64,000 bases of DNA from Rathayibacter tritici (GTDB lineage: Bacteria > Actinomycetota > Actinomycetes > Actinomycetales > Microbacteriaceae), in NCBI RefSeq assembly GCF_002932875.1, contig NZ_PSWS01000001.1, positions 1 through 64,000 on the forward strand, given 5' to 3'. The position numbers were made by a program, and so were the translations under genes. Position 1 is the first letter of the stretch. Every line of letters starts with the position of its first letter. Positions 1 through 64,000 of the stretch are shown in pieces. The notes under the pieces are model-generated. The model worked only from the letters and a program-made list of their open reading frames with translations. It did no database searches and had not been told where the DNA came from.

Positions 1-112
1 CCTCCCGCCCGCCCGCTCAGCCGCCGCGTCTCGATACACCGCGTCCCGCGCCTACTCGACCACCGGAGGAACCCCTCCCCTCTCTTGGCGGCCGCGACAG
101 GCGCCACCACAC

Positions 113-155
113 AACGAAGGCCCGGGCCCTGCGCAGCAGAACCCGAGCCTTCGTT
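113..155 (-). terminator. Terminator of the first sugar-importer operon
   Basis: Arms AACGAAGGCCCGGG (113-126) and CCCGAGCCTTCGTT (142-155) pair with one mismatch around a 15-nt loop. It lies 128 nt beyond the stop of the last permease gene, which is transcribed toward it. No long T-run follows. Confidence 0.7.
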
Positions 156-183
156 CGTGCACCCCACCCCTCCATGCACTACC

Positions 184-284
184 GACGGCCCGCGGGGGCG
201 ACGTGGGCAAGGCGGAGGAGGAGAGCTGTAGCGGAGCTACCGCCGACGACGACAACGCCGCCCACGGCACCCCCGCGGGCCGTC
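184..284. repeat. 101-bp long imperfect palindrome overlapping a permease stop codon
   Basis: GACGGCCCGCGGGGG (184-198) is the exact reverse complement of 270-284. Pairing continues inward with GTGGGC (203-208) against GCCCAC (260-265), and a small inner hairpin is present around 228-240. The right arm ends on the stop codon of the permease (283-285). It would fold into a long hairpin at the 3' end of the importer mRNA. It could stabilise that end or be a relic of a small palindromic element. Confidence 0.6.
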
Positions 285-1266
285 AGCCCTTGGTGGCGCC
301 GGCGAGGAGGCCGCGGACAAAGAACCTCTGGAGAGAGAAGAACACGATGAGCGGCACGATGATCGAGATGAACGCCCCGGCGGTCAGCAATTCCCACGAC
401 TGGCCGTAGGAGCCGGTGAGATCTTGCAGCGCCTTCGTAATGGGCAATCCCTGTCCGGAGGTGAAGACAGTCGCGACCAGCAGGTCGTTCCAGACCCAGA
501 GGAACTGGAAGATTCCGAAGGAGGCGATCGCGGGAACGGCGAGCGGCAGCACGATGCGGAAGAAGATTTGCCCGTGGCCGGCGCCGTCCACGCGGGCCGC
601 TTCGATCACTTCGCCCGGGATCTCGGAAATAAAGTTGTGGAGCATGAAGATCGCGAGCGGGAGGGCGAAGATCGTGTGCGCAATCCACACTTTGGCGTAG
701 GAGCCGTCCAACCCGTTCACTCCGAGACCGGGGAGGATATAGAGCCCGCCGATGCGCAGGCCGTCCGAGAACAGTTGGAGCAGCGGCACGAGTGCCATTT
801 GAATCGGCACGATCTGGAGCGAGAAGACGAGCACGAAGAGCGTGTTGCGGCCCTTGAAGTCGATCCAGGCGAACGCGTAGGCCGCGAGGCTCGCGATCGT
901 GATCGGGATCAGAGCCGCGGGCAGCGTGATGACGAGCGAGTTCACGAACGCCTTGCCCAGCGTCAGGCTGTCGCCCGAGTTGAGGGCATTCGCGTAGTTG
1001 TCGAGCGTGAAGCCGGGGTTGGCGAAGATCGTCCACCAGCCGGTCGTCTTGATGTCGTTCGCGGGGCGGAACGACGAGATGAACAGGCCGAGGGTCGGGA
1101 CAGTCCAGATGACGGCGATGATCAGCGCGGCGAGCGTGGCTCCGCGGGATGTGGTCGCCTTCTTGACCTTGCCGCTGGCCGCCTCGATCCTCGATTCGCC
1201 GCGGGCGAGCGCGCGTTCGGTGGTGCGGTCGACCGGGACTTGAATCGGAGTGGGCGTGACGCTCAT
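283..1266 (-). CDS. Sugar ABC transporter permease, MalG/AglG type
   Basis: A 327-residue inner-membrane permease subunit of a carbohydrate importer. About six membrane segments follow a charged cytoplasmic N-terminus of some 45 residues. The EAA loop that docks to the ATPase is visible as EAARVDGAG near residues 222-230. It overlaps the upstream permease gene by 4 bp (ATGA), so the two are translationally coupled. Sequence style resembles alpha-glucoside AglG proteins, but the substrate is inference. No ATPase gene accompanies the operon, as is usual where a shared MsiK-type ATPase serves several importers. Confidence 0.9.
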   Translation of the reverse strand: MSVTPTPIQVPVDRTTERALARGESRIEAASGKVKKATTSRGATLAALIIAVIWTVPTLGLFISSFRPANDIKTTGWWTIFANPGFTLDNYANALNSGDSLTLGKAFVNSLVITLPAALIPITIASLAAYAFAWIDFKGRNTLFVLVFSLQIVPIQMALVPLLQLFSDGLRIGGLYILPGLGVNGLDGSYAKVWIAHTIFALPLAIFMLHNFISEIPGEVIEAARVDGAGHGQIFFRIVLPLAVPAIASFGIFQFLWVWNDLLVATVFTSGQGLPITKALQDLTGSYGQSWELLTAGAFISIIVPLIVFFSLQRFFVRGLLAGATKG

Positions 1267-2417
1267 CGGATCTCCCTCTGCTTAGCGAGCTGGCGGGCGT
1301 TGTAGACGACGATCGGGAGCACCAGCAGGAACAGGATGACGGCGAGGGCCGCGCTGTAGCCGCTGCGGGCGCCGAGCTGGAACTGTCGGACCATCTCGAA
1401 GGCGAGGACCGTGGTGTCGGAGCGGCCGCCGGTCATCGCCGAGACGATGTCGAAGACCTTCAGCGACGCGATCGAGATCGTCGTGAGAACGACCACGATC
1501 GACGAGCGGATGCCCGGAACGGTGACGTTCCAGAAGGACTGCCAGGCGCTGGTGCCGTCGAGTGAGGCTGCTTCGAGCTGCTCGGACGGAACGCCCTTGA
1601 TCGCGGCGGAGAGCACGGTCATCGCGAAGCCGGCCTGGGTCCAGATCAGCACGATGACGAGGAACAGCGTGTTCCACGGCTCGAGTCCCAGCCAGTCGAC
1701 CGGCGGGGCACCGAAGGCGGTGAGGATGCCGTTGAGCACACCGATCTGCTCGCCCTGGCGCACGTCGTAGAAGAACTTGAAGATGATCGATGCGCCGACG
1801 AACGAGATCGCCATCGGCATGAAAACCAGCAGCTTGAAGAACTTCTCGCCGCGGCTCTTGTCGATGAAGACGGCGTAGGCGAGGCCGATAGCGGTCGCCG
1901 TGATCGGGGCCAGGAGCACCCAGACCACCGTGTTGAGGAAGGCGGTGAGGCCATCGGGGCTGGTGAAGACCCAGATGAAGTTATCGATGCCGGCGAATCC
2001 GGACCCGTCATTCTTCATGAAGGCGTTCATCGCGGTGGTGATCGTCGGGTAGATCAGGCCGATCAGGATGAAGAAGGCGGCCGGCGCCATGAAGGCGATG
2101 AGTTGCAGTCCGTAGCCCGCGCCTTTGCGGGACCGGAAATCGAGGAGGAACAGCGCACCGCCGACGACGGCTGCGACGACCGCGACCCAGAGGACGGAGT
2201 TATACAGGCCGAAGACCAGCAGGAGCACCACCGGCAGGAGCACGGTGACCGCGAGCCGGAGGATCGTGTAGCCGGTGCCGCGACGGGGCGCGATCTCGAC
2301 GAAGAAGAGGATCAACGCCACCACAGCCGCGAAGGCCAGGAGGATGAGCGGGATCTGCGCCAGCGGCGGGAGCCCCGCCAGCCATTGGAAGAACCCCGAG
2401 ACAGTGATGGGGGACAT
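1263..2417 (-). CDS. Sugar ABC transporter permease, MalF/AglF type with extra N-terminal helices
   Basis: A 384-residue permease partner of the MalG-type protein. Three additional hydrophobic segments (about residues 20-95) precede the conserved core of six helices, and the EAA loop is EAASLDGTS near 282-290. The ATG at 2417 was chosen because AAAGGG stands just upstream. An in-frame codon at 2498 would add 27 proline/arginine-rich residues with no ribosome site. It ends in a 4-bp overlap with the next permease. Substrate is probably an alpha-glucoside, by family resemblance only. Confidence 0.9.
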   Translation of the reverse strand: MSPITVSGFFQWLAGLPPLAQIPLILLAFAAVVALILFFVEIAPRRGTGYTILRLAVTVLLPVVLLLVFGLYNSVLWVAVVAAVVGGALFLLDFRSRKGAGYGLQLIAFMAPAAFFILIGLIYPTITTAMNAFMKNDGSGFAGIDNFIWVFTSPDGLTAFLNTVVWVLLAPITATAIGLAYAVFIDKSRGEKFFKLLVFMPMAISFVGASIIFKFFYDVRQGEQIGVLNGILTAFGAPPVDWLGLEPWNTLFLVIVLIWTQAGFAMTVLSAAIKGVPSEQLEAASLDGTSAWQSFWNVTVPGIRSSIVVVLTTISIASLKVFDIVSAMTGGRSDTTVLAFEMVRQFQLGARSGYSAALAVILFLLVLPIVVYNARQLAKQREIR

Positions 2418-2538
2418 GGACGCCCTTTCGAGTGCGACTCTGGACTCAGGAGGAACCCGGTCCCCGGGATCCGTGGATCTCGGGGACCGGGCCGTCACAG
2501 CAGAACCGCCACCCGGGAGCGGCGGCTCTGCTCCGCTG

Positions 2539-3882
2539 CTAGGAGGTGTAGCCGGCCTGGATCTCCTCGAGCGCCTGGTCGGTGCTCGTGCCGTCGATCC
2601 AGTCGACGATTCCCTTGAAGAAGCTGTCCGAGCCGACGGCCTTCGGCATGAGGTCGGACGCGTCGAAGCGGAACGTGGTGTCCGGGTTCTGCAGGATCGC
2701 GATGGAGTCCTTCAGGACGTCGCTGCCCGCGTTGGCCGGGTCGAGACCCTTGTTCGCGGAGATGACGCCGCCGAGCTTGACACGGCTGTTGGCCCAGTCG
2801 GCGCTCGAGAGGTACTCCTGCACCTTGGCGGTGTCGGCGTCGTTCGAGAAGGCGGCCACCATCTCGCCGCCGCCGGTGACAGCCTGGGCGTCGTCGGCGT
2901 TGACCGGCGGGGTGAGGAAGGCCCACACGTCGCCGTCCTCGGCCACCTTGGCGCCCGCGGAGGTGAGGAAGCCCTCGAAGAACGAGGCCTGGTGGGTCAG
3001 CGCACAGGTGCCGTTGGCCATGTTCTGCGCGACGTCGCCGAATGCGGTGGAGTTGATCGACTTCACGTCGCCGTAGCCGGCATTGACGAGAGTCGGGTCG
3101 AGGAGGATCGAGCCGACGGAGTCGAACGCAGACTTGATCGCGGGGTCGGTGAACTGTGTGTCACCGGCGACCCAGGAGTCGTACGTGTCCGGGCCGGCCT
3201 CGCGGAGGACGGCGTCCTCGATCCAGTCGGTTCCGGGCCAGCCCGAGGCCTCACCGGAGTTGAAGCCTGCGCACCAGGAGGGGCCGCCGGTCTTCTCGGC
3301 GATCGTCTTGCCGAGCGCCTGCATCTCGGCCCAGGTCGTGGGGACGGAGACGCCCCACTCCTTGAACTTGGCCGGCGAATACCAGATGTAGCCCTTGACC
3401 GATGCCATCAGCGGAGCACCGTACTGGGTACCGTCGACCTGCCCGTACTTCTGCCAGTCCTCGGACCAGTTCTCTTTAACATTGGCGAGCGCGCCCTCGG
3501 GGAGCTTCTGCACCTTGCCCGAGGCGACGGTGTCGGCGAGCAGGCCCGGCTGGGGGAAGATCGCGAGATCGGGGGTGTCGCCACCCTGGACCTTGATGCC
3601 GATCTGCTTCTCGAACTCCTTGTCGCCCGTGTACTTGATCTCGATGTTGTTCTCCTTCTCCCAGTCCGCCCAGGACTGCTCGAGAAGGGTGGCCTCGTCG
3701 CCGTTGATGGTGCCGTAGACATTGACGACGCCGTCGGCGGTGCCGACCGTGCCGGCCGAGCTGCCGCCGCCGGCGTTCGGGTCGTTGGGGTCACTGCTGC
3801 TGGAGCAGCCCGCGAGTGCGATGCCGGCCGCTGCCAGAACGGCGACCGGGACGGTGATACGGCGGTGCAGGGATGACCGCAT
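2539..3882 (-). CDS. Sugar-binding lipoprotein of ABC importer
   Basis: A 447-residue extracellular solute-binding protein and the first gene of the operon. It has a signal peptide with lipobox LAGC near residues 22-25 and a Ser/Asp/Gly-rich linker. The body matches the large carbohydrate-binding family (AglE-like), including the WADWEKENNI stretch near the N-terminus. A strong ribosome site AGGAGGAAGT precedes the ATG. It captures sugar outside the membrane for the two downstream permeases. A 371-bp intergenic region holding two operator-like palindromes separates it from the divergent LacI gene. Confidence 0.9.
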   Translation of the reverse strand: MRSSLHRRITVPVAVLAAAGIALAGCSSSSDPNDPNAGGGSSAGTVGTADGVVNVYGTINGDEATLLEQSWADWEKENNIEIKYTGDKEFEKQIGIKVQGGDTPDLAIFPQPGLLADTVASGKVQKLPEGALANVKENWSEDWQKYGQVDGTQYGAPLMASVKGYIWYSPAKFKEWGVSVPTTWAEMQALGKTIAEKTGGPSWCAGFNSGEASGWPGTDWIEDAVLREAGPDTYDSWVAGDTQFTDPAIKSAFDSVGSILLDPTLVNAGYGDVKSINSTAFGDVAQNMANGTCALTHQASFFEGFLTSAGAKVAEDGDVWAFLTPPVNADDAQAVTGGGEMVAAFSNDADTAKVQEYLSSADWANSRVKLGGVISANKGLDPANAGSDVLKDSIAILQNPDTTFRFDASDLMPKAVGSDSFFKGIVDWIDGTSTDQALEEIQAGYTS

Positions 3883-4053
3883 ACTTCCTCCTCATTGAGT
3901 GGTGGACCAGCCGAGGGGGCCGCTCCCCGCCGACGGGATCGGGGGGCTGTGGCGGCTCGAAGCGTGTGCCGCGTCGACTCGGGTACTGGTGATGGCGACG
4001 CCCGGAGGAACTCCGCGCGAATCACCGGTTTCGTGGGGGTGGTCTCCCACGGA

Positions 4054-4067
4054 GGGAAACCTTTCCA
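4054..4067. promoter_or_regulatory. Candidate LacI-family operator upstream of importer operon
   Basis: GGGAAACCTTTCCA matches the site at 4209-4222 in 11 of 14 positions, including both GGAA/TTCC half-sites. It lies about 170 bp upstream of the binding-protein start, in the divergent region. I infer that the neighbouring LacI protein binds it to repress the importer. Confidence 0.5.
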
Positions 4068-4198
4068 CACAATCGATGAAAGCACAACATCGGTGATAGA
4101 GCGCTCTCTGAGATAACGATTCGACGTCAGAACGGCGATCCCGGCATCCCGCGGAGCTGGACACCCCTCTCGGCGCGACGCTCAGCCCGCGCTCGGGG

Positions 4199-4204
4199 TA
4201 TAAC
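4199..4204 (+). promoter_or_regulatory. -10 element of the lacI-type gene
   Basis: TATAAC lies just ahead of the operator palindrome at 4208-4223, so bound repressor would cover the transcription start. No convincing -35 hexamer is visible. Confidence 0.5.
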
Positions 4205-4207
4205 TTC

Positions 4208-4223
4208 CTGGAACCGTTTCCAG
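4208..4223. promoter_or_regulatory. LacI-family operator, probable autoregulatory site
   Basis: CTGGAACCGTTTCCAG is a near-perfect palindrome with the central CG typical of LacI-family sites. It sits between a -10 box and the ribosome site of the LacI gene at 4254, which suggests autorepression. Confidence 0.65.
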
Positions 4224-4253
4224 CACCGACGCCGGACGGTCGGGAGGAACGTC

Positions 4254-5294
4254 GTGCCAGGCATCGAAGAGGTGGCCGAGCTCGCAGGAGTATCGAAAGC
4301 GACGGTCTCGCGCGCGCTCAGCGGCCGCGGCTACGTCTCGGCCGGGACGAAGCAGCGCGTCGAGCGGGCCGCCACAAGCCTGGGCTACGTCGTCTCGGCC
4401 AATGCCTCGAGCCTGGTGACAGGCCGGAGCAACAACATCGCCGTGATCATCCCGATCATCAACCAATGGTTCTTCGCTGGGATCATCGAGGGGATCGAAC
4501 GCGCGCTACTCGCCGCAGGCTACGACCTCCTGCTCTACAACATTGATAAACACCTCGACGCCCGCCGGAGCGTGTTCGAGTACTACCTCGTCCGCAAGCG
4601 TGTCGACGCGATCGTCGCTGTCACCCTCGAGATTTCGCCGCACGAGACGGAGGCGCTGCTCGCCCTGGGCAAGCCCATCGTCGGCATCGGCGGCGAACTT
4701 CCCGGCATCCCCACCTTCAGCATCGACGACATCGCCGCGTCTCGGCTCGCGACGGAGCACCTGCTCTCGCTCGGCCACGAGCGGGTCGTCCACATCGGCG
4801 GGCTCGCGGAGGAGGAGACGGACTTCCACGTGCACACCCAGCGCCGCGACGGCTTCCGCCGAGCGCTGGCCGCCGCCGGACTCGAGCCGGGCGCGCAGGA
4901 CGTGGTGCACACCACCTTCGACATCCCGGGCGGACACCGCGCGGGTCGTCAGGTCCTGGGCGATCCGCGGACCCGGCCGACCGCCATCTTCGCCGCCTCC
5001 GACGAGATAGCGATCGGGATCGTCCTCGCGGCGCGCGAGCTCGGGCTCTCGGTGCCCGAGGACGTGTCGGTCATCGGGATCGACGACCACCCCCTCGCCG
5101 AGCTCTTCGGGCTCAGCTCGATCCGCCAGGACCCGCGCCAGCAGGGCGAGCTCGCGGTCGCCCTCGTGCTCGACGCGCTGGCTGCCCTCGGCCGCGGCGA
5201 GGCTCCTCCCCCGGCTCGGCACACGCTCATCCCCGCCTCGCTGGTGGTCCGAACGAGCACGTCGGCGCCGCGGGGAGCGAGAATCGGAGCATGA
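4254..5294 (+). CDS. LacI-family transcriptional repressor
   Basis: A 346-residue DNA-binding repressor. The N-terminal helix-turn-helix reads IEEVAELAGVSKATVSRALSG, kept here as positions 3-23, followed by a hinge helix and a periplasmic-binding-protein-like effector domain. The GTG start is supported by GGGAGGAAC upstream. It is divergent from the sugar importer and very likely controls both that operon and itself through the two similar palindromes between them. Its inducer is unknown, probably the imported sugar. It overlaps the next gene by 4 bp. Confidence 0.93.
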   Translation: MPGIEEVAELAGVSKATVSRALSGRGYVSAGTKQRVERAATSLGYVVSANASSLVTGRSNNIAVIIPIINQWFFAGIIEGIERALLAAGYDLLLYNIDKHLDARRSVFEYYLVRKRVDAIVAVTLEISPHETEALLALGKPIVGIGGELPGIPTFSIDDIAASRLATEHLLSLGHERVVHIGGLAEEETDFHVHTQRRDGFRRALAAAGLEPGAQDVVHTTFDIPGGHRAGRQVLGDPRTRPTAIFAASDEIAIGIVLAARELGLSVPEDVSVIGIDDHPLAELFGLSSIRQDPRQQGELAVALVLDALAALGRGEAPPPARHTLIPASLVVRTSTSAPRGARIGA

Positions 5295-5599
5295 GCGACA
5301 CCGACTCCGGCTCCCCCCACGTCCGCGACGACCCCGAGCAGTCCCGCTTCGTGATCGAGGTCGACGGCACTCCGGCCGGCTTCGCCGCCTACACCCGGCG
5401 GGGCGACGAGGTAGTGCTGACCCACACCGTCGTCGACGACGCCTGGGAGGGCCAGGGGCTGGGCAGCATCCTCGCGCGCGCGGCGGTCACCGCGATCACG
5501 GTGGCGGGCGACACAGTCGTCCCGCGCTGCCCCTTCATCGCAGCGTGGCTGAGCAAGCACCCCGACGTCGACGTGCGGGTTCGCTGGCCCGAGGTCTGA
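5291..5599 (+). CDS. Small GNAT-like N-acetyltransferase (YjdJ type)
   Basis: A 102-residue protein of the short GNAT subgroup. The acetyl-CoA loop region appears as DDAWEGQGLGSIL (about residues 50-62), and the C-terminal CPF-x-x-W-x-x-KHP pattern is typical of the family. It starts inside the stop of the LacI gene (ATGA overlap), so it is probably co-translated. The acceptor substrate is unknown. It faces the VOC gene, whose 3' end lies 2 bp away. Confidence 0.85.
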   Translation: MSDTDSGSPHVRDDPEQSRFVIEVDGTPAGFAAYTRRGDEVVLTHTVVDDAWEGQGLGSILARAAVTAITVAGDTVVPRCPFIAAWLSKHPDVDVRVRWPEV

Positions 5600-5601
5600 C
5601 C

Positions 5602-5985
5602 TCACGCGGGCGGCGTCCTGCTCCCGATCTCCTGGAGTGCCCAGGTGTTGCCGTCCGGGTCGGCGAAGTACGCGTACCTCACACCGCCGAGATCCTGGAT
5701 CTCGCTGACCTCGAGCGAGCGGCCGGCCAGCTCCGCGCGGACGACAGCGATGTCGTCGACGACCAGGTGCAGCGAGCGCACGAGGCCCTCCTCGGGCCCG
5801 GGCCCCATCCCGCTGCCGACCATGATCGAGCAGGCCGAGCCGGGAGGGGTGAGCTGCACGACGCGCATCGCCTTGGAGGGCCGCACGTCGTGGTCGAGGT
5901 GGAAGCCGAGGACCTCCGTATAGAAGGCCACCGCGCGGTCGACGTCGTTGACGGGAAGGGGGACGAGCTCGAGTCGCATCTGCAC
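5602..5985 (-). CDS. VOC-family (glyoxalase/dioxygenase-fold) protein
   Basis: A 127-residue single vicinal-oxygen-chelate domain made of two beta-alpha-beta-beta-beta modules: DVDRAVAFYTEVLGF near the N-terminus and YFADPDGNTWALQEI near the C-terminus. Such proteins bind a metal and act in isomerisation, detoxification or resistance, but nothing here fixes the substrate. The GTG at 5985 is preceded by CAGACT six nt upstream, fitting a leaderless start. The ATG at 5979 is an alternative. Confidence 0.85.
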   Translation of the reverse strand: MQMRLELVPLPVNDVDRAVAFYTEVLGFHLDHDVRPSKAMRVVQLTPPGSACSIMVGSGMGPGPEEGLVRSLHLVVDDIAVVRAELAGRSLEVSEIQDLGGVRYAYFADPDGNTWALQEIGSRTPPA

Positions 5986-6026
5986 CCGGCCAGTCTGGCG
6001 CGCGGAGGACTGGGGCGGGAGGGGCG

Positions 6027-6512
6027 TCAGTCGCGGGGACCGACGACGAGTCGATCGTGCATGATCTCTACGGCTCGCTCGAGGACGCGGCGGTCTTCCG
6101 GGGTGAGATCGGAGAAGATTGGCGTGAGCGCGTCGCCGAGGTCGGTGCGCCAGGCAGTCAGCGCATCGGCTCCGGTGGGAGCGAGGCGGATCTGCCACGC
6201 GCGCGCGTCGACAGGATCCGCGATCCGATCGAGCCAGCCGGTCTCGACGAGGTTCTTCACGATCTTGGTCATCGTGGGCTGCGAGACGCGGCTCTGCGAG
6301 GCCAACTCGCCCAGACGCATCGGACCCATCGAGAGCAGCACCGACAGCGTGCGCCACACAGCCTGCGACTCCTGGTTGCCGGTCGCCTGAGCGGCTAGGC
6401 GGGTGATCCGGTGCGTCACCGAGACGAAGTCGCTCAGCAGTTCGCTGAGCGAGACCTCGCTGGGCGGGACGTCGCGGGCGGGGAGCCCGGCGAGCAGATC
6501 GGGAGCAGTCAC
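6027..6512 (-). CDS. MarR-family transcriptional regulator
   Basis: A 161-residue winged-helix regulator. The recognition region is LGELASQSRVSQPTMTKIVKN, followed by the wing ADPVDARAWQIRLAPTG. It probably acts as a dimeric repressor answering a small molecule. The GTG start has TAGGAT six nt upstream, so the mRNA is probably leaderless. It lies between the VOC gene, 41 bp downstream on the same strand, and rplL. Its target may be itself and the VOC gene. Confidence 0.88.
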   Translation of the reverse strand: MTAPDLLAGLPARDVPPSEVSLSELLSDFVSVTHRITRLAAQATGNQESQAVWRTLSVLLSMGPMRLGELASQSRVSQPTMTKIVKNLVETGWLDRIADPVDARAWQIRLAPTGADALTAWRTDLGDALTPIFSDLTPEDRRVLERAVEIMHDRLVVGPRD

Positions 6513-6518
6513 TCTTCA

Positions 6519-6524
6519 ATCCTA
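6519..6524 (-). promoter_or_regulatory. -10 box of leaderless MarR gene
   Basis: TAGGAT on the minus strand ends six nt before the GTG start, the spacing expected if transcription begins at the start codon. Confidence 0.5.
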
Positions 6525-6553
6525 AAGGCGCGGGGGATTCGACGACCGGGAAT

Positions 6554-6594
6554 GGCGCAAGGCGCCGCCTCCGATAGAGACGGCGCCCTGCGCC
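6554..6594 (-). terminator. Terminator after rplL
   Basis: GGCGCAAGGCGCCG (6554-6567) and CGGCGCCCTGCGCC (6581-6594) pair with one mismatch around a 13-nt loop, 69 nt past the rplL stop. Confidence 0.7.
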
Positions 6595-6662
6595 TGCAGG
6601 CGGACCTGCGTCACCCTGGCGGGCGGCCGACCGGAGCCGGTACCCGCGACGGGAGAAGGAAC

Positions 6663-7046
6663 TTACTTGACGGTGACGGTCGCGCCGGCGGCCTCGAGCT
6701 GAGCCTTGGCCTTCTCGGCGGCCTCCTTGTTGACGGCCTCGAGGACAGCCTTGGGGGCGCCGTCGACGAGCGCCTTCGCCTCACCGAGGCCGAGGCTGGT
6801 GAGGGCGCGCACCTCCTTGATGACCTGGATCTTCTTCTCGCCGGCGCCCTCGAGCACGACGTCGAACTCGGTCTGCTCCTCAACCTCTTCGGCGGGGGCG
6901 GCCGGTCCGGCTGCACCGGCCACGGCGACGGGCGCCGCTGCGGTGACCTCGAAGACCTCTTCGAACTTCTTGACGAACTCCGAGAGCTCGATGAGCGTGA
7001 GCTCCTTGAAGGCCTCGATGAGCTCGTCCTGCGTGAGCTTTGCCAT
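6663..7046 (-). CDS. rplL: Ribosomal protein L7/L12
   Basis: The 127-residue stalk protein of the 50S subunit, which recruits elongation and release factors. The N-terminal dimerisation domain starts [13 protein letters not shown]. An Ala/Val-rich hinge spans about residues 36-52, and the C-terminal domain carries the conserved [20 protein letters not shown]. It follows rplJ with a 65-bp gap that includes a purine-rich ribosome site. Length and order are standard. Confidence 0.98.
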
Positions 7047-7111
7047 GATTTTTCTCCTTGTTTTTCTTTGTCTACGAACCGCGCGCGCACTGCTTCCCGA
7101 CAGGGAAGACG

Positions 7112-7627
7112 TCAGCTCGCGGACTCCTGCTTCTCGCGCAGCGCCTCGACCGTGCGAACGGCCTTCGAGAGCGGAGCGTTGAACAGATATGCGGCGCCGA
7201 ACAGCGAGGCCTTGAAGGCGCCGGCGAGCTTGCCGAGCAGAACTTCGCGGGACTCGAGGTCGGCGAGCTTGCCCACCTCTTCTGCGGTCAGCGGGTTACC
7301 GTCGAAGTAACCGCCCTTGACCACGAGAAGGGGGTTTGCCTTGGCGAAGGCACGCAGCGACTTCGCGACGGCGACAGGGTCGCCGTGCACGAACGCGATG
7401 GCCGAGGGGCCAGCGAGCTCGTCGTCGAAGGACGAGATACCGGCGTTGTTCGCCGCGATCTTGGTCAGCGTGTTCTTCACCACGGCGTAGGTTGCGTGCT
7501 CACTGATGTCCTTGCGCAGCGTCTTGAGCTGAGCAACAGTGAGACCGCGGTACTCGGTCAGCAGAACGGCCGTCGAGCTCTGGAACTTCTCCGTGAGTTC
7601 GGCAACCGAGGCTTCCTTGTTCGCCAT
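7112..7627 (-). CDS. rplJ: Ribosomal protein L10
   Basis: The 171-residue L10 protein that anchors L7/L12 dimers to 23S rRNA. The ATG at 7627 is chosen because it gives the family N-terminus [15 protein letters not shown] with CAGGAG just upstream. The C-terminal helix (about 150-171) binds L7/L12. It is transcribed with rplL behind a leader containing an intrinsic attenuator at 7675-7705. In many bacteria L10 or L10-L7/L12 binds this leader to control its own synthesis. Confidence 0.97.
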
Positions 7628-7674
7628 GGCTACTCCTGTGAATTCTCGTGCCGGTAGCCCGAAGGCAGGCAAAG

Positions 7675-7705
7675 AAAAAAGCTCCGGCACAGGGGCACGG
7701 AGCTT
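7675..7705 (-). terminator. Attenuator hairpin in the rplJ leader
   Basis: On the minus strand AAGCTCCG and CGGAGCTT pair (7705-7698 with 7686-7679) and run directly into six T residues, a textbook intrinsic terminator. It lies between the promoter and rplJ with no upstream co-oriented gene, so it must act as an attenuator. This is the position of the known L10 leader regulation. Confidence 0.75.
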
Positions 7706-7844
7706 CGGGATCGCGGTGAGGCGGAACGGAACTCTTGCACCTGCGCGGGCCATTCGCTTCGCGAATCCTTCGTCCGGTGGCGATCCGCGAGGCCTGGGCC
7801 CTGCTCGTGCGCACACCGGAAACCGGCGGTCTTTGGCTCCGGGA

Positions 7845-7874
7845 AGAATACGACAGTGCGGCGCGCGGGCGCAA
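7845..7874 (-). promoter_or_regulatory. Promoter of rplJ-rplL
   Basis: On the minus strand TTGCGC (7869-7874) and TATTCT (7845-7850) are separated by 18 bp. The start would lie about 210 nt before rplJ, giving a leader long enough for the attenuator. Confidence 0.5.
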
Positions 7875-7911
7875 GTCGAGGCGGAGGCCGGTCGTCCGGG
7901 ATGCTGGAGGC

Positions 7912-8373
7912 ATGACCGGTCCGTCTCCCGATTCCGCCCGTACCGTCGACTCCGGGATCGCCTCGGTCGAGGGCGAGCTCAGCACCCTGTTCAACCGCGT
8001 GCGCGCGTCGATGCGCTCCTGCGCCGAGCGGCTCCACTCCGAGCTGACGCCGCTGGGCTACAAGACGCTGTCAGCGCTCGAGCGCCGCGGACCCGTGCAC
8101 TCGGGCGTGCTGGCTGAGCTACTCGAGATGGACAAATCCGCACTCAGCCGCCAGATCACGGCGCTGGACCGCCTGGGCCTGCTGGCGCGCACGCCGGACC
8201 CGCGGGACGGCCGCGCCACGATTCTGTCGGTGACGCCCGCGACCGCCGAGCGCCTGCGCGAGATCCGCAGCTCCAACCAGGCACTGATGCACGAGGAGCT
8301 GCGCAACTGGGACCTCTGCGAGGTCGAACTCTTCGCCTCCCTTCTGCACCGGATCAACGACCTCGACTTCTAA
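7912..8373 (+). CDS. MarR-family transcriptional regulator
   Basis: A 153-residue winged-helix regulator. The helix-turn-helix is [20 protein letters not shown] and the wing [22 protein letters not shown] site five nt ahead decides the ATG at 7912. It is divergent from rplJ and lies 70 bp upstream of the four-gene acyl-CoA dehydrogenase/PIG-L cluster on the same strand. It may therefore regulate that cluster, although direct evidence is lacking. Confidence 0.9.
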
Positions 8374-8443
8374 CGCCTAGCATTCCCTCGGATCGGGGAC
8401 AATCGCCGGACGCAACCCGATCGACTGCGTAAATTCGAAGGCG

Positions 8444-9436
8444 ATGGATCCGCACCCCTCTCCTTCTCTCCCGCACGACGTGAACAGCGCGCTCGCGTAC
8501 GCGCGGGGGTTCGGCGATGACGCTCCCCGCCCCGGCACCGGGCGCACCGCCGAGCTGCACGATCTGCTGCGACGCCTGGCCCGGCACGATCTCGGCGTCG
8601 CCCGCACCGTCGAGCCGCACCTCGACGCTCTCGCGATTCTCGGCGAGGCAGGGCTCGCTCCCGCAGACCTCGGCGTCTCCGCGGACGCGACCTGGGGGGT
8701 CTTCGCGGCCGAGGGCGGCGCGGATCCGCTCGTCGCGCGCGGGAGCGGCGGGAACTGGCTCCTCGACGGCCTGAAGCCGTGGTGCTCGCTGGCCGACCGC
8801 CTCGACGCCGCGCTCGTGACGGCGCACGTGGGCGACGCCTCCGGGGAACGCCGGCTCTTCGCCGTGGCGTTACGCGACGAAAGCACCGTTCCGGAGGCGG
8901 GCGCCTGGCACGCGCGCGGTCTGACGGAGGTGCCCAGCGGCCCGGTCCGCTTCTGCGGCGCCCGCGCGATACCCGTGGGAGCCGCCGGCTGGTACCTCTC
9001 GCGGCCCGGCTTCGCCTGGGGCGGGATCGGCGTCGCCGCCTGCTGGCACGGCGGAGCGCTCGGAGTCGCCGCCACCGTCGCCGCAGCCCGGCGCGAGGAC
9101 CCGCACCTCCTGGCGCACCTCGGTGCGATCGACACGGCGCTCTCGGCGGCACGCCGAGCGCTGGATGAAGCGGCGGCGCTGATCGACGCGGGAGAGGCCG
9201 ACGGCGCCCGGGGCTCACTGCTCGCCCAGCGCGTGCGCGCGAGCGTCGCCGGGGCCGTGGAGGAGATCCTGCTGCGCGCAGGGCGTGCCCTCGGCCCGGC
9301 GCCGCTCGCCCTCGACGCCGAGCACGCCAAGCGCGTCGCCGACCTCGCGCTGTACGTCCGCCAGCACCACGCCGAGCGCGACGACGCCGCCCTCGGTCGC
9401 GCCGTGCTCGCCTCGGGCGAGGCGGCCGACTGGTGA
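8444..9436 (+). CDS. Acyl-CoA dehydrogenase-like flavoprotein
   Basis: A 330-residue protein with the overall pattern of acyl-CoA dehydrogenases. It has a helical N-terminal domain, a central stretch with GGNWLLDGLKPWCSLAD (the GxxxLxGxKxxxS type segment, about residues 105-122) and a helical C-terminal domain. It is shorter than the usual 380-400 residues. It is the first gene of a cluster with PIG-L, methyltransferase and GT2 genes joined by 4-bp overlaps. That makes a biosynthetic oxidation more likely than beta-oxidation. Substrate unknown. Confidence 0.8.
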   Translation: MDPHPSPSLPHDVNSALAYARGFGDDAPRPGTGRTAELHDLLRRLARHDLGVARTVEPHLDALAILGEAGLAPADLGVSADATWGVFAAEGGADPLVARGSGGNWLLDGLKPWCSLADRLDAALVTAHVGDASGERRLFAVALRDESTVPEAGAWHARGLTEVPSGPVRFCGARAIPVGAAGWYLSRPGFAWGGIGVAACWHGGALGVAATVAAARREDPHLLAHLGAIDTALSAARRALDEAAALIDAGEADGARGSLLAQRVRASVAGAVEEILLRAGRALGPAPLALDAEHAKRVADLALYVRQHHAERDDAALGRAVLASGEAADW

Positions 9437-10173
9437 GCCGGCCCTTCGACGGACGACTCGAGGGCACACCTCTCGAGCACTGGAGCGCGGACGGCCGACG
9501 GGACCGCCTCCCCGAGCTGACCCTGCCCGAGGAAATCGGACGAGTGCTGGTCGTCGTCGCGCACGCCGACGACGAGACCCTCGGCTGCGGCGGGACGATC
9601 GCGCTGGCCCGTCGGCTCGGCCTCGCAGTCGACGTCCTCATCGCGACCGACGGGGCCGCGGCGCACGGCGACCGCGACGCGGGCCTCGCCGCCGAGCGCC
9701 GCCGGGAGGCCCGCGCGGCGCTGGCGGAACTCGGCCCGGATATCGGGCTCGCGTTCCTCGAGGTGCCGGACTCGGCGACTCCGGAGCACCGCGAGTGCAT
9801 CGCCCGGGAGGTGCGCGAGCGCGCGAGCGGCACCCCCGGCTCCGTGCTGCTGCTCTCGACCTGGACCGGCGACGGGCACCGCGACCACCGGATCCTCGGC
9901 GAGGTCTGCGCGGACATCGCGCACGAGCTCGGTCATCCGCTGCTCGCCGCACCGATCTGGCTGTGGCACTGGGCCGTGCCGGAGGACCCGGAGGTGCCGT
10001 GGGACGCCCTGGTGCGCCTCCGCCTCGACGACGAGCTGCTCGAGCGCACTCGCCGGGCCCGCTCCCGCTACCCCAGCCAGACGCGCCCCGCACCCGATGG
10101 GACCGCAGCAGTTCTGCATCCGCTTTTCCTGCGCACCTTCGCCGGTGACGACCGACTGGTGAGGATCACGTGA
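9433..10173 (+). CDS. PIG-L family N-deacetylase
   Basis: A 246-residue zinc-dependent deacetylase of the LmbE/MshB/PIG-L fold. The metal-binding AHADDET motif lies near residues 37-43, and the second metal ligand is in the HRDHRILG segment. Family members remove acetyl from GlcNAc-type sugars or conjugates, as in mycothiol or GPI synthesis. The GTG start overlaps the preceding stop (GTGA), and the 3' end overlaps the methyltransferase. I infer that it deacetylates an amino-sugar intermediate made or used by the neighbouring GT2 enzyme. Confidence 0.9.
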   Translation: MSRPFDGRLEGTPLEHWSADGRRDRLPELTLPEEIGRVLVVVAHADDETLGCGGTIALARRLGLAVDVLIATDGAAAHGDRDAGLAAERRREARAALAELGPDIGLAFLEVPDSATPEHRECIAREVRERASGTPGSVLLLSTWTGDGHRDHRILGEVCADIAHELGHPLLAAPIWLWHWAVPEDPEVPWDALVRLRLDDELLERTRRARSRYPSQTRPAPDGTAAVLHPLFLRTFAGDDRLVRIT

Positions 10174-10751
10174 GCTACTTCGACGAGCTCTACGCGCGGC
10201 ACGAGGACCCGTGGGGCTACACCAGCCGCTGGTACGAGCAGCGCAAGCGCGCGCTGACGCTCGCGAGCCTGCCGGAGCAGCGCTACGCCTCCGTGCTCGA
10301 GATCGGCGCCTCGATCGGCGTCCTGGCCGAGGCACTGGCGGGCCGGGCCGACCGCCTGCTCGCGATCGACGTCTCGGCCGCCGCCGTCGAGCGCGCCGCC
10401 CGTCGCCTCGCTCCGCTCGAGCACGTGCGGGTCGAGCGCCACGACATCACCCGCGGGGTCCCGGCGGGTCCGTTCGACCTGGTCGTGCTCTCGGAGGTCG
10501 GCTACTACCTCGGCGACGCGCTCCCCGACGTGCTGCGCAGCATCCGTGACGCCCTCGCCCCCGCCGGTGAGCTGGTCACCGTGCACTGGCGGCATCCGAT
10601 CGGCGGGCTCGCGCTCGACGGCGATGCGGTGCAGGCCGCGGTGGCCGCGCTGGGCCTGCACCGCCTCGCTCGGCACGAGGAAGAGGACGTCGTCCTCGAG
10701 GTGCACGCCCGAGACTCCCGCTCGGTCGCCCGCAGGACGGGGCTGGTGTGA
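10170..10751 (+). CDS. NodS-like class I SAM-dependent methyltransferase
   Basis: A 193-residue methyltransferase. Glycine-rich motif I is VLEIGASIGVLAEAL (about 43-57), the acidic motif II is AIDVSAAAV, and the post-motif is FDLVVLSEVGYYL. The start DPWGYTSRWYEQRK resembles NodS-type N-methyltransferases, which methylate a freed amino group on a sugar. Coupling by a 4-bp overlap to the PIG-L deacetylase fits deacetylation followed by N-methylation. Fused PIG-L/methyltransferase proteins are known in databases. Product unknown. Confidence 0.88.
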   Translation: MSYFDELYARHEDPWGYTSRWYEQRKRALTLASLPEQRYASVLEIGASIGVLAEALAGRADRLLAIDVSAAAVERAARRLAPLEHVRVERHDITRGVPAGPFDLVVLSEVGYYLGDALPDVLRSIRDALAPAGELVTVHWRHPIGGLALDGDAVQAAVAALGLHRLARHEEEDVVLEVHARDSRSVARRTGLV

Positions 10752-11461
10752 GCCGGCTCGAGCAGGTGCTGGTCGTCGTGCCCGCGCGCGACGAGGAAGC
10801 GCGGATCGGTGAGCTGATCGCTTCGGTGCAGGCGAGCACGACCCACCTCGCGGACGGGGCGCCCGGCATCGGGGTGCGCCTCGTCGTCGCGGCGGACGGC
10901 TGCTCGGACGCGACCGTTCAGCGCGCTCGCTCCGCCGGGGCGGACGTGCTGGAGCTTTCTCGCTGCGGAGTCGGCGCCGCCCGCTCCGCAGGGATCGCTC
11001 ATGCCCTCGCCTCCGTCACCGCGCCCGCCGAGCAGGTCTGGATCGCCAACACCGACGCCGACACGGTTGTGCCCCGCGACTGGCTGGCCGCCCACGTCGA
11101 GCACGCCCGCCGGCACGACGCGTTACTCGGCACGGTCCGGCCCGATCCGGCCGACCTCTCCCCCGCGGCCTACGCGCGCTGGCGCGAGGTCCGGGCGCGG
11201 GAGGAGTCGATCGGTAGCATCCACGGGGCGAACCTCGGCGTCCGAGCGAGCGCGTACCTGGCCGCGGGCGGGTTCGGGCAGGAGCCCCTGCACGAGGACG
11301 TCCTGCTCGTCGAACGGCTGCGTGCGAGCGGCGCGCGGGTCGGAGCGACAGACCGCGGGGAGGTCGTCACCTCCGGTCGCCGCGACAACCGAGTCGAGGG
11401 CGGCTACGGCCGCTACCTCCACGCTCGCTTCGCAGCCGAGACGTCTTCGGCCTGCGGCTGA
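10748..11461 (+). CDS. Family 2 glycosyltransferase
   Basis: A 237-residue cytoplasmic GT-A fold glycosyltransferase. The N-terminal VVVPARDEEARIGELI is the standard GT2 opening. The DxD-type metal motif is NTDADT (about 99-104), and a HEDVLLVERL segment near 178-187 corresponds to the catalytic acid region. No membrane helix is seen. The GTG start overlaps the methyltransferase stop. It is the last gene of the cluster, probably transferring a sugar to a lipid or small-molecule acceptor. Confidence 0.9.
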   Translation: MSRLEQVLVVVPARDEEARIGELIASVQASTTHLADGAPGIGVRLVVAADGCSDATVQRARSAGADVLELSRCGVGAARSAGIAHALASVTAPAEQVWIANTDADTVVPRDWLAAHVEHARRHDALLGTVRPDPADLSPAAYARWREVRAREESIGSIHGANLGVRASAYLAAGGFGQEPLHEDVLLVERLRASGARVGATDRGEVVTSGRRDNRVEGGYGRYLHARFAAETSSACG

Positions 11462-11597
11462 ACCGGCTACACGCGCACGCGGAACACGATGCAGGGGGGC
11501 CCTGTCAATGGTCGGGCCTCGGTTTGTCACGGATTGCGCAGGAGAGTCAAATAGGTGTCGAGCACGGCCCTGTGCTCTCCGATGGAAGGGTCACCGC

Positions 11598-11831
11598 ATG
11601 AATCCCCGCCTCGTCCTGCTGGCACTGGTCGCCTTCGCCGCCTACGTGTTCGGCGCCCGCGCCGGCCGCGGCCGCTACGAAGAGCTGCGCCATCTCGCAC
11701 TCGGTGTGTGGAACGACCCGGCCACGAAGAAGACGCGCAAGAAGCTCAAGAAGACCTCGAAGCGCGAGGCCAAGCAGCTCACCGCCATCGCGAGCAAGGC
11801 CCGCGACAAGGTGCAGCGCCGCCTTCGCTGA
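11598..11831 (+). CDS. Small lysine-rich single-helix membrane protein
   Basis: A 77-residue protein. Residues 4-22 form a hydrophobic helix (LVLLALVAFAAYVFGARAG) and the rest is strongly basic, with TKKTRKKLKKTSKREAK near residues 43-59. The ATG at 11598 follows GGAAGGG. It could bind nucleic acid or acidic phospholipid at the membrane, but no family is recognised. The next gene, 92 bp downstream, encodes another small stress-type membrane protein, and the two may be cotranscribed. Confidence 0.65.
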   Translation: MNPRLVLLALVAFAAYVFGARAGRGRYEELRHLALGVWNDPATKKTRKKLKKTSKREAKQLTAIASKARDKVQRRLR

Positions 11832-11923
11832 CCACCGCTTCCACGACTCAGAAGACGTCGGTCCACCGGCGTCGTCGCTCGCATCGGAACGGCCGATCGA
11901 GCACGACATGAAGGAGAAACATC

Positions 11924-12190
11924 ATGGGCATTATCAGCTGGATCATCCTCGGCCTCATCGCCGGGGCACTCGCCAAGCTCATCCTCCCGGGCAAGCAGGG
12001 CGGCGGATGGATCATCACGATCGTCCTCGGCATCGTGGGCGCGCTGCTCGGCGGCTTCCTCAGCACCCTGTTCGGTATCCAGGACGCCGTGAACGGCATC
12101 AACATCGTGAGCATCATCGTCTCCGTCGTGGGTGCGATCGTCGTCCTCCTCATCTACGGTGCGATCACCGGCCGCAAGTCCCGCGCATAA
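11924..12190 (+). CDS. GlsB/YeaQ/YmgE-family membrane protein
   Basis: An 88-residue protein with three hydrophobic segments rich in Gly (IISWIILGLIAGALAKLI, IITIVLGIVGALLGGFL, IVSIIVSVVGAIVVLLIYG). This is the transglycosylase-associated/GlsB pattern linked to general stress. AAGGAGA precedes the ATG. Function in the cell is poorly defined. A strong terminator follows at 12204-12234. Confidence 0.9.
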   Translation: MGIISWIILGLIAGALAKLILPGKQGGGWIITIVLGIVGALLGGFLSTLFGIQDAVNGINIVSIIVSVVGAIVVLLIYGAITGRKSRA

Positions 12191-12203
12191 CCCGCGCTCC
12201 CCC

Positions 12204-12234
12204 AAGGCCCTCGGCACTGTGTGCCGGGGGCCTT
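12204..12234 (+). terminator. Terminator after GlsB-like gene
   Basis: AAGGCCCTCGGCAC (12204-12217) pairs with GTGCCGGGGGCCTT (12221-12234) around a 3-nt loop, 14 nt past the stop. Confidence 0.8.
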
Positions 12235-12359
12235 CGCCGTCCCTCCCGGCGAGGGATGCCTCCGCAAGGGGTTGATGCCGGGAGCAGTGGGGGGTGGACT
12301 GGAGGCACGATGGCGCGGCTTTACGGCGCCCTCGCCCCGACGAAAGGACGTATTCGCTG

Positions 12360-13208
12360 ATGAGCGACGACACCGTAACGGTCCCCACCAGCACTCTGAA
12401 CAACGGCGTGGAGATCCCGCAGCTGGGCTTCGGCGTGTTCCAAATCGATCCCGCCGAGACCAAGGATGCAACCCTGACGGCCCTCGAGGTCGGCTACCGC
12501 CACATCGACACGGCCGAGATGTACGGCAACGAAGCGGGCGTCGGCGAGGCTGTGCGCGCCTCCGGCCTCGACCGCTCCGAGGTCTTCGTGACCAGCAAAC
12601 TCAACAACGGCTTCCACGCCCGCGAGGACGCGCTCGCCGCGATCGACACCACCCTCGGCGAGCTGCAGTTCGACTACGTCGACCTCTTCCTCATCCACTG
12701 GCCGCTGCCGAACGTGGGGGACTACCTCGAGACCTGGAAGGCGATGGAGGAGATCTACCGCAGCGGCAAGGCGAAGGCGATCGGTGTCTCCAACTTCCAG
12801 ACCAACCACCTCAACCGACTCCGCGCCGAGGCAACCATCGTTCCGGCCGTGAACCAGATCGAGGTGCACCCCTACCTCGTGCAGCAGGAGCTCCGCGCCT
12901 ACGGCATCGAGCACGGCATCGCGACCGAGGCCTGGTCGCCGATCGCGCAGGGCCTCGTGCTGGAGGACGACACCATCACCCGCATCGCGCGCAACGTCGA
13001 CCGCAGCCCGGCGCAGGTCGTGCTCCGCTGGCACATCCAGCGCGGCGACATCGTCTTCCCGAAGTCGGTCACCCGTACGCGGGTGGAGGAGAACTTCGCG
13101 CTCTTCGACTTCGAGCTCGACGACGAGGCGATGACCGACATCACGGCGCTGGACCGCGGCCACCGCACCGGGCCCGACCCTGACACCTTCAACATGATCC
13201 CGAGCTGA
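12360..13208 (+). CDS. Aldo/keto reductase (2,5-diketo-gluconate reductase type)
   Basis: A 282-residue NADPH-dependent reductase of the TIM-barrel AKR family. The catalytic residues are visible in GYRHIDTAEMYGNE (Asp and Tyr, about 43-56), KLNNG (Lys) and FLIHWPLP (His). The cofactor segment FPKSVTRTRVEENFALF lies near the C-terminus. The ATG at 12360 has AAAGGA 11 nt upstream. An earlier in-frame ATG at 12294 would add 22 atypical residues. It reduces aldehydes or keto-sugars. A complex terminator shared with the convergent epimerase follows. Confidence 0.93.
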   Translation: MSDDTVTVPTSTLNNGVEIPQLGFGVFQIDPAETKDATLTALEVGYRHIDTAEMYGNEAGVGEAVRASGLDRSEVFVTSKLNNGFHAREDALAAIDTTLGELQFDYVDLFLIHWPLPNVGDYLETWKAMEEIYRSGKAKAIGVSNFQTNHLNRLRAEATIVPAVNQIEVHPYLVQQELRAYGIEHGIATEAWSPIAQGLVLEDDTITRIARNVDRSPAQVVLRWHIQRGDIVFPKSVTRTRVEENFALFDFELDDEAMTDITALDRGHRTGPDPDTFNMIPS

Positions 13209-13210
13209 TT

Positions 13211-13285
13211 CTCCGGCTCGCGGAACGACGTCCGGCTCGCAGGAATCCACGGATTCTGCGAGCCGGACGTGTTTTTGCGAGCCGG
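13211..13285. terminator. Nested palindromic terminator between convergent genes
   Basis: The inner stem pairs 13227-13245 with 13250-13269 and is followed by TTTTT at 13271-13275. The outer arms TCCGGCTCGC (13211-13220) and GCGAGCCGGA (13276-13285) enclose it. The same 10-mer therefore occurs four times, twice on each strand. It serves both the aldo/keto reductase and the epimerase gene. Confidence 0.8.
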
Positions 13286-13289
13286 ATGA

Positions 13290-14141
13290 TCAGGGCTGGC
13301 GGGAGTCGCGCCAGGAGTGCTCGGGGGCGTAACCGAGCACCTCGCGAGCATGGTCGATCGAGAGCAGGGTGTCGTTCGTCCCGAGGTCACCGCGCAACTC
13401 GACGCCGGGGAAGACCTCAGCCACGAGCTCCGCATTGGGGCGCGACATCACCGTGTCGGCCGCGGCGATGATGAAGCGGTCGAAGCCGGTCGTCTCGGCC
13501 AGCAGCGCCTTCTCGACCGCCTGCGCCCCGTCGCGGCCGTCGATATACCCCCACAGATTCCACTTGCGCAGGGTGGCATCGGAGTCGAAGGACGCGAACT
13601 CGGCGTAGTCGGCCTCATCCATCACGTTCGAGAAGCGCAGACCAGTGATCTTCAGGTCCGCGTGCCAGCGGCACAGCTCGATCGCCATCTGCTCCTCGAG
13701 GTGCTTGGTCAGCGAGTAAACCGACTCCGGACGCGCCGGGTACTGCTCATCGACGGGGATGTAGGGCGGCGGCACGTCGAACGGCAGGCCGAGGACGGTC
13801 TCGCTGGACGCGGAGACGACGTTGCGGATGCCGGCGCGGATCGCTCCGTGGAGCACGTTGAACGTCGCGATCATGTTGTTGTGGAAGGTGGCGACGTCGG
13901 GGACCAGACCTGGCGCGGGGATCGCGGCGAGGTGCACGAGCGCGTCGATCCCGTCGTACCGGTCGCCGACGGCCTGCAGGGCGTCTACGACCTGACCGTA
14001 ATCGGCGATATCGATACGGATGAAGCCCTCGCCGCGATCCCCCGCGCGGTCGAGGGTGAACACGTCGTGCCCGGAGGCGCGGAGGCGGGTGACGACGCTG
14101 CGGCCGAGCTTGCCGGATCCACCGGTGACTGCGATTCTCAT
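13290..14141 (-). CDS. NAD-dependent epimerase/dehydratase (extended SDR)
   Basis: A 283-residue short-chain dehydrogenase of the extended type. The dinucleotide motif TGGSGKLG is at residues 6-13 and the catalytic YSLTK (YxxxK) lies near residue 142, with SASSE supplying the Ser. It probably modifies a sugar nucleotide or sugar lactone, and no partner genes fix the substrate. The start has TAGCGT six nt upstream and no ribosome site, which fits leaderless translation. Confidence 0.9.
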   Translation of the reverse strand: MRIAVTGGSGKLGRSVVTRLRASGHDVFTLDRAGDRGEGFIRIDIADYGQVVDALQAVGDRYDGIDALVHLAAIPAPGLVPDVATFHNNMIATFNVLHGAIRAGIRNVVSASSETVLGLPFDVPPPYIPVDEQYPARPESVYSLTKHLEEQMAIELCRWHADLKITGLRFSNVMDEADYAEFASFDSDATLRKWNLWGYIDGRDGAQAVEKALLAETTGFDRFIIAAADTVMSRPNAELVAEVFPGVELRGDLGTNDTLLSIDHAREVLGYAPEHSWRDSRQP

Positions 14142-14147
14142 GCTCGC

Positions 14148-14153
14148 ACGCTA
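14148..14153 (-). promoter_or_regulatory. -10 box of leaderless epimerase gene
   Basis: TAGCGT on the minus strand ends six nt before the ATG at 14141. Confidence 0.5.
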
Positions 14154-14187
14154 ACGGCCCCTGCCGTGGGCGGCGAGGGGTGGCGGA

Positions 14188-15108
14188 TCAGCCGCGCGAG
14201 TGGAGCGAGATTCCGCCGCCGACCTCGGGCGTGGTCTCGTCGGCGACGAGCTCGGTCCAGCGACGGAGCACCGCGGCACCGGCCGCGTCGTTCACGACTC
14301 CATCGACGACGATCACCGGATAGGGCTTCTCGGGCACACCCTCCGCCGGCCGTACGTCGACGTGGGCGACGTCGTAGGCGTGCTCGAACAGCCAGTCGGC
14401 CATCGCGTAGTCGCTCCGGGAATCGCCGACGGTGCGCCAGCGCTGCGGGATCGCGCCGGTCGCGCCGAGCAGCTCGACGGCGCGCTGGGCGCCGAGGTCT
14501 TTGCCGAGGCGGTTCGACTCGATGTCGGTCGAGATGACGGTCGGGTCGATCCGGAAGTCGACCGTGCCCTCCTCGTTCGGGTAGCGGATGCCGCGGCGTT
14601 CGACTCCGAGGCCCGCGGCGGTCATGATCTGCAGCGCATCGGCGTCGAAGACGAGCTGACGCTCGAGGTAGTCCTCGTTGGACAGGTCCACCAGCTGCTC
14701 CGCGGAGACCATGGCGCGCTTCGTCTCATCGAAGAAGACCAGATCGTCGTAGTCGGAGCGGATCATCCGCTCGAGGTCGCGGACGACCGGCGCGGGGATC
14801 GCCAGCGACTCATCGACGATCGGCTCCGAGGTGCCGCGGTAGTCGACGGTGAACCAGACCGCGCCCTTCTCGCAGATGCAGACGATGCGCGCCTGGGCCG
14901 AGACGCCGCGCTCGAGGAGCGCGGGCAGCACCCGCTCGCGCAGGAACGCATCGGAGCGGCCCGTGTTGAAGACGATCGGAATGCCGGCGTTCGCGAGCGC
15001 GACGAGGTCGTCGGCGATCTCGGGGACCGAGATCCTGCGTGTGACGGGGCTGGCGATGGGCCCGTCGACATCGAGGAGCAGGCCGAGGGAAGGGAGTGTG
15101 GAAGTCAT
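14188..15108 (-). CDS. HAD-superfamily hydrolase (type IIB, sugar-phosphatase-like)
   Basis: A 306-residue phosphatase. The nucleophile motif is LLLDVDGPIASP near residue 10, motif II includes FNTGRS, and the metal-binding GDSRSDYAMAD lies toward the C-terminus. The large insert between motifs fits the Cof/SPP type C2 cap. The ATG at 15108 is preferred because CAGAAT lies seven nt upstream. An ATG at 15117 is an alternative. Natural substrate unknown, probably a phosphorylated sugar. Confidence 0.85.
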   Translation of the reverse strand: MTSTLPSLGLLLDVDGPIASPVTRRISVPEIADDLVALANAGIPIVFNTGRSDAFLRERVLPALLERGVSAQARIVCICEKGAVWFTVDYRGTSEPIVDESLAIPAPVVRDLERMIRSDYDDLVFFDETKRAMVSAEQLVDLSNEDYLERQLVFDADALQIMTAAGLGVERRGIRYPNEEGTVDFRIDPTVISTDIESNRLGKDLGAQRAVELLGATGAIPQRWRTVGDSRSDYAMADWLFEHAYDVAHVDVRPAEGVPEKPYPVIVVDGVVNDAAGAAVLRRWTELVADETTPEVGGGISLHSRG

Positions 15109-15191
15109 CGCGCCCATTCTGCCGCGCCGGGGCTCTTCGCGTCGGGAGATGCCGCGCGATCGCCTTCCCGGACCCGGCCTCGCCGACCCTC

Positions 15192-15252
15192 CGCGAGATG
15201 CCACTTATGACCGGCCTCGCCGGCGTGTCGACGTCAGGAGTGGCATCTCGCG
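15192..15252 (+). repeat. 61-bp palindromic repeat, copy A
   Basis: The arms CGCGAGATGCCACT (15192-15205) and AGTGGCATCTCGCG (15239-15252) are exact inverted copies around a GC-rich centre containing CGGCGTGTCG. Copies of identical length occur at 19033-19093 and 37164-37224. It lies 21 bp beyond the 3' end of the minus-strand gene at 15274. Confidence 0.9.
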
Positions 15253-15273
15253 AGGGGGCGAGAACGGGGCGGG

Positions 15274-15852
15274 TCAGGAGGTGGGGAGGACGAGGGTGCG
15301 CTGGGCAGTGGTGCCGTCGGGGGCGCGGACGGCGAGGGTGATCAGGGTCTCGGAGTCGCGGCAGTCGGCGGTGACGGCGGTGTAGTCGGTCTCGGCGAGG
15401 TCGACGGGGTCGCCGCCCGTCGCGTCGGTAGTGCCGACGGCGAGGCGAGCCGAGGCACCTCCACTCGTCTCCCAGGACAGGGACAGCGGGACGGTGGCGG
15501 TGCGGTCGCCGTCGCAGTCGACGGAGGCGGGAGCGGCGGCGAAGGTGACGATGGCGGGAGATGCGGGGGCGGATCCGGCTGCCGGGGCCACGGCGGACGG
15601 CGACGTGGCGGGCGTCGAACCCGGGGCGGCGGATCCGTCGGAGGCCGCGGTGGAGGTCGGGGCGGTGGAGGCGGGAGCGGCGGCGGGCGCTTCGGAGGCG
15701 GTGCCGGCGGACGCGGTGCCTACGGACGGGGTGCCTGCGGACGGGGCTCCGTCGTCGGCGGGCCGCAGGAGCAGCACGATCGCGAGGACGACGGCGACGA
15801 GTCCGAGGGCGGCGACGATGATCCCTGCGGTGCGGGTGGAGCGGGACGGCAT
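15274..15852 (-). CDS. Secreted or membrane-anchored Ala/Thr/Ser-rich protein
   Basis: A 192-residue protein of unknown function. One membrane helix spans about residues 9-29. A low-complexity Ala/Pro/Ser/Thr linker follows (about 35-98). A small C-terminal domain with two cysteines (about 112 and 163) and a beta-rich, Ig-like look would sit outside the membrane. CAGGAG precedes the ATG. It lies 81 bp downstream of the wall-anchored M14 peptidase on the same strand, so the two surface proteins may be cotranscribed. Confidence 0.75.
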   Translation of the reverse strand: MPSRSTRTAGIIVAALGLVAVVLAIVLLLRPADDGAPSAGTPSVGTASAGTASEAPAAAPASTAPTSTAASDGSAAPGSTPATSPSAVAPAAGSAPASPAIVTFAAAPASVDCDGDRTATVPLSLSWETSGGASARLAVGTTDATGGDPVDLAETDYTAVTADCRDSETLITLAVRAPDGTTAQRTLVLPTS

Positions 15853-15933
15853 CGGTCCTCCTGGTGGCGGTGCGGGACAAAGGGACGGGGAGGGACCGGG
15901 CGGCCAGCGCCCGCTCCCTCCCCGCGGTGAAGG

Positions 15934-18897
15934 CTAGGCCTCCTGGTCCTCGCGGCGGCGGCGACGGGCGATCAGGAGCGAGCCGATGCCGACGGCGAGA
16001 GCACCTCCCGAGAGCAGCAGCCAGGAGCCCGTCTCCACTCCGGTGGAGGGGAGTCCGCCGGGTCCGGTCGGCGCGGGGATCGGCGCGGCCGTAGCGGTCG
16101 GGTCGGGGGCCGTGGTCGGCTCAGGACCGACCGTGGGCTCCGGCGTCGCCGTGGGCTCGGGGGACATGGAGGGCTCGGGAGACATGGAGGGCTCGGGAGT
16201 CGCGGTCGGCTCCGGCGAACCGGTCGGCTCCGGCGAATGAGTCAGGGTCGGCTCCGGCGTCGGTGTCGGCGTGGGCTCCGCGGCCCCCGGCAGCTCGACG
16301 GCCGCTCCCTCCGGCGCCACGGCGAGCAACGCCCGGGCGATGTCGCTGAACGCCCCGACCGGATGGTTGCGGAACACCGGCGAGGTGCCGAAGAGGAAAC
16401 CCTCGGTGCCCGACTCCGTCGAGAACGAGACGGCCGAGGCTTGCCCAGCCGCGTCACTCCGCGACTGCCCCTCGGAGTCGACCCAGTGCCCGGCGACGAA
16501 CGTGCCCTCAGCGGAATAGCTCTGCTCGACGGCGACCGAGTCGTCGAAGCCGGCGAACCACAGCGCCGGCGAGACGAACGCGGTGTCCTGGGGGTAGTCG
16601 CCGAGGACTCCGCCGGCGGGCGTCTCGATCGAGACGATGCCGTTGGAGCCGCGAGTGCCGGTCTGCGCGGTGAGTGTCGCGAGGCCGAAGTCGGCGACGA
16701 ACGCCGCTCCTGCACCGCCGCGACCGACCACATCGCCACCGCCCGCGAGGAACTCCTCGACGACGGCGCGGCCCGCGGCCTGCTCCGGGGTGAAGGAGAG
16801 GGCGCGTCCGACGTAGAGCACGTCGGCGCCCTCAAGGGTGGCGGTGCCCGTGCTGAGCGCGTCCGGATCGACGGCGACCGCGTCGGCGAAACCGAGCTTG
16901 GCCAGTGCGTCCCGGTCCTCGTTCGTGCCGGAGTAGGCGACGCGGAGGGCGTCGAGCGCCTTCCCGTCCTCGGCGCGCACGCGGTCGGCGGTGGTCGCGG
17001 TGAAGTCGACGCCGAAGACGGCGGCGGCTGCCTCGGCGGCGGCGAGTCCCGCAGCATCGGCGCGGAGGGCGACGGTCCCGTCCTCGAACTGCTCGACTGC
17101 GACTCCGTCGGCCAGCAGCGCGTTGAGAGCCTGGTACTCCAGGACTCCGCGCGGCTCGAAGGCCAGGTAGTCGGCGCCCGCGGGGACGGAGCCGGTCGGC
17201 GCGATCGCGGTCACCGGCTCCAGGCCGACGGCCGGGAGCGGGTCGCTGGTCGATCCGATCGCCTGCACGTCGGCACCCCAGAGGAGCGACAGGCTCCAGG
17301 CCGAGACGTCGTACATCTCGGGCACGCGGCTCGAGATGTCGCTGCCGTCGGCGAGAAGGACGTTGGCGAGGCCCCGCACCGACTGGTGCATGTCGACCAG
17401 GTAGGTGCCCGCGGGGTAGGACACTCCTCCGACGCTCGTCGCGGCCGTGGTCCGCGAGACCTCGACGCCGTGGGCGAGGAGCTGCGCGACGAGGGTCTCG
17501 GCGTCCGAGACGGAGCGCTGCGTGCCGTCGACGGGGATGACGTAGGCGCGCGGGTACTCGGTCGTGTAGACGTCAGTCTCGTCCCAGATCTCGGTCCACT
17601 CGGTCGGCGTGCTCGCTGGCAGGTCGGCCGCGGAGACGTCGGCCGGGATCTCGACGGCAGGAGCGCCGGTCGCACCGCGTTCGAAGATCGCGACCTGGTT
17701 GCTGAGCAGGGCGTCGCGGTTGGCTTCGATGTAGTCCACGGAGGCGTCCATGACGATCCCGGCGACCTCGACGTCGATGTCCGCGTTGGCCTGCCCCTGG
17801 GCGACCTCCTCCGGGGTCTCGTTCGCCGTGCGGCCCAGCGGCAACTCCACCGTGTTGGTGATCGCGCCCTGGAAGGCGACGTACTGCGGGGCGAAGATGG
17901 GCGGCCAGTCGTCCCAGCCCGCGCGGATGTCGCGGTAGGGGATCAGGATCGTGCCGGTGTTCTCGGTGGTGGCGCTGCCGTCCTCGGCGAGGTAGGTGTT
18001 GCCCGGCACGTCGGCTTCGACCACGCGGCGCTCGATCTCGAGCGCGGTCGCGTAGGCGTGCGGGAGGAAGAGGTCGTACTCGTAGTTCTCGCCGTGCGGC
18101 GGGCCGCAGGGCTCGACCTGCAGGATCCCGGTGTAGCCGTGGATATCGATGAAGTACGTGGGCTGGAGGACGCTGGAGAGGTCGCGGATCACGGCCGCCT
18201 CGCTGGTCGCTCCGGTGATCATGTCGCGGTTGGGGTCGTAGCCGGCCGCGACGGCGCGCTGGCCGAGGGCCCGGCCGTCGGGGTTGTTGGTGACGGTGAA
18301 GTAGAGACGGTTGCCCTCCAGCAGCGCCTCGGTCGCGGGGTCCTCGGCGGTGGCGACGCCCTCGATGTACTCGAGGATCGCGTCGCTGCCCTCCCACTCG
18401 TTGCCGTGGATATTGCCGTTGAACCACACCGGGACCTTGTAGTCGGCCATCAACTCGGCGTCGGCGGCCGCGGCGGCGGGCTCGTACTTGAGCCGGTCCC
18501 GCCACTGGGTCTGCTGGGCCGTCTCCGCCTCGGTCTCCGGGGCGGTAACGGTCACCAGGTAGATGTCGCGGCCGAGGCCGGATTTCCCGACGACCTGGGT
18601 CGAGACGCGGTCGGAGCGGGCGGCGAGCGCGTTCAGCTGCGGCGCGATGGCGTCGTAGGGAGTGACTCCGCGCAGGAGTGAGGCGTCGGTCGGGTCGACG
18701 GGAACCTCGGTCAGCGGAGTCTGCTGCGGGTAGCTGGTCGGCACGGTGATCGGGGCGGACGGCGGACGCACGAGGTCCACGCGGGTGTAGTCGGCGGGGG
18801 CTGCGGTTGTCGCGGTCGCCGGCGGGGCGACCAACAGGCCACCGGTGGCGAGCGCGAGCGCGGCGCATCCGGAGGCGAAGGCGGTTCGAGATCTCAA
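15934..18897 (-). CDS. Cell-wall-anchored M14 zinc carboxypeptidase
   Basis: A 987-residue secreted peptidase with a signal peptide at residues 1-29. The M14 catalytic domain carries HGNE (164-167) as first zinc ligands and IDIHGYTG with the further His ligand. A long C-terminal region of unclear fold follows. A PTPEP/SPEP-type proline-rich stalk (about 885-945) precedes the sorting signal LPSTG, a hydrophobic helix and RRRRRED. Sortase should link it to peptidoglycan. The start codon is TTG with GGGAAG upstream. It probably trims C-terminal residues from external peptides. Confidence 0.9.
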   Translation of the reverse strand: MRSRTAFASGCAALALATGGLLVAPPATATTAAPADYTRVDLVRPPSAPITVPTSYPQQTPLTEVPVDPTDASLLRGVTPYDAIAPQLNALAARSDRVSTQVVGKSGLGRDIYLVTVTAPETEAETAQQTQWRDRLKYEPAAAAADAELMADYKVPVWFNGNIHGNEWEGSDAILEYIEGVATAEDPATEALLEGNRLYFTVTNNPDGRALGQRAVAAGYDPNRDMITGATSEAAVIRDLSSVLQPTYFIDIHGYTGILQVEPCGPPHGENYEYDLFLPHAYATALEIERRVVEADVPGNTYLAEDGSATTENTGTILIPYRDIRAGWDDWPPIFAPQYVAFQGAITNTVELPLGRTANETPEEVAQGQANADIDVEVAGIVMDASVDYIEANRDALLSNQVAIFERGATGAPAVEIPADVSAADLPASTPTEWTEIWDETDVYTTEYPRAYVIPVDGTQRSVSDAETLVAQLLAHGVEVSRTTAATSVGGVSYPAGTYLVDMHQSVRGLANVLLADGSDISSRVPEMYDVSAWSLSLLWGADVQAIGSTSDPLPAVGLEPVTAIAPTGSVPAGADYLAFEPRGVLEYQALNALLADGVAVEQFEDGTVALRADAAGLAAAEAAAAVFGVDFTATTADRVRAEDGKALDALRVAYSGTNEDRDALAKLGFADAVAVDPDALSTGTATLEGADVLYVGRALSFTPEQAAGRAVVEEFLAGGGDVVGRGGAGAAFVADFGLATLTAQTGTRGSNGIVSIETPAGGVLGDYPQDTAFVSPALWFAGFDDSVAVEQSYSAEGTFVAGHWVDSEGQSRSDAAGQASAVSFSTESGTEGFLFGTSPVFRNHPVGAFSDIARALLAVAPEGAAVELPGAAEPTPTPTPEPTLTHSPEPTGSPEPTATPEPSMSPEPSMSPEPTATPEPTVGPEPTTAPDPTATAAPIPAPTGPGGLPSTGVETGSWLLLSGGALAVGIGSLLIARRRRREDQEA

Positions 18898-19032
18898 GCG
18901 GAGTTCTTCCCTTGTCGAGGCGTGACGGAACGGATCGGGCCCCCGTCGGCGTCTGGACCTCCGAATCGGATGTGAACCCTCTCAGGAAGATAGAGGTGTC
19001 ATGTTTCCGTCACATGTCGGCTGAGTTGCCTT

Positions 19033-19093
19033 CGCGAGATGCCACTTGAGTACGCCTCGCCCGGCGTGTCGCGTACCCAAGTGGCATCTCGCG
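19033..19093 (+). repeat. 61-bp palindromic repeat, copy B
   Basis: Arms CGCGAGATGCCACTTG (19033-19048) and CAAGTGGCATCTCGCG (19078-19093) are perfect 16-bp inverted copies. The inner TACGC (19051-19055) and GCGTA (19071-19075) also pair. It abuts the broken 3' end of a GntP-like gene. Confidence 0.92.
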
Positions 19094-19368
19094 AGGGGGT
19101 TAGCGGAGGAGGGGGCGAGGACGGAGGCGAGGGAGACGCCGACGGTCACCGATGTGAGGGCGCCACGAACGGACTGGCCGAGGAAGCTCTCGCCAAAGCC
19201 GGTGGTCATCGTCGAGACGGTGTCGACGGGCCCGAGCCCGGTCAGCAGGCCGATCGCGGCGGCGCCGACGGCCAGCGCCAGCACCGGATTGAACCGGAAC
19301 CGCACGATGGAGACGACGACCACGACGATCGCGAGGGCGACGACGCCCAGGGTGTACCACTCGGGCAT
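19094..19368 (-). pseudogene. Truncated GntP-family gluconate-type permease
   Basis: Only about the first 90 residues of a roughly 450-residue permease remain. The ATG at 19368 has a strong GGAGGAGG site. The start MPEWYTLGVVALAIV, the FRFNPVLALAVGAAAIGLLTGL helix region (shown in part) and DTVSTMTTGFGESF match the N-terminus of GntP-type proton symporters. The reading frame then runs into repeat copy B and stops at 18982. The rest of the gene is absent, so transport function is lost. The deletion border coincides with the repeat. Confidence 0.7.
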
Positions 19369-19449
19369 GACGACCTCCTCCGCCCGCAACTGCGCGTGCC
19401 GTCACGCCCTAGAGGGCCCCCCGCGCACTCCCCGTCCGGGCCGGGGCCC

Positions 19450-19455
19450 TAGCGT
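19450..19455 (+). promoter_or_regulatory. -10 box of leaderless oxidoreductase gene
   Basis: TAGCGT ends six nt before the ATG at 19462. No ribosome site is seen. Confidence 0.5.
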
Positions 19456-19461
19456 GAACGC

Positions 19462-20484
19462 ATGGCACTAACGCTCCCCGAACCCCGACTCCCCTCCCTC
19501 CTCGACTCCCCCGTCCTGCGCTGGGGGGTGATCGCCCCCGGCTCGATCGCCGGCTCGTTCGTCGAGGCGCTGCAGAAGCACACCCGGCAGCGCGTGGTCG
19601 CGGTCGGCTCCCGCTCGCTCGAGCGGGCAGAGCGATTCGCGAGTCGGTTCGGGATCGAGCGGGCCTCCGCCGGCTACGAGGCCGTGGTCGAGGATCCGGA
19701 GGTGGACGTCGTCTATGTCGCCTCGCCGCACTCGGAGCACGCCCGTCAGGCGCTGCTCGCGATCGCCGCGGGGAAGCACGTCCTGGTTGAGAAGCCGTTC
19801 GCGCCGACTCCTGGCGAGGCCGAGATGATCGTGCACGCCGCGCGCGACGCGGGCGTGTTCGCGATGGAGGCGATGTGGATGCGGTACCTGCCGCACATGG
19901 ACGTGGTGCGGCAGCTGCTCGCGGACGGGGCGGTCGGCGCACCCGCCGTGGTGACAGCCGACTTCGGTGCGGCCTTCGACTTCGACCCCGCCAGCCGCAT
20001 CTTCGACCCGGCGCTGGCCGGCGGCGGCCTGCTCGACGTCGGCGTCTACGCCTCCTCCTTCGTCTCGATGGTCGCGGGCACCCCGCAGAGCACCGTCGTC
20101 GCCGGGAGCCTGACGTCGACCGGCGTCGACGCGACCGCGACGATCGTCGGCAGCCACGCGCATGGCGTGCAGTCGGTGGCAACGTCGACCGTGCTTGCGG
20201 ATACCCGCCATGCGGCGAGCGTTGCGGGCCGGGCGGGCCGGATCGATGTGCACCCGTCGTTCTGGATGCCCAGCGGCGTGACGCTCACCCGCGGCTCCGA
20301 GAGCGGATCGTGGACGGACGAGTCCCCGCTCCAGGGTGGGCAGGGCCTGGCGTGGGAGGCGCTGCACGTCGCGCAGTACGTGTCGGAGGGGCGCACGGAG
20401 TCGCCGCTGCACCCGCTCGACGAGGTGGTCGCCGTGGTGCGCACGCTCGACGACGCGCGCCGTCGGCTGGGCGTCTCCGTCTGA
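19462..20484 (+). CDS. Gfo/Idh/MocA-family oxidoreductase
   Basis: A 340-residue NAD(P)-dependent sugar or polyol dehydrogenase. The N-terminal Rossmann fold starts WGVIAPGSIAGSFVEAL, and the family hallmark GKHVLVEKPF supplies the catalytic Lys (about residues 105-114). The C-terminal alpha/beta domain includes GGGLLDVGVYA. Substrate not determined. It appears to be a lone gene, followed by a 19-bp repeat array before the convergent histidine kinase. Confidence 0.92.
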   Translation: MALTLPEPRLPSLLDSPVLRWGVIAPGSIAGSFVEALQKHTRQRVVAVGSRSLERAERFASRFGIERASAGYEAVVEDPEVDVVYVASPHSEHARQALLAIAAGKHVLVEKPFAPTPGEAEMIVHAARDAGVFAMEAMWMRYLPHMDVVRQLLADGAVGAPAVVTADFGAAFDFDPASRIFDPALAGGGLLDVGVYASSFVSMVAGTPQSTVVAGSLTSTGVDATATIVGSHAHGVQSVATSTVLADTRHAASVAGRAGRIDVHPSFWMPSGVTLTRGSESGSWTDESPLQGGQGLAWEALHVAQYVSEGRTESPLHPLDEVVAVVRTLDDARRRLGVSV

Positions 20485-20505
20485 GGGCGGCTGCCGCCGG
20501 CCTCC

Positions 20506-20729
20506 GTCCGATGTGCAGGGTTTTGCTTGCTTTGCAGGGGTCTGTGCGATTCGCAGGGGATGGTGCGATCTGCAGGGGACGGTGCGATTCGCAGGGGATG
20601 GGCTGCGTTCGCAGACGGTTTGCTCGCAGGATGGGGCGTCCGGCCCGGATGCCCTGAAGATCGCACACAGTCCTGCAGATCGCACGGTCCCCTGCACAGC
20701 GCACAGCGTCCTGCACATCGCGCGCGTGC
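20506..20729. repeat. 19-bp-period repeat array in two opposed blocks
   Basis: Plus-strand units beginning GTCCGAT or GTGCGAT occur at 20506, 20544, 20563 and 20582, with a degenerate unit at 20525, each followed by a GCAGGGG core. After a spacer the same unit appears on the other strand, with ATCGCAC-type starts at 20660, 20679, 20698 and 20717, again exactly 19 bp apart. The whole intergenic region between the two convergent genes consists of this structure, which could fold into alternative hairpins. No spacer diversity, so not CRISPR. Confidence 0.85.
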
Positions 20730-22274
20730 TCAGCCCGCCGGCAGCTCCACCCGGAAGCTCGTACGCCCCGGCTCGGACGTGACGAGCACGCGCCCGCCGT
20801 GGGCGTCGACGACCGCCGCCACGATCGCAAGTCCCAGCCCCGTCGATCCGGTACTGCGCGCCCGCGAGGAGTCGCCGCGGGCGAACCGCTCGAACAGCAC
20901 CGGCATCAGATCCGGGGCGATCCCTGGGCCGGAGTCGGTGACCGTCACCACCGCGATCGGCCGCCCGTCCGACATCTCCTCGGCGAGGGCCGCCACCACG
21001 CGCGTTCCGGGAGGTGTGTGCACGGTCGCATTGCGCAGCAGATTAGCGACCACCTGGTGCAGGCGGAAACCATCGCCGCGGATCTCGATCGGCTGCTCGG
21101 GGAGCTCGAGGTCCCACTCGTGGTCGGGGCCGGCGGCATGGGCGTCCGAGAGCGCCTCGATCATGAGCAGGGTCAGGTCGACGGGCTCCTTCTCGAGAGC
21201 GCGGCCCTCGTCGAGGCGGGCGAGCAGGAGGAGATCCTCGACCAGTGAGGTCATCCGGGTGGCGGCCGATTCGATCCGGTCGAGGGAGTAGGCGGCCGAC
21301 TCCGACAGCTCAGTGCCGCCGCGGCGGGGCAGCTCCGCGTAACCGCGGATTGCGGCGAGGGGGGTCCGCAGCTCGTGCGACGCATCGGCCACGAACTGCC
21401 GGACCTTGTTCTCGCTCGCCTGCCGCGACTCCAACGCCCCGGTGACATGGTCGAGCATGCGGTTGAAGGCGGCGCCCACGCGGCCGACCTCGGTGCGGAT
21501 GTCGGCGTCCTCCTCCGGCACCCGCTCGACGAGCTCGACATCGCCGCGATCGAGCGGCAGCTCGGCGACCCGTGTCGCCGTCGCCTCCACCCGCTCCAGC
21601 GGTCGCAGAGCCACGCGGATGATCGCGGTCGCGATCAGGGCGACCAGCAGCATCGCGAGCAGCACCACCACCACGACCACCCAGGCGAGGGAGGCGAGCG
21701 TCTCGGCCACCTCGCCCAACGGGACACCGACGACGACGATGGAGCCGTCGATCACCGCCGCGCGCACGCGGTAGGTACCGAGGCTGCCGGGCAACTCGAT
21801 CGTCACCTCGTCGCTGGCTGCGGCGACCGCCGCCGCGAGCACGGAATCGGCGGTGTCCGAAAACTGCCTGCAGACTCCGTCGGCGTCGACATAGGCGCCG
21901 ATGAAGGAGCCGTCGGAGTCCCGGACGGCGGTGATCGTGCTGAGGTTCTGGCTCGGGCCGCTGCCGAAGGCTGCGCTCGGGCAGGTCGTTGCCCGGTTGA
22001 TCACGCTGAGCCCGCTGAATCCGCTCGGTCCGTCGAAGTCCTGGAGGCGCTTGAGCGACTGGCTCAGCGACGTGTCCGTACTTCCGTAGAGGATCGAGCG
22101 CGCCGAGAGCACGCTGACCGCCCCCACGACACCTGCCGTCACCGCGACGAGCGCGACCACGGCGACGACCATCCGCCGCCTCAGCGTCCACGGCGCGCGC
22201 AGGCTGCCGCGGGAGCGGCGGAGTGCGGATCGGGTCGCGAAGTCGCCGAGCGTGGGGCGGCCTCCGAGACTCAC
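20730..22274 (-). CDS. Sensor histidine kinase
   Basis: A 514-residue membrane sensor. Two membrane helices (about 34-58 and 197-222) flank an extracellular sensing domain with two or three cysteines. A HAMP domain follows. The phosphoacceptor His300 lies in DASHELRTPLAAIRGY, the ATP-binding N box is VVANLLRNATVHTPPG, and the G boxes are DSGPGIAPD and STGLGLAIV. The GTG start overlaps the response-regulator stop. It phosphorylates that regulator in response to an unknown envelope signal. Confidence 0.93.
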   Translation of the reverse strand: MSLGGRPTLGDFATRSALRRSRGSLRAPWTLRRRMVVAVVALVAVTAGVVGAVSVLSARSILYGSTDTSLSQSLKRLQDFDGPSGFSGLSVINRATTCPSAAFGSGPSQNLSTITAVRDSDGSFIGAYVDADGVCRQFSDTADSVLAAAVAAASDEVTIELPGSLGTYRVRAAVIDGSIVVVGVPLGEVAETLASLAWVVVVVVLLAMLLVALIATAIIRVALRPLERVEATATRVAELPLDRGDVELVERVPEEDADIRTEVGRVGAAFNRMLDHVTGALESRQASENKVRQFVADASHELRTPLAAIRGYAELPRRGGTELSESAAYSLDRIESAATRMTSLVEDLLLLARLDEGRALEKEPVDLTLLMIEALSDAHAAGPDHEWDLELPEQPIEIRGDGFRLHQVVANLLRNATVHTPPGTRVVAALAEEMSDGRPIAVVTVTDSGPGIAPDLMPVLFERFARGDSSRARSTGSTGLGLAIVAAVVDAHGGRVLVTSEPGRTSFRVELPAG

Positions 22275-23032
22275 TGGTCGGCGGGCTTCAACAGATAGCC
22301 AGCGCCGCGGACGGTGTGGATCATCGGCGAGCGGCCCGCGTCGACCTTCTTGCGCAGGTACGAGATGTAGATCTCGACCACGCTCGACTTGCCGCCGAAG
22401 TCGTACGACCAGACGCGGTCGAGGATCTGTGTCTTGCTGAGAACGCGACGAGGGTTGCGCATCAGGAAGCGCAGCAGTTCGAACTCGGTGGCGGTCAGCT
22501 CGATCTCGTCGCCGCCTCGGCGCACCTCGTGGCTGTCCTCGTTCAGCACCAGATCACCGATCACGACCTCGGGGTCGTCGGCGTCGTTCGCGAGCAGGGT
22601 GCTCCGGCGGATGAGGCCGCGCATTCGGGCCACCAGCTCCTCGAGCGAGAAGGGCTTGGTCACGTAGTCATCGCCGCCCGCGGTCAGCCCCGCGATTCGG
22701 TCGTCGAGGGCGTCCTTGGCGGTGAGGAAGAGCACGGGAGTCTCGCTGCCGTCGGCGCGCACCCGCTGGAGCACCTGGAGGCCGTCGATGTCCGGGAGCA
22801 TCACGTCGAGCACGATCACGTCCGGCCGGAACTCGCGGGTGATCGTGATCGCGGCGCGGCCCTCGGCGGCGGTGCGCACCTCCCAGCCCTCGTAGCGCAG
22901 CGCCATCTGGAGCAGGTCGGTAAGGGTGCTCTCGTCGTCGACGACGAGAACGCGGATCGGAGTCCCGTCGGCGCGCTTGAGGCGGGTGCGCTGCGCGGGG
23001 GCGAGATGCTTCGAGGGTGCCGGGGTGCTCAT
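22271..23032 (-). CDS. OmpR-family response regulator
   Basis: A 253-residue regulator. The receiver domain has acidic VVDDES, phosphoacceptor Asp76 in VLDVMLP and the conserved VTKPF lysine. The C-terminal winged helix includes LSKTQILDRVW and VVEIYISYLRKKVD. It is cotranscribed with the kinase through a 4-bp overlap. Resemblance to the TrcR/CseB type is general only. GATACT lies six nt before the ATG, so a leaderless transcript is possible, and GGAG is also present. Confidence 0.94.
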   Translation of the reverse strand: MSTPAPSKHLAPAQRTRLKRADGTPIRVLVVDDESTLTDLLQMALRYEGWEVRTAAEGRAAITITREFRPDVIVLDVMLPDIDGLQVLQRVRADGSETPVLFLTAKDALDDRIAGLTAGGDDYVTKPFSLEELVARMRGLIRRSTLLANDADDPEVVIGDLVLNEDSHEVRRGGDEIELTATEFELLRFLMRNPRRVLSKTQILDRVWSYDFGGKSSVVEIYISYLRKKVDAGRSPMIHTVRGAGYLLKPADQ

Positions 23033-23917
23033 AGCTCCAGTATCGGGAGTTTCCTATGGACGAGCTATGACTCTGTGATGCCGTCGCTGTGGGCACCCGA
23101 TGCGCCGTCGGCGGATCTGCGGCGAGTGCCGTCACCAGCACCGAGACCGTGAGCGCTCCCGCGCTTGTCTGCGACGGACGGCGTTCTGCCGCAGACGTGG
23201 CGAAACGGAGCGACGTGAGCGAGATGAGTATCAGAAACCCGACACCATTCCTCTCGCGCTGAGTAGTAGGACCTCAAGGAGTCGCCAAGCATCTGCTCGA
23301 CGAAGCGGAGACACTCCGGAGAATCCGTATCGGACACGACACAGAGCTGGTGGACATCAGCACTACACCCTGGCTGGGGGTAGAACGAGCTTGTACTGCC
23401 GGTCCGTGGATTGCTAGCGTACCCGGGAAAGGAAGCGTGAAACGTCGATCTCCTATCGCCGTCGGTACAGCCGTTGAACTCAAAAGGCTTTTCTCTCGGA
23501 ATAACTCCGAGAGAGCTGGTGAAGCGAGGACTTGACGATCAGGCCGGCTTACTCCTCGACCACTACATCCATAGTCAACCTTCGGGGGAGGCCTGAAGCA
23601 GGTGAATCCGCTCATGAATCACGTCCACGCCACCCTCACATCGGCGGAAGATCACGACACGATCCCCTTGTCTCTCGACGATACAGAAGCTGACAATTCT
23701 AGCGGTCGAGGTGATCGCATGCCGCCTGCCTCGCAGAACCACTCTCACGAGAGTAGTCATCGTGCCAACGTCGCGTCGTGACTCTTCGTCAGCGCCTGAA
23801 AATCAGGACTGAACCCAGGAGCACTTGCCCGGCCTTGTCGCCGCGCCCGCACTGGGCTGGCCGTGGTCAACTCCGGATGTCTGGACAGCGTTTACACACA
23901 GTAGAGGAGCTACCAGC
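23033..23917. other. 885-bp region without a convincing gene, reduced GC
   Basis: From about 23200 to 23800 the base composition is visibly less GC-rich than the neighbours, and no frame shows a protein of recognisable family. A 61-codon minus-strand frame at 23575-23760 has protein-like composition (VSFCIVERQGDRVVIFRRC) but lacks a ribosome site. The stretch may be a decayed acquired gene. Confidence 0.5.
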
Positions 23918-24382
23918 GTGACGGATCGATTAAAGGGCCCCGTCTGGATGAAGGTACTGGGAGCGTTTCTCTTGCTGAGTTTCGGCGGTATGGTCGCCCT
24001 CGCAGTCGTTCTCGTTGATGCGATAGGCGCAGTGCCAGCCACCCTCACGATGCTCCCCTCCGTACTCGTGCTCGCCGTCGGTTTGGTTCTCATCACCGCA
24101 TCCGTTCGCGTGGACGTCGCCCGCGACATCGAGCTGCGGTTCGTTCCGATCTGGCGGCGTCGGCTGGAATTTTCCGAACTACAGTCTGTCGGCGTCGAGG
24201 ACCAGACATGGTTCCGCTTCGGTGGCGTCGGTCTGCGGTGGCGGGGCAACGCGACCGGGTTGATCCTCGGGAATCGCCCTGCTCTCCTCCTGCGTACTCG
24301 CGGCAATCGGGAGTACGTGGTGCAGTGCCGTCACCCGGAGCGCGTCGCCGACCTCATCCACGCTCGGATGGGTGCTCGATGA
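23918..24382 (+). CDS. Two-helix membrane protein with PH-like tail
   Basis: A 154-residue protein. Two membrane helices (about residues 9-32 and 38-60) are followed by a cytoplasmic beta-rich domain of the bacterial PH type, ending near the HPERVADLIHARM helix. The GTG at 23918 is chosen because GAGGAG lies eight nt upstream. Function unknown. It overlaps the CPBP protease gene by 4 bp, so the two membrane proteins are made together and may act together. Confidence 0.7.
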   Translation: MTDRLKGPVWMKVLGAFLLLSFGGMVALAVVLVDAIGAVPATLTMLPSVLVLAVGLVLITASVRVDVARDIELRFVPIWRRRLEFSELQSVGVEDQTWFRFGGVGLRWRGNATGLILGNRPALLLRTRGNREYVVQCRHPERVADLIHARMGAR

Positions 24383-25377
24383 CTGCTGGTTCACGGACTG
24401 TGCAGCGAGGAGGAACAGCAGAGTCCACCGCCGCCTCCTGGCCGACCATCGCGGTCTTCGTGCTGGTCGCATTCGGACTGGCCTGGGCGGTGGCGCTCCC
24501 GCTGTGGATCACGGGACACGGACTGTCATCGGAGCTCACCACAGTGCTCGTGCCAGCGATGATGTTCACACCCCTTGTCGCGACGCTGACGGTCGTGTTC
24601 CTGCAACGACAGCATGCGACCCGCGCGGTGCTGCGGCGACTCGGGATCTGGCCACTGTATCCGCTGAAACGAACAATCGGATTCACGGCCCTGGCCGCGC
24701 TCCTCGTCCCCGTCATCCTCCTTGCAGGGATCGGACTCGCCGCAGCACTGGGCTTCGTCACACTCGATATCGTCCATTTGTCAGGATTCAACGCTGCCCT
24801 GGAAGCCGCCACTGGGAGACCGCTTCCCGTGCCGGTGTGGGCGGTCGCGACACTGCAACTCCTCAGCATCCCGATCGGTACCGCAGTGAACTCGGTACTC
24901 GCCTTCGGGGAGGAGGTCGGATGGCGTGGCTGGTTGCTTCCCGCACTGCTGCCCCTCGGCACCTGGCCTGCACTCATCATGACCGGTGTGCTGTGGGGCG
25001 CTTGGCACGCACCGATCATCCTGCTGGGCTACAACTTCGGCGAAGCGAACCTCGTCGGCGTCGGTCTGATGATCGTTGCGACAACCCTGATCGGCGTGCT
25101 TGTCGGGTGGCTTCGGATAAGGAGCGAATCGCTGTGGCCAGCGGTCTTCGCGCACGGCGCACTCAACGCGGCCGGCGGGCTTGTCACCCTCTTTGCCGCA
25201 CAGGGGAAATCCGTCGACCCGATCCTCGCAGGTCCGCTCGGCGCCGGATCCTGGATCGCCTTCACCATCGTCCTGATCGTGCTGGTGCTCACCCGCCAGC
25301 TTCCCCACCGTCGGTCGACGCTCGGAAAGGGGAGCAGCGGAAGCCGATCCGCCCCTCTCACTCCGGATCGGCGTTGA
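24379..25377 (+). CDS. CPBP-family intramembrane glutamic protease
   Basis: A 332-residue polytopic membrane protein of the Abi/CAAX-protease-like family. The catalytic motifs are GEEVGWRGW (EExxxR), WGAWHAP (with the essential His) and FAHGALNAA (HxxxN), all in predicted membrane helices. Members process prenylated or small hydrophobic proteins or give bacteriocin self-immunity, and which applies here is unknown. It is coupled to the upstream PH-like gene, and its 3' end overlaps the convergent amino-acid permease by 20 bp. Confidence 0.9.
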   Translation: MTAGSRTVQRGGTAESTAASWPTIAVFVLVAFGLAWAVALPLWITGHGLSSELTTVLVPAMMFTPLVATLTVVFLQRQHATRAVLRRLGIWPLYPLKRTIGFTALAALLVPVILLAGIGLAAALGFVTLDIVHLSGFNAALEAATGRPLPVPVWAVATLQLLSIPIGTAVNSVLAFGEEVGWRGWLLPALLPLGTWPALIMTGVLWGAWHAPIILLGYNFGEANLVGVGLMIVATTLIGVLVGWLRIRSESLWPAVFAHGALNAAGGLVTLFAAQGKSVDPILAGPLGAGSWIAFTIVLIVLVLTRQLPHRRSTLGKGSSGSRSAPLTPDRR

Positions 25378-26779
25378 GCTCCTCCGGGTCGATCGCCGCG
25401 GTCCGCGCATACCCGCGGACCCGGCGGTCGATGAAGGTCGCCACCCAGAGCAGCACGCCGATCACGAGCAGCACCCCCGCGATCCCGTACTGGGCCGTGT
25501 CGCGCCCGGACGTGATCGGCAGCACCAGGTAGATACAGGCGATCGCGCCGAGCACCGGCAGCACGGTGGGGGTCCGGAAGTGACGGTGCTCCACCGGCTG
25601 GCGCCGCAGCACCAGCACCGCAACGTTGACGATCGCGAACACGGCGAGCAGGAGCAGCGACGTGGTCCCTCCCAGGAGCACGGCGATGGGGTCGGCGGGG
25701 TCGCGGGACACGTAGGCGGTGAGCAGCAGCGCGATCACGGTGGTGAAGAGGATCGCGGCCCAGGGTGTCCTGCGTCCGCGCAGCACGTTCTGCAGGAACG
25801 GCGGCAGCACGCCCTGGCGGCTCATCCCGTAGAGCAGACGGCTGGCCATCATCATGTTGATCAGCGCACTGTTCGCCACGGCGAAGAGCGAGATGAAGGG
25901 CAGGAGCGTCGAGATCGGAAAGTCGGGCGCTGCCGCCTCGACCACGGTGACGAGCGGAGTGTCGTTGCCGGCCAGCTCCCCCACCGGCACGATCGCCACG
26001 GCGAGCGTGGACACCAGCACGTAGACCACGGCGGTGATGCCCAGGCCGGTGAGCATCACCCGGGGGAAGATGCGGCTGGGCTCCTTGGTCTCCTCCGCCA
26101 TGTTCACCGAGTCCTCGAAGCCGACCATCGCGAAGAAGGCGAGCGAGGTCGCGGTGCTCACAGCGAGCAGCAGCGACTTGTCTTCCGGCGCCTCGAACGC
26201 GACCACCCGCGAGAAGTCGGCTTGCCCTCCGAAGACCGCGAAGAAGCAGACGACAATCACCAGCAGCAGTCCCGAGAGCTCGATCAGGGTGAGCACGACG
26301 TTCAGCCCGACGCTCTCGGCGACGCCGCGCAGGTTGACCAGCGCGATGCAGACCATGAAAATCAGCGCGATGCTCAGCCGCGTCCCCGCGCCGTCGCCGA
26401 GTCCGAAGCCGATCGCGAAGTTACTCGCGAACGCTCCCGACGCAGCGGAGGCCGACGTGATCCCGCTCGCCATCACGGTGAAGCACACCAGGAAGGTGAC
26501 GAAGTGGATCCCGAACGCCTTGTGCGCGTAGAGGGCCGCCCCTGCCGCCTGCGGGTACTTCGTCACCAGCTCGAGGTAGGAGCAGGCAGTCACGGTGGCG
26601 ACGACGAATGCGATCACGAAGGGGAGCCACGCGGCCCCGCCCACCTCGGCCGCGACCTGCCCGGTGAGGGCGTAGATTCCGGTGCCGAGGATGTCGCCGA
26701 CCACGAACAGCAGCAGCAACTTCGGGCCGAGCACCCGCTTGAGCTCGGGTGGGGCGGCGGTCTCTCTCGTCGCGGTCAT
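25358..26779 (-). CDS. APC-family amino acid permease
   Basis: A 473-residue transporter with about twelve membrane helices. The first helix carries GDILGTGIYALTGQVA, the typical unwound Gly-rich substrate site of the APC fold. It probably imports an amino acid or amine with protons. No metabolic genes adjoin, so the substrate cannot be named. It is monocistronic, with its end overlapping the CPBP gene on the other strand. Confidence 0.92.
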   Translation of the reverse strand: MTATRETAAPPELKRVLGPKLLLLFVVGDILGTGIYALTGQVAAEVGGAAWLPFVIAFVVATVTACSYLELVTKYPQAAGAALYAHKAFGIHFVTFLVCFTVMASGITSASAASGAFASNFAIGFGLGDGAGTRLSIALIFMVCIALVNLRGVAESVGLNVVLTLIELSGLLLVIVVCFFAVFGGQADFSRVVAFEAPEDKSLLLAVSTATSLAFFAMVGFEDSVNMAEETKEPSRIFPRVMLTGLGITAVVYVLVSTLAVAIVPVGELAGNDTPLVTVVEAAAPDFPISTLLPFISLFAVANSALINMMMASRLLYGMSRQGVLPPFLQNVLRGRRTPWAAILFTTVIALLLTAYVSRDPADPIAVLLGGTTSLLLLAVFAIVNVAVLVLRRQPVEHRHFRTPTVLPVLGAIACIYLVLPITSGRDTAQYGIAGVLLVIGVLLWVATFIDRRVRGYARTAAIDPEELNADPE

Positions 26780-26917
26780 CGTCGGCCCTTCCGTTGCGGA
26801 TGAGCGCGAGCCTACGACCGTGGACGCCGCCCGGGAAGGGCCGCCTGCACCTGGCCGACGAGCGAGTGCGGGAGGCGACCTGCCCGGATGCTGCCCCGGC
26901 CGCTTCCCGCAGCTCGC

Positions 26918-27643
26918 TCAGCTCGTGTGCGCCCCCAGGAACGCGAGCGCGCGCGGCCACGCGTCGGTCGCCGCCTCCGCCTGGTAGGTCTGCTCGTTCG
27001 CGTCGTTGAAGAAGGCGTGGCCGGCTCCCGGGTAGACGACGACCTCGACGTCCTTGCCCTCGGTGGCCTCCCGGATGCGAGGGACCTGCTCAACGAGCGG
27101 AGCGTCCCGGTCGCCCAGGAATGCCAGCACCGGCACCTGCAACGCGCCGAGCTCCTCCGCGGAGGCGGTGACATGACCGTAGAACGGCACGGCCGCGGCC
27201 AGTCGGGGCTCAGCGAGCGCGAGCGCCCAGGAGAAGGTGCCGCCGTAGCAGAAGCCGGTGACGCAGACGCTCGTCGCGCCCTCCTGCCGCAGCAGCCGCT
27301 CGACGAGGGCGCGGAGGATCGCGACGGTGCGCGTTGCGTGCTCCGGAGTGAAAACGGGGGCGAAGAAGGTGCGCAGCTCGACCTGGCGGGGCAAGCGCCG
27401 CACCGGGTGGTCGTAGTCGGCGCGCTGCTCCTCGTCGAGCTGCTCGAGCAGGCCGCTCTCGGCCAGCAGCTCCGGCGCGACCACGCTGTAGCCCTCGGCC
27501 GCGTACCGGTCAGCGACCGAGCGGATATGTCCGTCGACGCCCCACACCTCGTGGATCAGGATCAGCGCTCGGCCGCCCTCCCCGCTGCGGTACACCGGTA
27601 CGTCGTGCTCGGCCAGGGTCCAGGTCTCATCGCTCGTGGGCAT
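26918..27643 (-). CDS. Dienelactone hydrolase family protein
   Basis: A 241-residue alpha/beta hydrolase. The nucleophile is Cys in GFCYGG (about residue 150), the acid is Asp in GDRDAPL and the base is His in GAGHAFFND, a Cys-Asp-His triad as in carboxymethylenebutenolidase. Early IHEVWGVDGHI matches the family oxyanion region. It may hydrolyse dienelactone or other small esters. The start has TAGGGT six nt upstream, indicating a leaderless mRNA. Confidence 0.92.
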   Translation of the reverse strand: MPTSDETWTLAEHDVPVYRSGEGGRALILIHEVWGVDGHIRSVADRYAAEGYSVVAPELLAESGLLEQLDEEQRADYDHPVRRLPRQVELRTFFAPVFTPEHATRTVAILRALVERLLRQEGATSVCVTGFCYGGTFSWALALAEPRLAAAVPFYGHVTASAEELGALQVPVLAFLGDRDAPLVEQVPRIREATEGKDVEVVVYPGAGHAFFNDANEQTYQAEAATDAWPRALAFLGAHTS

Positions 27644-27649
27644 GACGGA

Positions 27650-27655
27650 ACCCTA
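27650..27655 (-). promoter_or_regulatory. -10 box of leaderless dienelactone hydrolase gene
   Basis: TAGGGT on the minus strand ends six nt before the ATG at 27643. Confidence 0.55.
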
Positions 27656-27766
27656 ACCCCGGGCCCGGGGCGAGAGGGCCGAGGGACCGGACTCCGAGCT
27701 GTGCAGCTCCGCCACGTCGTCCGTCGCGCTGGGTCAGCAGCACGCAGGAGCCGACGGCCGCCGCGG

Positions 27767-28237
27767 TCATCGCTCCGGAGGGGGCGTCGACGCGGGCGGC
27801 GCCGTCAGGATGTCGTCCCACTCCAGCGCGCGCTCGAAGCGGAAGCCGTGCCGCTCGTAGAGGCGACGGGCGTCGCTGCGCTTGAGAACGTCGAGACGGA
27901 AGGGCAGACCCGGCCGCGCCTCCTCCCGCATCACACGCCGGAGCACGGCACCGCCGACCCCGCGGCCCTGCGCGTGCGGGGCGAGGTAGAAGTGCTCGAT
28001 CCAGACCGCGTCAGCCTCGACGCGCGCCGCGATGCTCCCGGCGAACGCGCCGTCGAGCTCGATCACGCGGGTGAGCTCGGGGCGGTAGCCGTCGAGGAAG
28101 CGGTGCCGAACGCGGTGCGCGTTGTCACGGCCGAGGGTCTCGAGAGACGGCCGCATCACGACCGCACGCAGCTCCGCGATCATGTCGGCGTCCTCCGGGA
28201 GTGCCGGTCGGAGCGACCAGACCGGCTCAGCGGCCAC
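27767..28237 (-). CDS. GNAT-family N-acetyltransferase
   Basis: A 156-residue acetyltransferase. The acetyl-CoA pyrophosphate loop is PHAQGRGVGGAVL (about 90-102) and the C-terminal part has RRLYERHGFRFE, both standard GNAT elements. The GTG at 28237 overlaps the end of the upstream LysR-like gene by 11 bp and is the best-placed start. Acceptor unknown. It is probably cotranscribed with the LysR-like gene. Confidence 0.87.
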   Translation of the reverse strand: MAAEPVWSLRPALPEDADMIAELRAVVMRPSLETLGRDNAHRVRHRFLDGYRPELTRVIELDGAFAGSIAARVEADAVWIEHFYLAPHAQGRGVGGAVLRRVMREEARPGLPFRLDVLKRSDARRLYERHGFRFERALEWDDILTAPPASTPPPER

Positions 28238-29075
28238 GGGGCTTGCGGGTGCGCCGCACCGCAGGCGCCGGCGTCTTCGGCCGGGCCGGCTTCTTCCGAC
28301 CGCCTCCGGCCCTCTCGGCCTTCTCACGCGCCTCCCGCGCTCGTGCCTTCGCCGCCTTCGCGCGGGACTTGACCTTCGGGGTCGCGGCGGTGCCACGGGT
28401 GGTGTTCGCGCTGCGGCCGCGGACCACGCCGATGAAGTCCTCGACGTCGTCGCTCTTGTCCTCGGTCACCCAGGCGAGCCGCACGCTGGAGGGAGCGACA
28501 CCGGTCACCGGGACGACGGTCACGTCCTTGCGGCTGTGCACGCGCGCCACCGACTGCGGGACGATCAGCACGCCCACTCCGGCCGCGACCTGCTCGACCG
28601 CGTCGTCGAGGCCGGCCATCCGCGGCAGCGGGCGCCGCGAGCCGTCGGCGACCTCCTCGGCGATCACCGCCCACTCGGGCACGTTCGCCGGCTCCTGGAG
28701 GAGGTGCTCGCCGGCCAGCTCGGCGACGTCGAGCTCCTCCGCGGCCGCCAGAGCGTGCTCGCGGCCGAGAACGGCGACGGGCTGCTCGTCGTAGAGGTGG
28801 ATCGAGCTGAGGGCGGCGGAGGAGACCTCGCCGCGGATGAAGGAGAGCTGCGCGCGGCCATCCAGCAGCGCCTCCTCCTGCTCGCGCTCGGCGACGACGG
28901 TGATCCGCAGCGGTAGATCGCTGCGGCGCTGCCCCCAGACGCGGGTCCATGTGGTGGGGGTGACGCCGGGCACGAGGGCGACGGCGAGGGAGGGGCCGGC
29001 GCCCGACCCCCCGTCGGGCCACTCCTGCGCCTCGGGAGCAGCCTGCGGGTCGTCGGTCTCGGGCTGCTCGCTCAT
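28227..29075 (-). CDS. LysR-type substrate-binding domain protein lacking the DNA-binding domain
   Basis: A 282-residue protein. Residues of about 30-220 match the effector-binding domain of LysR regulators, including VPQSVARVHSRKD and LAWVTED. The usual N-terminal helix-turn-helix is missing. The C-terminal tail of about 55 residues is highly basic (KSRAKAAKARAREAREK and RKKPARPK), which might bind nucleic acid instead. It is divergent from the DUF5997 gene 44 bp away. This pairing recurs in actinobacteria. TACCCT lies six nt before the ATG at 29075. Confidence 0.82.
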   Translation of the reverse strand: MSEQPETDDPQAAPEAQEWPDGGSGAGPSLAVALVPGVTPTTWTRVWGQRRSDLPLRITVVAEREQEEALLDGRAQLSFIRGEVSSAALSSIHLYDEQPVAVLGREHALAAAEELDVAELAGEHLLQEPANVPEWAVIAEEVADGSRRPLPRMAGLDDAVEQVAAGVGVLIVPQSVARVHSRKDVTVVPVTGVAPSSVRLAWVTEDKSDDVEDFIGVVRGRSANTTRGTAATPKVKSRAKAAKARAREAREKAERAGGGRKKPARPKTPAPAVRRTRKPRGR

Positions 29076-29081
29076 CCCCTC

Positions 29082-29087
29082 AGGGTA
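29082..29087 (-). promoter_or_regulatory. -10 box of leaderless LysR-like gene
   Basis: TACCCT on the minus strand ends six nt before the ATG at 29075, back to back with the DUF5997 promoter. Confidence 0.55.
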
Positions 29088-29107
29088 GGTGCTGCGGGCC
29101 GCGCCGG

Positions 29108-29113
29108 TAGGGT
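29108..29113 (+). promoter_or_regulatory. -10 box of leaderless DUF5997 gene
   Basis: TAGGGT ends six nt before the ATG at 29120. No ribosome site is present. Confidence 0.55.
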
Positions 29114-29119
29114 TGCCGA

Positions 29120-29500
29120 ATGGCCAAGGCGACACAGACGATGAAGGCTGCGACCGCGGCGAAGAAGCTGCAGGTCTACCTGCCCGCGACCCCGGAGGAG
29201 TTTCAGGAGTCGGCGATCACGCGCGAGCAGTACGACGAGCTCGTTGCGAACCCGCCCGCCTGGCTCGTGCAGCTGCGCGAGGAGGGGCCGCACCCCCGCT
29301 CCGTCATCGCCTCCCGGTTGAACGTCTCGATCTCGGGCCTGGCCCGCGGTGGCGTGACCGATGCCCTGACCACTCCCGAGATCCAGGCCCTGCTCGACGA
29401 GGTCCCCGAGTGGCTGCGCGTCGAGCAGAACCGCTACGCCGAGGTCCGCCGCGAGCAGGCGCGCCTCACGTCCGAGCGCGCCGCCAAGTCCACCGCCTAG
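29120..29500 (+). CDS. DUF5997 family protein
   Basis: A 126-residue protein of a conserved actinobacterial family of unknown function. Recognisable parts are KKLQVYLPATPEEFQ near the start and PPAWLVQLREEGPHPR centrally. The latter is followed by VIASRLNVSISGLARGG, a stretch resembling a helix-turn-helix. It is probably small, cytosolic and perhaps DNA-binding. The divergent LysR-like protein without a helix-turn-helix may be its partner, which is inference. A terminator shared with the convergent operon follows. Confidence 0.85.
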   Translation: MAKATQTMKAATAAKKLQVYLPATPEEFQESAITREQYDELVANPPAWLVQLREEGPHPRSVIASRLNVSISGLARGGVTDALTTPEIQALLDEVPEWLRVEQNRYAEVRREQARLTSERAAKSTA

Positions 29501-29532
29501 CCCCCTCCCGCCGCGAGGGGAGGGCGGGGGCT
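29499..29532. terminator. Terminator between DUF5997 and convergent oxidoreductase operon
   Basis: AGCCCCC at 29499-29505 pairs with GGGGGCT at 29526-29532, and the pairing continues inward through CCC and GGG with one mismatch. It overlaps the DUF5997 stop codon. Confidence 0.65.
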
Positions 29533-29569
29533 ACCGGGTGGGTGGCAGCGTAGGTCTTCTTTCCCCCGC

Positions 29570-30679
29570 TCATGCGGCGATTTCCGTCCTGTCGTCGCCG
29601 GCGGGAACGCTCACCCAGGCGCCCGTCTCGGCCGCGTCGAGCACGGCGTCGGTGATGCGCGCCGCGCGGAGGCCGTCGGCGAAGGTCGGCAGACCCTCCA
29701 CGTCGGCGCCCGCCACGGCGGCGTAGGTGTCGCGGGCGAAGGCCGTGAAGGCGTCCTGGTAGCCCATCGGATGTCCGCTGGGCACGATCGAGAGCCGTGC
29801 CGCGTCGGGCGCGAGGATCGACGCGTCGCGCGGCACCAGGACGGCGCTGTCGCGCCGGCCGACCCACAGCGTCTCGGGCAGTTCCTGCTCGAAGCGCAGC
29901 GACTCCTCCAGCCCCGAGACCTCGAGCACCAGCTCGTTGCGGTGCCCAGCGGTGACCTGCGAGACGAGCAGCGTGCCGACCGCGCCGCCCTCGAGCCGGA
30001 CGATCGCGCCGGCCACGTCCTCGGTGGTGACCGGGCGACCGCCGCGCTCGGCGTGCACGGTACTCGTGATCGCGGCGAGCGAGTCGATCCGCTCGCCGGT
30101 GACGAATTCGAGCAGGTCGACCAGGTGCGAGCCGATGTCGCCGAAGGCGCGCGAGCGGCCGCCGGCGGCCGGGTCCACGCGCCAGTTGTCGTCGGAGGCG
30201 CTCAGCAGCCAGTCCTGCAGGTAGCTCCCGCGGACGGTGACAAGCCGACCGGTCTCGCCGGCCGCGACGCGGGCGCGGGCCTCCCGCACCATCGGGTGGA
30301 AACGGTAGGCGAACGGAACGGTCGCGACGACTCCTGCGGCGGAGGCGGCTGCGGCGAGCGCCTCCGCCTCCCGCACGGTCGCGGCGAGCGGCTTTTCGCA
30401 GACCACGTGCTTGCCCGCCTCGATCGCGGCGAGCGCGAGCGCGGCGTGCGTGGCGTTGGGCGTGCAGACGTGCACGAGGTCGATGCTGTCGTCCTCGATC
30501 AGGGCCCGGGCGTCCGGGTAGGCGCGCTCGATGCCGAGCTCGGCCGCCGCCCGCTCGCCTTTTTCGGGGCTGGAGGAGGCGACGCCGGCGAGCACCGCTC
30601 CGGCACTTCGGGCCGCGCGGCTGTGCACGGCCGCCATGAAACCGCCGCCGAGCACCCCGACACGCAGAGGCGCGGGCAT
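29570..30679 (-). CDS. Gfo/Idh/MocA-family oxidoreductase
   Basis: A 369-residue NAD(P)-dependent dehydrogenase. The Rossmann start is LRVGVLGGGFMAAVHSRAA, the catalytic Lys lies in GKHVVCEKPLA (about 92-102), and GDIGSHLVDLLEF belongs to the substrate domain. It is the last gene of a three-gene operon with a second Gfo/Idh/MocA enzyme and a sugar-phosphate isomerase-like protein, joined by 1- and 4-bp overlaps. The set fits polyol or inositol-type sugar catabolism under the divergent ROK regulator. Confidence 0.93.
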   Translation of the reverse strand: MPAPLRVGVLGGGFMAAVHSRAARSAGAVLAGVASSSPEKGERAAAELGIERAYPDARALIEDDSIDLVHVCTPNATHAALALAAIEAGKHVVCEKPLAATVREAEALAAAASAAGVVATVPFAYRFHPMVREARARVAAGETGRLVTVRGSYLQDWLLSASDDNWRVDPAAGGRSRAFGDIGSHLVDLLEFVTGERIDSLAAITSTVHAERGGRPVTTEDVAGAIVRLEGGAVGTLLVSQVTAGHRNELVLEVSGLEESLRFEQELPETLWVGRRDSAVLVPRDASILAPDAARLSIVPSGHPMGYQDAFTAFARDTYAAVAGADVEGLPTFADGLRAARITDAVLDAAETGAWVSVPAGDDRTEIAA

Positions 30680-31788
30680 CAGGAGAGGGTCGCTTCGGTC
30701 GGGTCCCAGCTCTCGGGGAGGGCGGGGCGGGGAGTCGCGGTGCTGGCGACGAGGATCTTCTCGCCGGTGTCGGCGGCCTCGAGGAGCGAGAGCATCACGT
30801 CGGTGACGTGGTAGGCCAAGCCTCCGGAGGCGGCTTCTGGGCGGTCGGCCCGGATCGCGCGGGCGAGCTCGAGCACGCCAGCGCCGCGGGAGGCGGTCGA
30901 GCCGATCGCCGCGATGCGCTCCGGCTCGGCGGACCCGCGCCGGTGCAGCATGAGATCGCCGTCGTGCATGTTCGGGTCGGGGAGGACGAGGGTGCCCTCG
31001 GAGCCGTTGATCTCGACGAAGCCGGTGCGCGGCAGGCTCGACTCGAAGCTCCACACGCCCTGGGCGGACGCTCCGGATTCGAAGCGGAGCAGCCCGCCGA
31101 TGTGCGTGGGGACGGTCACCGGGAACTCGGTGCCCTCCTTCGCGCCGGAGCCGATGACGCGGTTCGCGCGGGCCTGGGACGAGACGGCGGTGACGCTCTC
31201 GACCGGGCCGAGGTTCTGCACGAGCGTGGTGATGTAGTACGGGCCCATGTCCAGCAGCGGCCCGCCGCCCTCGGCGAAGAAGAACTCCGGGTTCGGGTGC
31301 CAGGACTCCGGGCCGGGGCCCTGAAAGAGGGTGAGGGCCGAGAGCGGCGTGCCGATCGCTCCGCTCTCGATGATGCGCTGCGCCGTCTGCAGGCCCGCGC
31401 CGAGGAAGGTGTCGGGAGCGCTCGCGACGCGCAGCCCCTTCTCCTCCGCCAGGGCGAGCAGCTCGGTTCCGCTGACGCGGTCGAGCGAGAAGGGCTTCTC
31501 GGTCCAGACGTGCTTGCCCGCCTCGACCACACGGCGCGCGACCTCGACGTGAGCGGCGGGAATCGTGAGATTCACCACGATCTCGATGCCCTCGTGCGCG
31601 AGGAGGTCCTCGACGCTGCCGGAGGCGGGGACGCCGAACGCCTCGGCCTGGGCCTTCGCGCGCTCGAGATCGATGTCGGCGACGACGAGAACCTCGAGGT
31701 CCGGGAAGACGGTGAGGTTCCTGAGGTATTCGGTGCTGATGTTCCCGGCGCCGATGACGCCGACGCCCACGCGGCCGGTGCCGCTCAT
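30679..31788 (-). CDS. Gfo/Idh/MocA-family oxidoreductase
   Basis: A 369-residue paralogue of its neighbour. The nucleotide-binding start is VGVGVIGAGNISTEYLRNL and the catalytic region is GKHVWTEKPFS (about 93-103). Its end overlaps the next start by one base (TGATG) and its start overlaps the isomerase stop by 4 bp. Paired dehydrogenases of this family often act on successive or related sugar substrates. The exact substrate cannot be read from the sequence. Confidence 0.93.
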   Translation of the reverse strand: MSGTGRVGVGVIGAGNISTEYLRNLTVFPDLEVLVVADIDLERAKAQAEAFGVPASGSVEDLLAHEGIEIVVNLTIPAAHVEVARRVVEAGKHVWTEKPFSLDRVSGTELLALAEEKGLRVASAPDTFLGAGLQTAQRIIESGAIGTPLSALTLFQGPGPESWHPNPEFFFAEGGGPLLDMGPYYITTLVQNLGPVESVTAVSSQARANRVIGSGAKEGTEFPVTVPTHIGGLLRFESGASAQGVWSFESSLPRTGFVEINGSEGTLVLPDPNMHDGDLMLHRRGSAEPERIAAIGSTASRGAGVLELARAIRADRPEAASGGLAYHVTDVMLSLLEAADTGEKILVASTATPRPALPESWDPTEATLS

Positions 31789-32540
31789 GCGCCCAGCCCC
31801 GAGACGTAGCGGTGGGCCGACTCGAGGCCCTCGAAGATGTCGCCGGCGTACGCGTCGAATTCGAGCACGGGCAGGGCCTGCGGAGCGGCGGCGAGGATCG
31901 CCGGGACGTCCATAGCGCCCTCGCCCGCGGGCACTTGCTCCTGAATGTCGGCCGAGACCGGCCCATCCTTCACGTGCAGGAAGCGCACCTGGTCACCGAG
32001 CCGGCCGAGCACCTCGACCGGGTCGTCGCCACCGACCGCCGCCCAATAGGTGTCGAGTTCGAGCACCATGCGCGGGTCGAGGAGGCCGGCGAGGTGCTCG
32101 AAGGCGCTGCGGCCGTCGATCCGGTTCTCGAACTCGAAGGCGTGGTTGTGGTAGCCGAGCACCAGGCCGCGGGTGGCGGCGGAGTCGACCAGCGCGTTGA
32201 GCTCGTCGGCAATGCGTGCGACCTCGTCGGCGGTGCTCCAGCGGGTCGGATCGACGAAGGGGTCGATCACGGTCTCGACGCCGAGGGCCGCGGCTGCGTC
32301 AAGGATCTCGTCAACGGTGGCGTCCCCCTGCGGGCCGAGGAGGCGCGCGTGAGCGCTCGGAGCGCGCAGTCCGCTGGCCGGAAGCGCCGCGCGGTAGGCG
32401 TCGGCCAGATCGACGAACCCGAAGAGTTCGACCGTGGTGAAGCCGATCCCCGCGAGCCGGTCGAGGGTGGCCGGCAGATCGGCCGCGAGCGGCTCGCGCA
32501 CCGAGTACAGCTGAACAGAAAGGTCTGGGCGTGTGGCCAC
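31785..32540 (-). CDS. Sugar phosphate isomerase/epimerase (xylose isomerase-like TIM barrel)
   Basis: A 251-residue AP-endonuclease-2/IolE-like TIM barrel enzyme. Conserved features include GFTTVELFGF near the N-terminus, LGYHNHAFEF (metal His and Glu region, about 137-146), VLELDTYWAAVGG and FLHVKDG. It is the first gene of the operon, with a GTG start preceded by AGGAG. It likely isomerises or epimerises a keto-sugar that the two dehydrogenases then process. Confidence 0.92.
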   Translation of the reverse strand: MATRPDLSVQLYSVREPLAADLPATLDRLAGIGFTTVELFGFVDLADAYRAALPASGLRAPSAHARLLGPQGDATVDEILDAAAALGVETVIDPFVDPTRWSTADEVARIADELNALVDSAATRGLVLGYHNHAFEFENRIDGRSAFEHLAGLLDPRMVLELDTYWAAVGGDDPVEVLGRLGDQVRFLHVKDGPVSADIQEQVPAGEGAMDVPAILAAAPQALPVLEFDAYAGDIFEGLESAHRYVSGLGA

Positions 32541-32684
32541 CGGTGGGGCTCCTGATCGACGGTGAGAGGTGTATCTCGAACCCTACGCGGACTTTTGCTC
32601 ATGGACAAGCAAAACTCGGCCGTAAGGACCGCCAAGTCGCGCCTCCACCGCACAGAAGGAGGGGCGCTGTGGTTAACTCTGGCC

Positions 32685-33836
32685 ATGTCCCCGCGCCGCC
32701 GCACCACCGTCAGCGCGGTCGGTGAGCTGCTGCTCCTGCTGGCCGACCGGGCGCCCCGGACACGGGCCGACGTCGTCGCCGAGACAGGCCTGCCCCGCGC
32801 GGCCGTCTCGGCCCAGCTCGACGTGCTGACCGCCTCCGGCCTCATCGCCCGGCAGGACGACGCCCCATCCTCCGGAGGCCGCCCCGCGGCCCGCGTCGCC
32901 TTCGACGCCCGGGCGCGCAGTCTCCTCGCGATCGACCTCGGCGCCGCCCACGCCGTCATCGCCCTCACCGACCTCGACGGCACGGTCCTCGCCCGCCGCC
33001 GCGAGATCATCGCGATCGCCGACGGACCCCTCGCTGTCCTCGGCCATGCCCTCGACGTCGCCGCCGCCCTGCCCGAGCACACCGCCGAGGCCGGCCCGCT
33101 CGCCGGAGTCGGCGTCGGCGTCCCGGGCCCGGTCGAGCACGCTACCGGACGCCCCGTAAAGCCGCCGATCATGCCCGGCTGGGACCGCTTCGACATCCCC
33201 GAGTTCGTCGCACGCCGTCTGCCGGTACCCGTCCTGGTTGACAACGATGTGAACCTGCTGGCCCTCGGCGAGCACGCGGACCACTACGCCGATGTCGACG
33301 ATCTCCTCTACGTGAAGGTGTCCACCGGCATCGGCGCAGGGATCGTGAGCGGCGGCGCTCTGCAACGCGGAGCCCTCGGGGCCGCGGGCGACCTCGGGCA
33401 CGTGCAGGTCCCCGGCGACCGCGGCGAAGCCGACCTGGAGGCGATCGCGAGTGGCTCGGCGATCGCCCGGCGACTCGCCGACGCCGGGATCGACGCCGCC
33501 AGCACCTCCGACGTCGTCACCCTGCTGACCGACGGGGACCCGACCACCGTCGAGCTCACCCGCGCGGCCGGTCGCGACATCGGCGAAGTACTCGCCACCT
33601 GCGTGAACCTGCTCAATCCCTCCGTCATCGTCGTCGGCGGCAGCATCGCCCAGGCCAGTCACGAGGTCCTCGCCGGCGTGCGCGAGGTGGTCTACCGCCG
33701 CTCCCTGCCGCTGGCGACCCGCTCGCTCGACATCGTGCAGGCCGCGGCCCAGGGCGGAGGCGTGCGCGGCGCCGCCCTGATGGTGCGGCGCCACCTGCTC
33801 TCCCCCACGCACGTCGACGCCTTCCTCGCCGCCTGA
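32685..33836 (+). CDS. ROK-family transcriptional regulator
   Basis: A 383-residue repressor. The N-terminal helix-turn-helix is TRADVVAETGLPRAAVSAQLD (about 26-46). A sugar-kinase-like ROK domain follows, with LLAIDLGAAHAVIAL, a PVLVDNDVNLLALGE core and GGALQRGALGAAGDLGHV. The usual cysteine-rich zinc motif after this is missing (the stretch reads QVPGDRGEADLE). It is divergent from the isomerase/dehydrogenase operon, which it probably represses. The ATG at 32685 lacks a close ribosome site, so a leaderless start is likely. Confidence 0.9.
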   Translation: MSPRRRTTVSAVGELLLLLADRAPRTRADVVAETGLPRAAVSAQLDVLTASGLIARQDDAPSSGGRPAARVAFDARARSLLAIDLGAAHAVIALTDLDGTVLARRREIIAIADGPLAVLGHALDVAAALPEHTAEAGPLAGVGVGVPGPVEHATGRPVKPPIMPGWDRFDIPEFVARRLPVPVLVDNDVNLLALGEHADHYADVDDLLYVKVSTGIGAGIVSGGALQRGALGAAGDLGHVQVPGDRGEADLEAIASGSAIARRLADAGIDAASTSDVVTLLTDGDPTTVELTRAAGRDIGEVLATCVNLLNPSVIVVGGSIAQASHEVLAGVREVVYRRSLPLATRSLDIVQAAAQGGGVRGAALMVRRHLLSPTHVDAFLAA

Positions 33837-33927
33837 CCCGTCGCTGCGCGCTGATCGATCCGCACGAGAGGTCCCCCGGTCGGCGTGCCGATTCGACCGG
33901 GCGCCGCAGGGAGCAGACAATGAATCG

Positions 33928-34569
33928 GTGCCCGACCTGCAGCTCTCCTTCCCCTGGGAGACGCAGCCCGTTTTCACGGACGCCGAGCCCCCGCATCTCC
34001 GGAGGGTCGTCGCCGACTCCTCGGACCGCATCGCCTGGCTCCGCGCCCGCTCGCGCGGCATCACCGCCACCGACGTCGCCCGCCTCTCCTCCCCCGCCGC
34101 CATCGGCAAGGCCGCGCTCGACAAGCTCTACGGCACCGGATTCGGCGGCAACGCCTTCACCGAGCACGGCCGCGCCCGCGAACCCGAGATCGCGGCCTGG
34201 GTGCGCAGCGAGCACGCGATCGAACCGAGCAGCACCCTCTTCCACGCCAGCCAGGAGCGACGCCACCTCGCGACCCCCGACGGCATCGGCCTGCGCGACG
34301 ACGGCCGGCTGGAACTCTGCGAGATCAAGACCACGACGAAGCCGTGGCGCAGCATTCCGCGCCACTACCTGCGGCAGGTGTTCTGGCAGCAGTACGTGCT
34401 CGGGGCCGAGCGCACACTCGTCGTCTGGGAGCAGCACCGCGACTTCGTGCCGATCGAGGGCGAGCCGAACGCCCGCTGGGTCGACCGCGACGAGGACGAG
34501 ATCCACATGCTGGTGCGCCTGGCCGGGATGCTGATGGCCGAGCTGCACGAGCGGACGCGCGCGCGGTGA
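33928..34569 (+). CDS. YqaJ-like viral recombinase family nuclease
   Basis: A 213-residue PD-(D/E)XK exonuclease of the lambda-Exo/YqaJ family. The catalytic Asp is in ATPDGIG (about 117-123) and the ExK pair is in LCEIKTTT (about 130-137). The RARSRGITATDVARL segment is the family N-terminal signature. The GTG start has GACAAT six nt ahead. Such nucleases are often phage-derived, but no other phage gene adjoins. It overlaps the hydrolase gene by 4 bp, and its codon use is like its neighbours. Confidence 0.87.
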   Translation: MPDLQLSFPWETQPVFTDAEPPHLRRVVADSSDRIAWLRARSRGITATDVARLSSPAAIGKAALDKLYGTGFGGNAFTEHGRAREPEIAAWVRSEHAIEPSSTLFHASQERRHLATPDGIGLRDDGRLELCEIKTTTKPWRSIPRHYLRQVFWQQYVLGAERTLVVWEQHRDFVPIEGEPNARWVDRDEDEIHMLVRLAGMLMAELHERTRAR

Positions 34570-35321
34570 CGGTCCTCCTCCTGCACGGCCTGGGCGGCGA
34601 CCGCTCTCAGCCGCTGGGGCTGCTGCGCTCGGCCCTACCCGCCGGGAGCGAGGTCATCGCGCCGGACATCCGCGCCCACGGCGCGTCCGACCTCCTCGGC
34701 GCGGCCGGCGACTTCGCCCTCGAGACGCTGGCCGACGAGGTGACCGAGGAGGTCGTGCGGGCCGGAGCCGCGCACAAGCCGCTCACAGTGCTCGGCATCT
34801 CGATGGGCGCCGCGATCGCCCTGCGCCTGGCCGTGCGCCGGGTGCTGCCGATCGACCGCGCCGTCTTCGTGCGCCCCGCGTTCACGTCCGAGCCGCTGCC
34901 CGAGAACCTCACGGTGTTCCCCGTCATCGCGCAACTGCTGCACGACCACGGCGCGAAGCGCGGCGAGCGGATGTTCCGCGCATCGGGCCTGTTCGCGCGT
35001 GCCGCCGCGGTGTCCCCCGCGTCCGCGGAGGCGCTGACGCAGCAGTTCCGCTCGCCGCAGGCCGCGGAGCGCGCGGTCCGCCTCGCCGAGATCCCGCGGA
35101 ACGCCGCCTACCGAGACTCCGCGGAGCTGGGCGAGGTGATTGCGCGCACCCTGGTCATTGCGGCCGACCGCGACCCCGTCCATCCGGTCGAGGTCGCGCA
35201 GGCATGGGCTAGAGCTCTTCCGGACGCGAACTGCGAGCGGGTGCCGTCGCGCGATGCGGGCCTCGCAGCCCAGCAGGACCGGATCCGCGGGCACGTGCGC
35301 GACTGGCTCGCTCGACGCTGA
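34566..35321 (+). CDS. Alpha/beta hydrolase
   Basis: A 251-residue serine hydrolase. The oxyanion HGLGGD lies near the N-terminus, the nucleophile Ser is in GISMGAA (about residues 79-85), and the acid Asp is in AADRDPVHP. The usual C-terminal His is not obvious. The last part (VPSRDAGLAAQQDRIRGH) diverges from typical hydrolases. The GTG start overlaps the nuclease stop. Substrate unknown. Its 3' end overlaps the DUF998 gene on the other strand by 113 bp. Confidence 0.82.
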   Translation: MTVLLLHGLGGDRSQPLGLLRSALPAGSEVIAPDIRAHGASDLLGAAGDFALETLADEVTEEVVRAGAAHKPLTVLGISMGAAIALRLAVRRVLPIDRAVFVRPAFTSEPLPENLTVFPVIAQLLHDHGAKRGERMFRASGLFARAAAVSPASAEALTQQFRSPQAAERAVRLAEIPRNAAYRDSAELGEVIARTLVIAADRDPVHPVEVAQAWARALPDANCERVPSRDAGLAAQQDRIRGHVRDWLARR

Positions 35322-35934
35322 CGTCCTCGAGAGCGAGCACCAGGCCGACGGACGCGAGCCACAGCACCGCGATCGCCGTCGCCACGAACTCGAGCGTCCC
35401 ACCCAGCCGCAGCCAGACACGCAGCAGCGACAGAATCCCGCCCGTCCCGGCGACGACCGCCACTGAGATCCCGGCCGCGAGCGAGAGCCGCGCGAGCACC
35501 GGGCGCCCCCGCACCGTCGCCAGCTGGAGCATCGCCGCGCACGCCGCCGCGAAGCCGAGCACCGCCGCAGAAGTGTGGACCAGATCCTGCCAGCGGAACG
35601 CGGGGCCGACCGGGAGCGGGCAGCCGGCCGTGCAGGTCACCTGCGAGGCGAGCGCGAAGCAGGCAGCGGCCAGGAGGATCGCACCGGCCGGGCGGAGGGC
35701 GGGCAGCAGCCGTGCGCGCACCGGCCACGCTCCCGCACCGATCAGCGCGCCGCCCGCCGCGACGAGCAGCAGGGCGGCCTCGAAGGCTCCGGCCGTCGGC
35801 AGATCCGGTGCGCCCATCTCGCTGACGTAGACCCAGCGGCTGGTGCCGATGCTGATCCGTGCCGCCAGGAGGACCGCGAGTCCCGCCAGAACCAGGAGCG
35901 CGCCGCCGAGGAGGAGGGAACGTCGGCGTCGCAT
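35209..35934 (-). CDS. DUF998-type membrane protein
   Basis: A 241-residue protein with about six membrane helices, of the DUF998 kind. The central FRWQDLVHTSAAVLGFA segment is typical of the family. Two cysteines in TCTAGCP lie outside the membrane. The ATG at 35934 has GAGGGA upstream. The final 35 or so residues, rich in Arg, Ala and Pro, are encoded opposite the hydrolase 3' end and may be poorly conserved. Function unknown. Confidence 0.75.
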   Translation of the reverse strand: MRRRRSLLLGGALLVLAGLAVLLAARISIGTSRWVYVSEMGAPDLPTAGAFEAALLLVAAGGALIGAGAWPVRARLLPALRPAGAILLAAACFALASQVTCTAGCPLPVGPAFRWQDLVHTSAAVLGFAAACAAMLQLATVRGRPVLARLSLAAGISVAVVAGTGGILSLLRVWLRLGGTLEFVATAIAVLWLASVGLVLALEDVSVERASRARARGSGPAGLRGPHRATAPARSSRPEEL

Positions 35935-36117
35935 TCCCTCATCGTGCCAGATCGGGCGCCGCGTCCCCGCGCGGCAATCTTCTCCCGAGGGTGACACCCC
36001 CGTAACAGCACCGACTCATTGCCTCGGTTGACTGGTCACGGCGTCGGATGCGGGGAATCGGGGGCGCCGTCCTCGGCCCTGCTCCACCCGTACGCCTCAG
36101 TGACACGGAAGGCGACG

Positions 36118-37146
36118 ATGCACACCAGCGCGCTCGGACACGGTCTTGCGATCGGCGAGATCCCGGAGGAGGAGGTCCTCCCCGACTCGATGACGGCAGC
36201 GGTGATCGACGCGCCGGGCGACGCGTCCGCTCTGCACCTCGCGACCGTGTCGACCCCCTCCGCCATCAACGCGGAGTTCCTCGTGAAGGTGGTCGCTGCC
36301 GGCGTGAATCCTCTCGACGCGAAGACACGGGCCGGGCAGGGGGTCGCCGCTCAGATCGCCTCCTATCCGGCCGTGCTCGGGCACGACTTCTCCGGCGTCG
36401 TCGTCGCGAGCCCCTACCCGGCGCATCCGCTGCGGCCGGGCGACGAGGTGTACGGCTTCGTGATGGTGCCCCGTTACTCCGGCTCCTACGCCGAGTACGT
36501 CAGCGTGCCCAGCGTCTCGCTCGCGCGGAAGCCGTCCACGCTCTCGCACGTCGAGGCGGCCGGTGTCCCGCTCGCCGCCCTCACCGCGTGGGGGATGGTG
36601 GTCGAGCTCGCGAAGGCGCACGAGGGTCAGCGGATCCTGATCCACGCCGGCTCCGGCGGTGTCGGCCACTTCGCCGTGCAGTTCGCCGCGTACTTCGGCG
36701 CCTCAGTGATCGCGACGGGATCCACTCGCAACGTGCACTGGCTGAGCGAACTCGGCGCCGCGCAGGTGATCGACCATACGACCGAGCGCTTCGACGAACT
36801 GCTGTCCGGAGTCGACGTGGTGATCGACCTCGTCGGCAATGTGCACGACGACACCGGCTCTCGTTCGCTGACGGTCCTGCGGCCCGGGGGCCTGATCGTG
36901 AACGCGCCGACCGGAAGCTGGCCCGGGTTCTTCGAGGAATCAGCGGAGGCGGGAGTGCGCGCCTCCACCTACCGCGTCGCGCCCGATGGAGCGACCCTCG
37001 GCGTGGTGTCCCGGCTGCTGGAGTCGGGGGACGTGCGGGTCTTCATCGACCGCGTCTTCCCGCTCGCCCGCGCCTGCGAGGCGCACGAGCAACTCGAGAC
37101 AGGGCACACCCGCGGCAAGATCGTCCTCACCGTCTCCGAGTGCTGA
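36118..37146 (+). CDS. Zinc-less medium-chain dehydrogenase/quinone oxidoreductase-like protein
   Basis: A 342-residue NADPH-dependent oxidoreductase of the MDR/QOR group. The N-terminal GroES-like domain includes GVNPLDAKTRAGQG and VLGHDFSGVV. The Rossmann motif is AGSGGVGHFAVQFA (about 182-195). The catalytic zinc Cys/His set of alcohol dehydrogenases is absent. GGAAGG precedes the ATG at 36118. It probably reduces an enone or quinone. It ends 20 bp inside the frame of the convergent acetyltransferase. Confidence 0.92.
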   Translation: MHTSALGHGLAIGEIPEEEVLPDSMTAAVIDAPGDASALHLATVSTPSAINAEFLVKVVAAGVNPLDAKTRAGQGVAAQIASYPAVLGHDFSGVVVASPYPAHPLRPGDEVYGFVMVPRYSGSYAEYVSVPSVSLARKPSTLSHVEAAGVPLAALTAWGMVVELAKAHEGQRILIHAGSGGVGHFAVQFAAYFGASVIATGSTRNVHWLSELGAAQVIDHTTERFDELLSGVDVVIDLVGNVHDDTGSRSLTVLRPGGLIVNAPTGSWPGFFEESAEAGVRASTYRVAPDGATLGVVSRLLESGDVRVFIDRVFPLARACEAHEQLETGHTRGKIVLTVSEC

Positions 37147-37753
37147 CCGCCCGTCCTCCCCGCCGCGAGATGCCACTTCGGTACGCCCCGCCCGGCGTGC
37201 CGCGTCCCTCAGCGGCATCTCGCGGAGTGGGGAGGGGGCGCTCGAGGACGTCGTCGTCCTCGAGGCGGTCGCCGACGAGGAAGCGCTTGCGGCCGACGAC
37301 ATCGAAGCCGTGCTTCGCGTAGAAGCGCTGGGCGCGGGCGTTCTCCTCGTTGACGCCGAGCCACACGCCCGCGGCCCCGTGCGCCTGCGCCTCCTCGAGG
37401 CTCGCGGCCATCAGGGCGGCCGCCGCTCCGGAGCCGTGCCTGCCGGGGAGGAGATAGAACTTGCTGAGCTCGACGGTGGGACGCAGCCGGATCGCCGCGA
37501 CGACGTCGGCGTCGGTGGGCTCCCCGCGCACCAGCATCGCGTAACCGGTCAGCGCGCCGGACTCGTCGTCGACAAGAAGTGAGCGGAGCGGGTCCGCGAG
37601 GTGGTCGCGGAAGCGCTCGACCGAGAGGACCGTGCGCACGAACTCGGCCTTCGCCTCCTCGGTGGTGTGGGGCGGGCAGGCCAGCGGGAACGTCGCCGCG
37701 GCCAGCTCGGCTAGGGCGGCGGCGTCGGCGGGAGAAGCCCGGCGGACGGTCAC
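37127..37753 (-). CDS. GNAT-family N-acetyltransferase with repeat-derived C-terminus
   Basis: A 208-residue frame. Residues 1-172 form a normal GNAT domain, with the acetyl-CoA loop LLPGRHGSGAAAALM and the late motif AQRFYAKHGFDVVGRK, reaching the expected end at DDDVLERPL. The last 35 or so residues, starting PTPRDAAEGRGTPGG, are encoded by the 61-bp repeat copy C and flanking DNA. They are not part of the family. The element seems to have removed the native stop codon. The GTG start is uncertain. Confidence 0.82.
   Translation of the reverse strand: MTVRRASPADAAALAELAAATFPLACPPHTTEEAKAEFVRTVLSVERFRDHLADPLRSLLVDDESGALTGYAMLVRGEPTDADVVAAIRLRPTVELSKFYLLPGRHGSGAAAALMAASLEEAQAHGAAGVWLGVNEENARAQRFYAKHGFDVVGRKRFLVGDRLEDDDVLERPLPTPRDAAEGRGTPGGAYRSGISRRGGRAVSTRRR
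37164..37224 (+). repeat. 61-bp palindromic repeat, copy C
   Basis: The left arm CGCGAGATGCCACT (37164-37177) matches copies A and B exactly. The right arm AGCGGCATCTCGCG (37211-37224) has one change from a perfect inverted match. Length and orientation equal the other copies. It lies within the 3' end of the GNAT reading frame, 17 bp past the stop of the convergent oxidoreductase gene. Confidence 0.88.
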
Positions 37754-37810
37754 GGGTGGCGTGGCGGAGCGGAGCGGCGGATCACGGGTCCAGTATGCCG
37801 GGACGACGAA

Positions 37811-37840
37811 GGAGGGGGCCCGCCGAAGCGGACCCCCTCC
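37811..37840. terminator. Terminator after rplA
   Basis: GGAGGGGGCCCGC (37811-37823) and GCGGACCCCCTCC (37828-37840) pair around a CGAA loop with one mismatch, 23 nt past the rplA stop. Confidence 0.8.
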
Positions 37841-37863
37841 TCACGTGAGCGCGTGCGCTCGGC

Positions 37864-38556
37864 TCAGGCCAGGACGTTGACGTCCAGCGGGATGCCGGGG
37901 CCGAAGGTCGTCGAGACGGCGGCCTTCTGGATGTAGCGGCCCTTCGAGGAGGACGGCTTCAGGCGAAGGATCTCGTCGAGAGCCGTCGTGAAGTTCTCCT
38001 GGAGCTGCTCCTCAGTGAACGCGGCCTTGCCCACGACGAGGTGCACGTTAGCGTGCTTGTCGACGCGGAACTCGATCTTTCCGCCCTTGATCTCGGTTAC
38101 GGCCCGGGCCACGTCCGGGGTCACGGTGCCGGTCTTGGGGTTGGGCATGAGGCCGCGGGGGCCGAGCACCTTTCCGAGACGACCGACCTGGCCCATGAGC
38201 TCCGGGGTTGAGACGGCGGAGTCGAAGGAGGTGTATCCGCCCGCGACCTTCTCGATGAGCTCGGCGCCACCGACCTCGTCGGCACCGGCGGCCAGCGCGG
38301 CCTCGGCGGCCGGGCCGGTCGCGAACACGATGACGCGGGCGGTCTTGCCCGTGCCGTGCGGCAGGATGACCGTGCCGCGGACCATCTGGTCGGCCTTGCG
38401 CGGGTCGACACCGAGCTTGAGGGCGACCTCGACGGTGCTGTTGAACTTGGCGGAACCGGTCTCGCGGGCGAGCGCGACAGCTTCGTCGGGGCTGTAGAAC
38501 TTGCCCTCTTCGAGCTTGGCCGCGGCGGCCCGGTAGGCCTTCGACTTCTGTGCCAT
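37864..38556 (-). CDS. rplA: Ribosomal protein L1
   Basis: The 230-residue L1 stalk protein of the 50S subunit, involved in release of exit-site tRNA. Recognisable are the N-terminal [19 protein letters not shown], the [16 protein letters not shown] segment and the late VPR-equivalent region ending in [14 protein letters not shown] precedes the ATG. It is the last gene of the secE-nusG-rplK-rplA block. L1 can regulate its own mRNA in other bacteria, and the stem between rplK and rplA is a candidate site. Confidence 0.98.
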
Positions 38557-38689
38557 GTTGTTTCTCCTTGAAACGAGAATGTGGTTCTAGAGCCTGGCGG
38601 GCTCTCCCACGGGGGTGATGGAGTTCTGGTGGTGTGCTGCGATCCCATCGAGGGGTCGCCGTCACGACTCACGGTCTGCCGCTGCGGAG

Positions 38690-38707
38690 GCGCGCTTATA
38701 AGCGCGC
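38690..38707. repeat. Intercistronic palindrome between rplK and rplA
   Basis: GCGCGCTTATAAGCGCGC is a perfect 18-bp palindrome, with flanking GCGG and CCGC extending the stem. It lies 28 nt past the rplK stop in the 179-bp gap before rplA. It may be a processing site, weak terminator or protein-binding hairpin. Confidence 0.6.
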
Positions 38708-38735
38708 GGCTGCCGCCGTGGAGTAGCGCGGTGCG

Positions 38736-39164
38736 CTACTCGACCGTGATGCCCATCGAGCGGGCGGTGCCGGCGATGATCTTGGCCGCTGCCTCGATGT
38801 CGTTGGCGTTCAGGTCGACCTGCTTCGCCTCGGCGATCTCGCGGACCTGGGCCTGGGTGAGCTTCGCGACCTTCACGGTGTGCGGGGTCGAGGAACCCTT
38901 GGCGACGCCGGCTGCCTTCTTGATGAGCTCCGCCGCGGGCGGGGTCTTCAGCACGAAGGTGAACGAGCGGTCCTCGTAGACGGTGATCTCCACGGGGATG
39001 ACGTTGCCGCGCTGCGACTCGGTCTGCGCGTTGTACGCCTTGCAGAACTCCATGATGTTGACGCCGTGCTGACCGAGCGCCGGACCGATCGGGGGCGCGG
39101 GGTTCGCCGCGCCGGCCTTGATCTGGAGCTTGATCAGGCCGGTGACCTTCTTCTTGGGGGCCAT
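38736..39164 (-). CDS. rplK: Ribosomal protein L11
   Basis: The 142-residue L11 protein of the GTPase-associated centre. The start [18 protein letters not shown] and the proline-rich [19 protein letters not shown] are family hallmarks, and the C-terminal RNA-binding domain ends [18 protein letters not shown] precedes the ATG at 39164, which decides against longer frames upstream. It is separated from nusG by 405 bp containing the nusG terminator and a 19-bp repeat pair, so it probably has its own promoter. Confidence 0.98.
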
Positions 39165-39348
39165 TCTGATTCCTTTTCTCAGGGTTCGAGCAGTCGGGGG
39201 CTCCCGACCGCTCTCCCGCGCATCCGACGGTGCCGGATCGCGGTGGAGGAGGGTCGTCCGGCGCACGCACTGATGGGGCGCCGACACGAAAACCCGTCCG
39301 AGCTTACACCAGCCCGTCCGTCGCCGAGCGTCCCCTCCGCAGGGACCC

Positions 39349-39386
39349 GTCCGATGTGCAGGGAGGTGTGCGATCTGCAGGAGATC
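39349..39386 (+). repeat. Two-unit copy of the 19-bp-period repeat
   Basis: Units starting GTCCGAT (39349) and GTGCGAT (39368), each followed by a GCAGG core, are spaced 19 bp apart. The same first unit, CCGTCCGATGTGCAGGG, opens the larger array at 20504. It lies upstream of rplK. Confidence 0.75.
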
Positions 39387-39515
39387 TCGACCATCGGCGG
39401 ATGGCTCAGTGGAGGAGAGCGCTCCCCCGCGAGAATCCCCGGCACATCGAACAAGGGTTACCACGGAGACCCACGGCTACCGCATCGACCCACGGCGACC
39501 GCGCGCGGAACGGTG

Positions 39516-39545
39516 AAAGCCCCCTCCGTCACTGCGGAGGGGGCG
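39516..39545 (-). terminator. Terminator after nusG
   Basis: GCCCCCTCCG (39519-39528) pairs with CGGAGGGGGC (39535-39544) around a short loop. On the minus strand it is followed by TTTC. It is 25 nt past the nusG stop. Confidence 0.8.
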
Positions 39546-39569
39546 TTCACCCGGCGTGCGGGCAGAGCG

Positions 39570-40547
39570 TCAGAGCTTGGTGACCTGGTCGAACGACAGC
39601 TCGACCGGGGTCTCGCGCTCGAACAGCGAGACGAGCACGGTGAGCTTGCCGCTCTCGGGCTTGATCTCGCTGATCGATCCGGGAAGACCCGCGAACGAGC
39701 CCTCCTTGATGGTGATGGTCTCGCCGATCTCGAAATCGACCTCGGCCGGAAGCACGCGCTGCGCCTGCTTCTGGCCCTTGGCGCCGGTGCTCTTCGAGGG
39801 GGCGACATCCTTGATCTCCACGAGGCTCTTCAGCATCGTGAACGCCTCCTCGAAGCGCAGCGGGGTCGGATTGTGGGCATTGCCCACGAAGCCGGTCACG
39901 CCGGGAGTGTGGCGAACGACCGACCACGAGTCCTCGTTGAGGTCCATACGCACCAGCACATAGCCGGGGATGCGCACGCGGGTGACCATCTTCCGCTGGC
40001 CGTTCTTGATCTCGACCACGTCCTCCATCGGGACCTGGACCTCGAAGATGTAATCCTCAGCCTCGAGCGAGACCTTCCGGTTCTCGATGTTGGACTTCAC
40101 GCGCTTCTCGAAGCCCGCATAGGAGTGGATGACGTACCACTTGCCCGGCTTGCCGCGCAGTTCGGTGCGGAAGGCCTCGTACGGGTCGATGTCCGCCAGG
40201 TCTTCACCTGCGGACTCGGCGTCTTCGGCGGCAACCTCGGCCTCGTCCTCGACCGCCTCGAGGGCCGCTTCGGCCTCCTCGACGGTATCGATGTGCGAGG
40301 CCTCGTCGACGGCGGAGTCCGCCTCGGGGTCCTCAACCGAGCCGATCGCATCCAGCGCTGCCTCAAGATCGGAGGCGAGGTCGGCCTCGGACTCGTTCTC
40401 GTCGACGATGCTCAGCGCACCCTGCTCGGCGGGCTCGACGGCGTCCTCGGCCTGCGACTGCGTGTCGCCCTCCTGCTCCTCCTCGACCTCGGACGACTGC
40501 TCGGCAGCCGTCGCCCAGTCGACGTCGTCGCGGTTTCTGTCAGACAC
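39570..40547 (-). CDS. nusG: Transcription termination/antitermination factor NusG
   Basis: A 325-residue NusG. The conserved N-terminal domain starts at about residue 130 with GKWYVIHSYAGFEKRVK, and the C-terminal KOW domain includes GETITIKEGSFAGLPGSI. The first 125 or so residues are a very acidic, Ala/Glu/Asp-rich extension usual in actinobacterial NusG and absent from the roughly 180-residue enterobacterial protein. The GTG start overlaps no gene. It follows secE as in most bacteria. Confidence 0.97.
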   Translation of the reverse strand: MSDRNRDDVDWATAAEQSSEVEEEQEGDTQSQAEDAVEPAEQGALSIVDENESEADLASDLEAALDAIGSVEDPEADSAVDEASHIDTVEEAEAALEAVEDEAEVAAEDAESAGEDLADIDPYEAFRTELRGKPGKWYVIHSYAGFEKRVKSNIENRKVSLEAEDYIFEVQVPMEDVVEIKNGQRKMVTRVRIPGYVLVRMDLNEDSWSVVRHTPGVTGFVGNAHNPTPLRFEEAFTMLKSLVEIKDVAPSKSTGAKGQKQAQRVLPAEVDFEIGETITIKEGSFAGLPGSISEIKPESGKLTVLVSLFERETPVELSFDQVTKL

Positions 40548-40642
40548 TCGTCACAACTCTCTCTCGATCGATCGGTCGCACCTCTCGGGCGCGTCCCGCT
40601 GTCGCCGGCACCCTCCGCTCGCGCGGCCCGGATGCTCTCGGG

Positions 40643-40918
40643 TCAGGCGGCGGGTGTGCCGAACACGTAAGTCACGGCCAGGGCGAACACCCAGTCGAGG
40701 AAGGACACCAGCGCCATCATGATGACCACGAAAATCAGCACGACCACGACGTAGTTGCCCAGCTCCTTGCGGGTGGGCGTCACGACCTTCTTCAGCTCGG
40801 CGATGACCTGCCGAATGAAGAGGGCGATGCGCGCGAACGGATTGCGCCGCGCTGCTCGCTGCTGATTCGCGATCGCGACGACGTCCTCGCTCGGCTCGTC
40901 GACTGCTTTCCCGGCCAC
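40643..40918 (-). CDS. secE: Preprotein translocase subunit SecE
   Basis: A 91-residue SecE with one membrane helix. The amphipathic RIALFIRQVIAELKKVVTPTR, shown here in part as FIRQVIAELKKVVTPTR, precedes the helix YVVVVLIFVVIMMALVSFL. The GTG at 40918 gives nine nt spacing to AAAGG. A GTG six nt earlier is too close. It clamps SecY in the Sec channel. It lies between tRNA-Trp and nusG, the canonical order. Confidence 0.96.
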   Translation of the reverse strand: MAGKAVDEPSEDVVAIANQQRAARRNPFARIALFIRQVIAELKKVVTPTRKELGNYVVVVLIFVVIMMALVSFLDWVFALAVTYVFGTPAA

Positions 40919-41032
40919 CTGCACGCACCTTTCCCGCACCGGAACCTCCGGTGTGGCCGGCCGCCCGTCATGAGCGGCCCTGGACCGATGACCGCAACGT
41001 CGCGGGGACCGCGTGCGACGGGCATCGATGTG

Positions 41033-41105
41033 CAGGGCGGACAGGGCTCGAACCTGCAACCTGCGGTTTTGGAGACCGCTGCTCTACCAATTGAGCCACC
41101 GCCCT
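41033..41105 (-). tRNA. tRNA-Trp (anticodon CCA)
   Basis: On the minus strand the acceptor AGGGCGG pairs with CCGCCCT. The D arm GCTC/GAGC, the anticodon stem GCGGT/ACCGC with loop CTCCAAA (anticodon CCA) and the T arm GCAGG-TTCGAGC-CCTGT are all present. CCA is not fully encoded. It is located upstream of secE. Confidence 0.96.
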
Positions 41106-41281
41106 ATGGATGCCGTTGCGAGCATCCGAGGAGGAGACCGACCCGCCGCCCGACCCGCCGCGACCCTCGAGGGCGCTGCGGATGGAGGCAGAGATCGACT
41201 ACCTCGGATGAGTGTACGTGGACCCGCAAGGCGTGTCCAGCCGAGCCGCGGGGCGCCTCTAGGGCTCGTGCGCGCGCAGGA

Positions 41282-41287
41282 TACGCT
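41282..41287 (+). promoter_or_regulatory. -10 box of leaderless aminotransferase gene
   Basis: TACGCT ends seven nt before the GTG at 41295. No ribosome site is seen. Confidence 0.5.
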
Positions 41288-41294
41288 GGCCGTC

Positions 41295-42527
41295 GTGTCC
41301 TCCACCACGCGCATTTCCACCCGCATCTCCGCCATCGCCGAGTCCGCCACCCTGAAGGTCGACGCTAAAGCGAAGGCCCTCCAGGCCCAGGGCCGCCCGG
41401 TCGTGTCCTACGCCGCAGGCGAGCCCGACTTCCTCACTCCCGAGCACATCGTCGAGGCCGCCTCGGCCGCCGTGCTCGACCCGCGGAACTATCGCTACAC
41501 GCCCGCCGCGGGGCTCCCGGACCTCCGCGAAGCCATCGCTGAGAAGACGGCGCGCGACTCCGGATGGGCCGTCGACCCGTCGCAGGTGGTGGTCACCAAT
41601 GGCGGCAAGCAGGCCGTCTATCAGGCGTTTCAGACCCTCCTTGACGACGGCGACGAGGTCCTGGTGCCCGCCCCCTACTGGACCACCTACCCCGAGGCGA
41701 TCAAGCTCGCCGGCGGCGTGCAGGTGGACGTGTTCGCGGGCGCCGACCAGGGCTACCTCGTGACGGTCGAGCAGCTGGAGGCCGCGCGCACCGAGCGCAC
41801 GAAGGTCCTCCTGTTCGTGTCCCCCGCCAACCCGACCGGAGCCGTCTCTTCGGCCGAGCAGACCCGGGAGATCGGCGAATGGGCCGAGGCGCACGGCCTC
41901 TGGATCATCGCCGACGAGATCTACCAGAACCTCGTCTACGCGACCGGCGACCAGGACGACGCGAGCCCACTCGAGCGCGCGACCTCGATCGTCGAGGCGG
42001 TGCCGGCTCTGCGCGACCGCACGATCCTGGTCAACGGAGTCGCGAAGACCTACGCGATGACGGGCTGGCGCGTCGGATGGATGGTCGGCCCGGCCGACGC
42101 GATCAAGGGCGCCGCGAACCTGCAATCGCACCTCTCGAGCAACGTCTCGAACATCTCCCAGCGCGCGGCCATCGCCGCCCTCACCGGGCCACAGGAGCCG
42201 GCCGAGGAGATGCGCCTCGCCTTCGACCGCCGCCGACGCACCATCGTCGCCGAACTGAACGCCATCGACGGCATCGACTGCCCCACCCCCGGCGGCGCGT
42301 TCTATGTCTACCCCGACGTGAACGGACTGCTGAACCGCACCTGGAACGGCACCACGCCCACGACCTCCCTTGAGCTCGCCGACCTCATCCTCGAGCAGGC
42401 CGAGGTCGCCACCGTCCCCGGCGAAGCCTTCGGACCGAGCGGCTACCTCCGCCTGTCCTACGCCCTCGGCGACGACGCGCTCCTCGAGGGCGTGCACAGG
42501 CTGCAGAAGCTGTTTCGTACCGATTAG
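41295..42527 (+). CDS. PLP-dependent aspartate-type aminotransferase
   Basis: A 410-residue class I aminotransferase of the AspC/AAT-Ib group. Cofactor and substrate residues are in [26 protein letters not shown] and the Schiff-base Lys segment [16 protein letters not shown] (about 236-251). It transfers amino groups between aspartate (or a related amino acid) and 2-oxoglutarate. The GTG start has a -10 box seven nt upstream, fitting leaderless expression. It is monocistronic next to the tRNA-Trp/secE block. Confidence 0.95.
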
Positions 42528-42594
42528 CCGATCTCCTCCCGCGTCGTCGATCGGCCGCGGTCGGCCGAAGGCTCCTCTGACAGGTGACGGGGGC

Positions 42595-42605
42595 GTGGCA
42601 TCTCG
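42595..42605 (+). repeat. Possible half-copy of the 61-bp repeat
   Basis: GTGGCATCTCG followed by a G-rich run matches 11 bases of the right arm of the 61-bp repeats. No left arm lies at the expected distance. It may be a degenerate remnant or chance. Confidence 0.3.
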
Positions 42606-42681
42606 GGGCGGGGAGGGCAAGAAGGGGGCGGAAATCGGGGATCACTGTCGCCGGAGGGGTGCGACAGGGCACGCTGTGGAG

Positions 42682-43557
42682 ATGAGCGAAGACCACGACG
42701 TCCGAGTCCGCGATCTGCGGAAGGACTACGGCGGCGCCCCAGCGGTCGCGGGAGTCTCTTTCGACATCCACCGCGGCGAGACCTTCGCTCTGCTCGGCCC
42801 GAACGGCGCCGGCAAGTCGACGACGATCGAGATCCTCGAGGGCTATCGCGACCGCTCGGGCGGCGAGGTCTCGGTACTCGGCGTCGATCCGCACCACGGC
42901 GATCTCGCGTGGAAGGCGCGGCTGGGCATCGTCCTCCAGTCCAGCGGCGAGTCGGGCAACGCGACGGTTCGCGAGCAGATCGCCCACTTCGCGAGCCTCT
43001 ACCCGCGGCCGCGCGATGTCGACGCGACCATCGAGGCGGTCGGGCTGACGGCGAAGGCGCGCTCGCGCATCGGACGCCTCTCGGGGGGTCAGCGCCGTCG
43101 CGTGGACGTCGCCCTCGGCATCATCGGCCGCCCCGAACTGGTGTTCCTGGACGAGCCGACCACCGGCTTCGACCCCGAGGCACGCCACTCCTTCTGGGAC
43201 CTCATCGCCCTGCTCAAGAGCGAGGGCACAACGATCCTGCTGACCACGCACTACCTCGACGAGGCGGCCCGCCTGGGCGATCGTGCCGCCGTGATCTCCG
43301 GCGGGCGCCTGCTGGCTCTTGGGCCGATGAGCGCGATCGGAGGGGACGAGGCGCGCATCCCGATCGTGCAGTGGCAGGAGAACGGGGTGCTCCAGCGTGT
43401 GCGCACAACGGAGCCGGCACGAACAGTTGCCGAGCTGCACACGCGGATCGGGGAGCCGGCGGCCCTCGAGGTCCTCCGCCCCAGCCTGGAGGACATCTAC
43501 CTCGACCTCATCCGCGAAGACCGTGACGCGGTCGACCTGATCGGAGAGCCCGCGTGA
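42682..43557 (+). CDS. ABC transporter ATP-binding protein (drug-export type)
   Basis: A 291-residue ATPase. Walker A is GPNGAGKST (about 38-46), the Q-loop is VLQSSG, the signature is LSGGQRRRVD, Walker B is LVFLDEPTTG and the H-loop is TTHYLDEA. The domain continues into a short C-terminal regulatory tail. It overlaps the ABC-2 permease gene by 4 bp, and together they form a two-component exporter of the DrrAB type. CACGCT lies six nt ahead of the ATG, suggesting a leaderless start. Cargo unknown. Confidence 0.93.
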   Translation: MSEDHDVRVRDLRKDYGGAPAVAGVSFDIHRGETFALLGPNGAGKSTTIEILEGYRDRSGGEVSVLGVDPHHGDLAWKARLGIVLQSSGESGNATVREQIAHFASLYPRPRDVDATIEAVGLTAKARSRIGRLSGGQRRRVDVALGIIGRPELVFLDEPTTGFDPEARHSFWDLIALLKSEGTTILLTTHYLDEAARLGDRAAVISGGRLLALGPMSAIGGDEARIPIVQWQENGVLQRVRTTEPARTVAELHTRIGEPAALEVLRPSLEDIYLDLIREDRDAVDLIGEPA

Positions 43558-44408
43558 GCGCCGTCGCCACCCGCCCCCGCACGCTCCCGACCGGACCTGG
43601 GCGCACGATCCGCCTCGGACTCGCGCGAGCCCGCTACGAGGTCCGCTCCTACTTCCGCGCCCCGGACCAGGTCTTCTTCACCTTCCTCTTCCCCGTGCTG
43701 CTCCTGACGATCTTCTCGGTGGCATTCGGCGACAACGCGGTGATGCAGGCGAATCCGCAGGATCCAGGCATCCCGATGGCCGAGTACTACGTGCCGGGAC
43801 TCGCGGCTGCCGGGATCCTGCTCTCGGGAGTGCAGAACCTCGGAGTCGACATCGCGGTGGAGCGCAGCGACGGCACCCTCAAGCGCCTCGCCGGAGCACC
43901 TCTGCCGGTGTTCAGCTACTTCCTCGGCAAGTTCGGCCAGGTCCTCGTCACGAGCCTCGCGCAGACGGTGCTGCTCCTCGTCGTCGCTGCGACCGTCTTC
44001 TCGGTCGAGCTGCCCACTGATGGTGGACGCTGGGCAACCTTCGCCTGGGTCTATCTGGCCGGAGTCGCAACGTCCGCGATCCTGGGCATCGCCGTTTCGG
44101 CCCTGCCGCGCTCCGGCAAGAGCGCGACGGCCGTGATCGTGCCGCCGCTGCTCGTGCTGCAGTTCATCTCGGGGTCGTACCTGTCGTTCACGACGTTGCC
44201 CGACTGGCTGCAGAACACCGCGAGCGTCTTCCCGCTGAAGTGGATCGCTCAGGGCATGCGTGCCGTGTTCCTGCCGAGCGGATTCGAGGAGGCGGAGGTG
44301 AACGGTTCCTGGGATCTCGGGGGCGTCGCCCTGGTGCTCGGGATCTGGCTCGTGGTCGGACTGATCGCCTGCCGCTTCGGCTTCCGCTGGATCCGCCGCG
44401 ACAGCTGA
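43554..44408 (+). CDS. ABC-2 type transporter permease
   Basis: A 284-residue membrane subunit with about six helices. The N-terminal RYEVRSYFRAPDQVFFTFLFP, shown here only in part, and the late GSYLSFTTLPDWLQNTASVFPL are characteristic of ABC-2 permeases. The GTG start overlaps the ATPase stop. It forms a lipid, drug or antibiotic exporter with the preceding ATPase. Regulation is not visible. Confidence 0.92.
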   Translation: MSAVATRPRTLPTGPGRTIRLGLARARYEVRSYFRAPDQVFFTFLFPVLLLTIFSVAFGDNAVMQANPQDPGIPMAEYYVPGLAAAGILLSGVQNLGVDIAVERSDGTLKRLAGAPLPVFSYFLGKFGQVLVTSLAQTVLLLVVAATVFSVELPTDGGRWATFAWVYLAGVATSAILGIAVSALPRSGKSATAVIVPPLLVLQFISGSYLSFTTLPDWLQNTASVFPLKWIAQGMRAVFLPSGFEEAEVNGSWDLGGVALVLGIWLVVGLIACRFGFRWIRRDS

Positions 44409-44429
44409 GGCCGCGGGACGCCGCACGGC

Positions 44430-45560
44430 TCAGACGGAGGTGCCCACGACCACGGGCTCGGGGTGCAGCAGCACGCCGAACTCGGCGAGGACCCGGCCCT
44501 GCACATAGCGGGCGAGCTCCGCGATCTGCTCGGCTGTCGCTCCGCCCCGATTAGTCAGCGCAAGTGTGTGCTTGCTCGACACGGCGGCGCGCGAGCCGGG
44601 CAGGGCGAACCCGCGGGAGACGCCGGCGTGCTCGATCAGCCACGCGGCGCTGAGCTTGACGAGGCCGTCGGCACGGGGAGGCACGGGGAGGCCGACGGGC
44701 GCTCCCGCCTCGACCGCCGCGAGCGGGGTGATGACGGGGGCTTGCGCCGTCGGCTCGACCGGCCAGCGTGGCGCCGTGAGCGGTAGGCCGTCCGCGAACG
44801 CACTCGTCACGAGGGGGTTGGTGAAGAAGGAGCCGGCACTCGTGGTGTCCGGATCGTCAGGATCGAGCACCATGCCCTTGCCCGCCCGCAACGCGAGAAC
44901 CGTCTCGCGGACGCGCGCGAGCGGCACCCGCGCACCGAGCGGGACTCCGAGCGCCGACGCCAGCTGCCCGTACGCGACCGGGGTACCGTCGCCGGCGGCG
45001 CCGACCTCCTGGAGCGCGAACTCGACCGCCAGCACCGCGCCTCGACGGCCCTGCTTGATCGCCGAGGTGCGGTAGGCGAACTGCAGCTCCTCCGCCGTCA
45101 GGCGCACCGGCTCGCGGGCGCCCTCGTCGAGGAAGTCCACGGCGACCAGGGTGTCGGAGAGTTCCTGGCCGTACGCGCCGATGTTCTGCACCGGCGACGC
45201 TCCGACCGTGCCGGGGATGCCGCTGAGAGCCTCCATGCCCGCCCAACCGCGCTCGACGGTCGTCGCGACGAGACCGTCCCATGACTCGCCCGCCTGCACC
45301 CGCAGGAGCACGCGCCCCGGCTCCTCCGAGGGGAGCCGCTCGATCCCGCTGGTGCGCACGCGCACGACCGTACCCTCGACTCCGTCGTCGCCGACGAGGA
45401 GGTTGGAGCCGCCGCCCAGCAGCAGCCACGGCTCGTCGCCGGACCACAGGGCCACGAGAGTGTCGATCAGCTCGTGCTCGGTGGTCGGCTCGACCAGGCG
45501 TCCGGCGGGGCCGCCGACGCGGAGGGTGGTGAGGGCGGAGAGGTGCGGCGCGGAGCTCAC
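44430..45560 (-). CDS. murB: UDP-N-acetylmuramate dehydrogenase
   Basis: A 376-residue FAD-dependent reductase that makes UDP-MurNAc in peptidoglycan synthesis. The FAD motif LLLGGGSNLLVGDDG lies near residues 45-59. The MSGIPGT-equivalent reads LSGIPGTVGASPVQNIGAYG. The catalytic Ser is in TTSAGSFFTNP, and the late Glu is near LLHPEPVVVG. Its start overlaps the dehydratase gene by 4 bp, placing murB in an operon with two MaoC-type proteins, an arrangement known in actinobacteria. Confidence 0.97.
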   Translation of the reverse strand: MSSAPHLSALTTLRVGGPAGRLVEPTTEHELIDTLVALWSGDEPWLLLGGGSNLLVGDDGVEGTVVRVRTSGIERLPSEEPGRVLLRVQAGESWDGLVATTVERGWAGMEALSGIPGTVGASPVQNIGAYGQELSDTLVAVDFLDEGAREPVRLTAEELQFAYRTSAIKQGRRGAVLAVEFALQEVGAAGDGTPVAYGQLASALGVPLGARVPLARVRETVLALRAGKGMVLDPDDPDTTSAGSFFTNPLVTSAFADGLPLTAPRWPVEPTAQAPVITPLAAVEAGAPVGLPVPPRADGLVKLSAAWLIEHAGVSRGFALPGSRAAVSSKHTLALTNRGGATAEQIAELARYVQGRVLAEFGVLLHPEPVVVGTSV

Positions 45561-45988
45561 GCGAGTCGGACCCGCGCCTGGGCCTTGCCGAGGACGGACT
45601 GGCCCTCGACCGAGACGGTGAGGTCGACGCGGGCCCAGCCCTCCTCGGCGTTCAGGACGCCGACCTTGGCGACGACGTCGATCGCGACGCCCTCTCGGGG
45701 ATCGACCACGACGGGGCGGGTGAAGCGCACCTGATAGTCGAGAACACGTCCGGGGTCGCCGACCCAGTCGACGACGACCTGCACCGCTGTCCCCATCGTG
45801 AGCATGCCGTGCGCGAGGACGCCCGGCAGGCCCACCTCGGCGGCGACGTCGTCGCGGTAGTGGATGGGGTTGAAGTCACCCGAGGCGCCGGCGTAACGCA
45901 CCAGCGTGCCGCGGTCGATCGGGAAGCGGCCCTCGGCGACGATCTCGCCGACGCTCACTCCGTCGAGGGTGGGGAGCGCTGTGCTCAT
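45557..45988 (-). CDS. MaoC-family (R)-hydratase/dehydratase, HadB-like
   Basis: A 143-residue hot-dog-fold protein. The hydratase-2 catalytic motif is ASGDFNPIHYRDD (Asp and His, about residues 33-45), followed by GVLAHGMLTMG. With the adjacent FAS1-type half it probably forms a heterodimeric 3-hydroxyacyl dehydratase like the mycobacterial HadAB complex. The ATG overlaps the HadA-like stop and its end overlaps murB. The host fatty-acid pathway is inference. Confidence 0.9.
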   Translation of the reverse strand: MSTALPTLDGVSVGEIVAEGRFPIDRGTLVRYAGASGDFNPIHYRDDVAAEVGLPGVLAHGMLTMGTAVQVVVDWVGDPGRVLDYQVRFTRPVVVDPREGVAIDVVAKVGVLNAEEGWARVDLTVSVEGQSVLGKAQARVRLA

Positions 45989-46431
45989 TCGTCACCCCTG
46001 ACCACGAGGGTGGAGATCGCGGTGACGACGTGCTCGCCGCCCGCGTCGACCATCCGCGATTCGGTGGTCACCATCGAGTGCGCTCCGAGCGTCTTGATGC
46101 TCGCGACCGAGAGGGTCGCCGTCAGCTCATCGCCCGCGACAACGGGCCGGGAGAGGGTGAATCGCTGATCGCCGTGGACCACGCGGCGGAAGTCGATCCC
46201 GCCGTCGGGCTCGGCGAGCAGCTGGGCGAGCGTGTACTCCTGCACGACGACGGCGAAGGTGGGCGGAGCGACGAGGTCGGGGTGCCCGGCGGCGCGGGCG
46301 GCCTCGACGTCGTGGTGCAGGCGGGAGGTCGCGGAGACGGCGCGGGCGAACTCCCGCACCTTCTCCCGCCCCACCTGATAGGGCTCCGTGGGCGCGAAGA
46401 CGCGCCCAACGAGTTCGGGGTTCACTGGCAC
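45985..46431 (-). CDS. FAS1-like/MaoC N-terminal dehydratase, HadA-like
   Basis: A 148-residue hot-dog protein. PVNPELVGRVFAPTEPYQVGREKVREFA, quoted here as its NPELVGRVF start, and LVAPPTFAVVVQ are typical of the non-catalytic or accessory HadA/HadC subunits. It is translated first in the three-gene operon with HadB-like and MurB. The GTG start has TAGTAT six nt upstream, indicating a leaderless transcript. Confidence 0.88.
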   Translation of the reverse strand: MPVNPELVGRVFAPTEPYQVGREKVREFARAVSATSRLHHDVEAARAAGHPDLVAPPTFAVVVQEYTLAQLLAEPDGGIDFRRVVHGDQRFTLSRPVVAGDELTATLSVASIKTLGAHSMVTTESRMVDAGGEHVVTAISTLVVRGDE

Positions 46432-46437
46432 CCGGCC

Positions 46438-46443
46438 ATACTA
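46438..46443 (-). promoter_or_regulatory. -10 box of the leaderless hadA-like/hadB-like/murB operon
   Basis: TAGTAT on the minus strand ends six nt before the GTG at 46431. The wider AGTATGGC sequence recurs on the other strand at 46533-46540 and 46561-46568. Confidence 0.55.
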
Positions 46444-46603
46444 GGCGCTGCCGTCGCGGTGCCCCCCGCGGCCCCGGAGACGGCCCTGGGGCCGCCCTGA
46501 GACCACCCTGAGACGGCCCCGAGAGGCATTCGAGTATGGCCACCGCCAATTTCCCACCCGAGTATGGCTGACCGATGGCCGAACTTCTTCGAAGCTGGCG
46601 GAC

Positions 46604-46888
46604 ATGTCGACACCCACACCAGAGCGCGACTGGGCGACGTACGCCCGCGAGCTCGGCACCAACATGCACCGGGCCCGCATCGCCAAGGGTGCCAGCCAGG
46701 AGAAGATCGCCCACGCGGCGGGGCTCGCGGGCTACACCTACCAAAAGTTCGAGAAGGGCGAGTCGAAGCCGGGGTCACCCGCGAATCCGACACTGCACAC
46801 GCTGCTCGCCCTCTGCGAGGCACTGGAGGTCGACCTGATGGATCTCCTGCCACCCGACCCGCCGCGCTCCTCACAGAGCCTCGAGTAG
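46604..46888 (+). CDS. XRE-family helix-turn-helix regulator
   Basis: A 94-residue DNA-binding protein. The Cro/CI-type domain covers about residues 16-80, with GASQEKIAHAAGLAGYTYQKFEKG as its helix-turn-helix region (partly quoted: SQEKIAHAAGLAGYTYQ). No effector domain. It is divergent from the HadA-like operon, with AGTATGGC repeats in the gap that may be its targets. Its 3' end overlaps the DUF6907 gene by 18 bp on the opposite strand. Confidence 0.87.
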   Translation: MSTPTPERDWATYARELGTNMHRARIAKGASQEKIAHAAGLAGYTYQKFEKGESKPGSPANPTLHTLLALCEALEVDLMDLLPPDPPRSSQSLE

Positions 46889-47164
46889 CCGCAGCACCGC
46901 GCCGGCCAGTCTCGCCCCCGCGCTGAGGTCGAGGTCGACCTCGCCGATTCCGTCGGCCTCGAGGCGGAGCCGGTCCTCGCCGGACGCCCCGGGGCGGCAC
47001 AGCGACAGGTGCACCGTCCCGGCCGCGGCCCCACCTCCGCCCGCCCAGAGCACCACGGGGAGCGAGCGCGCCACCGAGCGGTGCAGCCGCTCCCCCACCG
47101 CGACCATCTCGTCGTGCTCGCCCGCGCACCAGCGCGGGCACCCCTGGTCGTTCCTGCCGTCCAT
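46871..47164 (-). CDS. DUF6907-type protein
   Basis: A 97-residue protein. The N-terminal CPRWCAGEHD is the cysteine-containing signature seen in DUF6907 proteins of actinobacteria, followed by a small beta-rich region with VHLSLCRPG. The ATG at 47164 has GGAGGAACGG directly upstream, which rules out longer frames. Function unknown. The two Cys and the His could bind metal. It is convergent with the XRE gene. Confidence 0.75.
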   Translation of the reverse strand: MDGRNDQGCPRWCAGEHDEMVAVGERLHRSVARSLPVVLWAGGGGAAAGTVHLSLCRPGASGEDRLRLEADGIGEVDLDLSAGARLAGAVLRLLEAL

Positions 47165-47436
47165 CCGTTCCTCCACGTTCCGCACCCCTTGGTCGAGGAG
47201 ACCAGCCCACCAGGCGGTACCGACATCGAGGTCCCGCCAACCCCCGATCACGCCCGGGGTGTGGACAGGAGACGGTCCAGCGCACGCTGTGGAGGAGCGA
47301 TGACAGGATCCCACACCAAAATGGTGCCTCTCGGATTTCGGCGCGAACCGTCGTCGGGGCCTCAGCGGTGCCCGATCACCCAGGTCGCGATCGCGGTCGT
47401 CGCGCCCGCGGCGACCACGCCGTGCGCCCGCTCGCT

Positions 47437-47707
47437 ACGGCGCGCTGAAGCGGGGGAACCTGCTCGGACTCCCGATCCGCTTCCTCTTTTCTTCTCGCTG
47501 CTCACCGTTATCACCGCCGCAGCGCCCGTCCCGGTGTTCGGCGAGCTGATCACCGACCCGATCGAGACCGTCGAGCGGATCGACACCCGGCTCGCCGTAC
47601 TCCTGGGCGGGCTGACCTTCATCATCGCCACCCTCGGCATCCGCGGCGCGCTGATCGCCTACCTCGACGAGGACCTCGAGCACGACAGCGGCGGCTCGAC
47701 CGTCTGA
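47437..47707 (+). pseudogene. Relic of an NCS1-family nucleobase permease
   Basis: YGALKRGNLLGLPIRFLF is read in one frame and, after a one-base shift near 47490, FFSLLTVITAAAPVPVFGELIT, DPIETVERID and LAVLLGGLTFIIATLGI in another. These match consecutive parts of an internal segment of NCS1 cation/nucleobase symporters. The N-terminal 300 or so residues and the C-terminus are missing. An ATG at 47300 with GGAGGAG upstream opens the second frame but encodes unrelated residues first. Confidence 0.6.
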
Positions 47708-47954
47708 TCCGTTTCCAACGCAGGAAGAATCCGCTCGCACCGCCCGGTTCTCGCCGACCCGGGCACCCTCGACGAAATCCTTCCTTCGTTCTGAACAGGA
47801 ACCGAGGAATCACCCTGCGCATCGCCCAAGCGGCCGTGACGTGGCCTCGCTCGTCGGCCTCCCCGCGAGCGGACCTGAGCGGTCAAGCGGGTCCGAGCGG
47901 TGGAGCGGGTCCGGGGGTTCGGGCCGATTCGAGCCGACCTGCGAGGATCGGGGG

Positions 47955-48722
47955 ATGAGCGTCCTCCGCGATCTCGGCCTCGGTGCCCGCCTCTTCCTGC
48001 GCGGATTCCGCACCTGGGTCCGCTCACCGCGGGCGATGCTCCTCGGCGCGATTCCGCCGCTGATCGTCGGGCTGCTCTTCGTCGGCGTGCTGCTGCTGGT
48101 GCTCACACGGGTGCAGGACACGGTGATCGCGCTCACCCCGTTCGCCGACGGCTGGGAGGAGGCGACGGCGTCCACCGTCCGCCTGCTGCTCTCGATCGCG
48201 GTGGTGGGCGCGGTCATCGCCCTCGGGGTGGTCCTGTTCGCTGCGGTGACTCTGCTGGTCGGTGACCCCTTCTACGAGCGGATCTGGCGTCGGGTCGAGG
48301 ACGACCTCGGCGGGGTACCCGACGAGCACGAGAGCGGCTTCTGGCAGGGGATCGGCCGCGCGCTGCGCGACTCCGCCGTGCTGGTGGCCACTTCGCTCGG
48401 GATCGGCGTGGTGCTGGTGCTGCTCGGCCTGGTGCCGGTCGTGGGCTCAATCGTCGGCCTGGTCGCCGGCGCCCTGGTCGGCGGGCGGGCGCTCGCGCTC
48501 GAGCTCACCGGGTTCGCGGGCGACGCCCGGGGCCTCTCCCTCGCAGAGCGTCGGCGCCTCCTCCGCGAGCACCGTGCCGTCGCGCTGGGATTTGGCATCG
48601 CCGTGTACCTGGCTTTCCTCATCCCCGGAGGCGCGGTCATCGCCACTCCTGCCGCGACGGCCGGCGCGACCCTCCTGCTCCGGACCCTGCGGGGCGAGAC
48701 GACCGAGCGGCCGGCCGCCTGA
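47955..48722 (+). CDS. EI24-domain membrane protein (CysZ-like)
   Basis: A 255-residue membrane protein with about four to six helices. The EI24/CysZ pattern is visible in GARLFLRGFRTWVRSPR near the start, LLVGDPFYERIWRRVEDDLG in the middle (quoted in full at 20 residues) and the amphipathic LSLAERRRLLREHRAVALGFG near the end. CysZ is a sulfate transporter, but actinobacterial members are untested. It lies just upstream of the tryptophan-attenuated chorismate enzyme gene, with a promoter between them. Confidence 0.88.
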   Translation: MSVLRDLGLGARLFLRGFRTWVRSPRAMLLGAIPPLIVGLLFVGVLLLVLTRVQDTVIALTPFADGWEEATASTVRLLLSIAVVGAVIALGVVLFAAVTLLVGDPFYERIWRRVEDDLGGVPDEHESGFWQGIGRALRDSAVLVATSLGIGVVLVLLGLVPVVGSIVGLVAGALVGGRALALELTGFAGDARGLSLAERRRLLREHRAVALGFGIAVYLAFLIPGGAVIATPAATAGATLLLRTLRGETTERPAA

Positions 48723-48751
48723 CACCGCTTGGCCGCCGCCCGGCCGTCCCC

Positions 48752-48757
48752 TAGACT
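48752..48757 (+). promoter_or_regulatory. -10 box of the trpEG-type operon
   Basis: TAGACT ends six nt before the GTG of a 13-codon leader peptide, so transcription should begin at that codon. Confidence 0.6.
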
Positions 48758-48763
48758 CCCTGC

Positions 48764-48805
48764 GTGCACACGTCGATCCGAAGCCCCAGGTGGCCCGCCT
48801 TCTAG
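48764..48805 (+). CDS. trpL: Leader peptide of tryptophan attenuator
   Basis: GTG opens a 13-codon frame encoding (V/M)HTSIRSPRWPAF and ending at TAG 48803-48805. The single Trp codon (48791-48793) lies directly before CCGCC (48795-48799), which is segment 1 of the attenuator. A ribosome waiting at the Trp codon would cover segment 1. The peptide has no role of its own. It starts at the predicted first transcribed base, as in other actinobacterial amino-acid attenuators. Confidence 0.65.
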   Translation: MHTSIRSPRWPAF

Positions 48806-48857
48806 GCGGACCGACGCGCAGACCCCCTCGCACGCGACCGCCTCCTCCGGGCGGTCG
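48795..48857 (+). promoter_or_regulatory. Transcription attenuator of the trpEG-type gene
   Basis: Four pairing segments are visible. Segment 1 CCGCC (48795-48799) pairs with segment 2 GGCGG (48805-48809). Segment 2, as AGGCGG, can instead pair with segment 3 CCGCCT (48838-48843). Segment 3, as CGACCGCC (48835-48842), pairs with segment 4 GGCGGTCG (48850-48857) to form a terminator followed by TTCTGCTTGT. This is the classic mutually exclusive layout. Confidence 0.7.
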
Positions 48858-48906
48858 TTCTGCTTGTCAGGGCCCGGGTGGGGCACGACCCGATTCAAGG
48901 ACCACG

Positions 48907-50778
48907 ATGACCTCGCTCCTCTCCCGCATCCTCGCCTCCGACGGCTCCCTGCCGTTCGCGGTCGTCCTCCGCCAGGGCCGCGACGCCGTCGACGTATTCA
49001 CCGGTGATGTGCTCGACGTCGAGGGCCTGGCCGACATCCCGCTCGACGGCGACGACGTGCTGACCCTGGTGCCGTATCGGCAGGTACGCGAGCGCGGCTT
49101 CGCGGCGAAGGACGACGGAGCACCGCTGCGCAACCTCGTGGTGCGCGAGCGCGAGAGCGTGCCGCTCGCGGACGTGTTGCGCCTGCTGCCCGAGCGGGAG
49201 ATTCCGGTGCAGGAGCGGGGCTTCGACGTACCGGACGACGAGTACGCCGACATCGTCCGGCGGGTGATCGAGCACGAGATCGGACGTGGCGAGGGTGCCA
49301 ACTTCGTGATCAGCCGCGCCTTCGTCGCACAGACCGACGCTCCCCCGATCGAGGCCGTGCTGGCGTGGTTCCGCCGCCTGCTCACCGACGAGTCGGGCGC
49401 GTACTGGACCTTCGCGATCCACACTCCCGGTGTCGACGGCGCGCAGACGGTCACCGCCGTGGGTGCAACGCCCGAGCGCCATGTCTCGGTGCGGGACGGC
49501 GTCGCCATGATGAACCCGATCAGCGGCACCTTCCGCCACCCCGCCGCAGGGCCCACCGGGGAGGAGGTGCTCGCGTTCCTCGCCGATGTGAAGGAGAGCG
49601 AGGAGCTCTTCATGGTGGTGGACGAGGAGATGAAGATGATGAGCGCGGTCTGCCCGGAGGGCGGCCGCATCCTCGGCCCGTTCCTCAAGCAGATGTCGCG
49701 GCTCAGCCACACCGAATACCTGCTCGAGGGTCGGACCGGTCTCGACGTGCGGGAGGTGCTGCGGTTGACGATGTTCGCGCCCACCGTCACCGGCTCGCCG
49801 ATGGAGAACGCCTGCGCCGTGATTGCCGAGTACGAGAAGGAGCCGCGCGGCTACTACTCGGGCGTGCTCGCCCTCTTCGAACCGGAGGAGCACGGCTACA
49901 CGGTCGATGCGCCCATCCTGATCCGCACCGCCTATCTCCGCCCCGACGGCCGCCTCACCGTGCCCGCCGGTGCCACCCTGGTGCGCCACTCCACTCCCGA
50001 GGGCGAGGTCTCCGAGACGCGCGCGAAGGCGTCCGGCGTGCTGTCCGCCCTGGGCCTGCTGCCGCACCGCGACGTGCCGCCGGCGATCGACCTGAACGCG
50101 CAGCCGGGCGTGCAGGAGGCGCTCGAGGCGCGCAACGAGCGGCTCGCCTCGTTCTGGCTGCGGCCGCAGGCGCCCGAGCACATCGCCGGTCTCACCGGGC
50201 ACACCGCGCTGATCGTCGACAACGAGGACCAGTTCACGACGATGCTCGCCCACCAGCTGCGCCACCTCGGGATGGAGGCCCGAGTCGAGCGCTGGTCGGA
50301 GGTCACCGACGTGCTGAGCGACGACCTCGTCGTCTTCGGCCCCGGCCCCGGCGATCCGCGTGACGACTCCGAACCGCGGATCGCGCACCTGCGCGAGTTG
50401 ATGACCGCGCGCCTCGACGCGAAGCGGCCGATGCTCGCCGTCTGCCTCAGCCACCAGATGCTGTCGCTCCTGGCCGGGCTCCCGGTCGAGCCGCTGCCCG
50501 CGCCCCGGCAGGGCGTGCGGCTGGCGGTGGACGTGTTCGGCGAGGACGCGGCGATCGGCTACTACAACACCTTCTCCTCCATCGCCCCCGGCGTCGCGCG
50601 CACGCCCCGGTTGGGGCTCGAGGTCTCGGTCGATCCCGAGACGGGCGTCGTGAACGCTCTGCGCGGCGAGCACGTCGCCTCGGTGCAGGGGCACCTGGAG
50701 TCGGTGCTCTCCTCTGACGGCCTGCGCACCCTGGAGCGGCTGGTCCGCACCGCAACGGCGCAGCCCGCCCGCGCATGA
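48907..50778 (+). CDS. Fused anthranilate/ADIC synthase (PhzE/TrpEG type)
   Basis: A 623-residue chorismate-utilising enzyme fused to a glutamine amidotransferase. The synthase part (about 1-390) has MMNPISGTFRHPAAGPT, ELFMVVDEEMKMM and FAPTVTGSP as in PhzE. The GATase part keeps the triad Cys513 (VCLSHQ), His596 and Glu598 (GHLES). PhzE makes 2-amino-2-deoxyisochorismate, while related fused TrpEG enzymes make anthranilate. The tryptophan attenuator upstream favours the anthranilate role. AAGGA precedes the ATG, and the end overlaps glpX by 4 bp. Confidence 0.88.
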   Translation: MTSLLSRILASDGSLPFAVVLRQGRDAVDVFTGDVLDVEGLADIPLDGDDVLTLVPYRQVRERGFAAKDDGAPLRNLVVRERESVPLADVLRLLPEREIPVQERGFDVPDDEYADIVRRVIEHEIGRGEGANFVISRAFVAQTDAPPIEAVLAWFRRLLTDESGAYWTFAIHTPGVDGAQTVTAVGATPERHVSVRDGVAMMNPISGTFRHPAAGPTGEEVLAFLADVKESEELFMVVDEEMKMMSAVCPEGGRILGPFLKQMSRLSHTEYLLEGRTGLDVREVLRLTMFAPTVTGSPMENACAVIAEYEKEPRGYYSGVLALFEPEEHGYTVDAPILIRTAYLRPDGRLTVPAGATLVRHSTPEGEVSETRAKASGVLSALGLLPHRDVPPAIDLNAQPGVQEALEARNERLASFWLRPQAPEHIAGLTGHTALIVDNEDQFTTMLAHQLRHLGMEARVERWSEVTDVLSDDLVVFGPGPGDPRDDSEPRIAHLRELMTARLDAKRPMLAVCLSHQMLSLLAGLPVEPLPAPRQGVRLAVDVFGEDAAIGYYNTFSSIAPGVARTPRLGLEVSVDPETGVVNALRGEHVASVQGHLESVLSSDGLRTLERLVRTATAQPARA

Positions 50779-51629
50779 GCGAGGTGCGACTGATCGCGTC
50801 CCCGGCCTACTCGGACGAGCTGCAGGTGGCGGTGGCGGCCAGTGTGCGCGCGGCGGCGGAGGCGGCGCGCGGCTGGTTCGGCCGCGGCGACAAGCTGGCG
50901 GCGGACGCGGCCTCGGTGGCGGCGATGCGCGCAGTACTGGCCGAGACGCCGTTCGACGGGGTCGTGGTGATCGGCGAGGGCGAGAAGGACGAGGCGCCGA
51001 TGCTGGCGAACGGCGAGCGCCTCGGCCGCGCCGCCGCTCCCTCCTGTGACGTGGCCGTGGATCCGCTCGACGGCACCCGGCTCACGGCGGAGGGACTGCC
51101 CGGCTCCGTGAGCGTGATCGCGCTCGCCCCGCGCGGCACGATGTTCAACCCGCGCGACGTGTTCTACATGGACAAGCTGGTCTGCTCGCACGCTGGGCGG
51201 GGCGCTGTTTCGCTCGACCTCGCACCGGCCGAGAACTGCGCACGCCTGGCAGCGGCACTCGGGAAGCGGGTGACCGAGCTGGTCGTCGTCGTGCTCGACA
51301 AGCCGCGGCACGCCGGGCTGATCGCTGCGCTGCGCGGAGCCGGAGTCGCGCTCGAGCTGCGCGGCGAGGGTGACGTGTCGGTCGCGATCGAGGCGGCGGA
51401 TCCCGCAGGACGCGTCGACCTCGTCCTCGGCATCGGCGGTACTCCGGAGGGAGTGGTCGCCGCGTGCGCCGTCCGCGCCCTCGGCGGCGTAATGGAGGGG
51501 CGCCTCGCCCCGCAGACCGCGGCCGAGCGCTCGAACGCCCTGGCCGCGGGCCACGACCTCGACCGCCTGCTGACGCTCGAGGACCTGGTCGCCTCCGACG
51601 ACGTGCTCTTCGCGAGCGACGCGGTCTGA
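50775..51629 (+). CDS. glpX: Class II fructose-1,6-bisphosphatase, C-terminally shortened
   Basis: A 284-residue GlpX-type phosphatase of gluconeogenesis. Metal and catalytic motifs are GEGEKDEAP (67-75) and DPLDGT (96-101), with GIGGTPEGVVAA later. Full proteins are about 320-340 residues. Here the frame stops at VLFASDAV, where the family continues into the GVTDG C-terminal segment. The stop codon lies in the first of three 17-bp tandem units (51624-51674). Activity may be altered. It starts in a 4-bp overlap with the trpEG-type gene. Confidence 0.85.
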   Translation: MSEVRLIASPAYSDELQVAVAASVRAAAEAARGWFGRGDKLAADAASVAAMRAVLAETPFDGVVVIGEGEKDEAPMLANGERLGRAAAPSCDVAVDPLDGTRLTAEGLPGSVSVIALAPRGTMFNPRDVFYMDKLVCSHAGRGAVSLDLAPAENCARLAAALGKRVTELVVVVLDKPRHAGLIAALRGAGVALELRGEGDVSVAIEAADPAGRVDLVLGIGGTPEGVVAACAVRALGGVMEGRLAPQTAAERSNALAAGHDLDRLLTLEDLVASDDVLFASDAV

Positions 51630-51674
51630 GCCTTTCCTCGGTCTGAGCCTTTCCTCGGTCTGAGCCTTTCCTCG
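51624..51674 (+). repeat. Three exact 17-bp tandem units at the end of glpX
   Basis: GTCTGAGCCTTTCCTCG occurs three times without change at 51624, 51641 and 51658. The first unit supplies the glpX stop codon (51627-51629). Confidence 0.95.
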
Positions 51675-51679
51675 GTGTT

Positions 51680-51695
51680 TGCGAAACGTTTCGCA
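51680..51695. promoter_or_regulatory. LacI-type operator without an adjacent promoter
   Basis: TGCGAAACGTTTCGCA is a perfect 16-bp palindrome. Its core matches the sites at 53078-53091 and 58567-58580. It lies 185 bp past the 3' end of the LacI gene and could be an auxiliary site or a remnant. Confidence 0.6.
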
Positions 51696-51880
51696 GACCG
51701 CCGAGGCGCGGTCGCGGACCCTGGCGGCTCCCTCGGGGGTCCGCGACGGCGGATGCCCCGGTCGGGGGCATGAGGAAGCGCTCGTGCGCCGATCCGGCGC
51801 GCTCACCGGATGCCGGACTCGTCGTCGAGACCGGGATCGCCGGTCATCCACGGATCAACGGTCGGCCCGCACGGCGGTCG

Positions 51881-52900
51881 TCAGGCGCCCGCGTGCGGCC
51901 GGAAGTGCAGTCGTGAGACCGATCCTCCTGGCAGCAGGCGCGGCGGCAGCAGCTCGACGACCCGGTTCTCGTCCTGCACCCGGTCCTGGCTCAGCCGGCG
52001 CCCGAGGAGCTGCGCGGCGTGCGCGGCGATCGCCCGCGTGGGCTGCTCGATGATCGTCAGCCGGGGGATCGTCGTCTGAGCGACGTCGACCAGGTCGAAC
52101 CCGATGACGGAGATGTCGTCGCCGAGCCGCAGCCCCGACTCGTTGATCGCAATCAGAGCGCCGAGCGTCAGCTCGGAGTTCGAGCAGAACAGGGCCGTCG
52201 GACGCGGGCGGGCCGTCAGAAGCCGCACCGCGGACGAGTGACCCGTCTCCACCGAGAGAGGACCCTCGGTGACGGCCACTGAGACGGCGTCGCCGGCCGC
52301 TCCCACGGTCTCGGTCTCGGCGATGAAGCCGTCGGCGCGCAGACGCATCGTCGAGACGGAGCGGTCGCCGCCGATGAGCCCGAGGCGTCGATGGCCGTGA
52401 TCGAGGAGGTGGCGGGCAGCGATCGCGCCGGCGCGATGGTTGTCCAGGAACACGCCGTCGGCGTCGAGCCGCGCCTCCCAGTCGATCATGACGACCGGGA
52501 TCCTCCTGGTGGCCTCCTCGAGAGGCTCCACGTCGTGTGCGGACGGGACGGCGATGATTCCGTCGACCATTCGACTGAGCAACAGCCCCACCGCATCGTC
52601 CTCGGCGCGAGGACTGGACGCGACGATCACGCTCATGCCCTCGCTCCGCAGCGCTTCCTCCACTCCGGCGATGATGTGCAGGTGGAACTCATTGTCCAGC
52701 GCCGGTAGGAGGACACCGACGATACGGGACCGCTGACGGCGCAGGCCCGCGGCGAACGCGTTCGGGCGGAAGTCCAGAGCCTCGACCGAGGCCTGGATCG
52801 CCGTCCGATTGGCCTCCCGCAGGGTCCCGCCATTGAAGTACTTCGAGATCGTTGCCAGCGAGAGGCCGGTCTCGCGTTGGATGTCCTTGTAGCTCGCCAT
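51881..52900 (-). CDS. LacI-family repressor of the beta-galactoside regulon
   Basis: A 339-residue repressor. The N-terminal helix-turn-helix is YKDIQRETGLSLATISKYF (residues 4-22), followed by a sugar-binding-protein fold with VGVLLPALDNEFHLHII and the late ISVIGFD segment. A strong GGAGGAGG precedes the ATG. It is divergent from the galactoside importer. Three matching palindromes, one at the importer promoter and one over the GH42 promoter, indicate its regulon. The inducer is probably a beta-galactoside or galactose. Confidence 0.92.
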   Translation of the reverse strand: MASYKDIQRETGLSLATISKYFNGGTLREANRTAIQASVEALDFRPNAFAAGLRRQRSRIVGVLLPALDNEFHLHIIAGVEEALRSEGMSVIVASSPRAEDDAVGLLLSRMVDGIIAVPSAHDVEPLEEATRRIPVVMIDWEARLDADGVFLDNHRAGAIAARHLLDHGHRRLGLIGGDRSVSTMRLRADGFIAETETVGAAGDAVSVAVTEGPLSVETGHSSAVRLLTARPRPTALFCSNSELTLGALIAINESGLRLGDDISVIGFDLVDVAQTTIPRLTIIEQPTRAIAAHAAQLLGRRLSQDRVQDENRVVELLPPRLLPGGSVSRLHFRPHAGA

Positions 52901-53035
52901 GGCGAACCACCTCCTCCGGAGACTTCCGATCCGTTGCGGATCCTGTGCAGTGCGCCCGCGGTCGCTGACGTCGGGATCTCGAACAGGATCCCACGAGCAG
53001 TCACGGGTCCGCGCGTCCTGTGCCGCGGCTGTCGC

Positions 53036-53064
53036 TTGACGACCCCGCAGGACCGGCCTAACAT
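53036..53064 (+). promoter_or_regulatory. Promoter of the galactoside importer operon
   Basis: TTGACG (53036-53041) and TAACAT (53059-53064) are separated by 17 bp. The LacI operator lies just downstream of the expected start. Confidence 0.7.
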
Positions 53065-53077
53065 CGCTTCAACCAAA

Positions 53078-53091
53078 GCGTAACGTTTCGT
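53078..53091. promoter_or_regulatory. LacI-type operator of the importer operon
   Basis: GCGTAACGTTTCGT centres on AACGTT and matches the perfect palindrome at 51681-51694 in 12 of 14 positions. It is placed at about +8 to +21 of the importer promoter. Confidence 0.65.
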
Positions 53092-53193
53092 TCTGCGATG
53101 CGCGGGTTGAGTCGGACTCCTCTGGTCAGCAGAGGGAGTCGGGTCGCCGCGGCATCCCCCGTCCGATCGGTCACACGTCTCAAAGGAGAGCAC

Positions 53194-54480
53194 ATGCAGT
53201 CACACAGATCAATCCGCCCGACGCGGAGCGCTGCCCGACGCGGCGGTGCCGCACTCGTGGCCGCGGGAGCGGCCGCCGCACTCCTGGCGGGCTGCTCCGC
53301 GGGATCCAGCGGATCCGGCGTCTCCGGCATGGACGGCACGACGGTGAAGATGGGCACCTGGATCGGCGGGCAGAGCGACCAAGACCAGTGGTCCGCCTAC
53401 GTCGACGCCGGCGAGGCGGCGGACCCGTCGGTCTCCGTCACGTTCTCCGGCCCTCCGATCGGCGACTTCTACACCAAGCTGCCGACCGTGATCCGGGGAC
53501 GCGACGCGCCGTGCATCGTCACGCTGCAGAACGGCCAGGTCGACCCGTACGTCGCCGGGCTCGAGCCTCTGGCCGATCTGGCCGAAGCCGCGGGAGTGGA
53601 CTTCGACGACTACAACTCGGCCATGATCCAGCAGCTGAGTGTCGACGGCGAGGTCTATGCGATCCCCTACGATGCGGCGCCCCAGGTCGTCTACTACAAC
53701 AAGGAACTGTTCGCGGCCGCCGGGGTCCCGGATCCGGCGCTGGACTGGACGTCTGACGACTTCCTGGCCGCCGCGAAGGCGACCACCAAGGACGGTGTCT
53801 GGGGCTTCGCCCTCGGACAGGGCATCACCCCGGTGACCTCCCTGATGTCCGCGAATGGAGAGAACTACGTCTCGGACGACAGCGTCGCCGACCTGGAGAA
53901 CGCCGACCTCGTGAAGCGCTTCCAGTGGTACGTCGATCTGGCTGCCGAGCAGGGAGTGGCCAAGCCGCTCGAGGCATCCGGCGGCAGCTTCCCGGACATC
54001 GACGCCTTCAGCACCGGTCAGGCCGCCATGAGCATGAACGGTCTCTGGGACCTCCCGCACGAGCAGGAGGTCCTCGGCGAAGACGTTGTCGGGGTCGCCA
54101 CAGTGCCGAGCGACGACGGGAACTCGAGGGGCTACGTCGGTGGCACCGGATTCGCGATCACGAAGACCTGCGGCGACAAGGCGGCGGCATTCTCGGCGAT
54201 CAAGGCGATCACCAGCGCCGAGGCGATGCAGAGCGTGGCCACGTCACGCGCGACCGTGGTCGCCCGCCCCGACAGCCTCGACGCCTGGGCGGAGGCGATC
54301 GGCTCGGAGCAGACGGCTGCCGTCGTGAAGCAGCTGCTGGACAACTCCTTCGCGACGCCGACACCGGCCAAACTCAGCCAGCTCAACACGCTGATGACCC
54401 AGTACGAGTCCGACGCCTTCTCGGGCAAGGCCAGCGCGCAGGAGGTTCTCCAGCAGGTCGCCTCGGGTCTGAGCCAGTGA
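53194..54480 (+). CDS. Sugar-binding lipoprotein of galactoside importer
   Basis: A 428-residue extracellular solute-binding protein. The signal peptide ends in lipobox LLAGC (about 31-35), followed by a Ser/Gly linker. The bulk matches carbohydrate ABC binding proteins, with IPYDAAPQVVYYNKELF a typical hinge-region segment. AAAGGAG precedes the ATG at 53194. Two permease genes follow with 4- and 8-bp overlaps, and a convergent GH42 gene shares the operator. It probably binds galacto-oligosaccharide, which is inference from context. Confidence 0.93.
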   Translation: MQSHRSIRPTRSAARRGGAALVAAGAAAALLAGCSAGSSGSGVSGMDGTTVKMGTWIGGQSDQDQWSAYVDAGEAADPSVSVTFSGPPIGDFYTKLPTVIRGRDAPCIVTLQNGQVDPYVAGLEPLADLAEAAGVDFDDYNSAMIQQLSVDGEVYAIPYDAAPQVVYYNKELFAAAGVPDPALDWTSDDFLAAAKATTKDGVWGFALGQGITPVTSLMSANGENYVSDDSVADLENADLVKRFQWYVDLAAEQGVAKPLEASGGSFPDIDAFSTGQAAMSMNGLWDLPHEQEVLGEDVVGVATVPSDDGNSRGYVGGTGFAITKTCGDKAAAFSAIKAITSAEAMQSVATSRATVVARPDSLDAWAEAIGSEQTAAVVKQLLDNSFATPTPAKLSQLNTLMTQYESDAFSGKASAQEVLQQVASGLSQ

Positions 54481-55427
54481 CCACCGCAGGTCTCCAGGAC
54501 TCCGGCTCGAACAGTCCGAGTCAGGTCGCCCCCGTGCCGGTCGCACGGGGGCGACGCCCCTCCGGCGGCTCACCCGCGTGGGTCGGCTGGATCTTCGTGC
54601 TCCCGGGACTGCTCGGATTGCTGATCTTCATCGTGATCCCGATGATCGCGTCGCTGGTCCTGGGGTTCTCAGATTCCACGCTGCTCGGCGGAACGCACCT
54701 GACGGGCCTCGAGAACTTCGTGCGCCTCGTCAATGACCAGCAGTTCATCGCCAGCATCGTGGTGACGACCGTCTTCGTCGTCGTCTATACGCCGCTCAAT
54801 ATCGCGATCTCGCTCGGGATCGCCCTGTGGCTCAAGACGAGGCTGGCGGGGAGCAGCTGGCTCCGGGTCGTCTTCCTGATCCCGGCGCTGTCCCCGATGG
54901 TCGCGAACGCCGCGGTATTCCGGCTGATCCTGCAGCGGGACGGTGCGGTGAACGGCATGCTCGGCGCTGTCGGCATCGGACCCGTCCCGTGGCTCAGCGA
55001 CGGGAACTGGGCCCTTGCGACAGTCATCATGGTCTCGCTCTGGCAGTCGTTCGGCTACAACATGATCATCATCGGAGCCGGCCTCGACTCGGTGAGCCCG
55101 GACGTGCTGGCCGCGTCCCGCATTGATGGGGCAGGGCCGATCCGGCGACTGTTCTCGATCAATCTGCCGCTGATCAGTCCGGCGCTGTTCTTCACCACAG
55201 TGCTGACGGTCATCGGCGCCTGGCAGACGTTCGCTCAGTCGTACGTGATCACCGGCGGCGGACCAGGCAACAGCACCACGACAATCATGCTCTACCTCTA
55301 CCGGACGGCCTTCACCTACGACCAGCTCGGCTACGCCTCGGCGATCGCCACCGTGCTGTTCGCCATCATCGCCGTCTTCACACTCGTCCAGCTCTGGGGT
55401 CAAAAGAAGTGGGTGCACTATGACTAG
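54477..55427 (+). CDS. Sugar ABC transporter permease, MalF/UgpA type
   Basis: A 316-residue permease with six membrane helices after a Ser/Pro-rich cytoplasmic start. The EAA loop is seen as LAASRIDGAG (about 215-224), and the late ITGGGPGNSTTTIMLYLY segment is typical. The GTG start overlaps the binding-protein stop. It forms the membrane channel with the next gene. As in the first importer of this window, the ATPase is encoded elsewhere. Confidence 0.93.
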   Translation: MTTAGLQDSGSNSPSQVAPVPVARGRRPSGGSPAWVGWIFVLPGLLGLLIFIVIPMIASLVLGFSDSTLLGGTHLTGLENFVRLVNDQQFIASIVVTTVFVVVYTPLNIAISLGIALWLKTRLAGSSWLRVVFLIPALSPMVANAAVFRLILQRDGAVNGMLGAVGIGPVPWLSDGNWALATVIMVSLWQSFGYNMIIIGAGLDSVSPDVLAASRIDGAGPIRRLFSINLPLISPALFFTTVLTVIGAWQTFAQSYVITGGGPGNSTTTIMLYLYRTAFTYDQLGYASAIATVLFAIIAVFTLVQLWGQKKWVHYD

Positions 55428-56337
55428 TCCGGCCTCGATCGGTGTGAGGACCGTCCTCTCGACCGCGGCTCCGGCTTCGGCTTCGGCTCCGGCTCCGGCG
55501 ACCCGCCGGAGGCGGCTGCGTCCGTGGGCCTTCGCAGCCAACACAGCGCTCGCCTGGGCCGTAGCGCTGATCTTCTCCTTCCCTCTCCTCTGGACCTTTT
55601 TCACCGCGCTGAAGCCGGCGAACGAGGTGTTCGGGCAACAGATCGAGTTCATCGGCTCGGAGGTCCTCTGGTCGAACTTCGTCGACGCGTGGGTGGAGGT
55701 CGACTTCGGTCGTCTCCTGCTGAACAGCCTGACCGTCGCGCTGATCTCGACAGCTCTGAGCGTCGTCATCGCGACGCTCACCGCTTTCGCCTTCTCGCGT
55801 CTGCGCTTCCCCGGGCGCGACGCTCTGTTCCTCCTGTTCATCATCACGCTGACACTGCCCATCGAGATCGCGGTGATCCCGCTCTACCTGGGATTCGACT
55901 CCGTCGGGCTCGTGGACACGTGGACGGCACTCATCCTTCCGGGTCTGTTCGGGGCCTACGGCACCTTCCTTCTGCGGCAATTCATGCTGCAGATCCCCGC
56001 CGAGCTCGAGGAGGCGGCGAAGATCGACGGAGCCTCGACCGGGCGGATCCTCGTCAGTGTCATCATGCCTCTGGTCCGCCCAGCGCTCTCGGTGTTGGCG
56101 ATCTTCTCCTTCCTCGGGAGCTGGAACAGCTTCCTGTGGCCGCTCATCATCCTGAACAGCTCGGAGAAGTGGACGATCCCGATCGGTCTCGCAGGCTTCT
56201 CGGGTCAGACCGGTACGCAGTGGCAACTCCTCATGGCGGGCTGCGTGCTCACGATCATTCCGGTGGTCATCGTCGTCGCAATCGCGCAGAAGCAGCTCGT
56301 CGCCGCGATCGGAGCCGGTGCTTTCGGCGGTCGCTGA
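55420..56337 (+). CDS. Sugar ABC transporter permease, MalG/UgpE type
   Basis: A 305-residue permease with six membrane helices. The N-terminal tail contains an unusual run of alternating Ala/Pro/Ser (APASASAPAPA, about residues 14-24) before the first helix. The EAA loop is EAAKIDGAS (about 201-209). Its ATG lies 8 bp inside the previous gene. A perfect 18-bp-stem terminator separates it from the convergent GH42 gene. Confidence 0.93.
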   Translation: MTSPASIGVRTVLSTAAPASASAPAPATRRRRLRPWAFAANTALAWAVALIFSFPLLWTFFTALKPANEVFGQQIEFIGSEVLWSNFVDAWVEVDFGRLLLNSLTVALISTALSVVIATLTAFAFSRLRFPGRDALFLLFIITLTLPIEIAVIPLYLGFDSVGLVDTWTALILPGLFGAYGTFLLRQFMLQIPAELEEAAKIDGASTGRILVSVIMPLVRPALSVLAIFSFLGSWNSFLWPLIILNSSEKWTIPIGLAGFSGQTGTQWQLLMAGCVLTIIPVVIVVAIAQKQLVAAIGAGAFGGR

Positions 56338-56344
56338 GCCAGGG

Positions 56345-56386
56345 AGCGAAGTGGCGCCGGATCATCCGATCCGGCGCCACTTCGCT
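56345..56386. terminator. Bidirectional terminator between importer and GH42 gene
   Basis: AGCGAAGTGGCGCCGGAT (56345-56362) pairs perfectly with 56369-56386 around a 6-nt loop, 8 nt past the permease stop. Confidence 0.9.
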
Positions 56387-56420
56387 GTCCGCTCCCGCCT
56401 ATCGCGCTCCGGAACGCGTC

Positions 56421-58526
56421 CTACTCGGTCGCATCGAGCGCGATCTCGAGCACGGCGGCACCTCGGCGGTCGAGCGGCACCGAGTCGCCCGCGGCGTACG
56501 TCGCTCCGGTCACGAGGTCTCTCGCGGGCGCCGGCGTCGTGACTGACGTCGCAGCCGCGGACCAGTTGGACAGGAAGACGACCCGCGAGTGTCCGGTCGT
56601 CCCCGTGCTGACGCTGACCGAGTCGCCCGCGTGCCACTGCGACTTCTGTGTGTCCGGCACGAGCCAGCGGCCGATGCTGCGGCCGAGCGCGGGGTTGGGC
56701 ACGGTGCCGACGGAGGAGACCCGGCCCGCACCGAAGGCATGGGTGGTCACCGCCGCGTCCGCCTCGAGCTCCGTCGGCTCGTACCGGAGCAGGACGTCGG
56801 CGTCGTCGACCTCCAGCACGTCGACCCACTCCGTCCCCGCGGCCCCCTCCTCCAGCGCCAGGTCGCCCTCCGCGTGCACCATCATCGGCGCATCGATGTT
56901 GGAGTACTCGTCGTAGTGAACGCCGGCGGCGTCGGTCAGGAATGCCGGGGCGACCGCGAGGCGCGCACGGGCCAGCTCGTCGGCGTAGCCGGTCCGGATG
57001 CCGAGGACGAGGTGGCCACCCGCCTCCGCGTAGGCCCGGAGGTGCTCGAGCATCGCGTCATCGGCGACGTAGACGGCCGGGGCGATGAGCACGGGGTAGC
57101 GTCGCACGAGCTCGGTGATGTCGGACGCGACGAACTGGCGCAGATGCTGAACCCGGATCTGCGCGCCGGCCTCGAAGAGCCCGCGGTAGAACGCGTCGAA
57201 GATCGTCAGGTAGGCGCGCGAGTCCGGGGATCCGTCGGCCCGCGCCAGCGGCGGGGTGAACTCGAACGACCACTTCGTGTCAGTGGAATAGAGCATCAGG
57301 ACGTCGGCATCGGGCTCGTACTCGTCCAGCGCCGGGCCGAGTGCCTTCAGCGTCGCGCCGAGATCGGCGACCTCGCGGTAGATCCTGCCCGGTTGCTGAC
57401 TGTGAGGGAGCACCCCGCCCCAATAGGTCTCGATGCCGAAGTGCAGCGTGTGCCAGTGCCAGTACTCGATCATCCGGCCTCCTCGGGCGAGCAGGGCGAG
57501 CGCCGCCTGCTTGATCTGGCCCGGGTACGGTGGATGGTTCGTCCACGAGCCATTGATGGACTGCGCGTTCGTCTCGGTCACGAGGTACTGCGTCTGGGCG
57601 GAGGAGAACGCGCGGTCGCCCCACTCGAACAGGGCCCACACGCCGGTCCCCCACCACGGCCTCTCGCGAGGGACCTCGGCGGTCGCATCGAGGTCGCCCT
57701 GCATCTTGTAGTAGGGATTGCCGGCGACGACATCGAGCGGAGCGACGATCTCGTCGTCCGAAATCTGCGCCTGGGAGTACGCGATGCAGGTCGTGACGAA
57801 CTGGTCCTCCCTCGCGTACTCCCGGACGAGGTCGGCCTGCCAGGCGATCAGCTCGTTGGCCAGCGTGCTCTGGAAACGACGCCACTCCAGCTGGTACTGG
57901 GGCATCAGGTTGCCGTCGGGCCGCCACAGATCCGCCCAGTCGGACAGGCGGTGCGACCAGTAGACAAGGCCCCACTCGCGATTGAGGTCCTCGACGGTGC
58001 CGTAGCGCTCACGCAGCCAGCCGACGAAGCGCTGGAAGGTGTGCTCGTTATGGGGCAGGTGATTCCCGGGCTCGTTGTCGACCTGGTACCCGATGATCGC
58101 CGGATGGTCGGCGTACCGCGCGACGACTTTCCGCGCGATCCGGTCGGCGTAGAACCGGTAGGCGGGGTGGCTCTGGTCCATCTCCTGCCGGGCGCCCCAC
58201 CCCATCCGGACTCCGGTCCGGGACTCGGCGGCGATCTCGGGGTGCAGGCGCTGCAGCCACGGCGGAATCGCGTAGGTCGGGGTGCCGAGGATGACGCTGA
58301 TCCCCCGGGCATGGGCGGCGTCGAGGACCGGTTCGAGCCAGTCGAGGTCGAACACGCCCTCACGCGGCTCCCACGTCGACCAGACGGACTCACCCACGCG
58401 AATGACGGTGAAGCCCGCCTCCGCCATGAGATCCAGATCCCGCTCGAGCACGCCCTCCGGCTGGTACTCCACGTAGTACGCGGCTCCGAAGAGGACACCG
58501 GAGAACCGGGGGGCTGCAGGCATCAT
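56421..58526 (-). CDS. GH42 beta-galactosidase
   Basis: A 701-residue cytoplasmic beta-galactosidase. The TIM barrel holds the acid/base Glu152 in VDNEPGNH and the nucleophile Glu near residue 318 in LVTETNAQS. A trimerisation domain and a small beta domain follow, the usual GH42 order. AAAGG lies just before the ATG pair at 58526/58523. Its promoter is overlapped by a LacI operator, tying it to the importer. It would hydrolyse imported galactosides to galactose. Confidence 0.96.
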   Translation of the reverse strand: MMPAAPRFSGVLFGAAYYVEYQPEGVLERDLDLMAEAGFTVIRVGESVWSTWEPREGVFDLDWLEPVLDAAHARGISVILGTPTYAIPPWLQRLHPEIAAESRTGVRMGWGARQEMDQSHPAYRFYADRIARKVVARYADHPAIIGYQVDNEPGNHLPHNEHTFQRFVGWLRERYGTVEDLNREWGLVYWSHRLSDWADLWRPDGNLMPQYQLEWRRFQSTLANELIAWQADLVREYAREDQFVTTCIAYSQAQISDDEIVAPLDVVAGNPYYKMQGDLDATAEVPRERPWWGTGVWALFEWGDRAFSSAQTQYLVTETNAQSINGSWTNHPPYPGQIKQAALALLARGGRMIEYWHWHTLHFGIETYWGGVLPHSQQPGRIYREVADLGATLKALGPALDEYEPDADVLMLYSTDTKWSFEFTPPLARADGSPDSRAYLTIFDAFYRGLFEAGAQIRVQHLRQFVASDITELVRRYPVLIAPAVYVADDAMLEHLRAYAEAGGHLVLGIRTGYADELARARLAVAPAFLTDAAGVHYDEYSNIDAPMMVHAEGDLALEEGAAGTEWVDVLEVDDADVLLRYEPTELEADAAVTTHAFGAGRVSSVGTVPNPALGRSIGRWLVPDTQKSQWHAGDSVSVSTGTTGHSRVVFLSNWSAAATSVTTPAPARDLVTGATYAAGDSVPLDRRGAAVLEIALDATE

Positions 58527-58566
58527 CGACCTTTCCATCCAGCGACACACGAGGCAGTGGCGCAAA

Positions 58567-58580
58567 GCGAAACGATACGC
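58567..58580. promoter_or_regulatory. LacI-type operator over the GH42 promoter
   Basis: GCGAAACGATACGC shares 12 of 14 positions with the palindrome at 51681-51694. It overlaps the -10 box of the GH42 gene, so binding would block initiation. Confidence 0.65.
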
Positions 58581-58600
58581 GCTGAGCGGTCACCGCTCAA
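58572..58600 (-). promoter_or_regulatory. Promoter of the GH42 gene
   Basis: On the minus strand TTGAGC (58595-58600) and TATCGT (58572-58577) are 17 bp apart. Confidence 0.65.
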
Positions 58601-58706
58601 GAAGGCGCGTCAGGCTCAGCGGTCGCCGCTGGGGGTGACGGATGTCATGGCTCAGTGGTGACGGAAGGCCGAGGCACGCGGGCGGGCGTCTCAGCAGGCT
58701 GAGGAC

Positions 58707-59093
58707 ATGACCTCGACCGACCTCGCCCTCCAGGCGACCGCCCTCACCAAGAGCTTTGGCTCCGTCGCCGCCGTCGCCGGGGTGGACCTCACCGTCCGAC
58801 CCGGGGAGATCGTCGCCTTCCTCGGCCCGAACGGCGCGGGCAAGACCACGACCATCGACATGCTCCTGGGCCTCTCGATCCCGGACGCGGGCGAGGTCCG
58901 CGTCTTCGGGCGAGCGCCGCGCACCGCGATCGCGCACGGACTCGTCTCGGCAGTCCTGCAGACCGGGGGCCTGATCAAGGACCTCACCGTGCGCGAGACT
59001 CTCGAGCTGACCGCGAGCTTCTTCGCCGACACCCGGCCGATCGGCGAGGTACTGGAGCTGGCCGGCATCGCGGAGCGGAACGGGTGGCTGTGA
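58707..59093 (+). pseudogene. Truncated ABC transporter ATP-binding protein
   Basis: Only the first 128 residues of an export-type ATPase (normally about 300) remain. Walker A GPNGAGKT (40-47) and the Q-loop Gln85 in VLQTGG are present. The frame ends at AERNGWL just before the place where the LSGGQ signature and Walker B should occur. It cannot hydrolyse ATP as encoded. No partner permease follows. Unrelated DNA with a toxin-antitoxin pair starts within 260 bp, pointing to a deletion or replacement. Confidence 0.8.
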
Positions 59094-59350
59094 GATCCGA
59101 CACCCCCGAGCGCCGAGGAGAGCGACACGACGCTCAGATGCCGAGCGTGAACCGGCCACAGCTCTGGACGTGCAGCACCGCGAGGGCGCGTGCCACGAGC
59201 TGTCGATCAGCGCACAGCCGGCCCCTACTCGTCGTTCCGCCGATAAGGTGGTCCGATCGACTTCGTTGCAGCAGGTCCCCTCGCATCGAGCGCGGCCACT
59301 CCAGCATCCGAGGTCAGCCAAGAACCGGGTGGAGGAGGGGAACCGAGATC

Positions 59351-59896
59351 ATGACCACCGCGATCGATGTCGCCGCCTACGTCGCCAACGCTGCGAACGT
59401 CCCCCGTGGGGACAGCATGAAGATCCAGAAACTGGTCTACTTCGCGCAGGCCTGGCATCTGGCGTGGACCGGTGGACCGATCTTCGACGAGGAGTTCGAG
59501 GCCTGGCCGAAAGGGCCCGTCGTTCGATCGGTTTTCCGAGAGAACCGTTACGCGTCCCTGCCCGCCCGCGTGGAAGTGAACGACGACGTCCGAGCGACGC
59601 TGGATTCGGTGCTCGACTTCTACGGGCACCGGGGCTATGAAGAACTGGTCGAGCTCACGCATGTCGATGCACCCTGGATCGACGCACGTCGCGGCCTCGA
59701 TGTAGACGAGCCGTCTCAACGGATTGTGAAGCGCAACACCATGCTCGACTTCTCTTCGAGCAGGGCGATCAAAGGCGGCGACGTGCCTGAGCGGCGGGCC
59801 CACGTCGAGAACGCCGACACCGACGAGACAGGCTCTCTCGCCCGGAGCGTGATCGACCGCTGGAAGGAAGGTCTCGCGCTGCTCGCGAACAAGTGA
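59351..59896 (+). CDS. Panacea-domain (DUF4065/SocA-like) antitoxin
   Basis: A 181-residue protein with the Panacea domain near the N-terminus: VAAYVANAANVPRGDSMKIQ, then KLVYFAQAWHLAWTGGPIF (quoted in two parts), and FEAWPKGPVV. This domain serves as the neutralising part of many toxin-antitoxin pairs. GGAGGAGGGG lies 11 nt before the ATG. The last 50 residues are charged and may hold the toxin-specific part. Its stop overlaps the Doc-like toxin start, the expected antitoxin-first order. Confidence 0.88.
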   Translation: MTTAIDVAAYVANAANVPRGDSMKIQKLVYFAQAWHLAWTGGPIFDEEFEAWPKGPVVRSVFRENRYASLPARVEVNDDVRATLDSVLDFYGHRGYEELVELTHVDAPWIDARRGLDVDEPSQRIVKRNTMLDFSSSRAIKGGDVPERRAHVENADTDETGSLARSVIDRWKEGLALLANK

Positions 59897-60297
59897 CCCT
59901 GTTCCTCACGGTCGATCAGGTCATCGCGCTGCACGGCGACAGAGATGGCGCGGCTCTGATCGACCGGGGCAAGCTCGAGGCCGCGGTCCCGCGACCTCAG
60001 GCTTCCTTCGGAGCGACGTTCTTGCATGCGACGGTCTACAAGCAGGCCAGCGTCCTTCTCCACGGCATCACGCAGGCACATGCCTTCCTCGACGCGAACA
60101 AGCGCACTGCCTGGGTGGCCAGCATCACTTTTCTCGAACTCAACGGCGTGCGCATCATCGACCTCGATCCTCACTCGAACCGCAGAACAGGGCGAGCACT
60201 GCGGCGCCGATGTCAGAGCGTGAGACAGCGCACCGGAGAAGGCCCCGGCTCGACGCGTGAACCGGGGCCTTCTCGCTGTAGCGGGAGCGGGACTTGA
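59893..60297 (+). CDS. Doc-like Fic-fold toxin with damaged C-terminus
   Basis: A 134-codon frame. Residues 1-95 match Doc toxins, with Fic motif HAFLDANKR at 63-71, where His63 is catalytic. Doc proteins inactivate EF-Tu by phosphorylation. After RIIDLD the expected last helices (about 25 residues) are missing. The frame instead runs through Arg-rich residues across a terminator and into the tRNA-Met gene. Toxicity may be lost. The GTG overlaps the antitoxin stop. Confidence 0.75.
   Translation: MTLFLTVDQVIALHGDRDGAALIDRGKLEAAVPRPQASFGATFLHATVYKQASVLLHGITQAHAFLDANKRTAWVASITFLELNGVRIIDLDPHSNRRTGRALRRRCQSVRQRTGEGPGSTREPGPSRCSGSGT
60236..60274 (-). terminator. Terminator downstream of the tRNA genes
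   Basis: GAGAAGGCCCCGG (60236-60248) pairs exactly with CCGGGGCCTTCTC (60262-60274) around a 13-nt loop, directly past the 3' end of tRNA-Met. Confidence 0.85.
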
Positions 60298-60352
60298 ACC
60301 CGCGACACCACGATTATGAGCCGTGTGCTCTAACCACCTGAGCTACCCCGCC
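60279..60352 (-). tRNA. tRNA-Met (anticodon CAT)
   Basis: On the minus strand the acceptor GGCGGGG pairs with TCCCGCT through two G-U pairs. The D arm GCTC/GAGC, the anticodon loop with CAT between ACGGC and the opposite strand, and the T arm GCGGG-TTCAAGT-CCCGC are clear. The lack of initiator features suggests elongator Met. A lysidine-type Ile tRNA cannot be fully excluded. Confidence 0.9.
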
Positions 60353-60387
60353 GCGCGTTCTTCGCAGGCCTGGCCTGCGGGGAACGG

Positions 60388-60459
<72 letters not shown>

Positions 60460-60581
60460 GCACCTGCGGGCCGAACAGCCTCTTTCGGGGCGTGCCCGCG
60501 ATTTGGCACCGTTAGACCCTAGCACCTCCGCGGAGCGTCGCTGACCGCGGGAGGCCTGCCCCCGCGGTCACCGGCCGGACT

Positions 60582-61553
60582 CTACGCTCGGCTCGCCTCG
60601 TCGAGGGCCGCAAGCTCCTCGGTGCTCAGTTCGAGGGACGCCGAGGCGACCAGCGCGGGCAGCTGCTCCATCACGCGGGCGCTCGCGATCGGAGCGACGA
60701 CGCCGGACTGCGAGCGGAGCCACGCGAGCGCGACCGTCGCCACCTCGGCTCCGTGCGCCTCCGCCGTCGCATCGAGGGCCGCGAGCACCCGCCGGCCGCG
60801 GCCGTCCAGGTAACGGGCGGCGCCATCGGCCCGTGGACCGTCAGGGGTCGAGCCGTCGCGGTACTTGCCGGTCAGGAATCCGGAGGCGAGGGCGTAATAG
60901 GGGACGACGGCCAGCCCCGCTTCGCGCGCGAGCGGCAGCAGGTCCGCCTCGATCCCCCGCTCGACGAGGTTGTAGTGCGGCTGCAGGGCGACGGGCTTAT
61001 GCAGCCCCTCCTCGCCCGCGACGCGCAGCCACTCGGCGATGCGCTCGGCGCTGAGGTTCGACACTCCGATCGCGCGGATCAGGCCCTGGTCGACGAGCTC
61101 CGAGAAGACGGCGGCGATGTCGGCCATCGGCACGGCTGCATCGTCGAAGTGGGCGTAGTAGAGATCGATCCGGTCGGTGCCGAGCCGCTCAAGGGAGGCG
61201 CGGGCGGCCGCGCGCACAGTATCGGGAGCGAGACCGGTGAACTGCGGGTGCCGACCCACTTTCGTCGCGATCACCACGTCGTCGCGGGAGCCCGAGCGCT
61301 GCGACAGCCACTCGCCGATGATCGTCTCGGACTCGCCGCCCCTGTTACCGGGCGCCCACGCGGAGTAGGAGTCGGCGGTGTCGATGAAGTCGCCGCCGGC
61401 GGCCGTGTAGCCGTCGAGGACGTCGAAGGAGGTCTGCCGGCCCGCCGTCCAGCCGAAGACATTGCCGCCGAGCGAGAGCGGGAACACGTCGATGCCGGAG
61501 TCGCCGAGCGGTGCGCGGGTGAGGGAGGAGGATGCTGCGCTGTCGATGGTCAT
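60582..61553 (-). CDS. Aldo/keto reductase
   Basis: A 323-residue NADPH-dependent reductase of the larger AKR subgroup (YajO/Tas-like). FIDTADSYSAW supplies the catalytic Asp and Tyr (about 56-66), ATKVGRHP the Lys and LYYAHFDD the His. SNLSAERIAEWL follows. The ATG at 61553 gives the usual N-terminus but has no ribosome site. TTGAAT lies six nt upstream. It is distinct from the smaller aldo/keto reductase at 12360. Substrate unknown. Confidence 0.93.
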   Translation of the reverse strand: MTIDSAASSSLTRAPLGDSGIDVFPLSLGGNVFGWTAGRQTSFDVLDGYTAAGGDFIDTADSYSAWAPGNRGGESETIIGEWLSQRSGSRDDVVIATKVGRHPQFTGLAPDTVRAAARASLERLGTDRIDLYYAHFDDAAVPMADIAAVFSELVDQGLIRAIGVSNLSAERIAEWLRVAGEEGLHKPVALQPHYNLVERGIEADLLPLAREAGLAVVPYYALASGFLTGKYRDGSTPDGPRADGAARYLDGRGRRVLAALDATAEAHGAEVATVALAWLRSQSGVVAPIASARVMEQLPALVASASLELSTEELAALDEASRA

Positions 61554-61625
61554 TCTGTGATTCAAGACCCGCCGCGAGCCTCGATCGATCCCCCTCCCGC
61601 GCATGCGCGGGAAGGACTCAGGCTC

Positions 61626-62516
61626 TCAGCGCCGCGGGTAGTCGGCGTAGGCGAAGCGGGTGGAGTCGGGCGCCCATCCGGAGACGTTAGTCGTGCCCTG
61701 CCCGCCGTGGAGGCGCTGGAGCACGCGCCCGGGCTCTCGGGTCTCGCGGGCCTCCAGCTCGAGCAGCCGCAGCTCGACGTCGACGTTCTCCGGGTGTCCC
61801 GTCGTGCCCGCCGGGTAGGAGAGGTAGAGCAGGTGAGCGCCGTCCGGTGACTCGTGAGGGAACCAGTCGACGGTGGCCGACTCGACCAGCCGCGTGAGGC
61901 CGGAACCGTCGAGGCCGATGCGGAAGAGTTGCGCGCCTCCTCCTGCCCGCTCGGAGGTGAACACGAGGGTGTGTCCGTCGGCTGAGACGTCGACCCCGTC
62001 GTCGGCGGAGGCGTCGTCGGTCAGCGCGGTGAGGGCGCCGCCGCCGGCCGACATCGTGTAAACGTCAGTCCGCCATCCGCCGGAGGCGTCACCGCCGCCG
62101 ATCACCGCGAGCGTCGCTCCGTCCGGCGAGATGCCGTGCAGGTAGTGCTTGAAGCGGACGCCCTCGCGCGCGGTCGTCAGACGCCGGGCGGGAGCGGAGC
62201 CGTCGAGCTGCACCGCGTAGAGGTGCCCGTCGCGTGCTGAAACGTACGCGACGCCTCCGGACGGAGCGAGCACGTGGTCGTTGTTGAGCTCGGCCGGCAC
62301 CCCGGCGAGCGGAATCGGTTCGAGCTCGGCCGGGCCCTCGAGCGGCAGCCGGAAGAGGCGGCCGTCGCCGTTCACGATCAGCGCCGCCCCGTCCGGAGTC
62401 CAGTTCGGCGCCTCGACCAGGACCGAGTCGGACTCGAAGACGGTCCTCGGCTCTGCGGTCGCGAGGTCGTAGACGCGGAGACGGCAGAGCTGGTCGGGCA
62501 GGAGGGAGCGGGCCAT
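61626..62516 (-). CDS. TolB-like beta-propeller (PD40 repeat) protein
   Basis: A 296-residue cytosolic protein built of WD40-like PD40 repeats: NWTPDGAALIV, HGISPDGATLAV, DVSADGHTLVFTSER and HESPDGAHLLYLSYP are successive copies. No signal peptide or catalytic domain is present. It resembles the propeller half of tricorn-type peptidases and TolB, and probably binds a ligand or partner. TACCGT lies six nt before the ATG. It is adjacent to the aldo/keto reductase on the same strand, 72 bp apart. Confidence 0.85.
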   Translation of the reverse strand: MARSLLPDQLCRLRVYDLATAEPRTVFESDSVLVEAPNWTPDGAALIVNGDGRLFRLPLEGPAELEPIPLAGVPAELNNDHVLAPSGGVAYVSARDGHLYAVQLDGSAPARRLTTAREGVRFKHYLHGISPDGATLAVIGGGDASGGWRTDVYTMSAGGGALTALTDDASADDGVDVSADGHTLVFTSERAGGGAQLFRIGLDGSGLTRLVESATVDWFPHESPDGAHLLYLSYPAGTTGHPENVDVELRLLELEARETREPGRVLQRLHGGQGTTNVSGWAPDSTRFAYADYPRR

Positions 62517-62522
62517 GCCCCC

Positions 62523-62528
62523 ACGGTA
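62523..62528 (-). promoter_or_regulatory. -10 box of leaderless TolB-like gene
   Basis: TACCGT on the minus strand ends six nt before the ATG at 62516. Confidence 0.5.
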
Positions 62529-62646
62529 GGGCCCACTCCGATCGCGACGGCTCTGGTCAAGCCTTCCCGCACTCAGCTTCCGCCGGAACGCCCTCCGTTA
62601 TTCTTGGTCCACGAATGCGCTGGGTGAACCGTGGGAGGAACATGTG

Positions 62647-64000
62647 ATGCTCCTCATCCTGGTGATCTCGTTCGTGCTGGCCGTCGTCACACCCTGGCTG
62701 GTGGATCGCTTCGGCCCGACGACCTTCTACGCGCTGGCGCTCGTTCCGGCCGGCAGCTTCGTCGCCACCGCGACCGCGCTCCCCACAATCCTCGACGGCG
62801 GTGAGATCCGCGAGACGGTGCCGTGGATTCCCGCTCTCGACATCGCGCTCTCCTTCCGGCTCGACGCGCTCTCGATCGTCCTCGCCCTCGTGGTCAGCGG
62901 AGTCGGCGCCCTCGTCCTGGCGTACTGCGCGTCGTACTTCAGCCGCGACGAGCCCTCGCTCGGTCGCTTCGCGGCGCTCCTGTCTGCGTTCGCCGGAGTG
63001 ATGTACGGCCTCGTCACGGCCGACGACGTGATCATCCTCTTCGTCTTCTGGGAGGCGACGAGCGTTCTCTCCTACCTCCTGATCGGCCACTACAGCGGGC
63101 GCAAGGAGAGCCGGGGTGCCGGACTTCAGGCGCTGCTGGTGACGACACTCGGTGGCCTGGCGATGCTGGTCGGCATCGTGATCCTGATCGTGCAGGCCGG
63201 TACCACCAGCCTCTCCGGGATCGTCGCCGCGGCTCCCTCCGGGCCGATCGTGTCGACGGCGCTGGTGCTCGTGCTGCTGGGCGCGTTCTCGAAGTCGGCG
63301 CTGGTCCCCTTCCACTTCTGGCTGCCGGCCGCGATGGCCGCCCCGACGCCGGTCAGCGCCTACCTGCACGCGGCGGCGATGGTGAAGGCGGGGATCTACC
63401 TCGTTGCGCGCCTCGCGCCGGGCTTCGCCGACGACTCCGTCTGGCTGCCGGTGGTGGTCAGCGTCGGCGTCTGGACCATGCTCGTCGGCGGCTGGCGCTC
63501 GCTCCGCCAGTACGACCTCAAGCTCGTGCTCGCGTACGGCACCGTCAGCCAGCTCGGCTTCCTCACCGTCGCCGTGGGTTTCGGCTCGCGCGACGCGGCA
63601 CTGGCCGGTCTGACGCTCCTGATCGCCCACGCGCTCTTCAAGGCGCTACTCTTCCTCACCGTCGGGATCATCGATCATCGCGCCGGCACGCGCGACCTCC
63701 GCAAGCTCAGCGGTCTCGGCCGACAGGCGCCCGTCCTCGCCGCGGCCGCGCTGATCGGTGTGCTCTCGATGGCCGGCATCCCGCCGCTGCTGGGATTCGT
63801 CGCCAAGGAAGCGGTGTTCACCAGCCTGATCTCGGCGATCGAGCAGGGCTCGTTCTGGGCGTGGGTCGCGCTCGTGGGCCTCGTGCTCGGCTCGATCCTC
63901 ACCGTCGCCTACTCGGCCCGCTTGTTCTGGGGCGCTTTCGCCCGCGAGAAGGGCCTCGAGGACACGCACCTGCACGCCGAGCCGTGGACCTTCACCGCCG
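62647..64000 (+). CDS. mrpA: Na+/H+ antiporter subunit A (MrpA/MnhA), partial
   Basis: The first 451 codons of a large MrpA, cut by the window edge (full proteins are about 800-1000 residues). NuoL-like proton-channel motifs are clear: DDVIILFVFWEATSVLSYLL (20 residues quoted), SALVPFHFWLPAAMAAPTPVSA, given here as PFHFWLPAAM, and AAAMVKAGIYL with the conserved Lys. GGAGG lies eight nt before the ATG at 62647, and a GTG at 62644 is possible. It is presumably the first gene of an mrp operon for sodium and pH homeostasis. Confidence 0.94.
   Translation, partial: MLLILVISFVLAVVTPWLVDRFGPTTFYALALVPAGSFVATATALPTILDGGEIRETVPWIPALDIALSFRLDALSIVLALVVSGVGALVLAYCASYFSRDEPSLGRFAALLSAFAGVMYGLVTADDVIILFVFWEATSVLSYLLIGHYSGRKESRGAGLQALLVTTLGGLAMLVGIVILIVQAGTTSLSGIVAAAPSGPIVSTALVLVLLGAFSKSALVPFHFWLPAAMAAPTPVSAYLHAAAMVKAGIYLVARLAPGFADDSVWLPVVVSVGVWTMLVGGWRSLRQYDLKLVLAYGTVSQLGFLTVAVGFGSRDAALAGLTLLIAHALFKALLFLTVGIIDHRAGTRDLRKLSGLGRQAPVLAAAALIGVLSMAGIPPLLGFVAKEAVFTSLISAIEQGSFWAWVALVGLVLGSILTVAYSARLFWGAFAREKGLEDTHLHAEPWTFTA

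What the first reader, a model, noticed from the sequence alone, without database searches (positions are those of the whole stretch)
15192..37224. A 61-bp palindromic repeat family with three full copies
Sites 15192-15252, 19033-19093 and 37164-37224 are each exactly 61 bp. They share the arm CGCGAGATGCCACT with its inverted copy, plus a directional centre containing CGGCGTG. All three have the same orientation and sit at the 3' side of a minus-strand gene. I know of no named element with this sequence. It could be a REP/MITE-like mobile unit, a structured terminator or a recombination-prone site.
Basis: seen in the sequence. Interest (0 to 1): 0.7.

Follow-up and report, generated by a model that had tools for sequence, protein, structure and literature searches.

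The report
61-bp palindromes at Rathayibacter gene ends
The three sites belong to a large family of 61-bp hairpin-forming repeats that sit just behind genes in Rathayibacter and some relatives; where it could be compared they are mostly inherited in place rather than freshly inserted, no fitting transposase was found, and they probably serve as gene-end boundary hairpins.

Summary
Three 61-bp palindromes lie at the stated places, share outer arms and a directional centre, and belong to a dispersed family. Of 15 searched genomes of the genus of one carrier (Rathayibacter), 14 have 1-87 exact-arm copies; of 398 genomes of its family, 15 do. Length is fixed: 131 of 138 copies have a 55-bp core although 44-72 was allowed.

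The mobile-unit reading is only partly supported. All three window copies have counterparts at the same gene ends in three other Rathayibacter genomes (flank identity 79-87%). Between two of these genomes 53 of 56 comparisons find both sites occupied. No Y1/RAYT transposase in 15 carriers; no longer element with these ends in the DNA scanned.

Copies sit just behind stop codons (59 of 74 tandem copies within 40 bp, 28.5 expected). Stems vary in pairs, the centre is flipped at some orthologous sites, and there is no U-tract or G-U excess.

Best reading: a REP-like palindrome family kept at gene 3' ends as an orientation-blind boundary hairpin, maintained largely at DNA level. New as a family, not as a kind.

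The parts
15192..15252 (+). 61-bp palindromic element, copy 1; 21 bp behind the stop of minus-strand ORF 15274-15852; counterpart in three relatives (one flank only in the third)
19033..19093 (+). 61-bp palindromic element, copy 2; 6 bp behind minus-strand ORF 19100-19405; counterpart in three relatives (one flank only in the third)
37164..37224 (+). 61-bp palindromic element, copy 3, one change in the right arm; between convergent alcohol dehydrogenase and GNAT genes; centre in the opposite orientation in three relatives
42594..42607 (-). single arm-like stretch, possibly a remnant, at the site where one relative has a full copy and another a decayed one
29499..29532 (+). a different GC-rich hairpin at a gene 3' end where two relatives carry the 61-bp element

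Best explanation
A REP-like family of dispersed intergenic palindromes of Rathayibacter and some other Microbacteriaceae. Shown: copies have a fixed length, near-invariant outer arms (GAGATGCC and its inverse) and, in Rathayibacter, a near-invariant directional centre (CGGCGTGTCG); in the genomes compared they are mostly inherited in place; they lie just behind stop codons on either strand and in either orientation; their variable stem stays mostly paired. Inferred: each copy acts as an orientation-blind boundary hairpin behind a gene (end-of-transcript or supercoiling barrier). Inferred: uniformity and pairing are kept largely at DNA level, by exchange between copies and by template-switching within the folded palindrome, which also flips the centre. 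How copies first spread is not known.
For: Fixed length: 131 of 138. Mostly intact: one carrier (G185) has 36 exact, 10 one-change and 4 two-change copies among the 50 found with up to 3 mismatches in 29 fixed bases. Placement: of 174 distinct copies 79 convergent, 76 tandem, 13 divergent, 6 inside called genes; element-free gaps are 110 convergent of 714; 65 of 74 tandem copies are nearer the stop than the start, 59 within 40 bp against 28.5 expected. Inherited in place: 53 of 56 comparisons, sites counted from both genomes. Constraint in 34 ortholog pairs at 23 sites: outer arms 1.1% and right centre 3.3% divergence, against 11.7% in flanks and 47.5% in left centre. Pairing: covariation score 0.167 against 0.073 shuffled, 0 of 500 as high; of 6 listed two-change outer arms, 4 changed both partners of one pair. 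Element-free gene ends also tend to carry hairpins (z below -3 in 28% of 103 convergent and 22% of 370 tandem 3' regions, against 4% of 221 and 5% of 168 5' regions). At three empty orthologous sites another hairpin stands in the place, one of them weak. Orientation to the upstream gene is not fixed: 36 sense, 26 antisense, 12 unassigned of 74.
Against: No transcript or termination data exist here. 13 copies lie in divergent gaps, where they end no called gene. Exact-arm copy number runs from 0 to 87 within the genus, so the function is not needed by all. The placement could arise because insertions elsewhere are removed. The number of stem pairs with a change on both sides does not exceed shuffles (7 against 6.1; 122 of 500), and one-sided changes outnumber paired double ones (68 against 32 of 112). 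One of the three replacing hairpins is weak (z -2.05).
Confidence: 0.5

Rival explanations
1. An ordinary bidirectional intrinsic terminator acting as RNA, whose shared sequence is only descent.
For: Stop-codon proximity and convergent excess; strong folds on both strands; hairpins common at other gene ends.
Against: No U-tract: T is 7.7% of the 15 bases behind 73 tandem copies. In transcript orientation G-U pairs (27) do not exceed A-C mismatches (32) in those copies. The centre is sequence-conserved whichever way it faces the gene, which a terminator loop does not need.
Confidence: 0.2
2. A non-autonomous mobile unit (MITE or REPIN-like) still moved by a transposase not yet identified.
For: Many near-identical copies in few genomes; species-typical inner arms.
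Against: No PF01797 protein in 15 carriers; 338 paired arms against 14 single ones, none of which marks a longer element as far as I could see; no protein family recurs widely beside copies; no match in plasmids, phages or viral contigs; both sites occupied in 53 of 56 comparisons. Other transposase families were not searched.
Confidence: 0.15
3. A site of specific recombination that flips its own centre and trades gene cassettes, in the manner of integron attC sites.
For: Centre flipped in 10 of 34 ortholog pairs, at 7 of 23 sites, and in 2 of 20 pairs of a systematic two-genome set; three indels bounded exactly by directly repeated copies.
Against: No integron integrase above its cut-off in 7 carriers. 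Only 3 of 48 indels are so bounded, which plain deletion between repeats explains. Several flips come with sequence replacement.
Confidence: 0.1
4. A DNA-level binding site (topoisomerase or nucleoid protein) where supercoils gather behind genes, as proposed for E. coli BIMEs (recalled).
For: Conserved arms and centre, orientation-blind, more frequent in convergent gaps.
Against: Double-strand binding does not by itself need paired variation in the inner stem; no protein was tested.
Confidence: 0.15

Closest known systems
REP / BIME / REPIN elements
   Same: Dispersed intergenic palindromes, mostly downstream of genes and between convergent or tandem genes (passages of PMC3733652)
   Different: 61 bp and fixed length against 20-40 bp; no GTAG tag; no RAYT-type transposase in 15 carriers; centre conserved and flippable
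MITEs (features recalled)
   Same: Short repeats with inverted ends, many copies
   Different: No parent element with the same ends in the DNA scanned, no target duplication seen, mostly inherited in place
Intrinsic terminators
   Same: Strong hairpin just behind the stop codon
   Different: Family-wide conservation of arms and centre, no U-tract, no G-U excess
Integron attC sites (59-base elements; recalled)
   Same: Palindrome of about 60 bp at gene 3' ends; direct copies bound a few gene-sized indels
   Different: No integron integrase above cut-off in 7 carriers, no attC core motif seen, cassette-like events rare
Plastid hairpin-loop small inversions (mechanism recalled; one search gave only a list of plastid papers)
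   Same: Loops between stems flip at orthologous sites
   Different: Here a dispersed multi-copy family with a conserved loop

Membership tests
REP elements (RAYT-associated) | Small dispersed intergenic palindrome | tested here: met
   longer (61 bp) than the 20-40 bp given in PMC3733652
REP elements (RAYT-associated) | GTAG (or CGTC) tag at one end | tested here: not met
   Rathayibacter copies begin CGCGAG and end CTCGCG; tag rule from PMC3733652 passages
REP elements (RAYT-associated) | Y1 transposase (RAYT) in the genome | tested here: not met
   0 of 15 carriers; 5 of 14 control genomes positive
MITE | Autonomous element with the same inverted ends | tested here: not met
   338 paired and 14 single arms in the loci and blocks scanned, none marking a longer element by eye; whole genomes not scanned for this
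MITE | Target-site duplication | tested here: inconclusive
   no clean empty site to read it from; none seen by eye
Intrinsic terminator | Hairpin directly behind stop codons | tested here: met
   59 of 74 tandem copies within 40 bp; folds
Intrinsic terminator | U-tract behind the stem | tested here: not met
   T 7.7% of 15 bases behind 73 copies; pattern scan of 12000-21000, which holds copies 1 and 2, finds none at them
Intrinsic terminator | Stops transcription | not testable with these tools
   no RNA data
Integron attC | Integron integrase present | tested here: not met
   0 of 7 carriers above the cut-off of TIGR02249; sub-threshold hits in 7 of 7 and in 14 of 14 controls
Integron attC | Direct copies bound gene cassettes | tested here: inconclusive
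   3 of 48 indels

The most novel reading that the evidence does not exclude
The 61-bp unit is a DNA hairpin recognised as such by a host protein that binds the GAGATGCC arms and the CGGCGTGTCG centre, flips or replaces the centre, and keeps copies uniform at gene ends: a palindrome system with its own maintenance factor and no transposase of its own.
Probability: 0.12. Interest if true: 0.75.

Novelty: new variant of a known kind. Interest (0 to 1): 0.45.

Why it matters
Dispersed bacterial palindromes are often explained by RAYT-driven mobility. Here is a family with up to about 100 nearly perfect copies per genome that mostly stays in place between species, keeps its length and two sequence blocks, pairs its variable stem and can flip its centre, with no such transposase found. 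That makes it a good natural test of whether such repeats persist by function, by homogenisation or by hidden mobility. It also marks gene ends in a G+C-rich group.

Tried and rejected
RAYT origin: rejected for the 15 carriers searched. Longer parent IS: none seen among 14 single arms. A recurring neighbour gene: clusters of genes beside copies reach at most 6 members, including re-fetched copies of one locus and orthologs. Carriage on plasmids, phages or viral contigs: no match (also 7). Integron. Published name: the arm sequences occur in three papers, unrelated by title. Searches for Rathayibacter, Microbacteriaceae, Clavibacter and actinobacterial palindromes or terminators gave nothing that I recognised as this family, judged from listings and the passages. 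'Undescribed' rests on these searches of an open-access library only; supplements were not searched. Rfam: only three tRNAs reach the cut-off in the window.

Weak points of my own tests. Outer-arm invariance in L001-L120 is circular in part, because the scan pattern demanded it; less circular support is, which allow a few mismatches, so strongly decayed copies would still be missed. Copies were oriented by the CGGCGTG motif before columns were counted. The 34 pairs cover 23 sites, come from loci chosen for holding copies, and are not independent; one flip (L044/L051) has a nearly self-complementary centre. Of the 3 'empty' calls, one partner holds a decayed copy and one was placed through another repeat family and is unreliable. 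Alignment A1 mixes centre orientations, which does not touch the pair counts. My gene caller is a simple codon-score script. I did not compute how many indel breakpoints should touch a copy by chance. The Cellulomonas and Blastococcus-MAG hits are single, and the Arthrobacter-MAG contig is short: chance or mis-binning is possible. could not see the Blastococcus copy (its gap is longer than that pattern allowed), and could not see the Cellulomonas copy (its arm differs by one base), so the 0 of 198 counts exact AGTGGC arms only.
Full report
What was checked. The window is 69.9% G+C. Its longest DNA matches among the loci then held are Rathayibacter, 78-85% identical over pieces of about 1 to 4.9 kb. 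No whole genome is held for it, so the family was studied in relatives. The three copies are as described, except that the third lies between convergent genes. There the window's GNAT frame reads through the element, while in G001, G002 and G003 it stops before it.

A real family. Of these, 113 are titled Rathayibacter or Naasia; the rest are three of a Microbacteriaceae isolate (VKM Ac-2854) and one each titled Frigoribacterium (MAG), Cellulomonas, Blastococcus (MAG) and Arthrobacter (MAG). Of 138 copies read on the + strand, 131 have a core of exactly 55 bp (61 with the CGC tips) although 44-72 was allowed. Exact-arm copies in the 15 genomes of the genus of G001: 83, 8, 1, 38, 13, 9, 2, 81, 1, 65, 0, 87, 2, 3, 6. 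Family level: 15 of 398, reversed-pattern control 0. Order of the Cellulomonas genome: 0 of 198 with exact arms. With up to three mismatches in 29 fixed bases, G185 has 50 copies, 36 exact, all on one contig and unevenly spread (KS p 0.0005). For G001, 97 copies are listed with up to two mismatches, 82 of them exact; its list of three-mismatch hits and that of G002 were cut.

Anatomy. In the 12 G185 copies with changed arms, every arm change lies in columns 12-14 or 48-50; two further copies have one change in the centre. So columns 4-11 (GAGATGCC) and their partners are unchanged in all 50 of those. In G001 a few listed copies do vary there. In 105 distinct copies of Rathayibacter, the window and VKM Ac-2854, columns 30-39 (CGGCGTGTCG) are each 95-100% one base, while columns 24-29 vary freely (copies were oriented by this motif). 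The inner stem, columns 15-23 with 39-47, varies but stays mostly paired; Naasia has quite different inner arms of the same length. On 40 aligned copies the covariation score is 0.167 against 0.073 for shuffles (0 of 500 as high), and 91.8% of cells pair against 85.7% shuffled and 23-52% slid. The number of pairs with two-sided change is not above shuffles (7 against 6.1, 122 of 500). Of 6 listed two-change outer arms in G185 and G001, 4 changed both partners of one pair (chance about 1e-6 under independent changes). Template-switching within a palindrome would give such double changes without selection.

Age and turnover. All three window copies have counterparts at the same gene ends in G001, G002 and G003 (Rathayibacter VKM Ac-2857, VKM Ac-2856, Leaf185). 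For two of them the G003 match is on one flank only, because gene order changes on the other side. Of 73 copies in three pairs of blocks of G001 and G002, counted from both genomes, 53 have an occupied counterpart, 3 were called empty and 17 have no syntenic partner in the fetched DNA. In 34 ortholog pairs at 23 sites divergence is 1.1% in outer arms, 3.3% in right centre, 6.6% at the tips, 24% in inner stem, 47.5% in left centre and 11.7% in flanks. Of 112 changed stem pairs, 68 changed on one side, 32 on both sides with pairing kept, 12 on both sides without. The centre is flipped relative to flanks in 10 of 34 pairs, at 7 of 23 sites; in a systematic G001-G002 set, in 2 of 20. The third window copy faces the other way in all three relatives. 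Inner arms are typical of a species group (mostly GTGCA in G001/G002, GGTAC-like in several others). In 19 of 72 G001/G002 copies the two arms differ at two or more of five positions, which I read as exchange between copies.

Placement. Of 174 distinct copies from loci L001-L184 (the window not included), 79 are convergent, 76 tandem, 13 divergent and 6 inside called genes; 10 were skipped at locus edges. Element-free gaps of at least 61 bp are 110 convergent of 714. Among 74 tandem copies in gaps with under 1500 bp around the copy, 65 are nearer the stop, and 59 are within 40 bp of it against 28.5 expected if placed evenly in their gaps. Orientation to the gene is 36 sense, 26 antisense, 12 unassigned. 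Gene ends without the element carry strong hairpins more often than gene starts. At three orthologous sites without the element another hairpin stands in its place, with z -9.19, -3.12 and -2.05 against single-base shuffles (the last is weak). At other element-free orthologs I did not look for one; at one the gap is only about 10 bp.

RNA or DNA. Behind 73 tandem copies T makes up 7.7% of the next 15 bases, and in transcript orientation G-U pairs (27) do not exceed A-C mismatches (32). A classical terminator is therefore not the simplest account, and the pairing looks kept at DNA level. This is an argument from small numbers.

Mobility and recombination. No Y1 transposase in 15 carriers (5 of 14 controls positive); other transposase families were not searched. 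Arms occur almost only in pairs (338 against 14). No match in plasmids, phages or viral contigs. Of 48 indels of at least 250 bp between G001 and G002 blocks, 7 touch a copy and 3 are bounded exactly by directly repeated copies. This fits deletion between repeats. No integron integrase above cut-off in 7 carriers.

Comparison. Passages of PMC3733652 describe REPs as 20-40 bp palindromes, most of them tagged GTAG or CGTC, mostly behind genes and often with RAYTs; this family shares placement, not tag, length or transposase. In its main text Rathayibacter, Clavibacter, Leifsonia and Actinobacter- do not occur. In PMC12306157 Rathayibacter, Microbacteriaceae and Clavibacter do not occur. In PMC2267715 Leifsonia, Actinobacter- and Streptomyces do not occur. 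The passages shown of PMC5552033 on repeats in Rathayibacter toxicus do not describe such an element. Further palindrome families exist in the same genomes, so the 61-bp family is one of several.

Verdict. A real palindromic repeat family, undescribed as far as I could search; REP-like, not shown to be mobile, most likely a gene-end boundary hairpin with DNA-level upkeep. What protein or process keeps it uniform is open.

Noticed in passing
window 13228-13270: Another palindrome with CCGGCTCGCAGG / CTGCGAGCCGG arms; similar hairpins occur in the blocks of G001, G002 and G003.
   Followed up: partly
window 20496-20617, 20649-20715 and 39339-39384: 19-bp direct repeats with a GCAGGG core, an inverted set next to them and one distant copy.
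   Followed up: no
blocks of G001 and G002 (L121-L140, L185-L222), many places: A more frequent palindrome family with GGGCGTATCGAGA / GGGCTACTCGA arms: 91 and 12 hairpins counted, overlapping ones included. Papers holding its strings are unrelated by title.
   Followed up: partly
L185:19656-19875; also L124 and L190: Clustered short palindromes AAGTTGCGGTAGTCG / CGACTACCGCAACTT, and a 56-66 bp family with GAGTCGCCCGAGAAGG arms.
   Followed up: no
window 37127-37224: The GNAT acetyltransferase frame reads through the element in the window; in three relatives it ends in a stop just before the element.
   Followed up: yes
G185 contig C1: The 50 copies are unevenly spread: none between about 0.78 and 1.37 Mb, dense from 2.0 Mb on.
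   Followed up: partly
L144:2870-2960 (G003): A near-perfect hairpin of about 69 bp with arms CGAGGGAACCCCG sits where G001 and G002 have the 61-bp element.
   Followed up: partly
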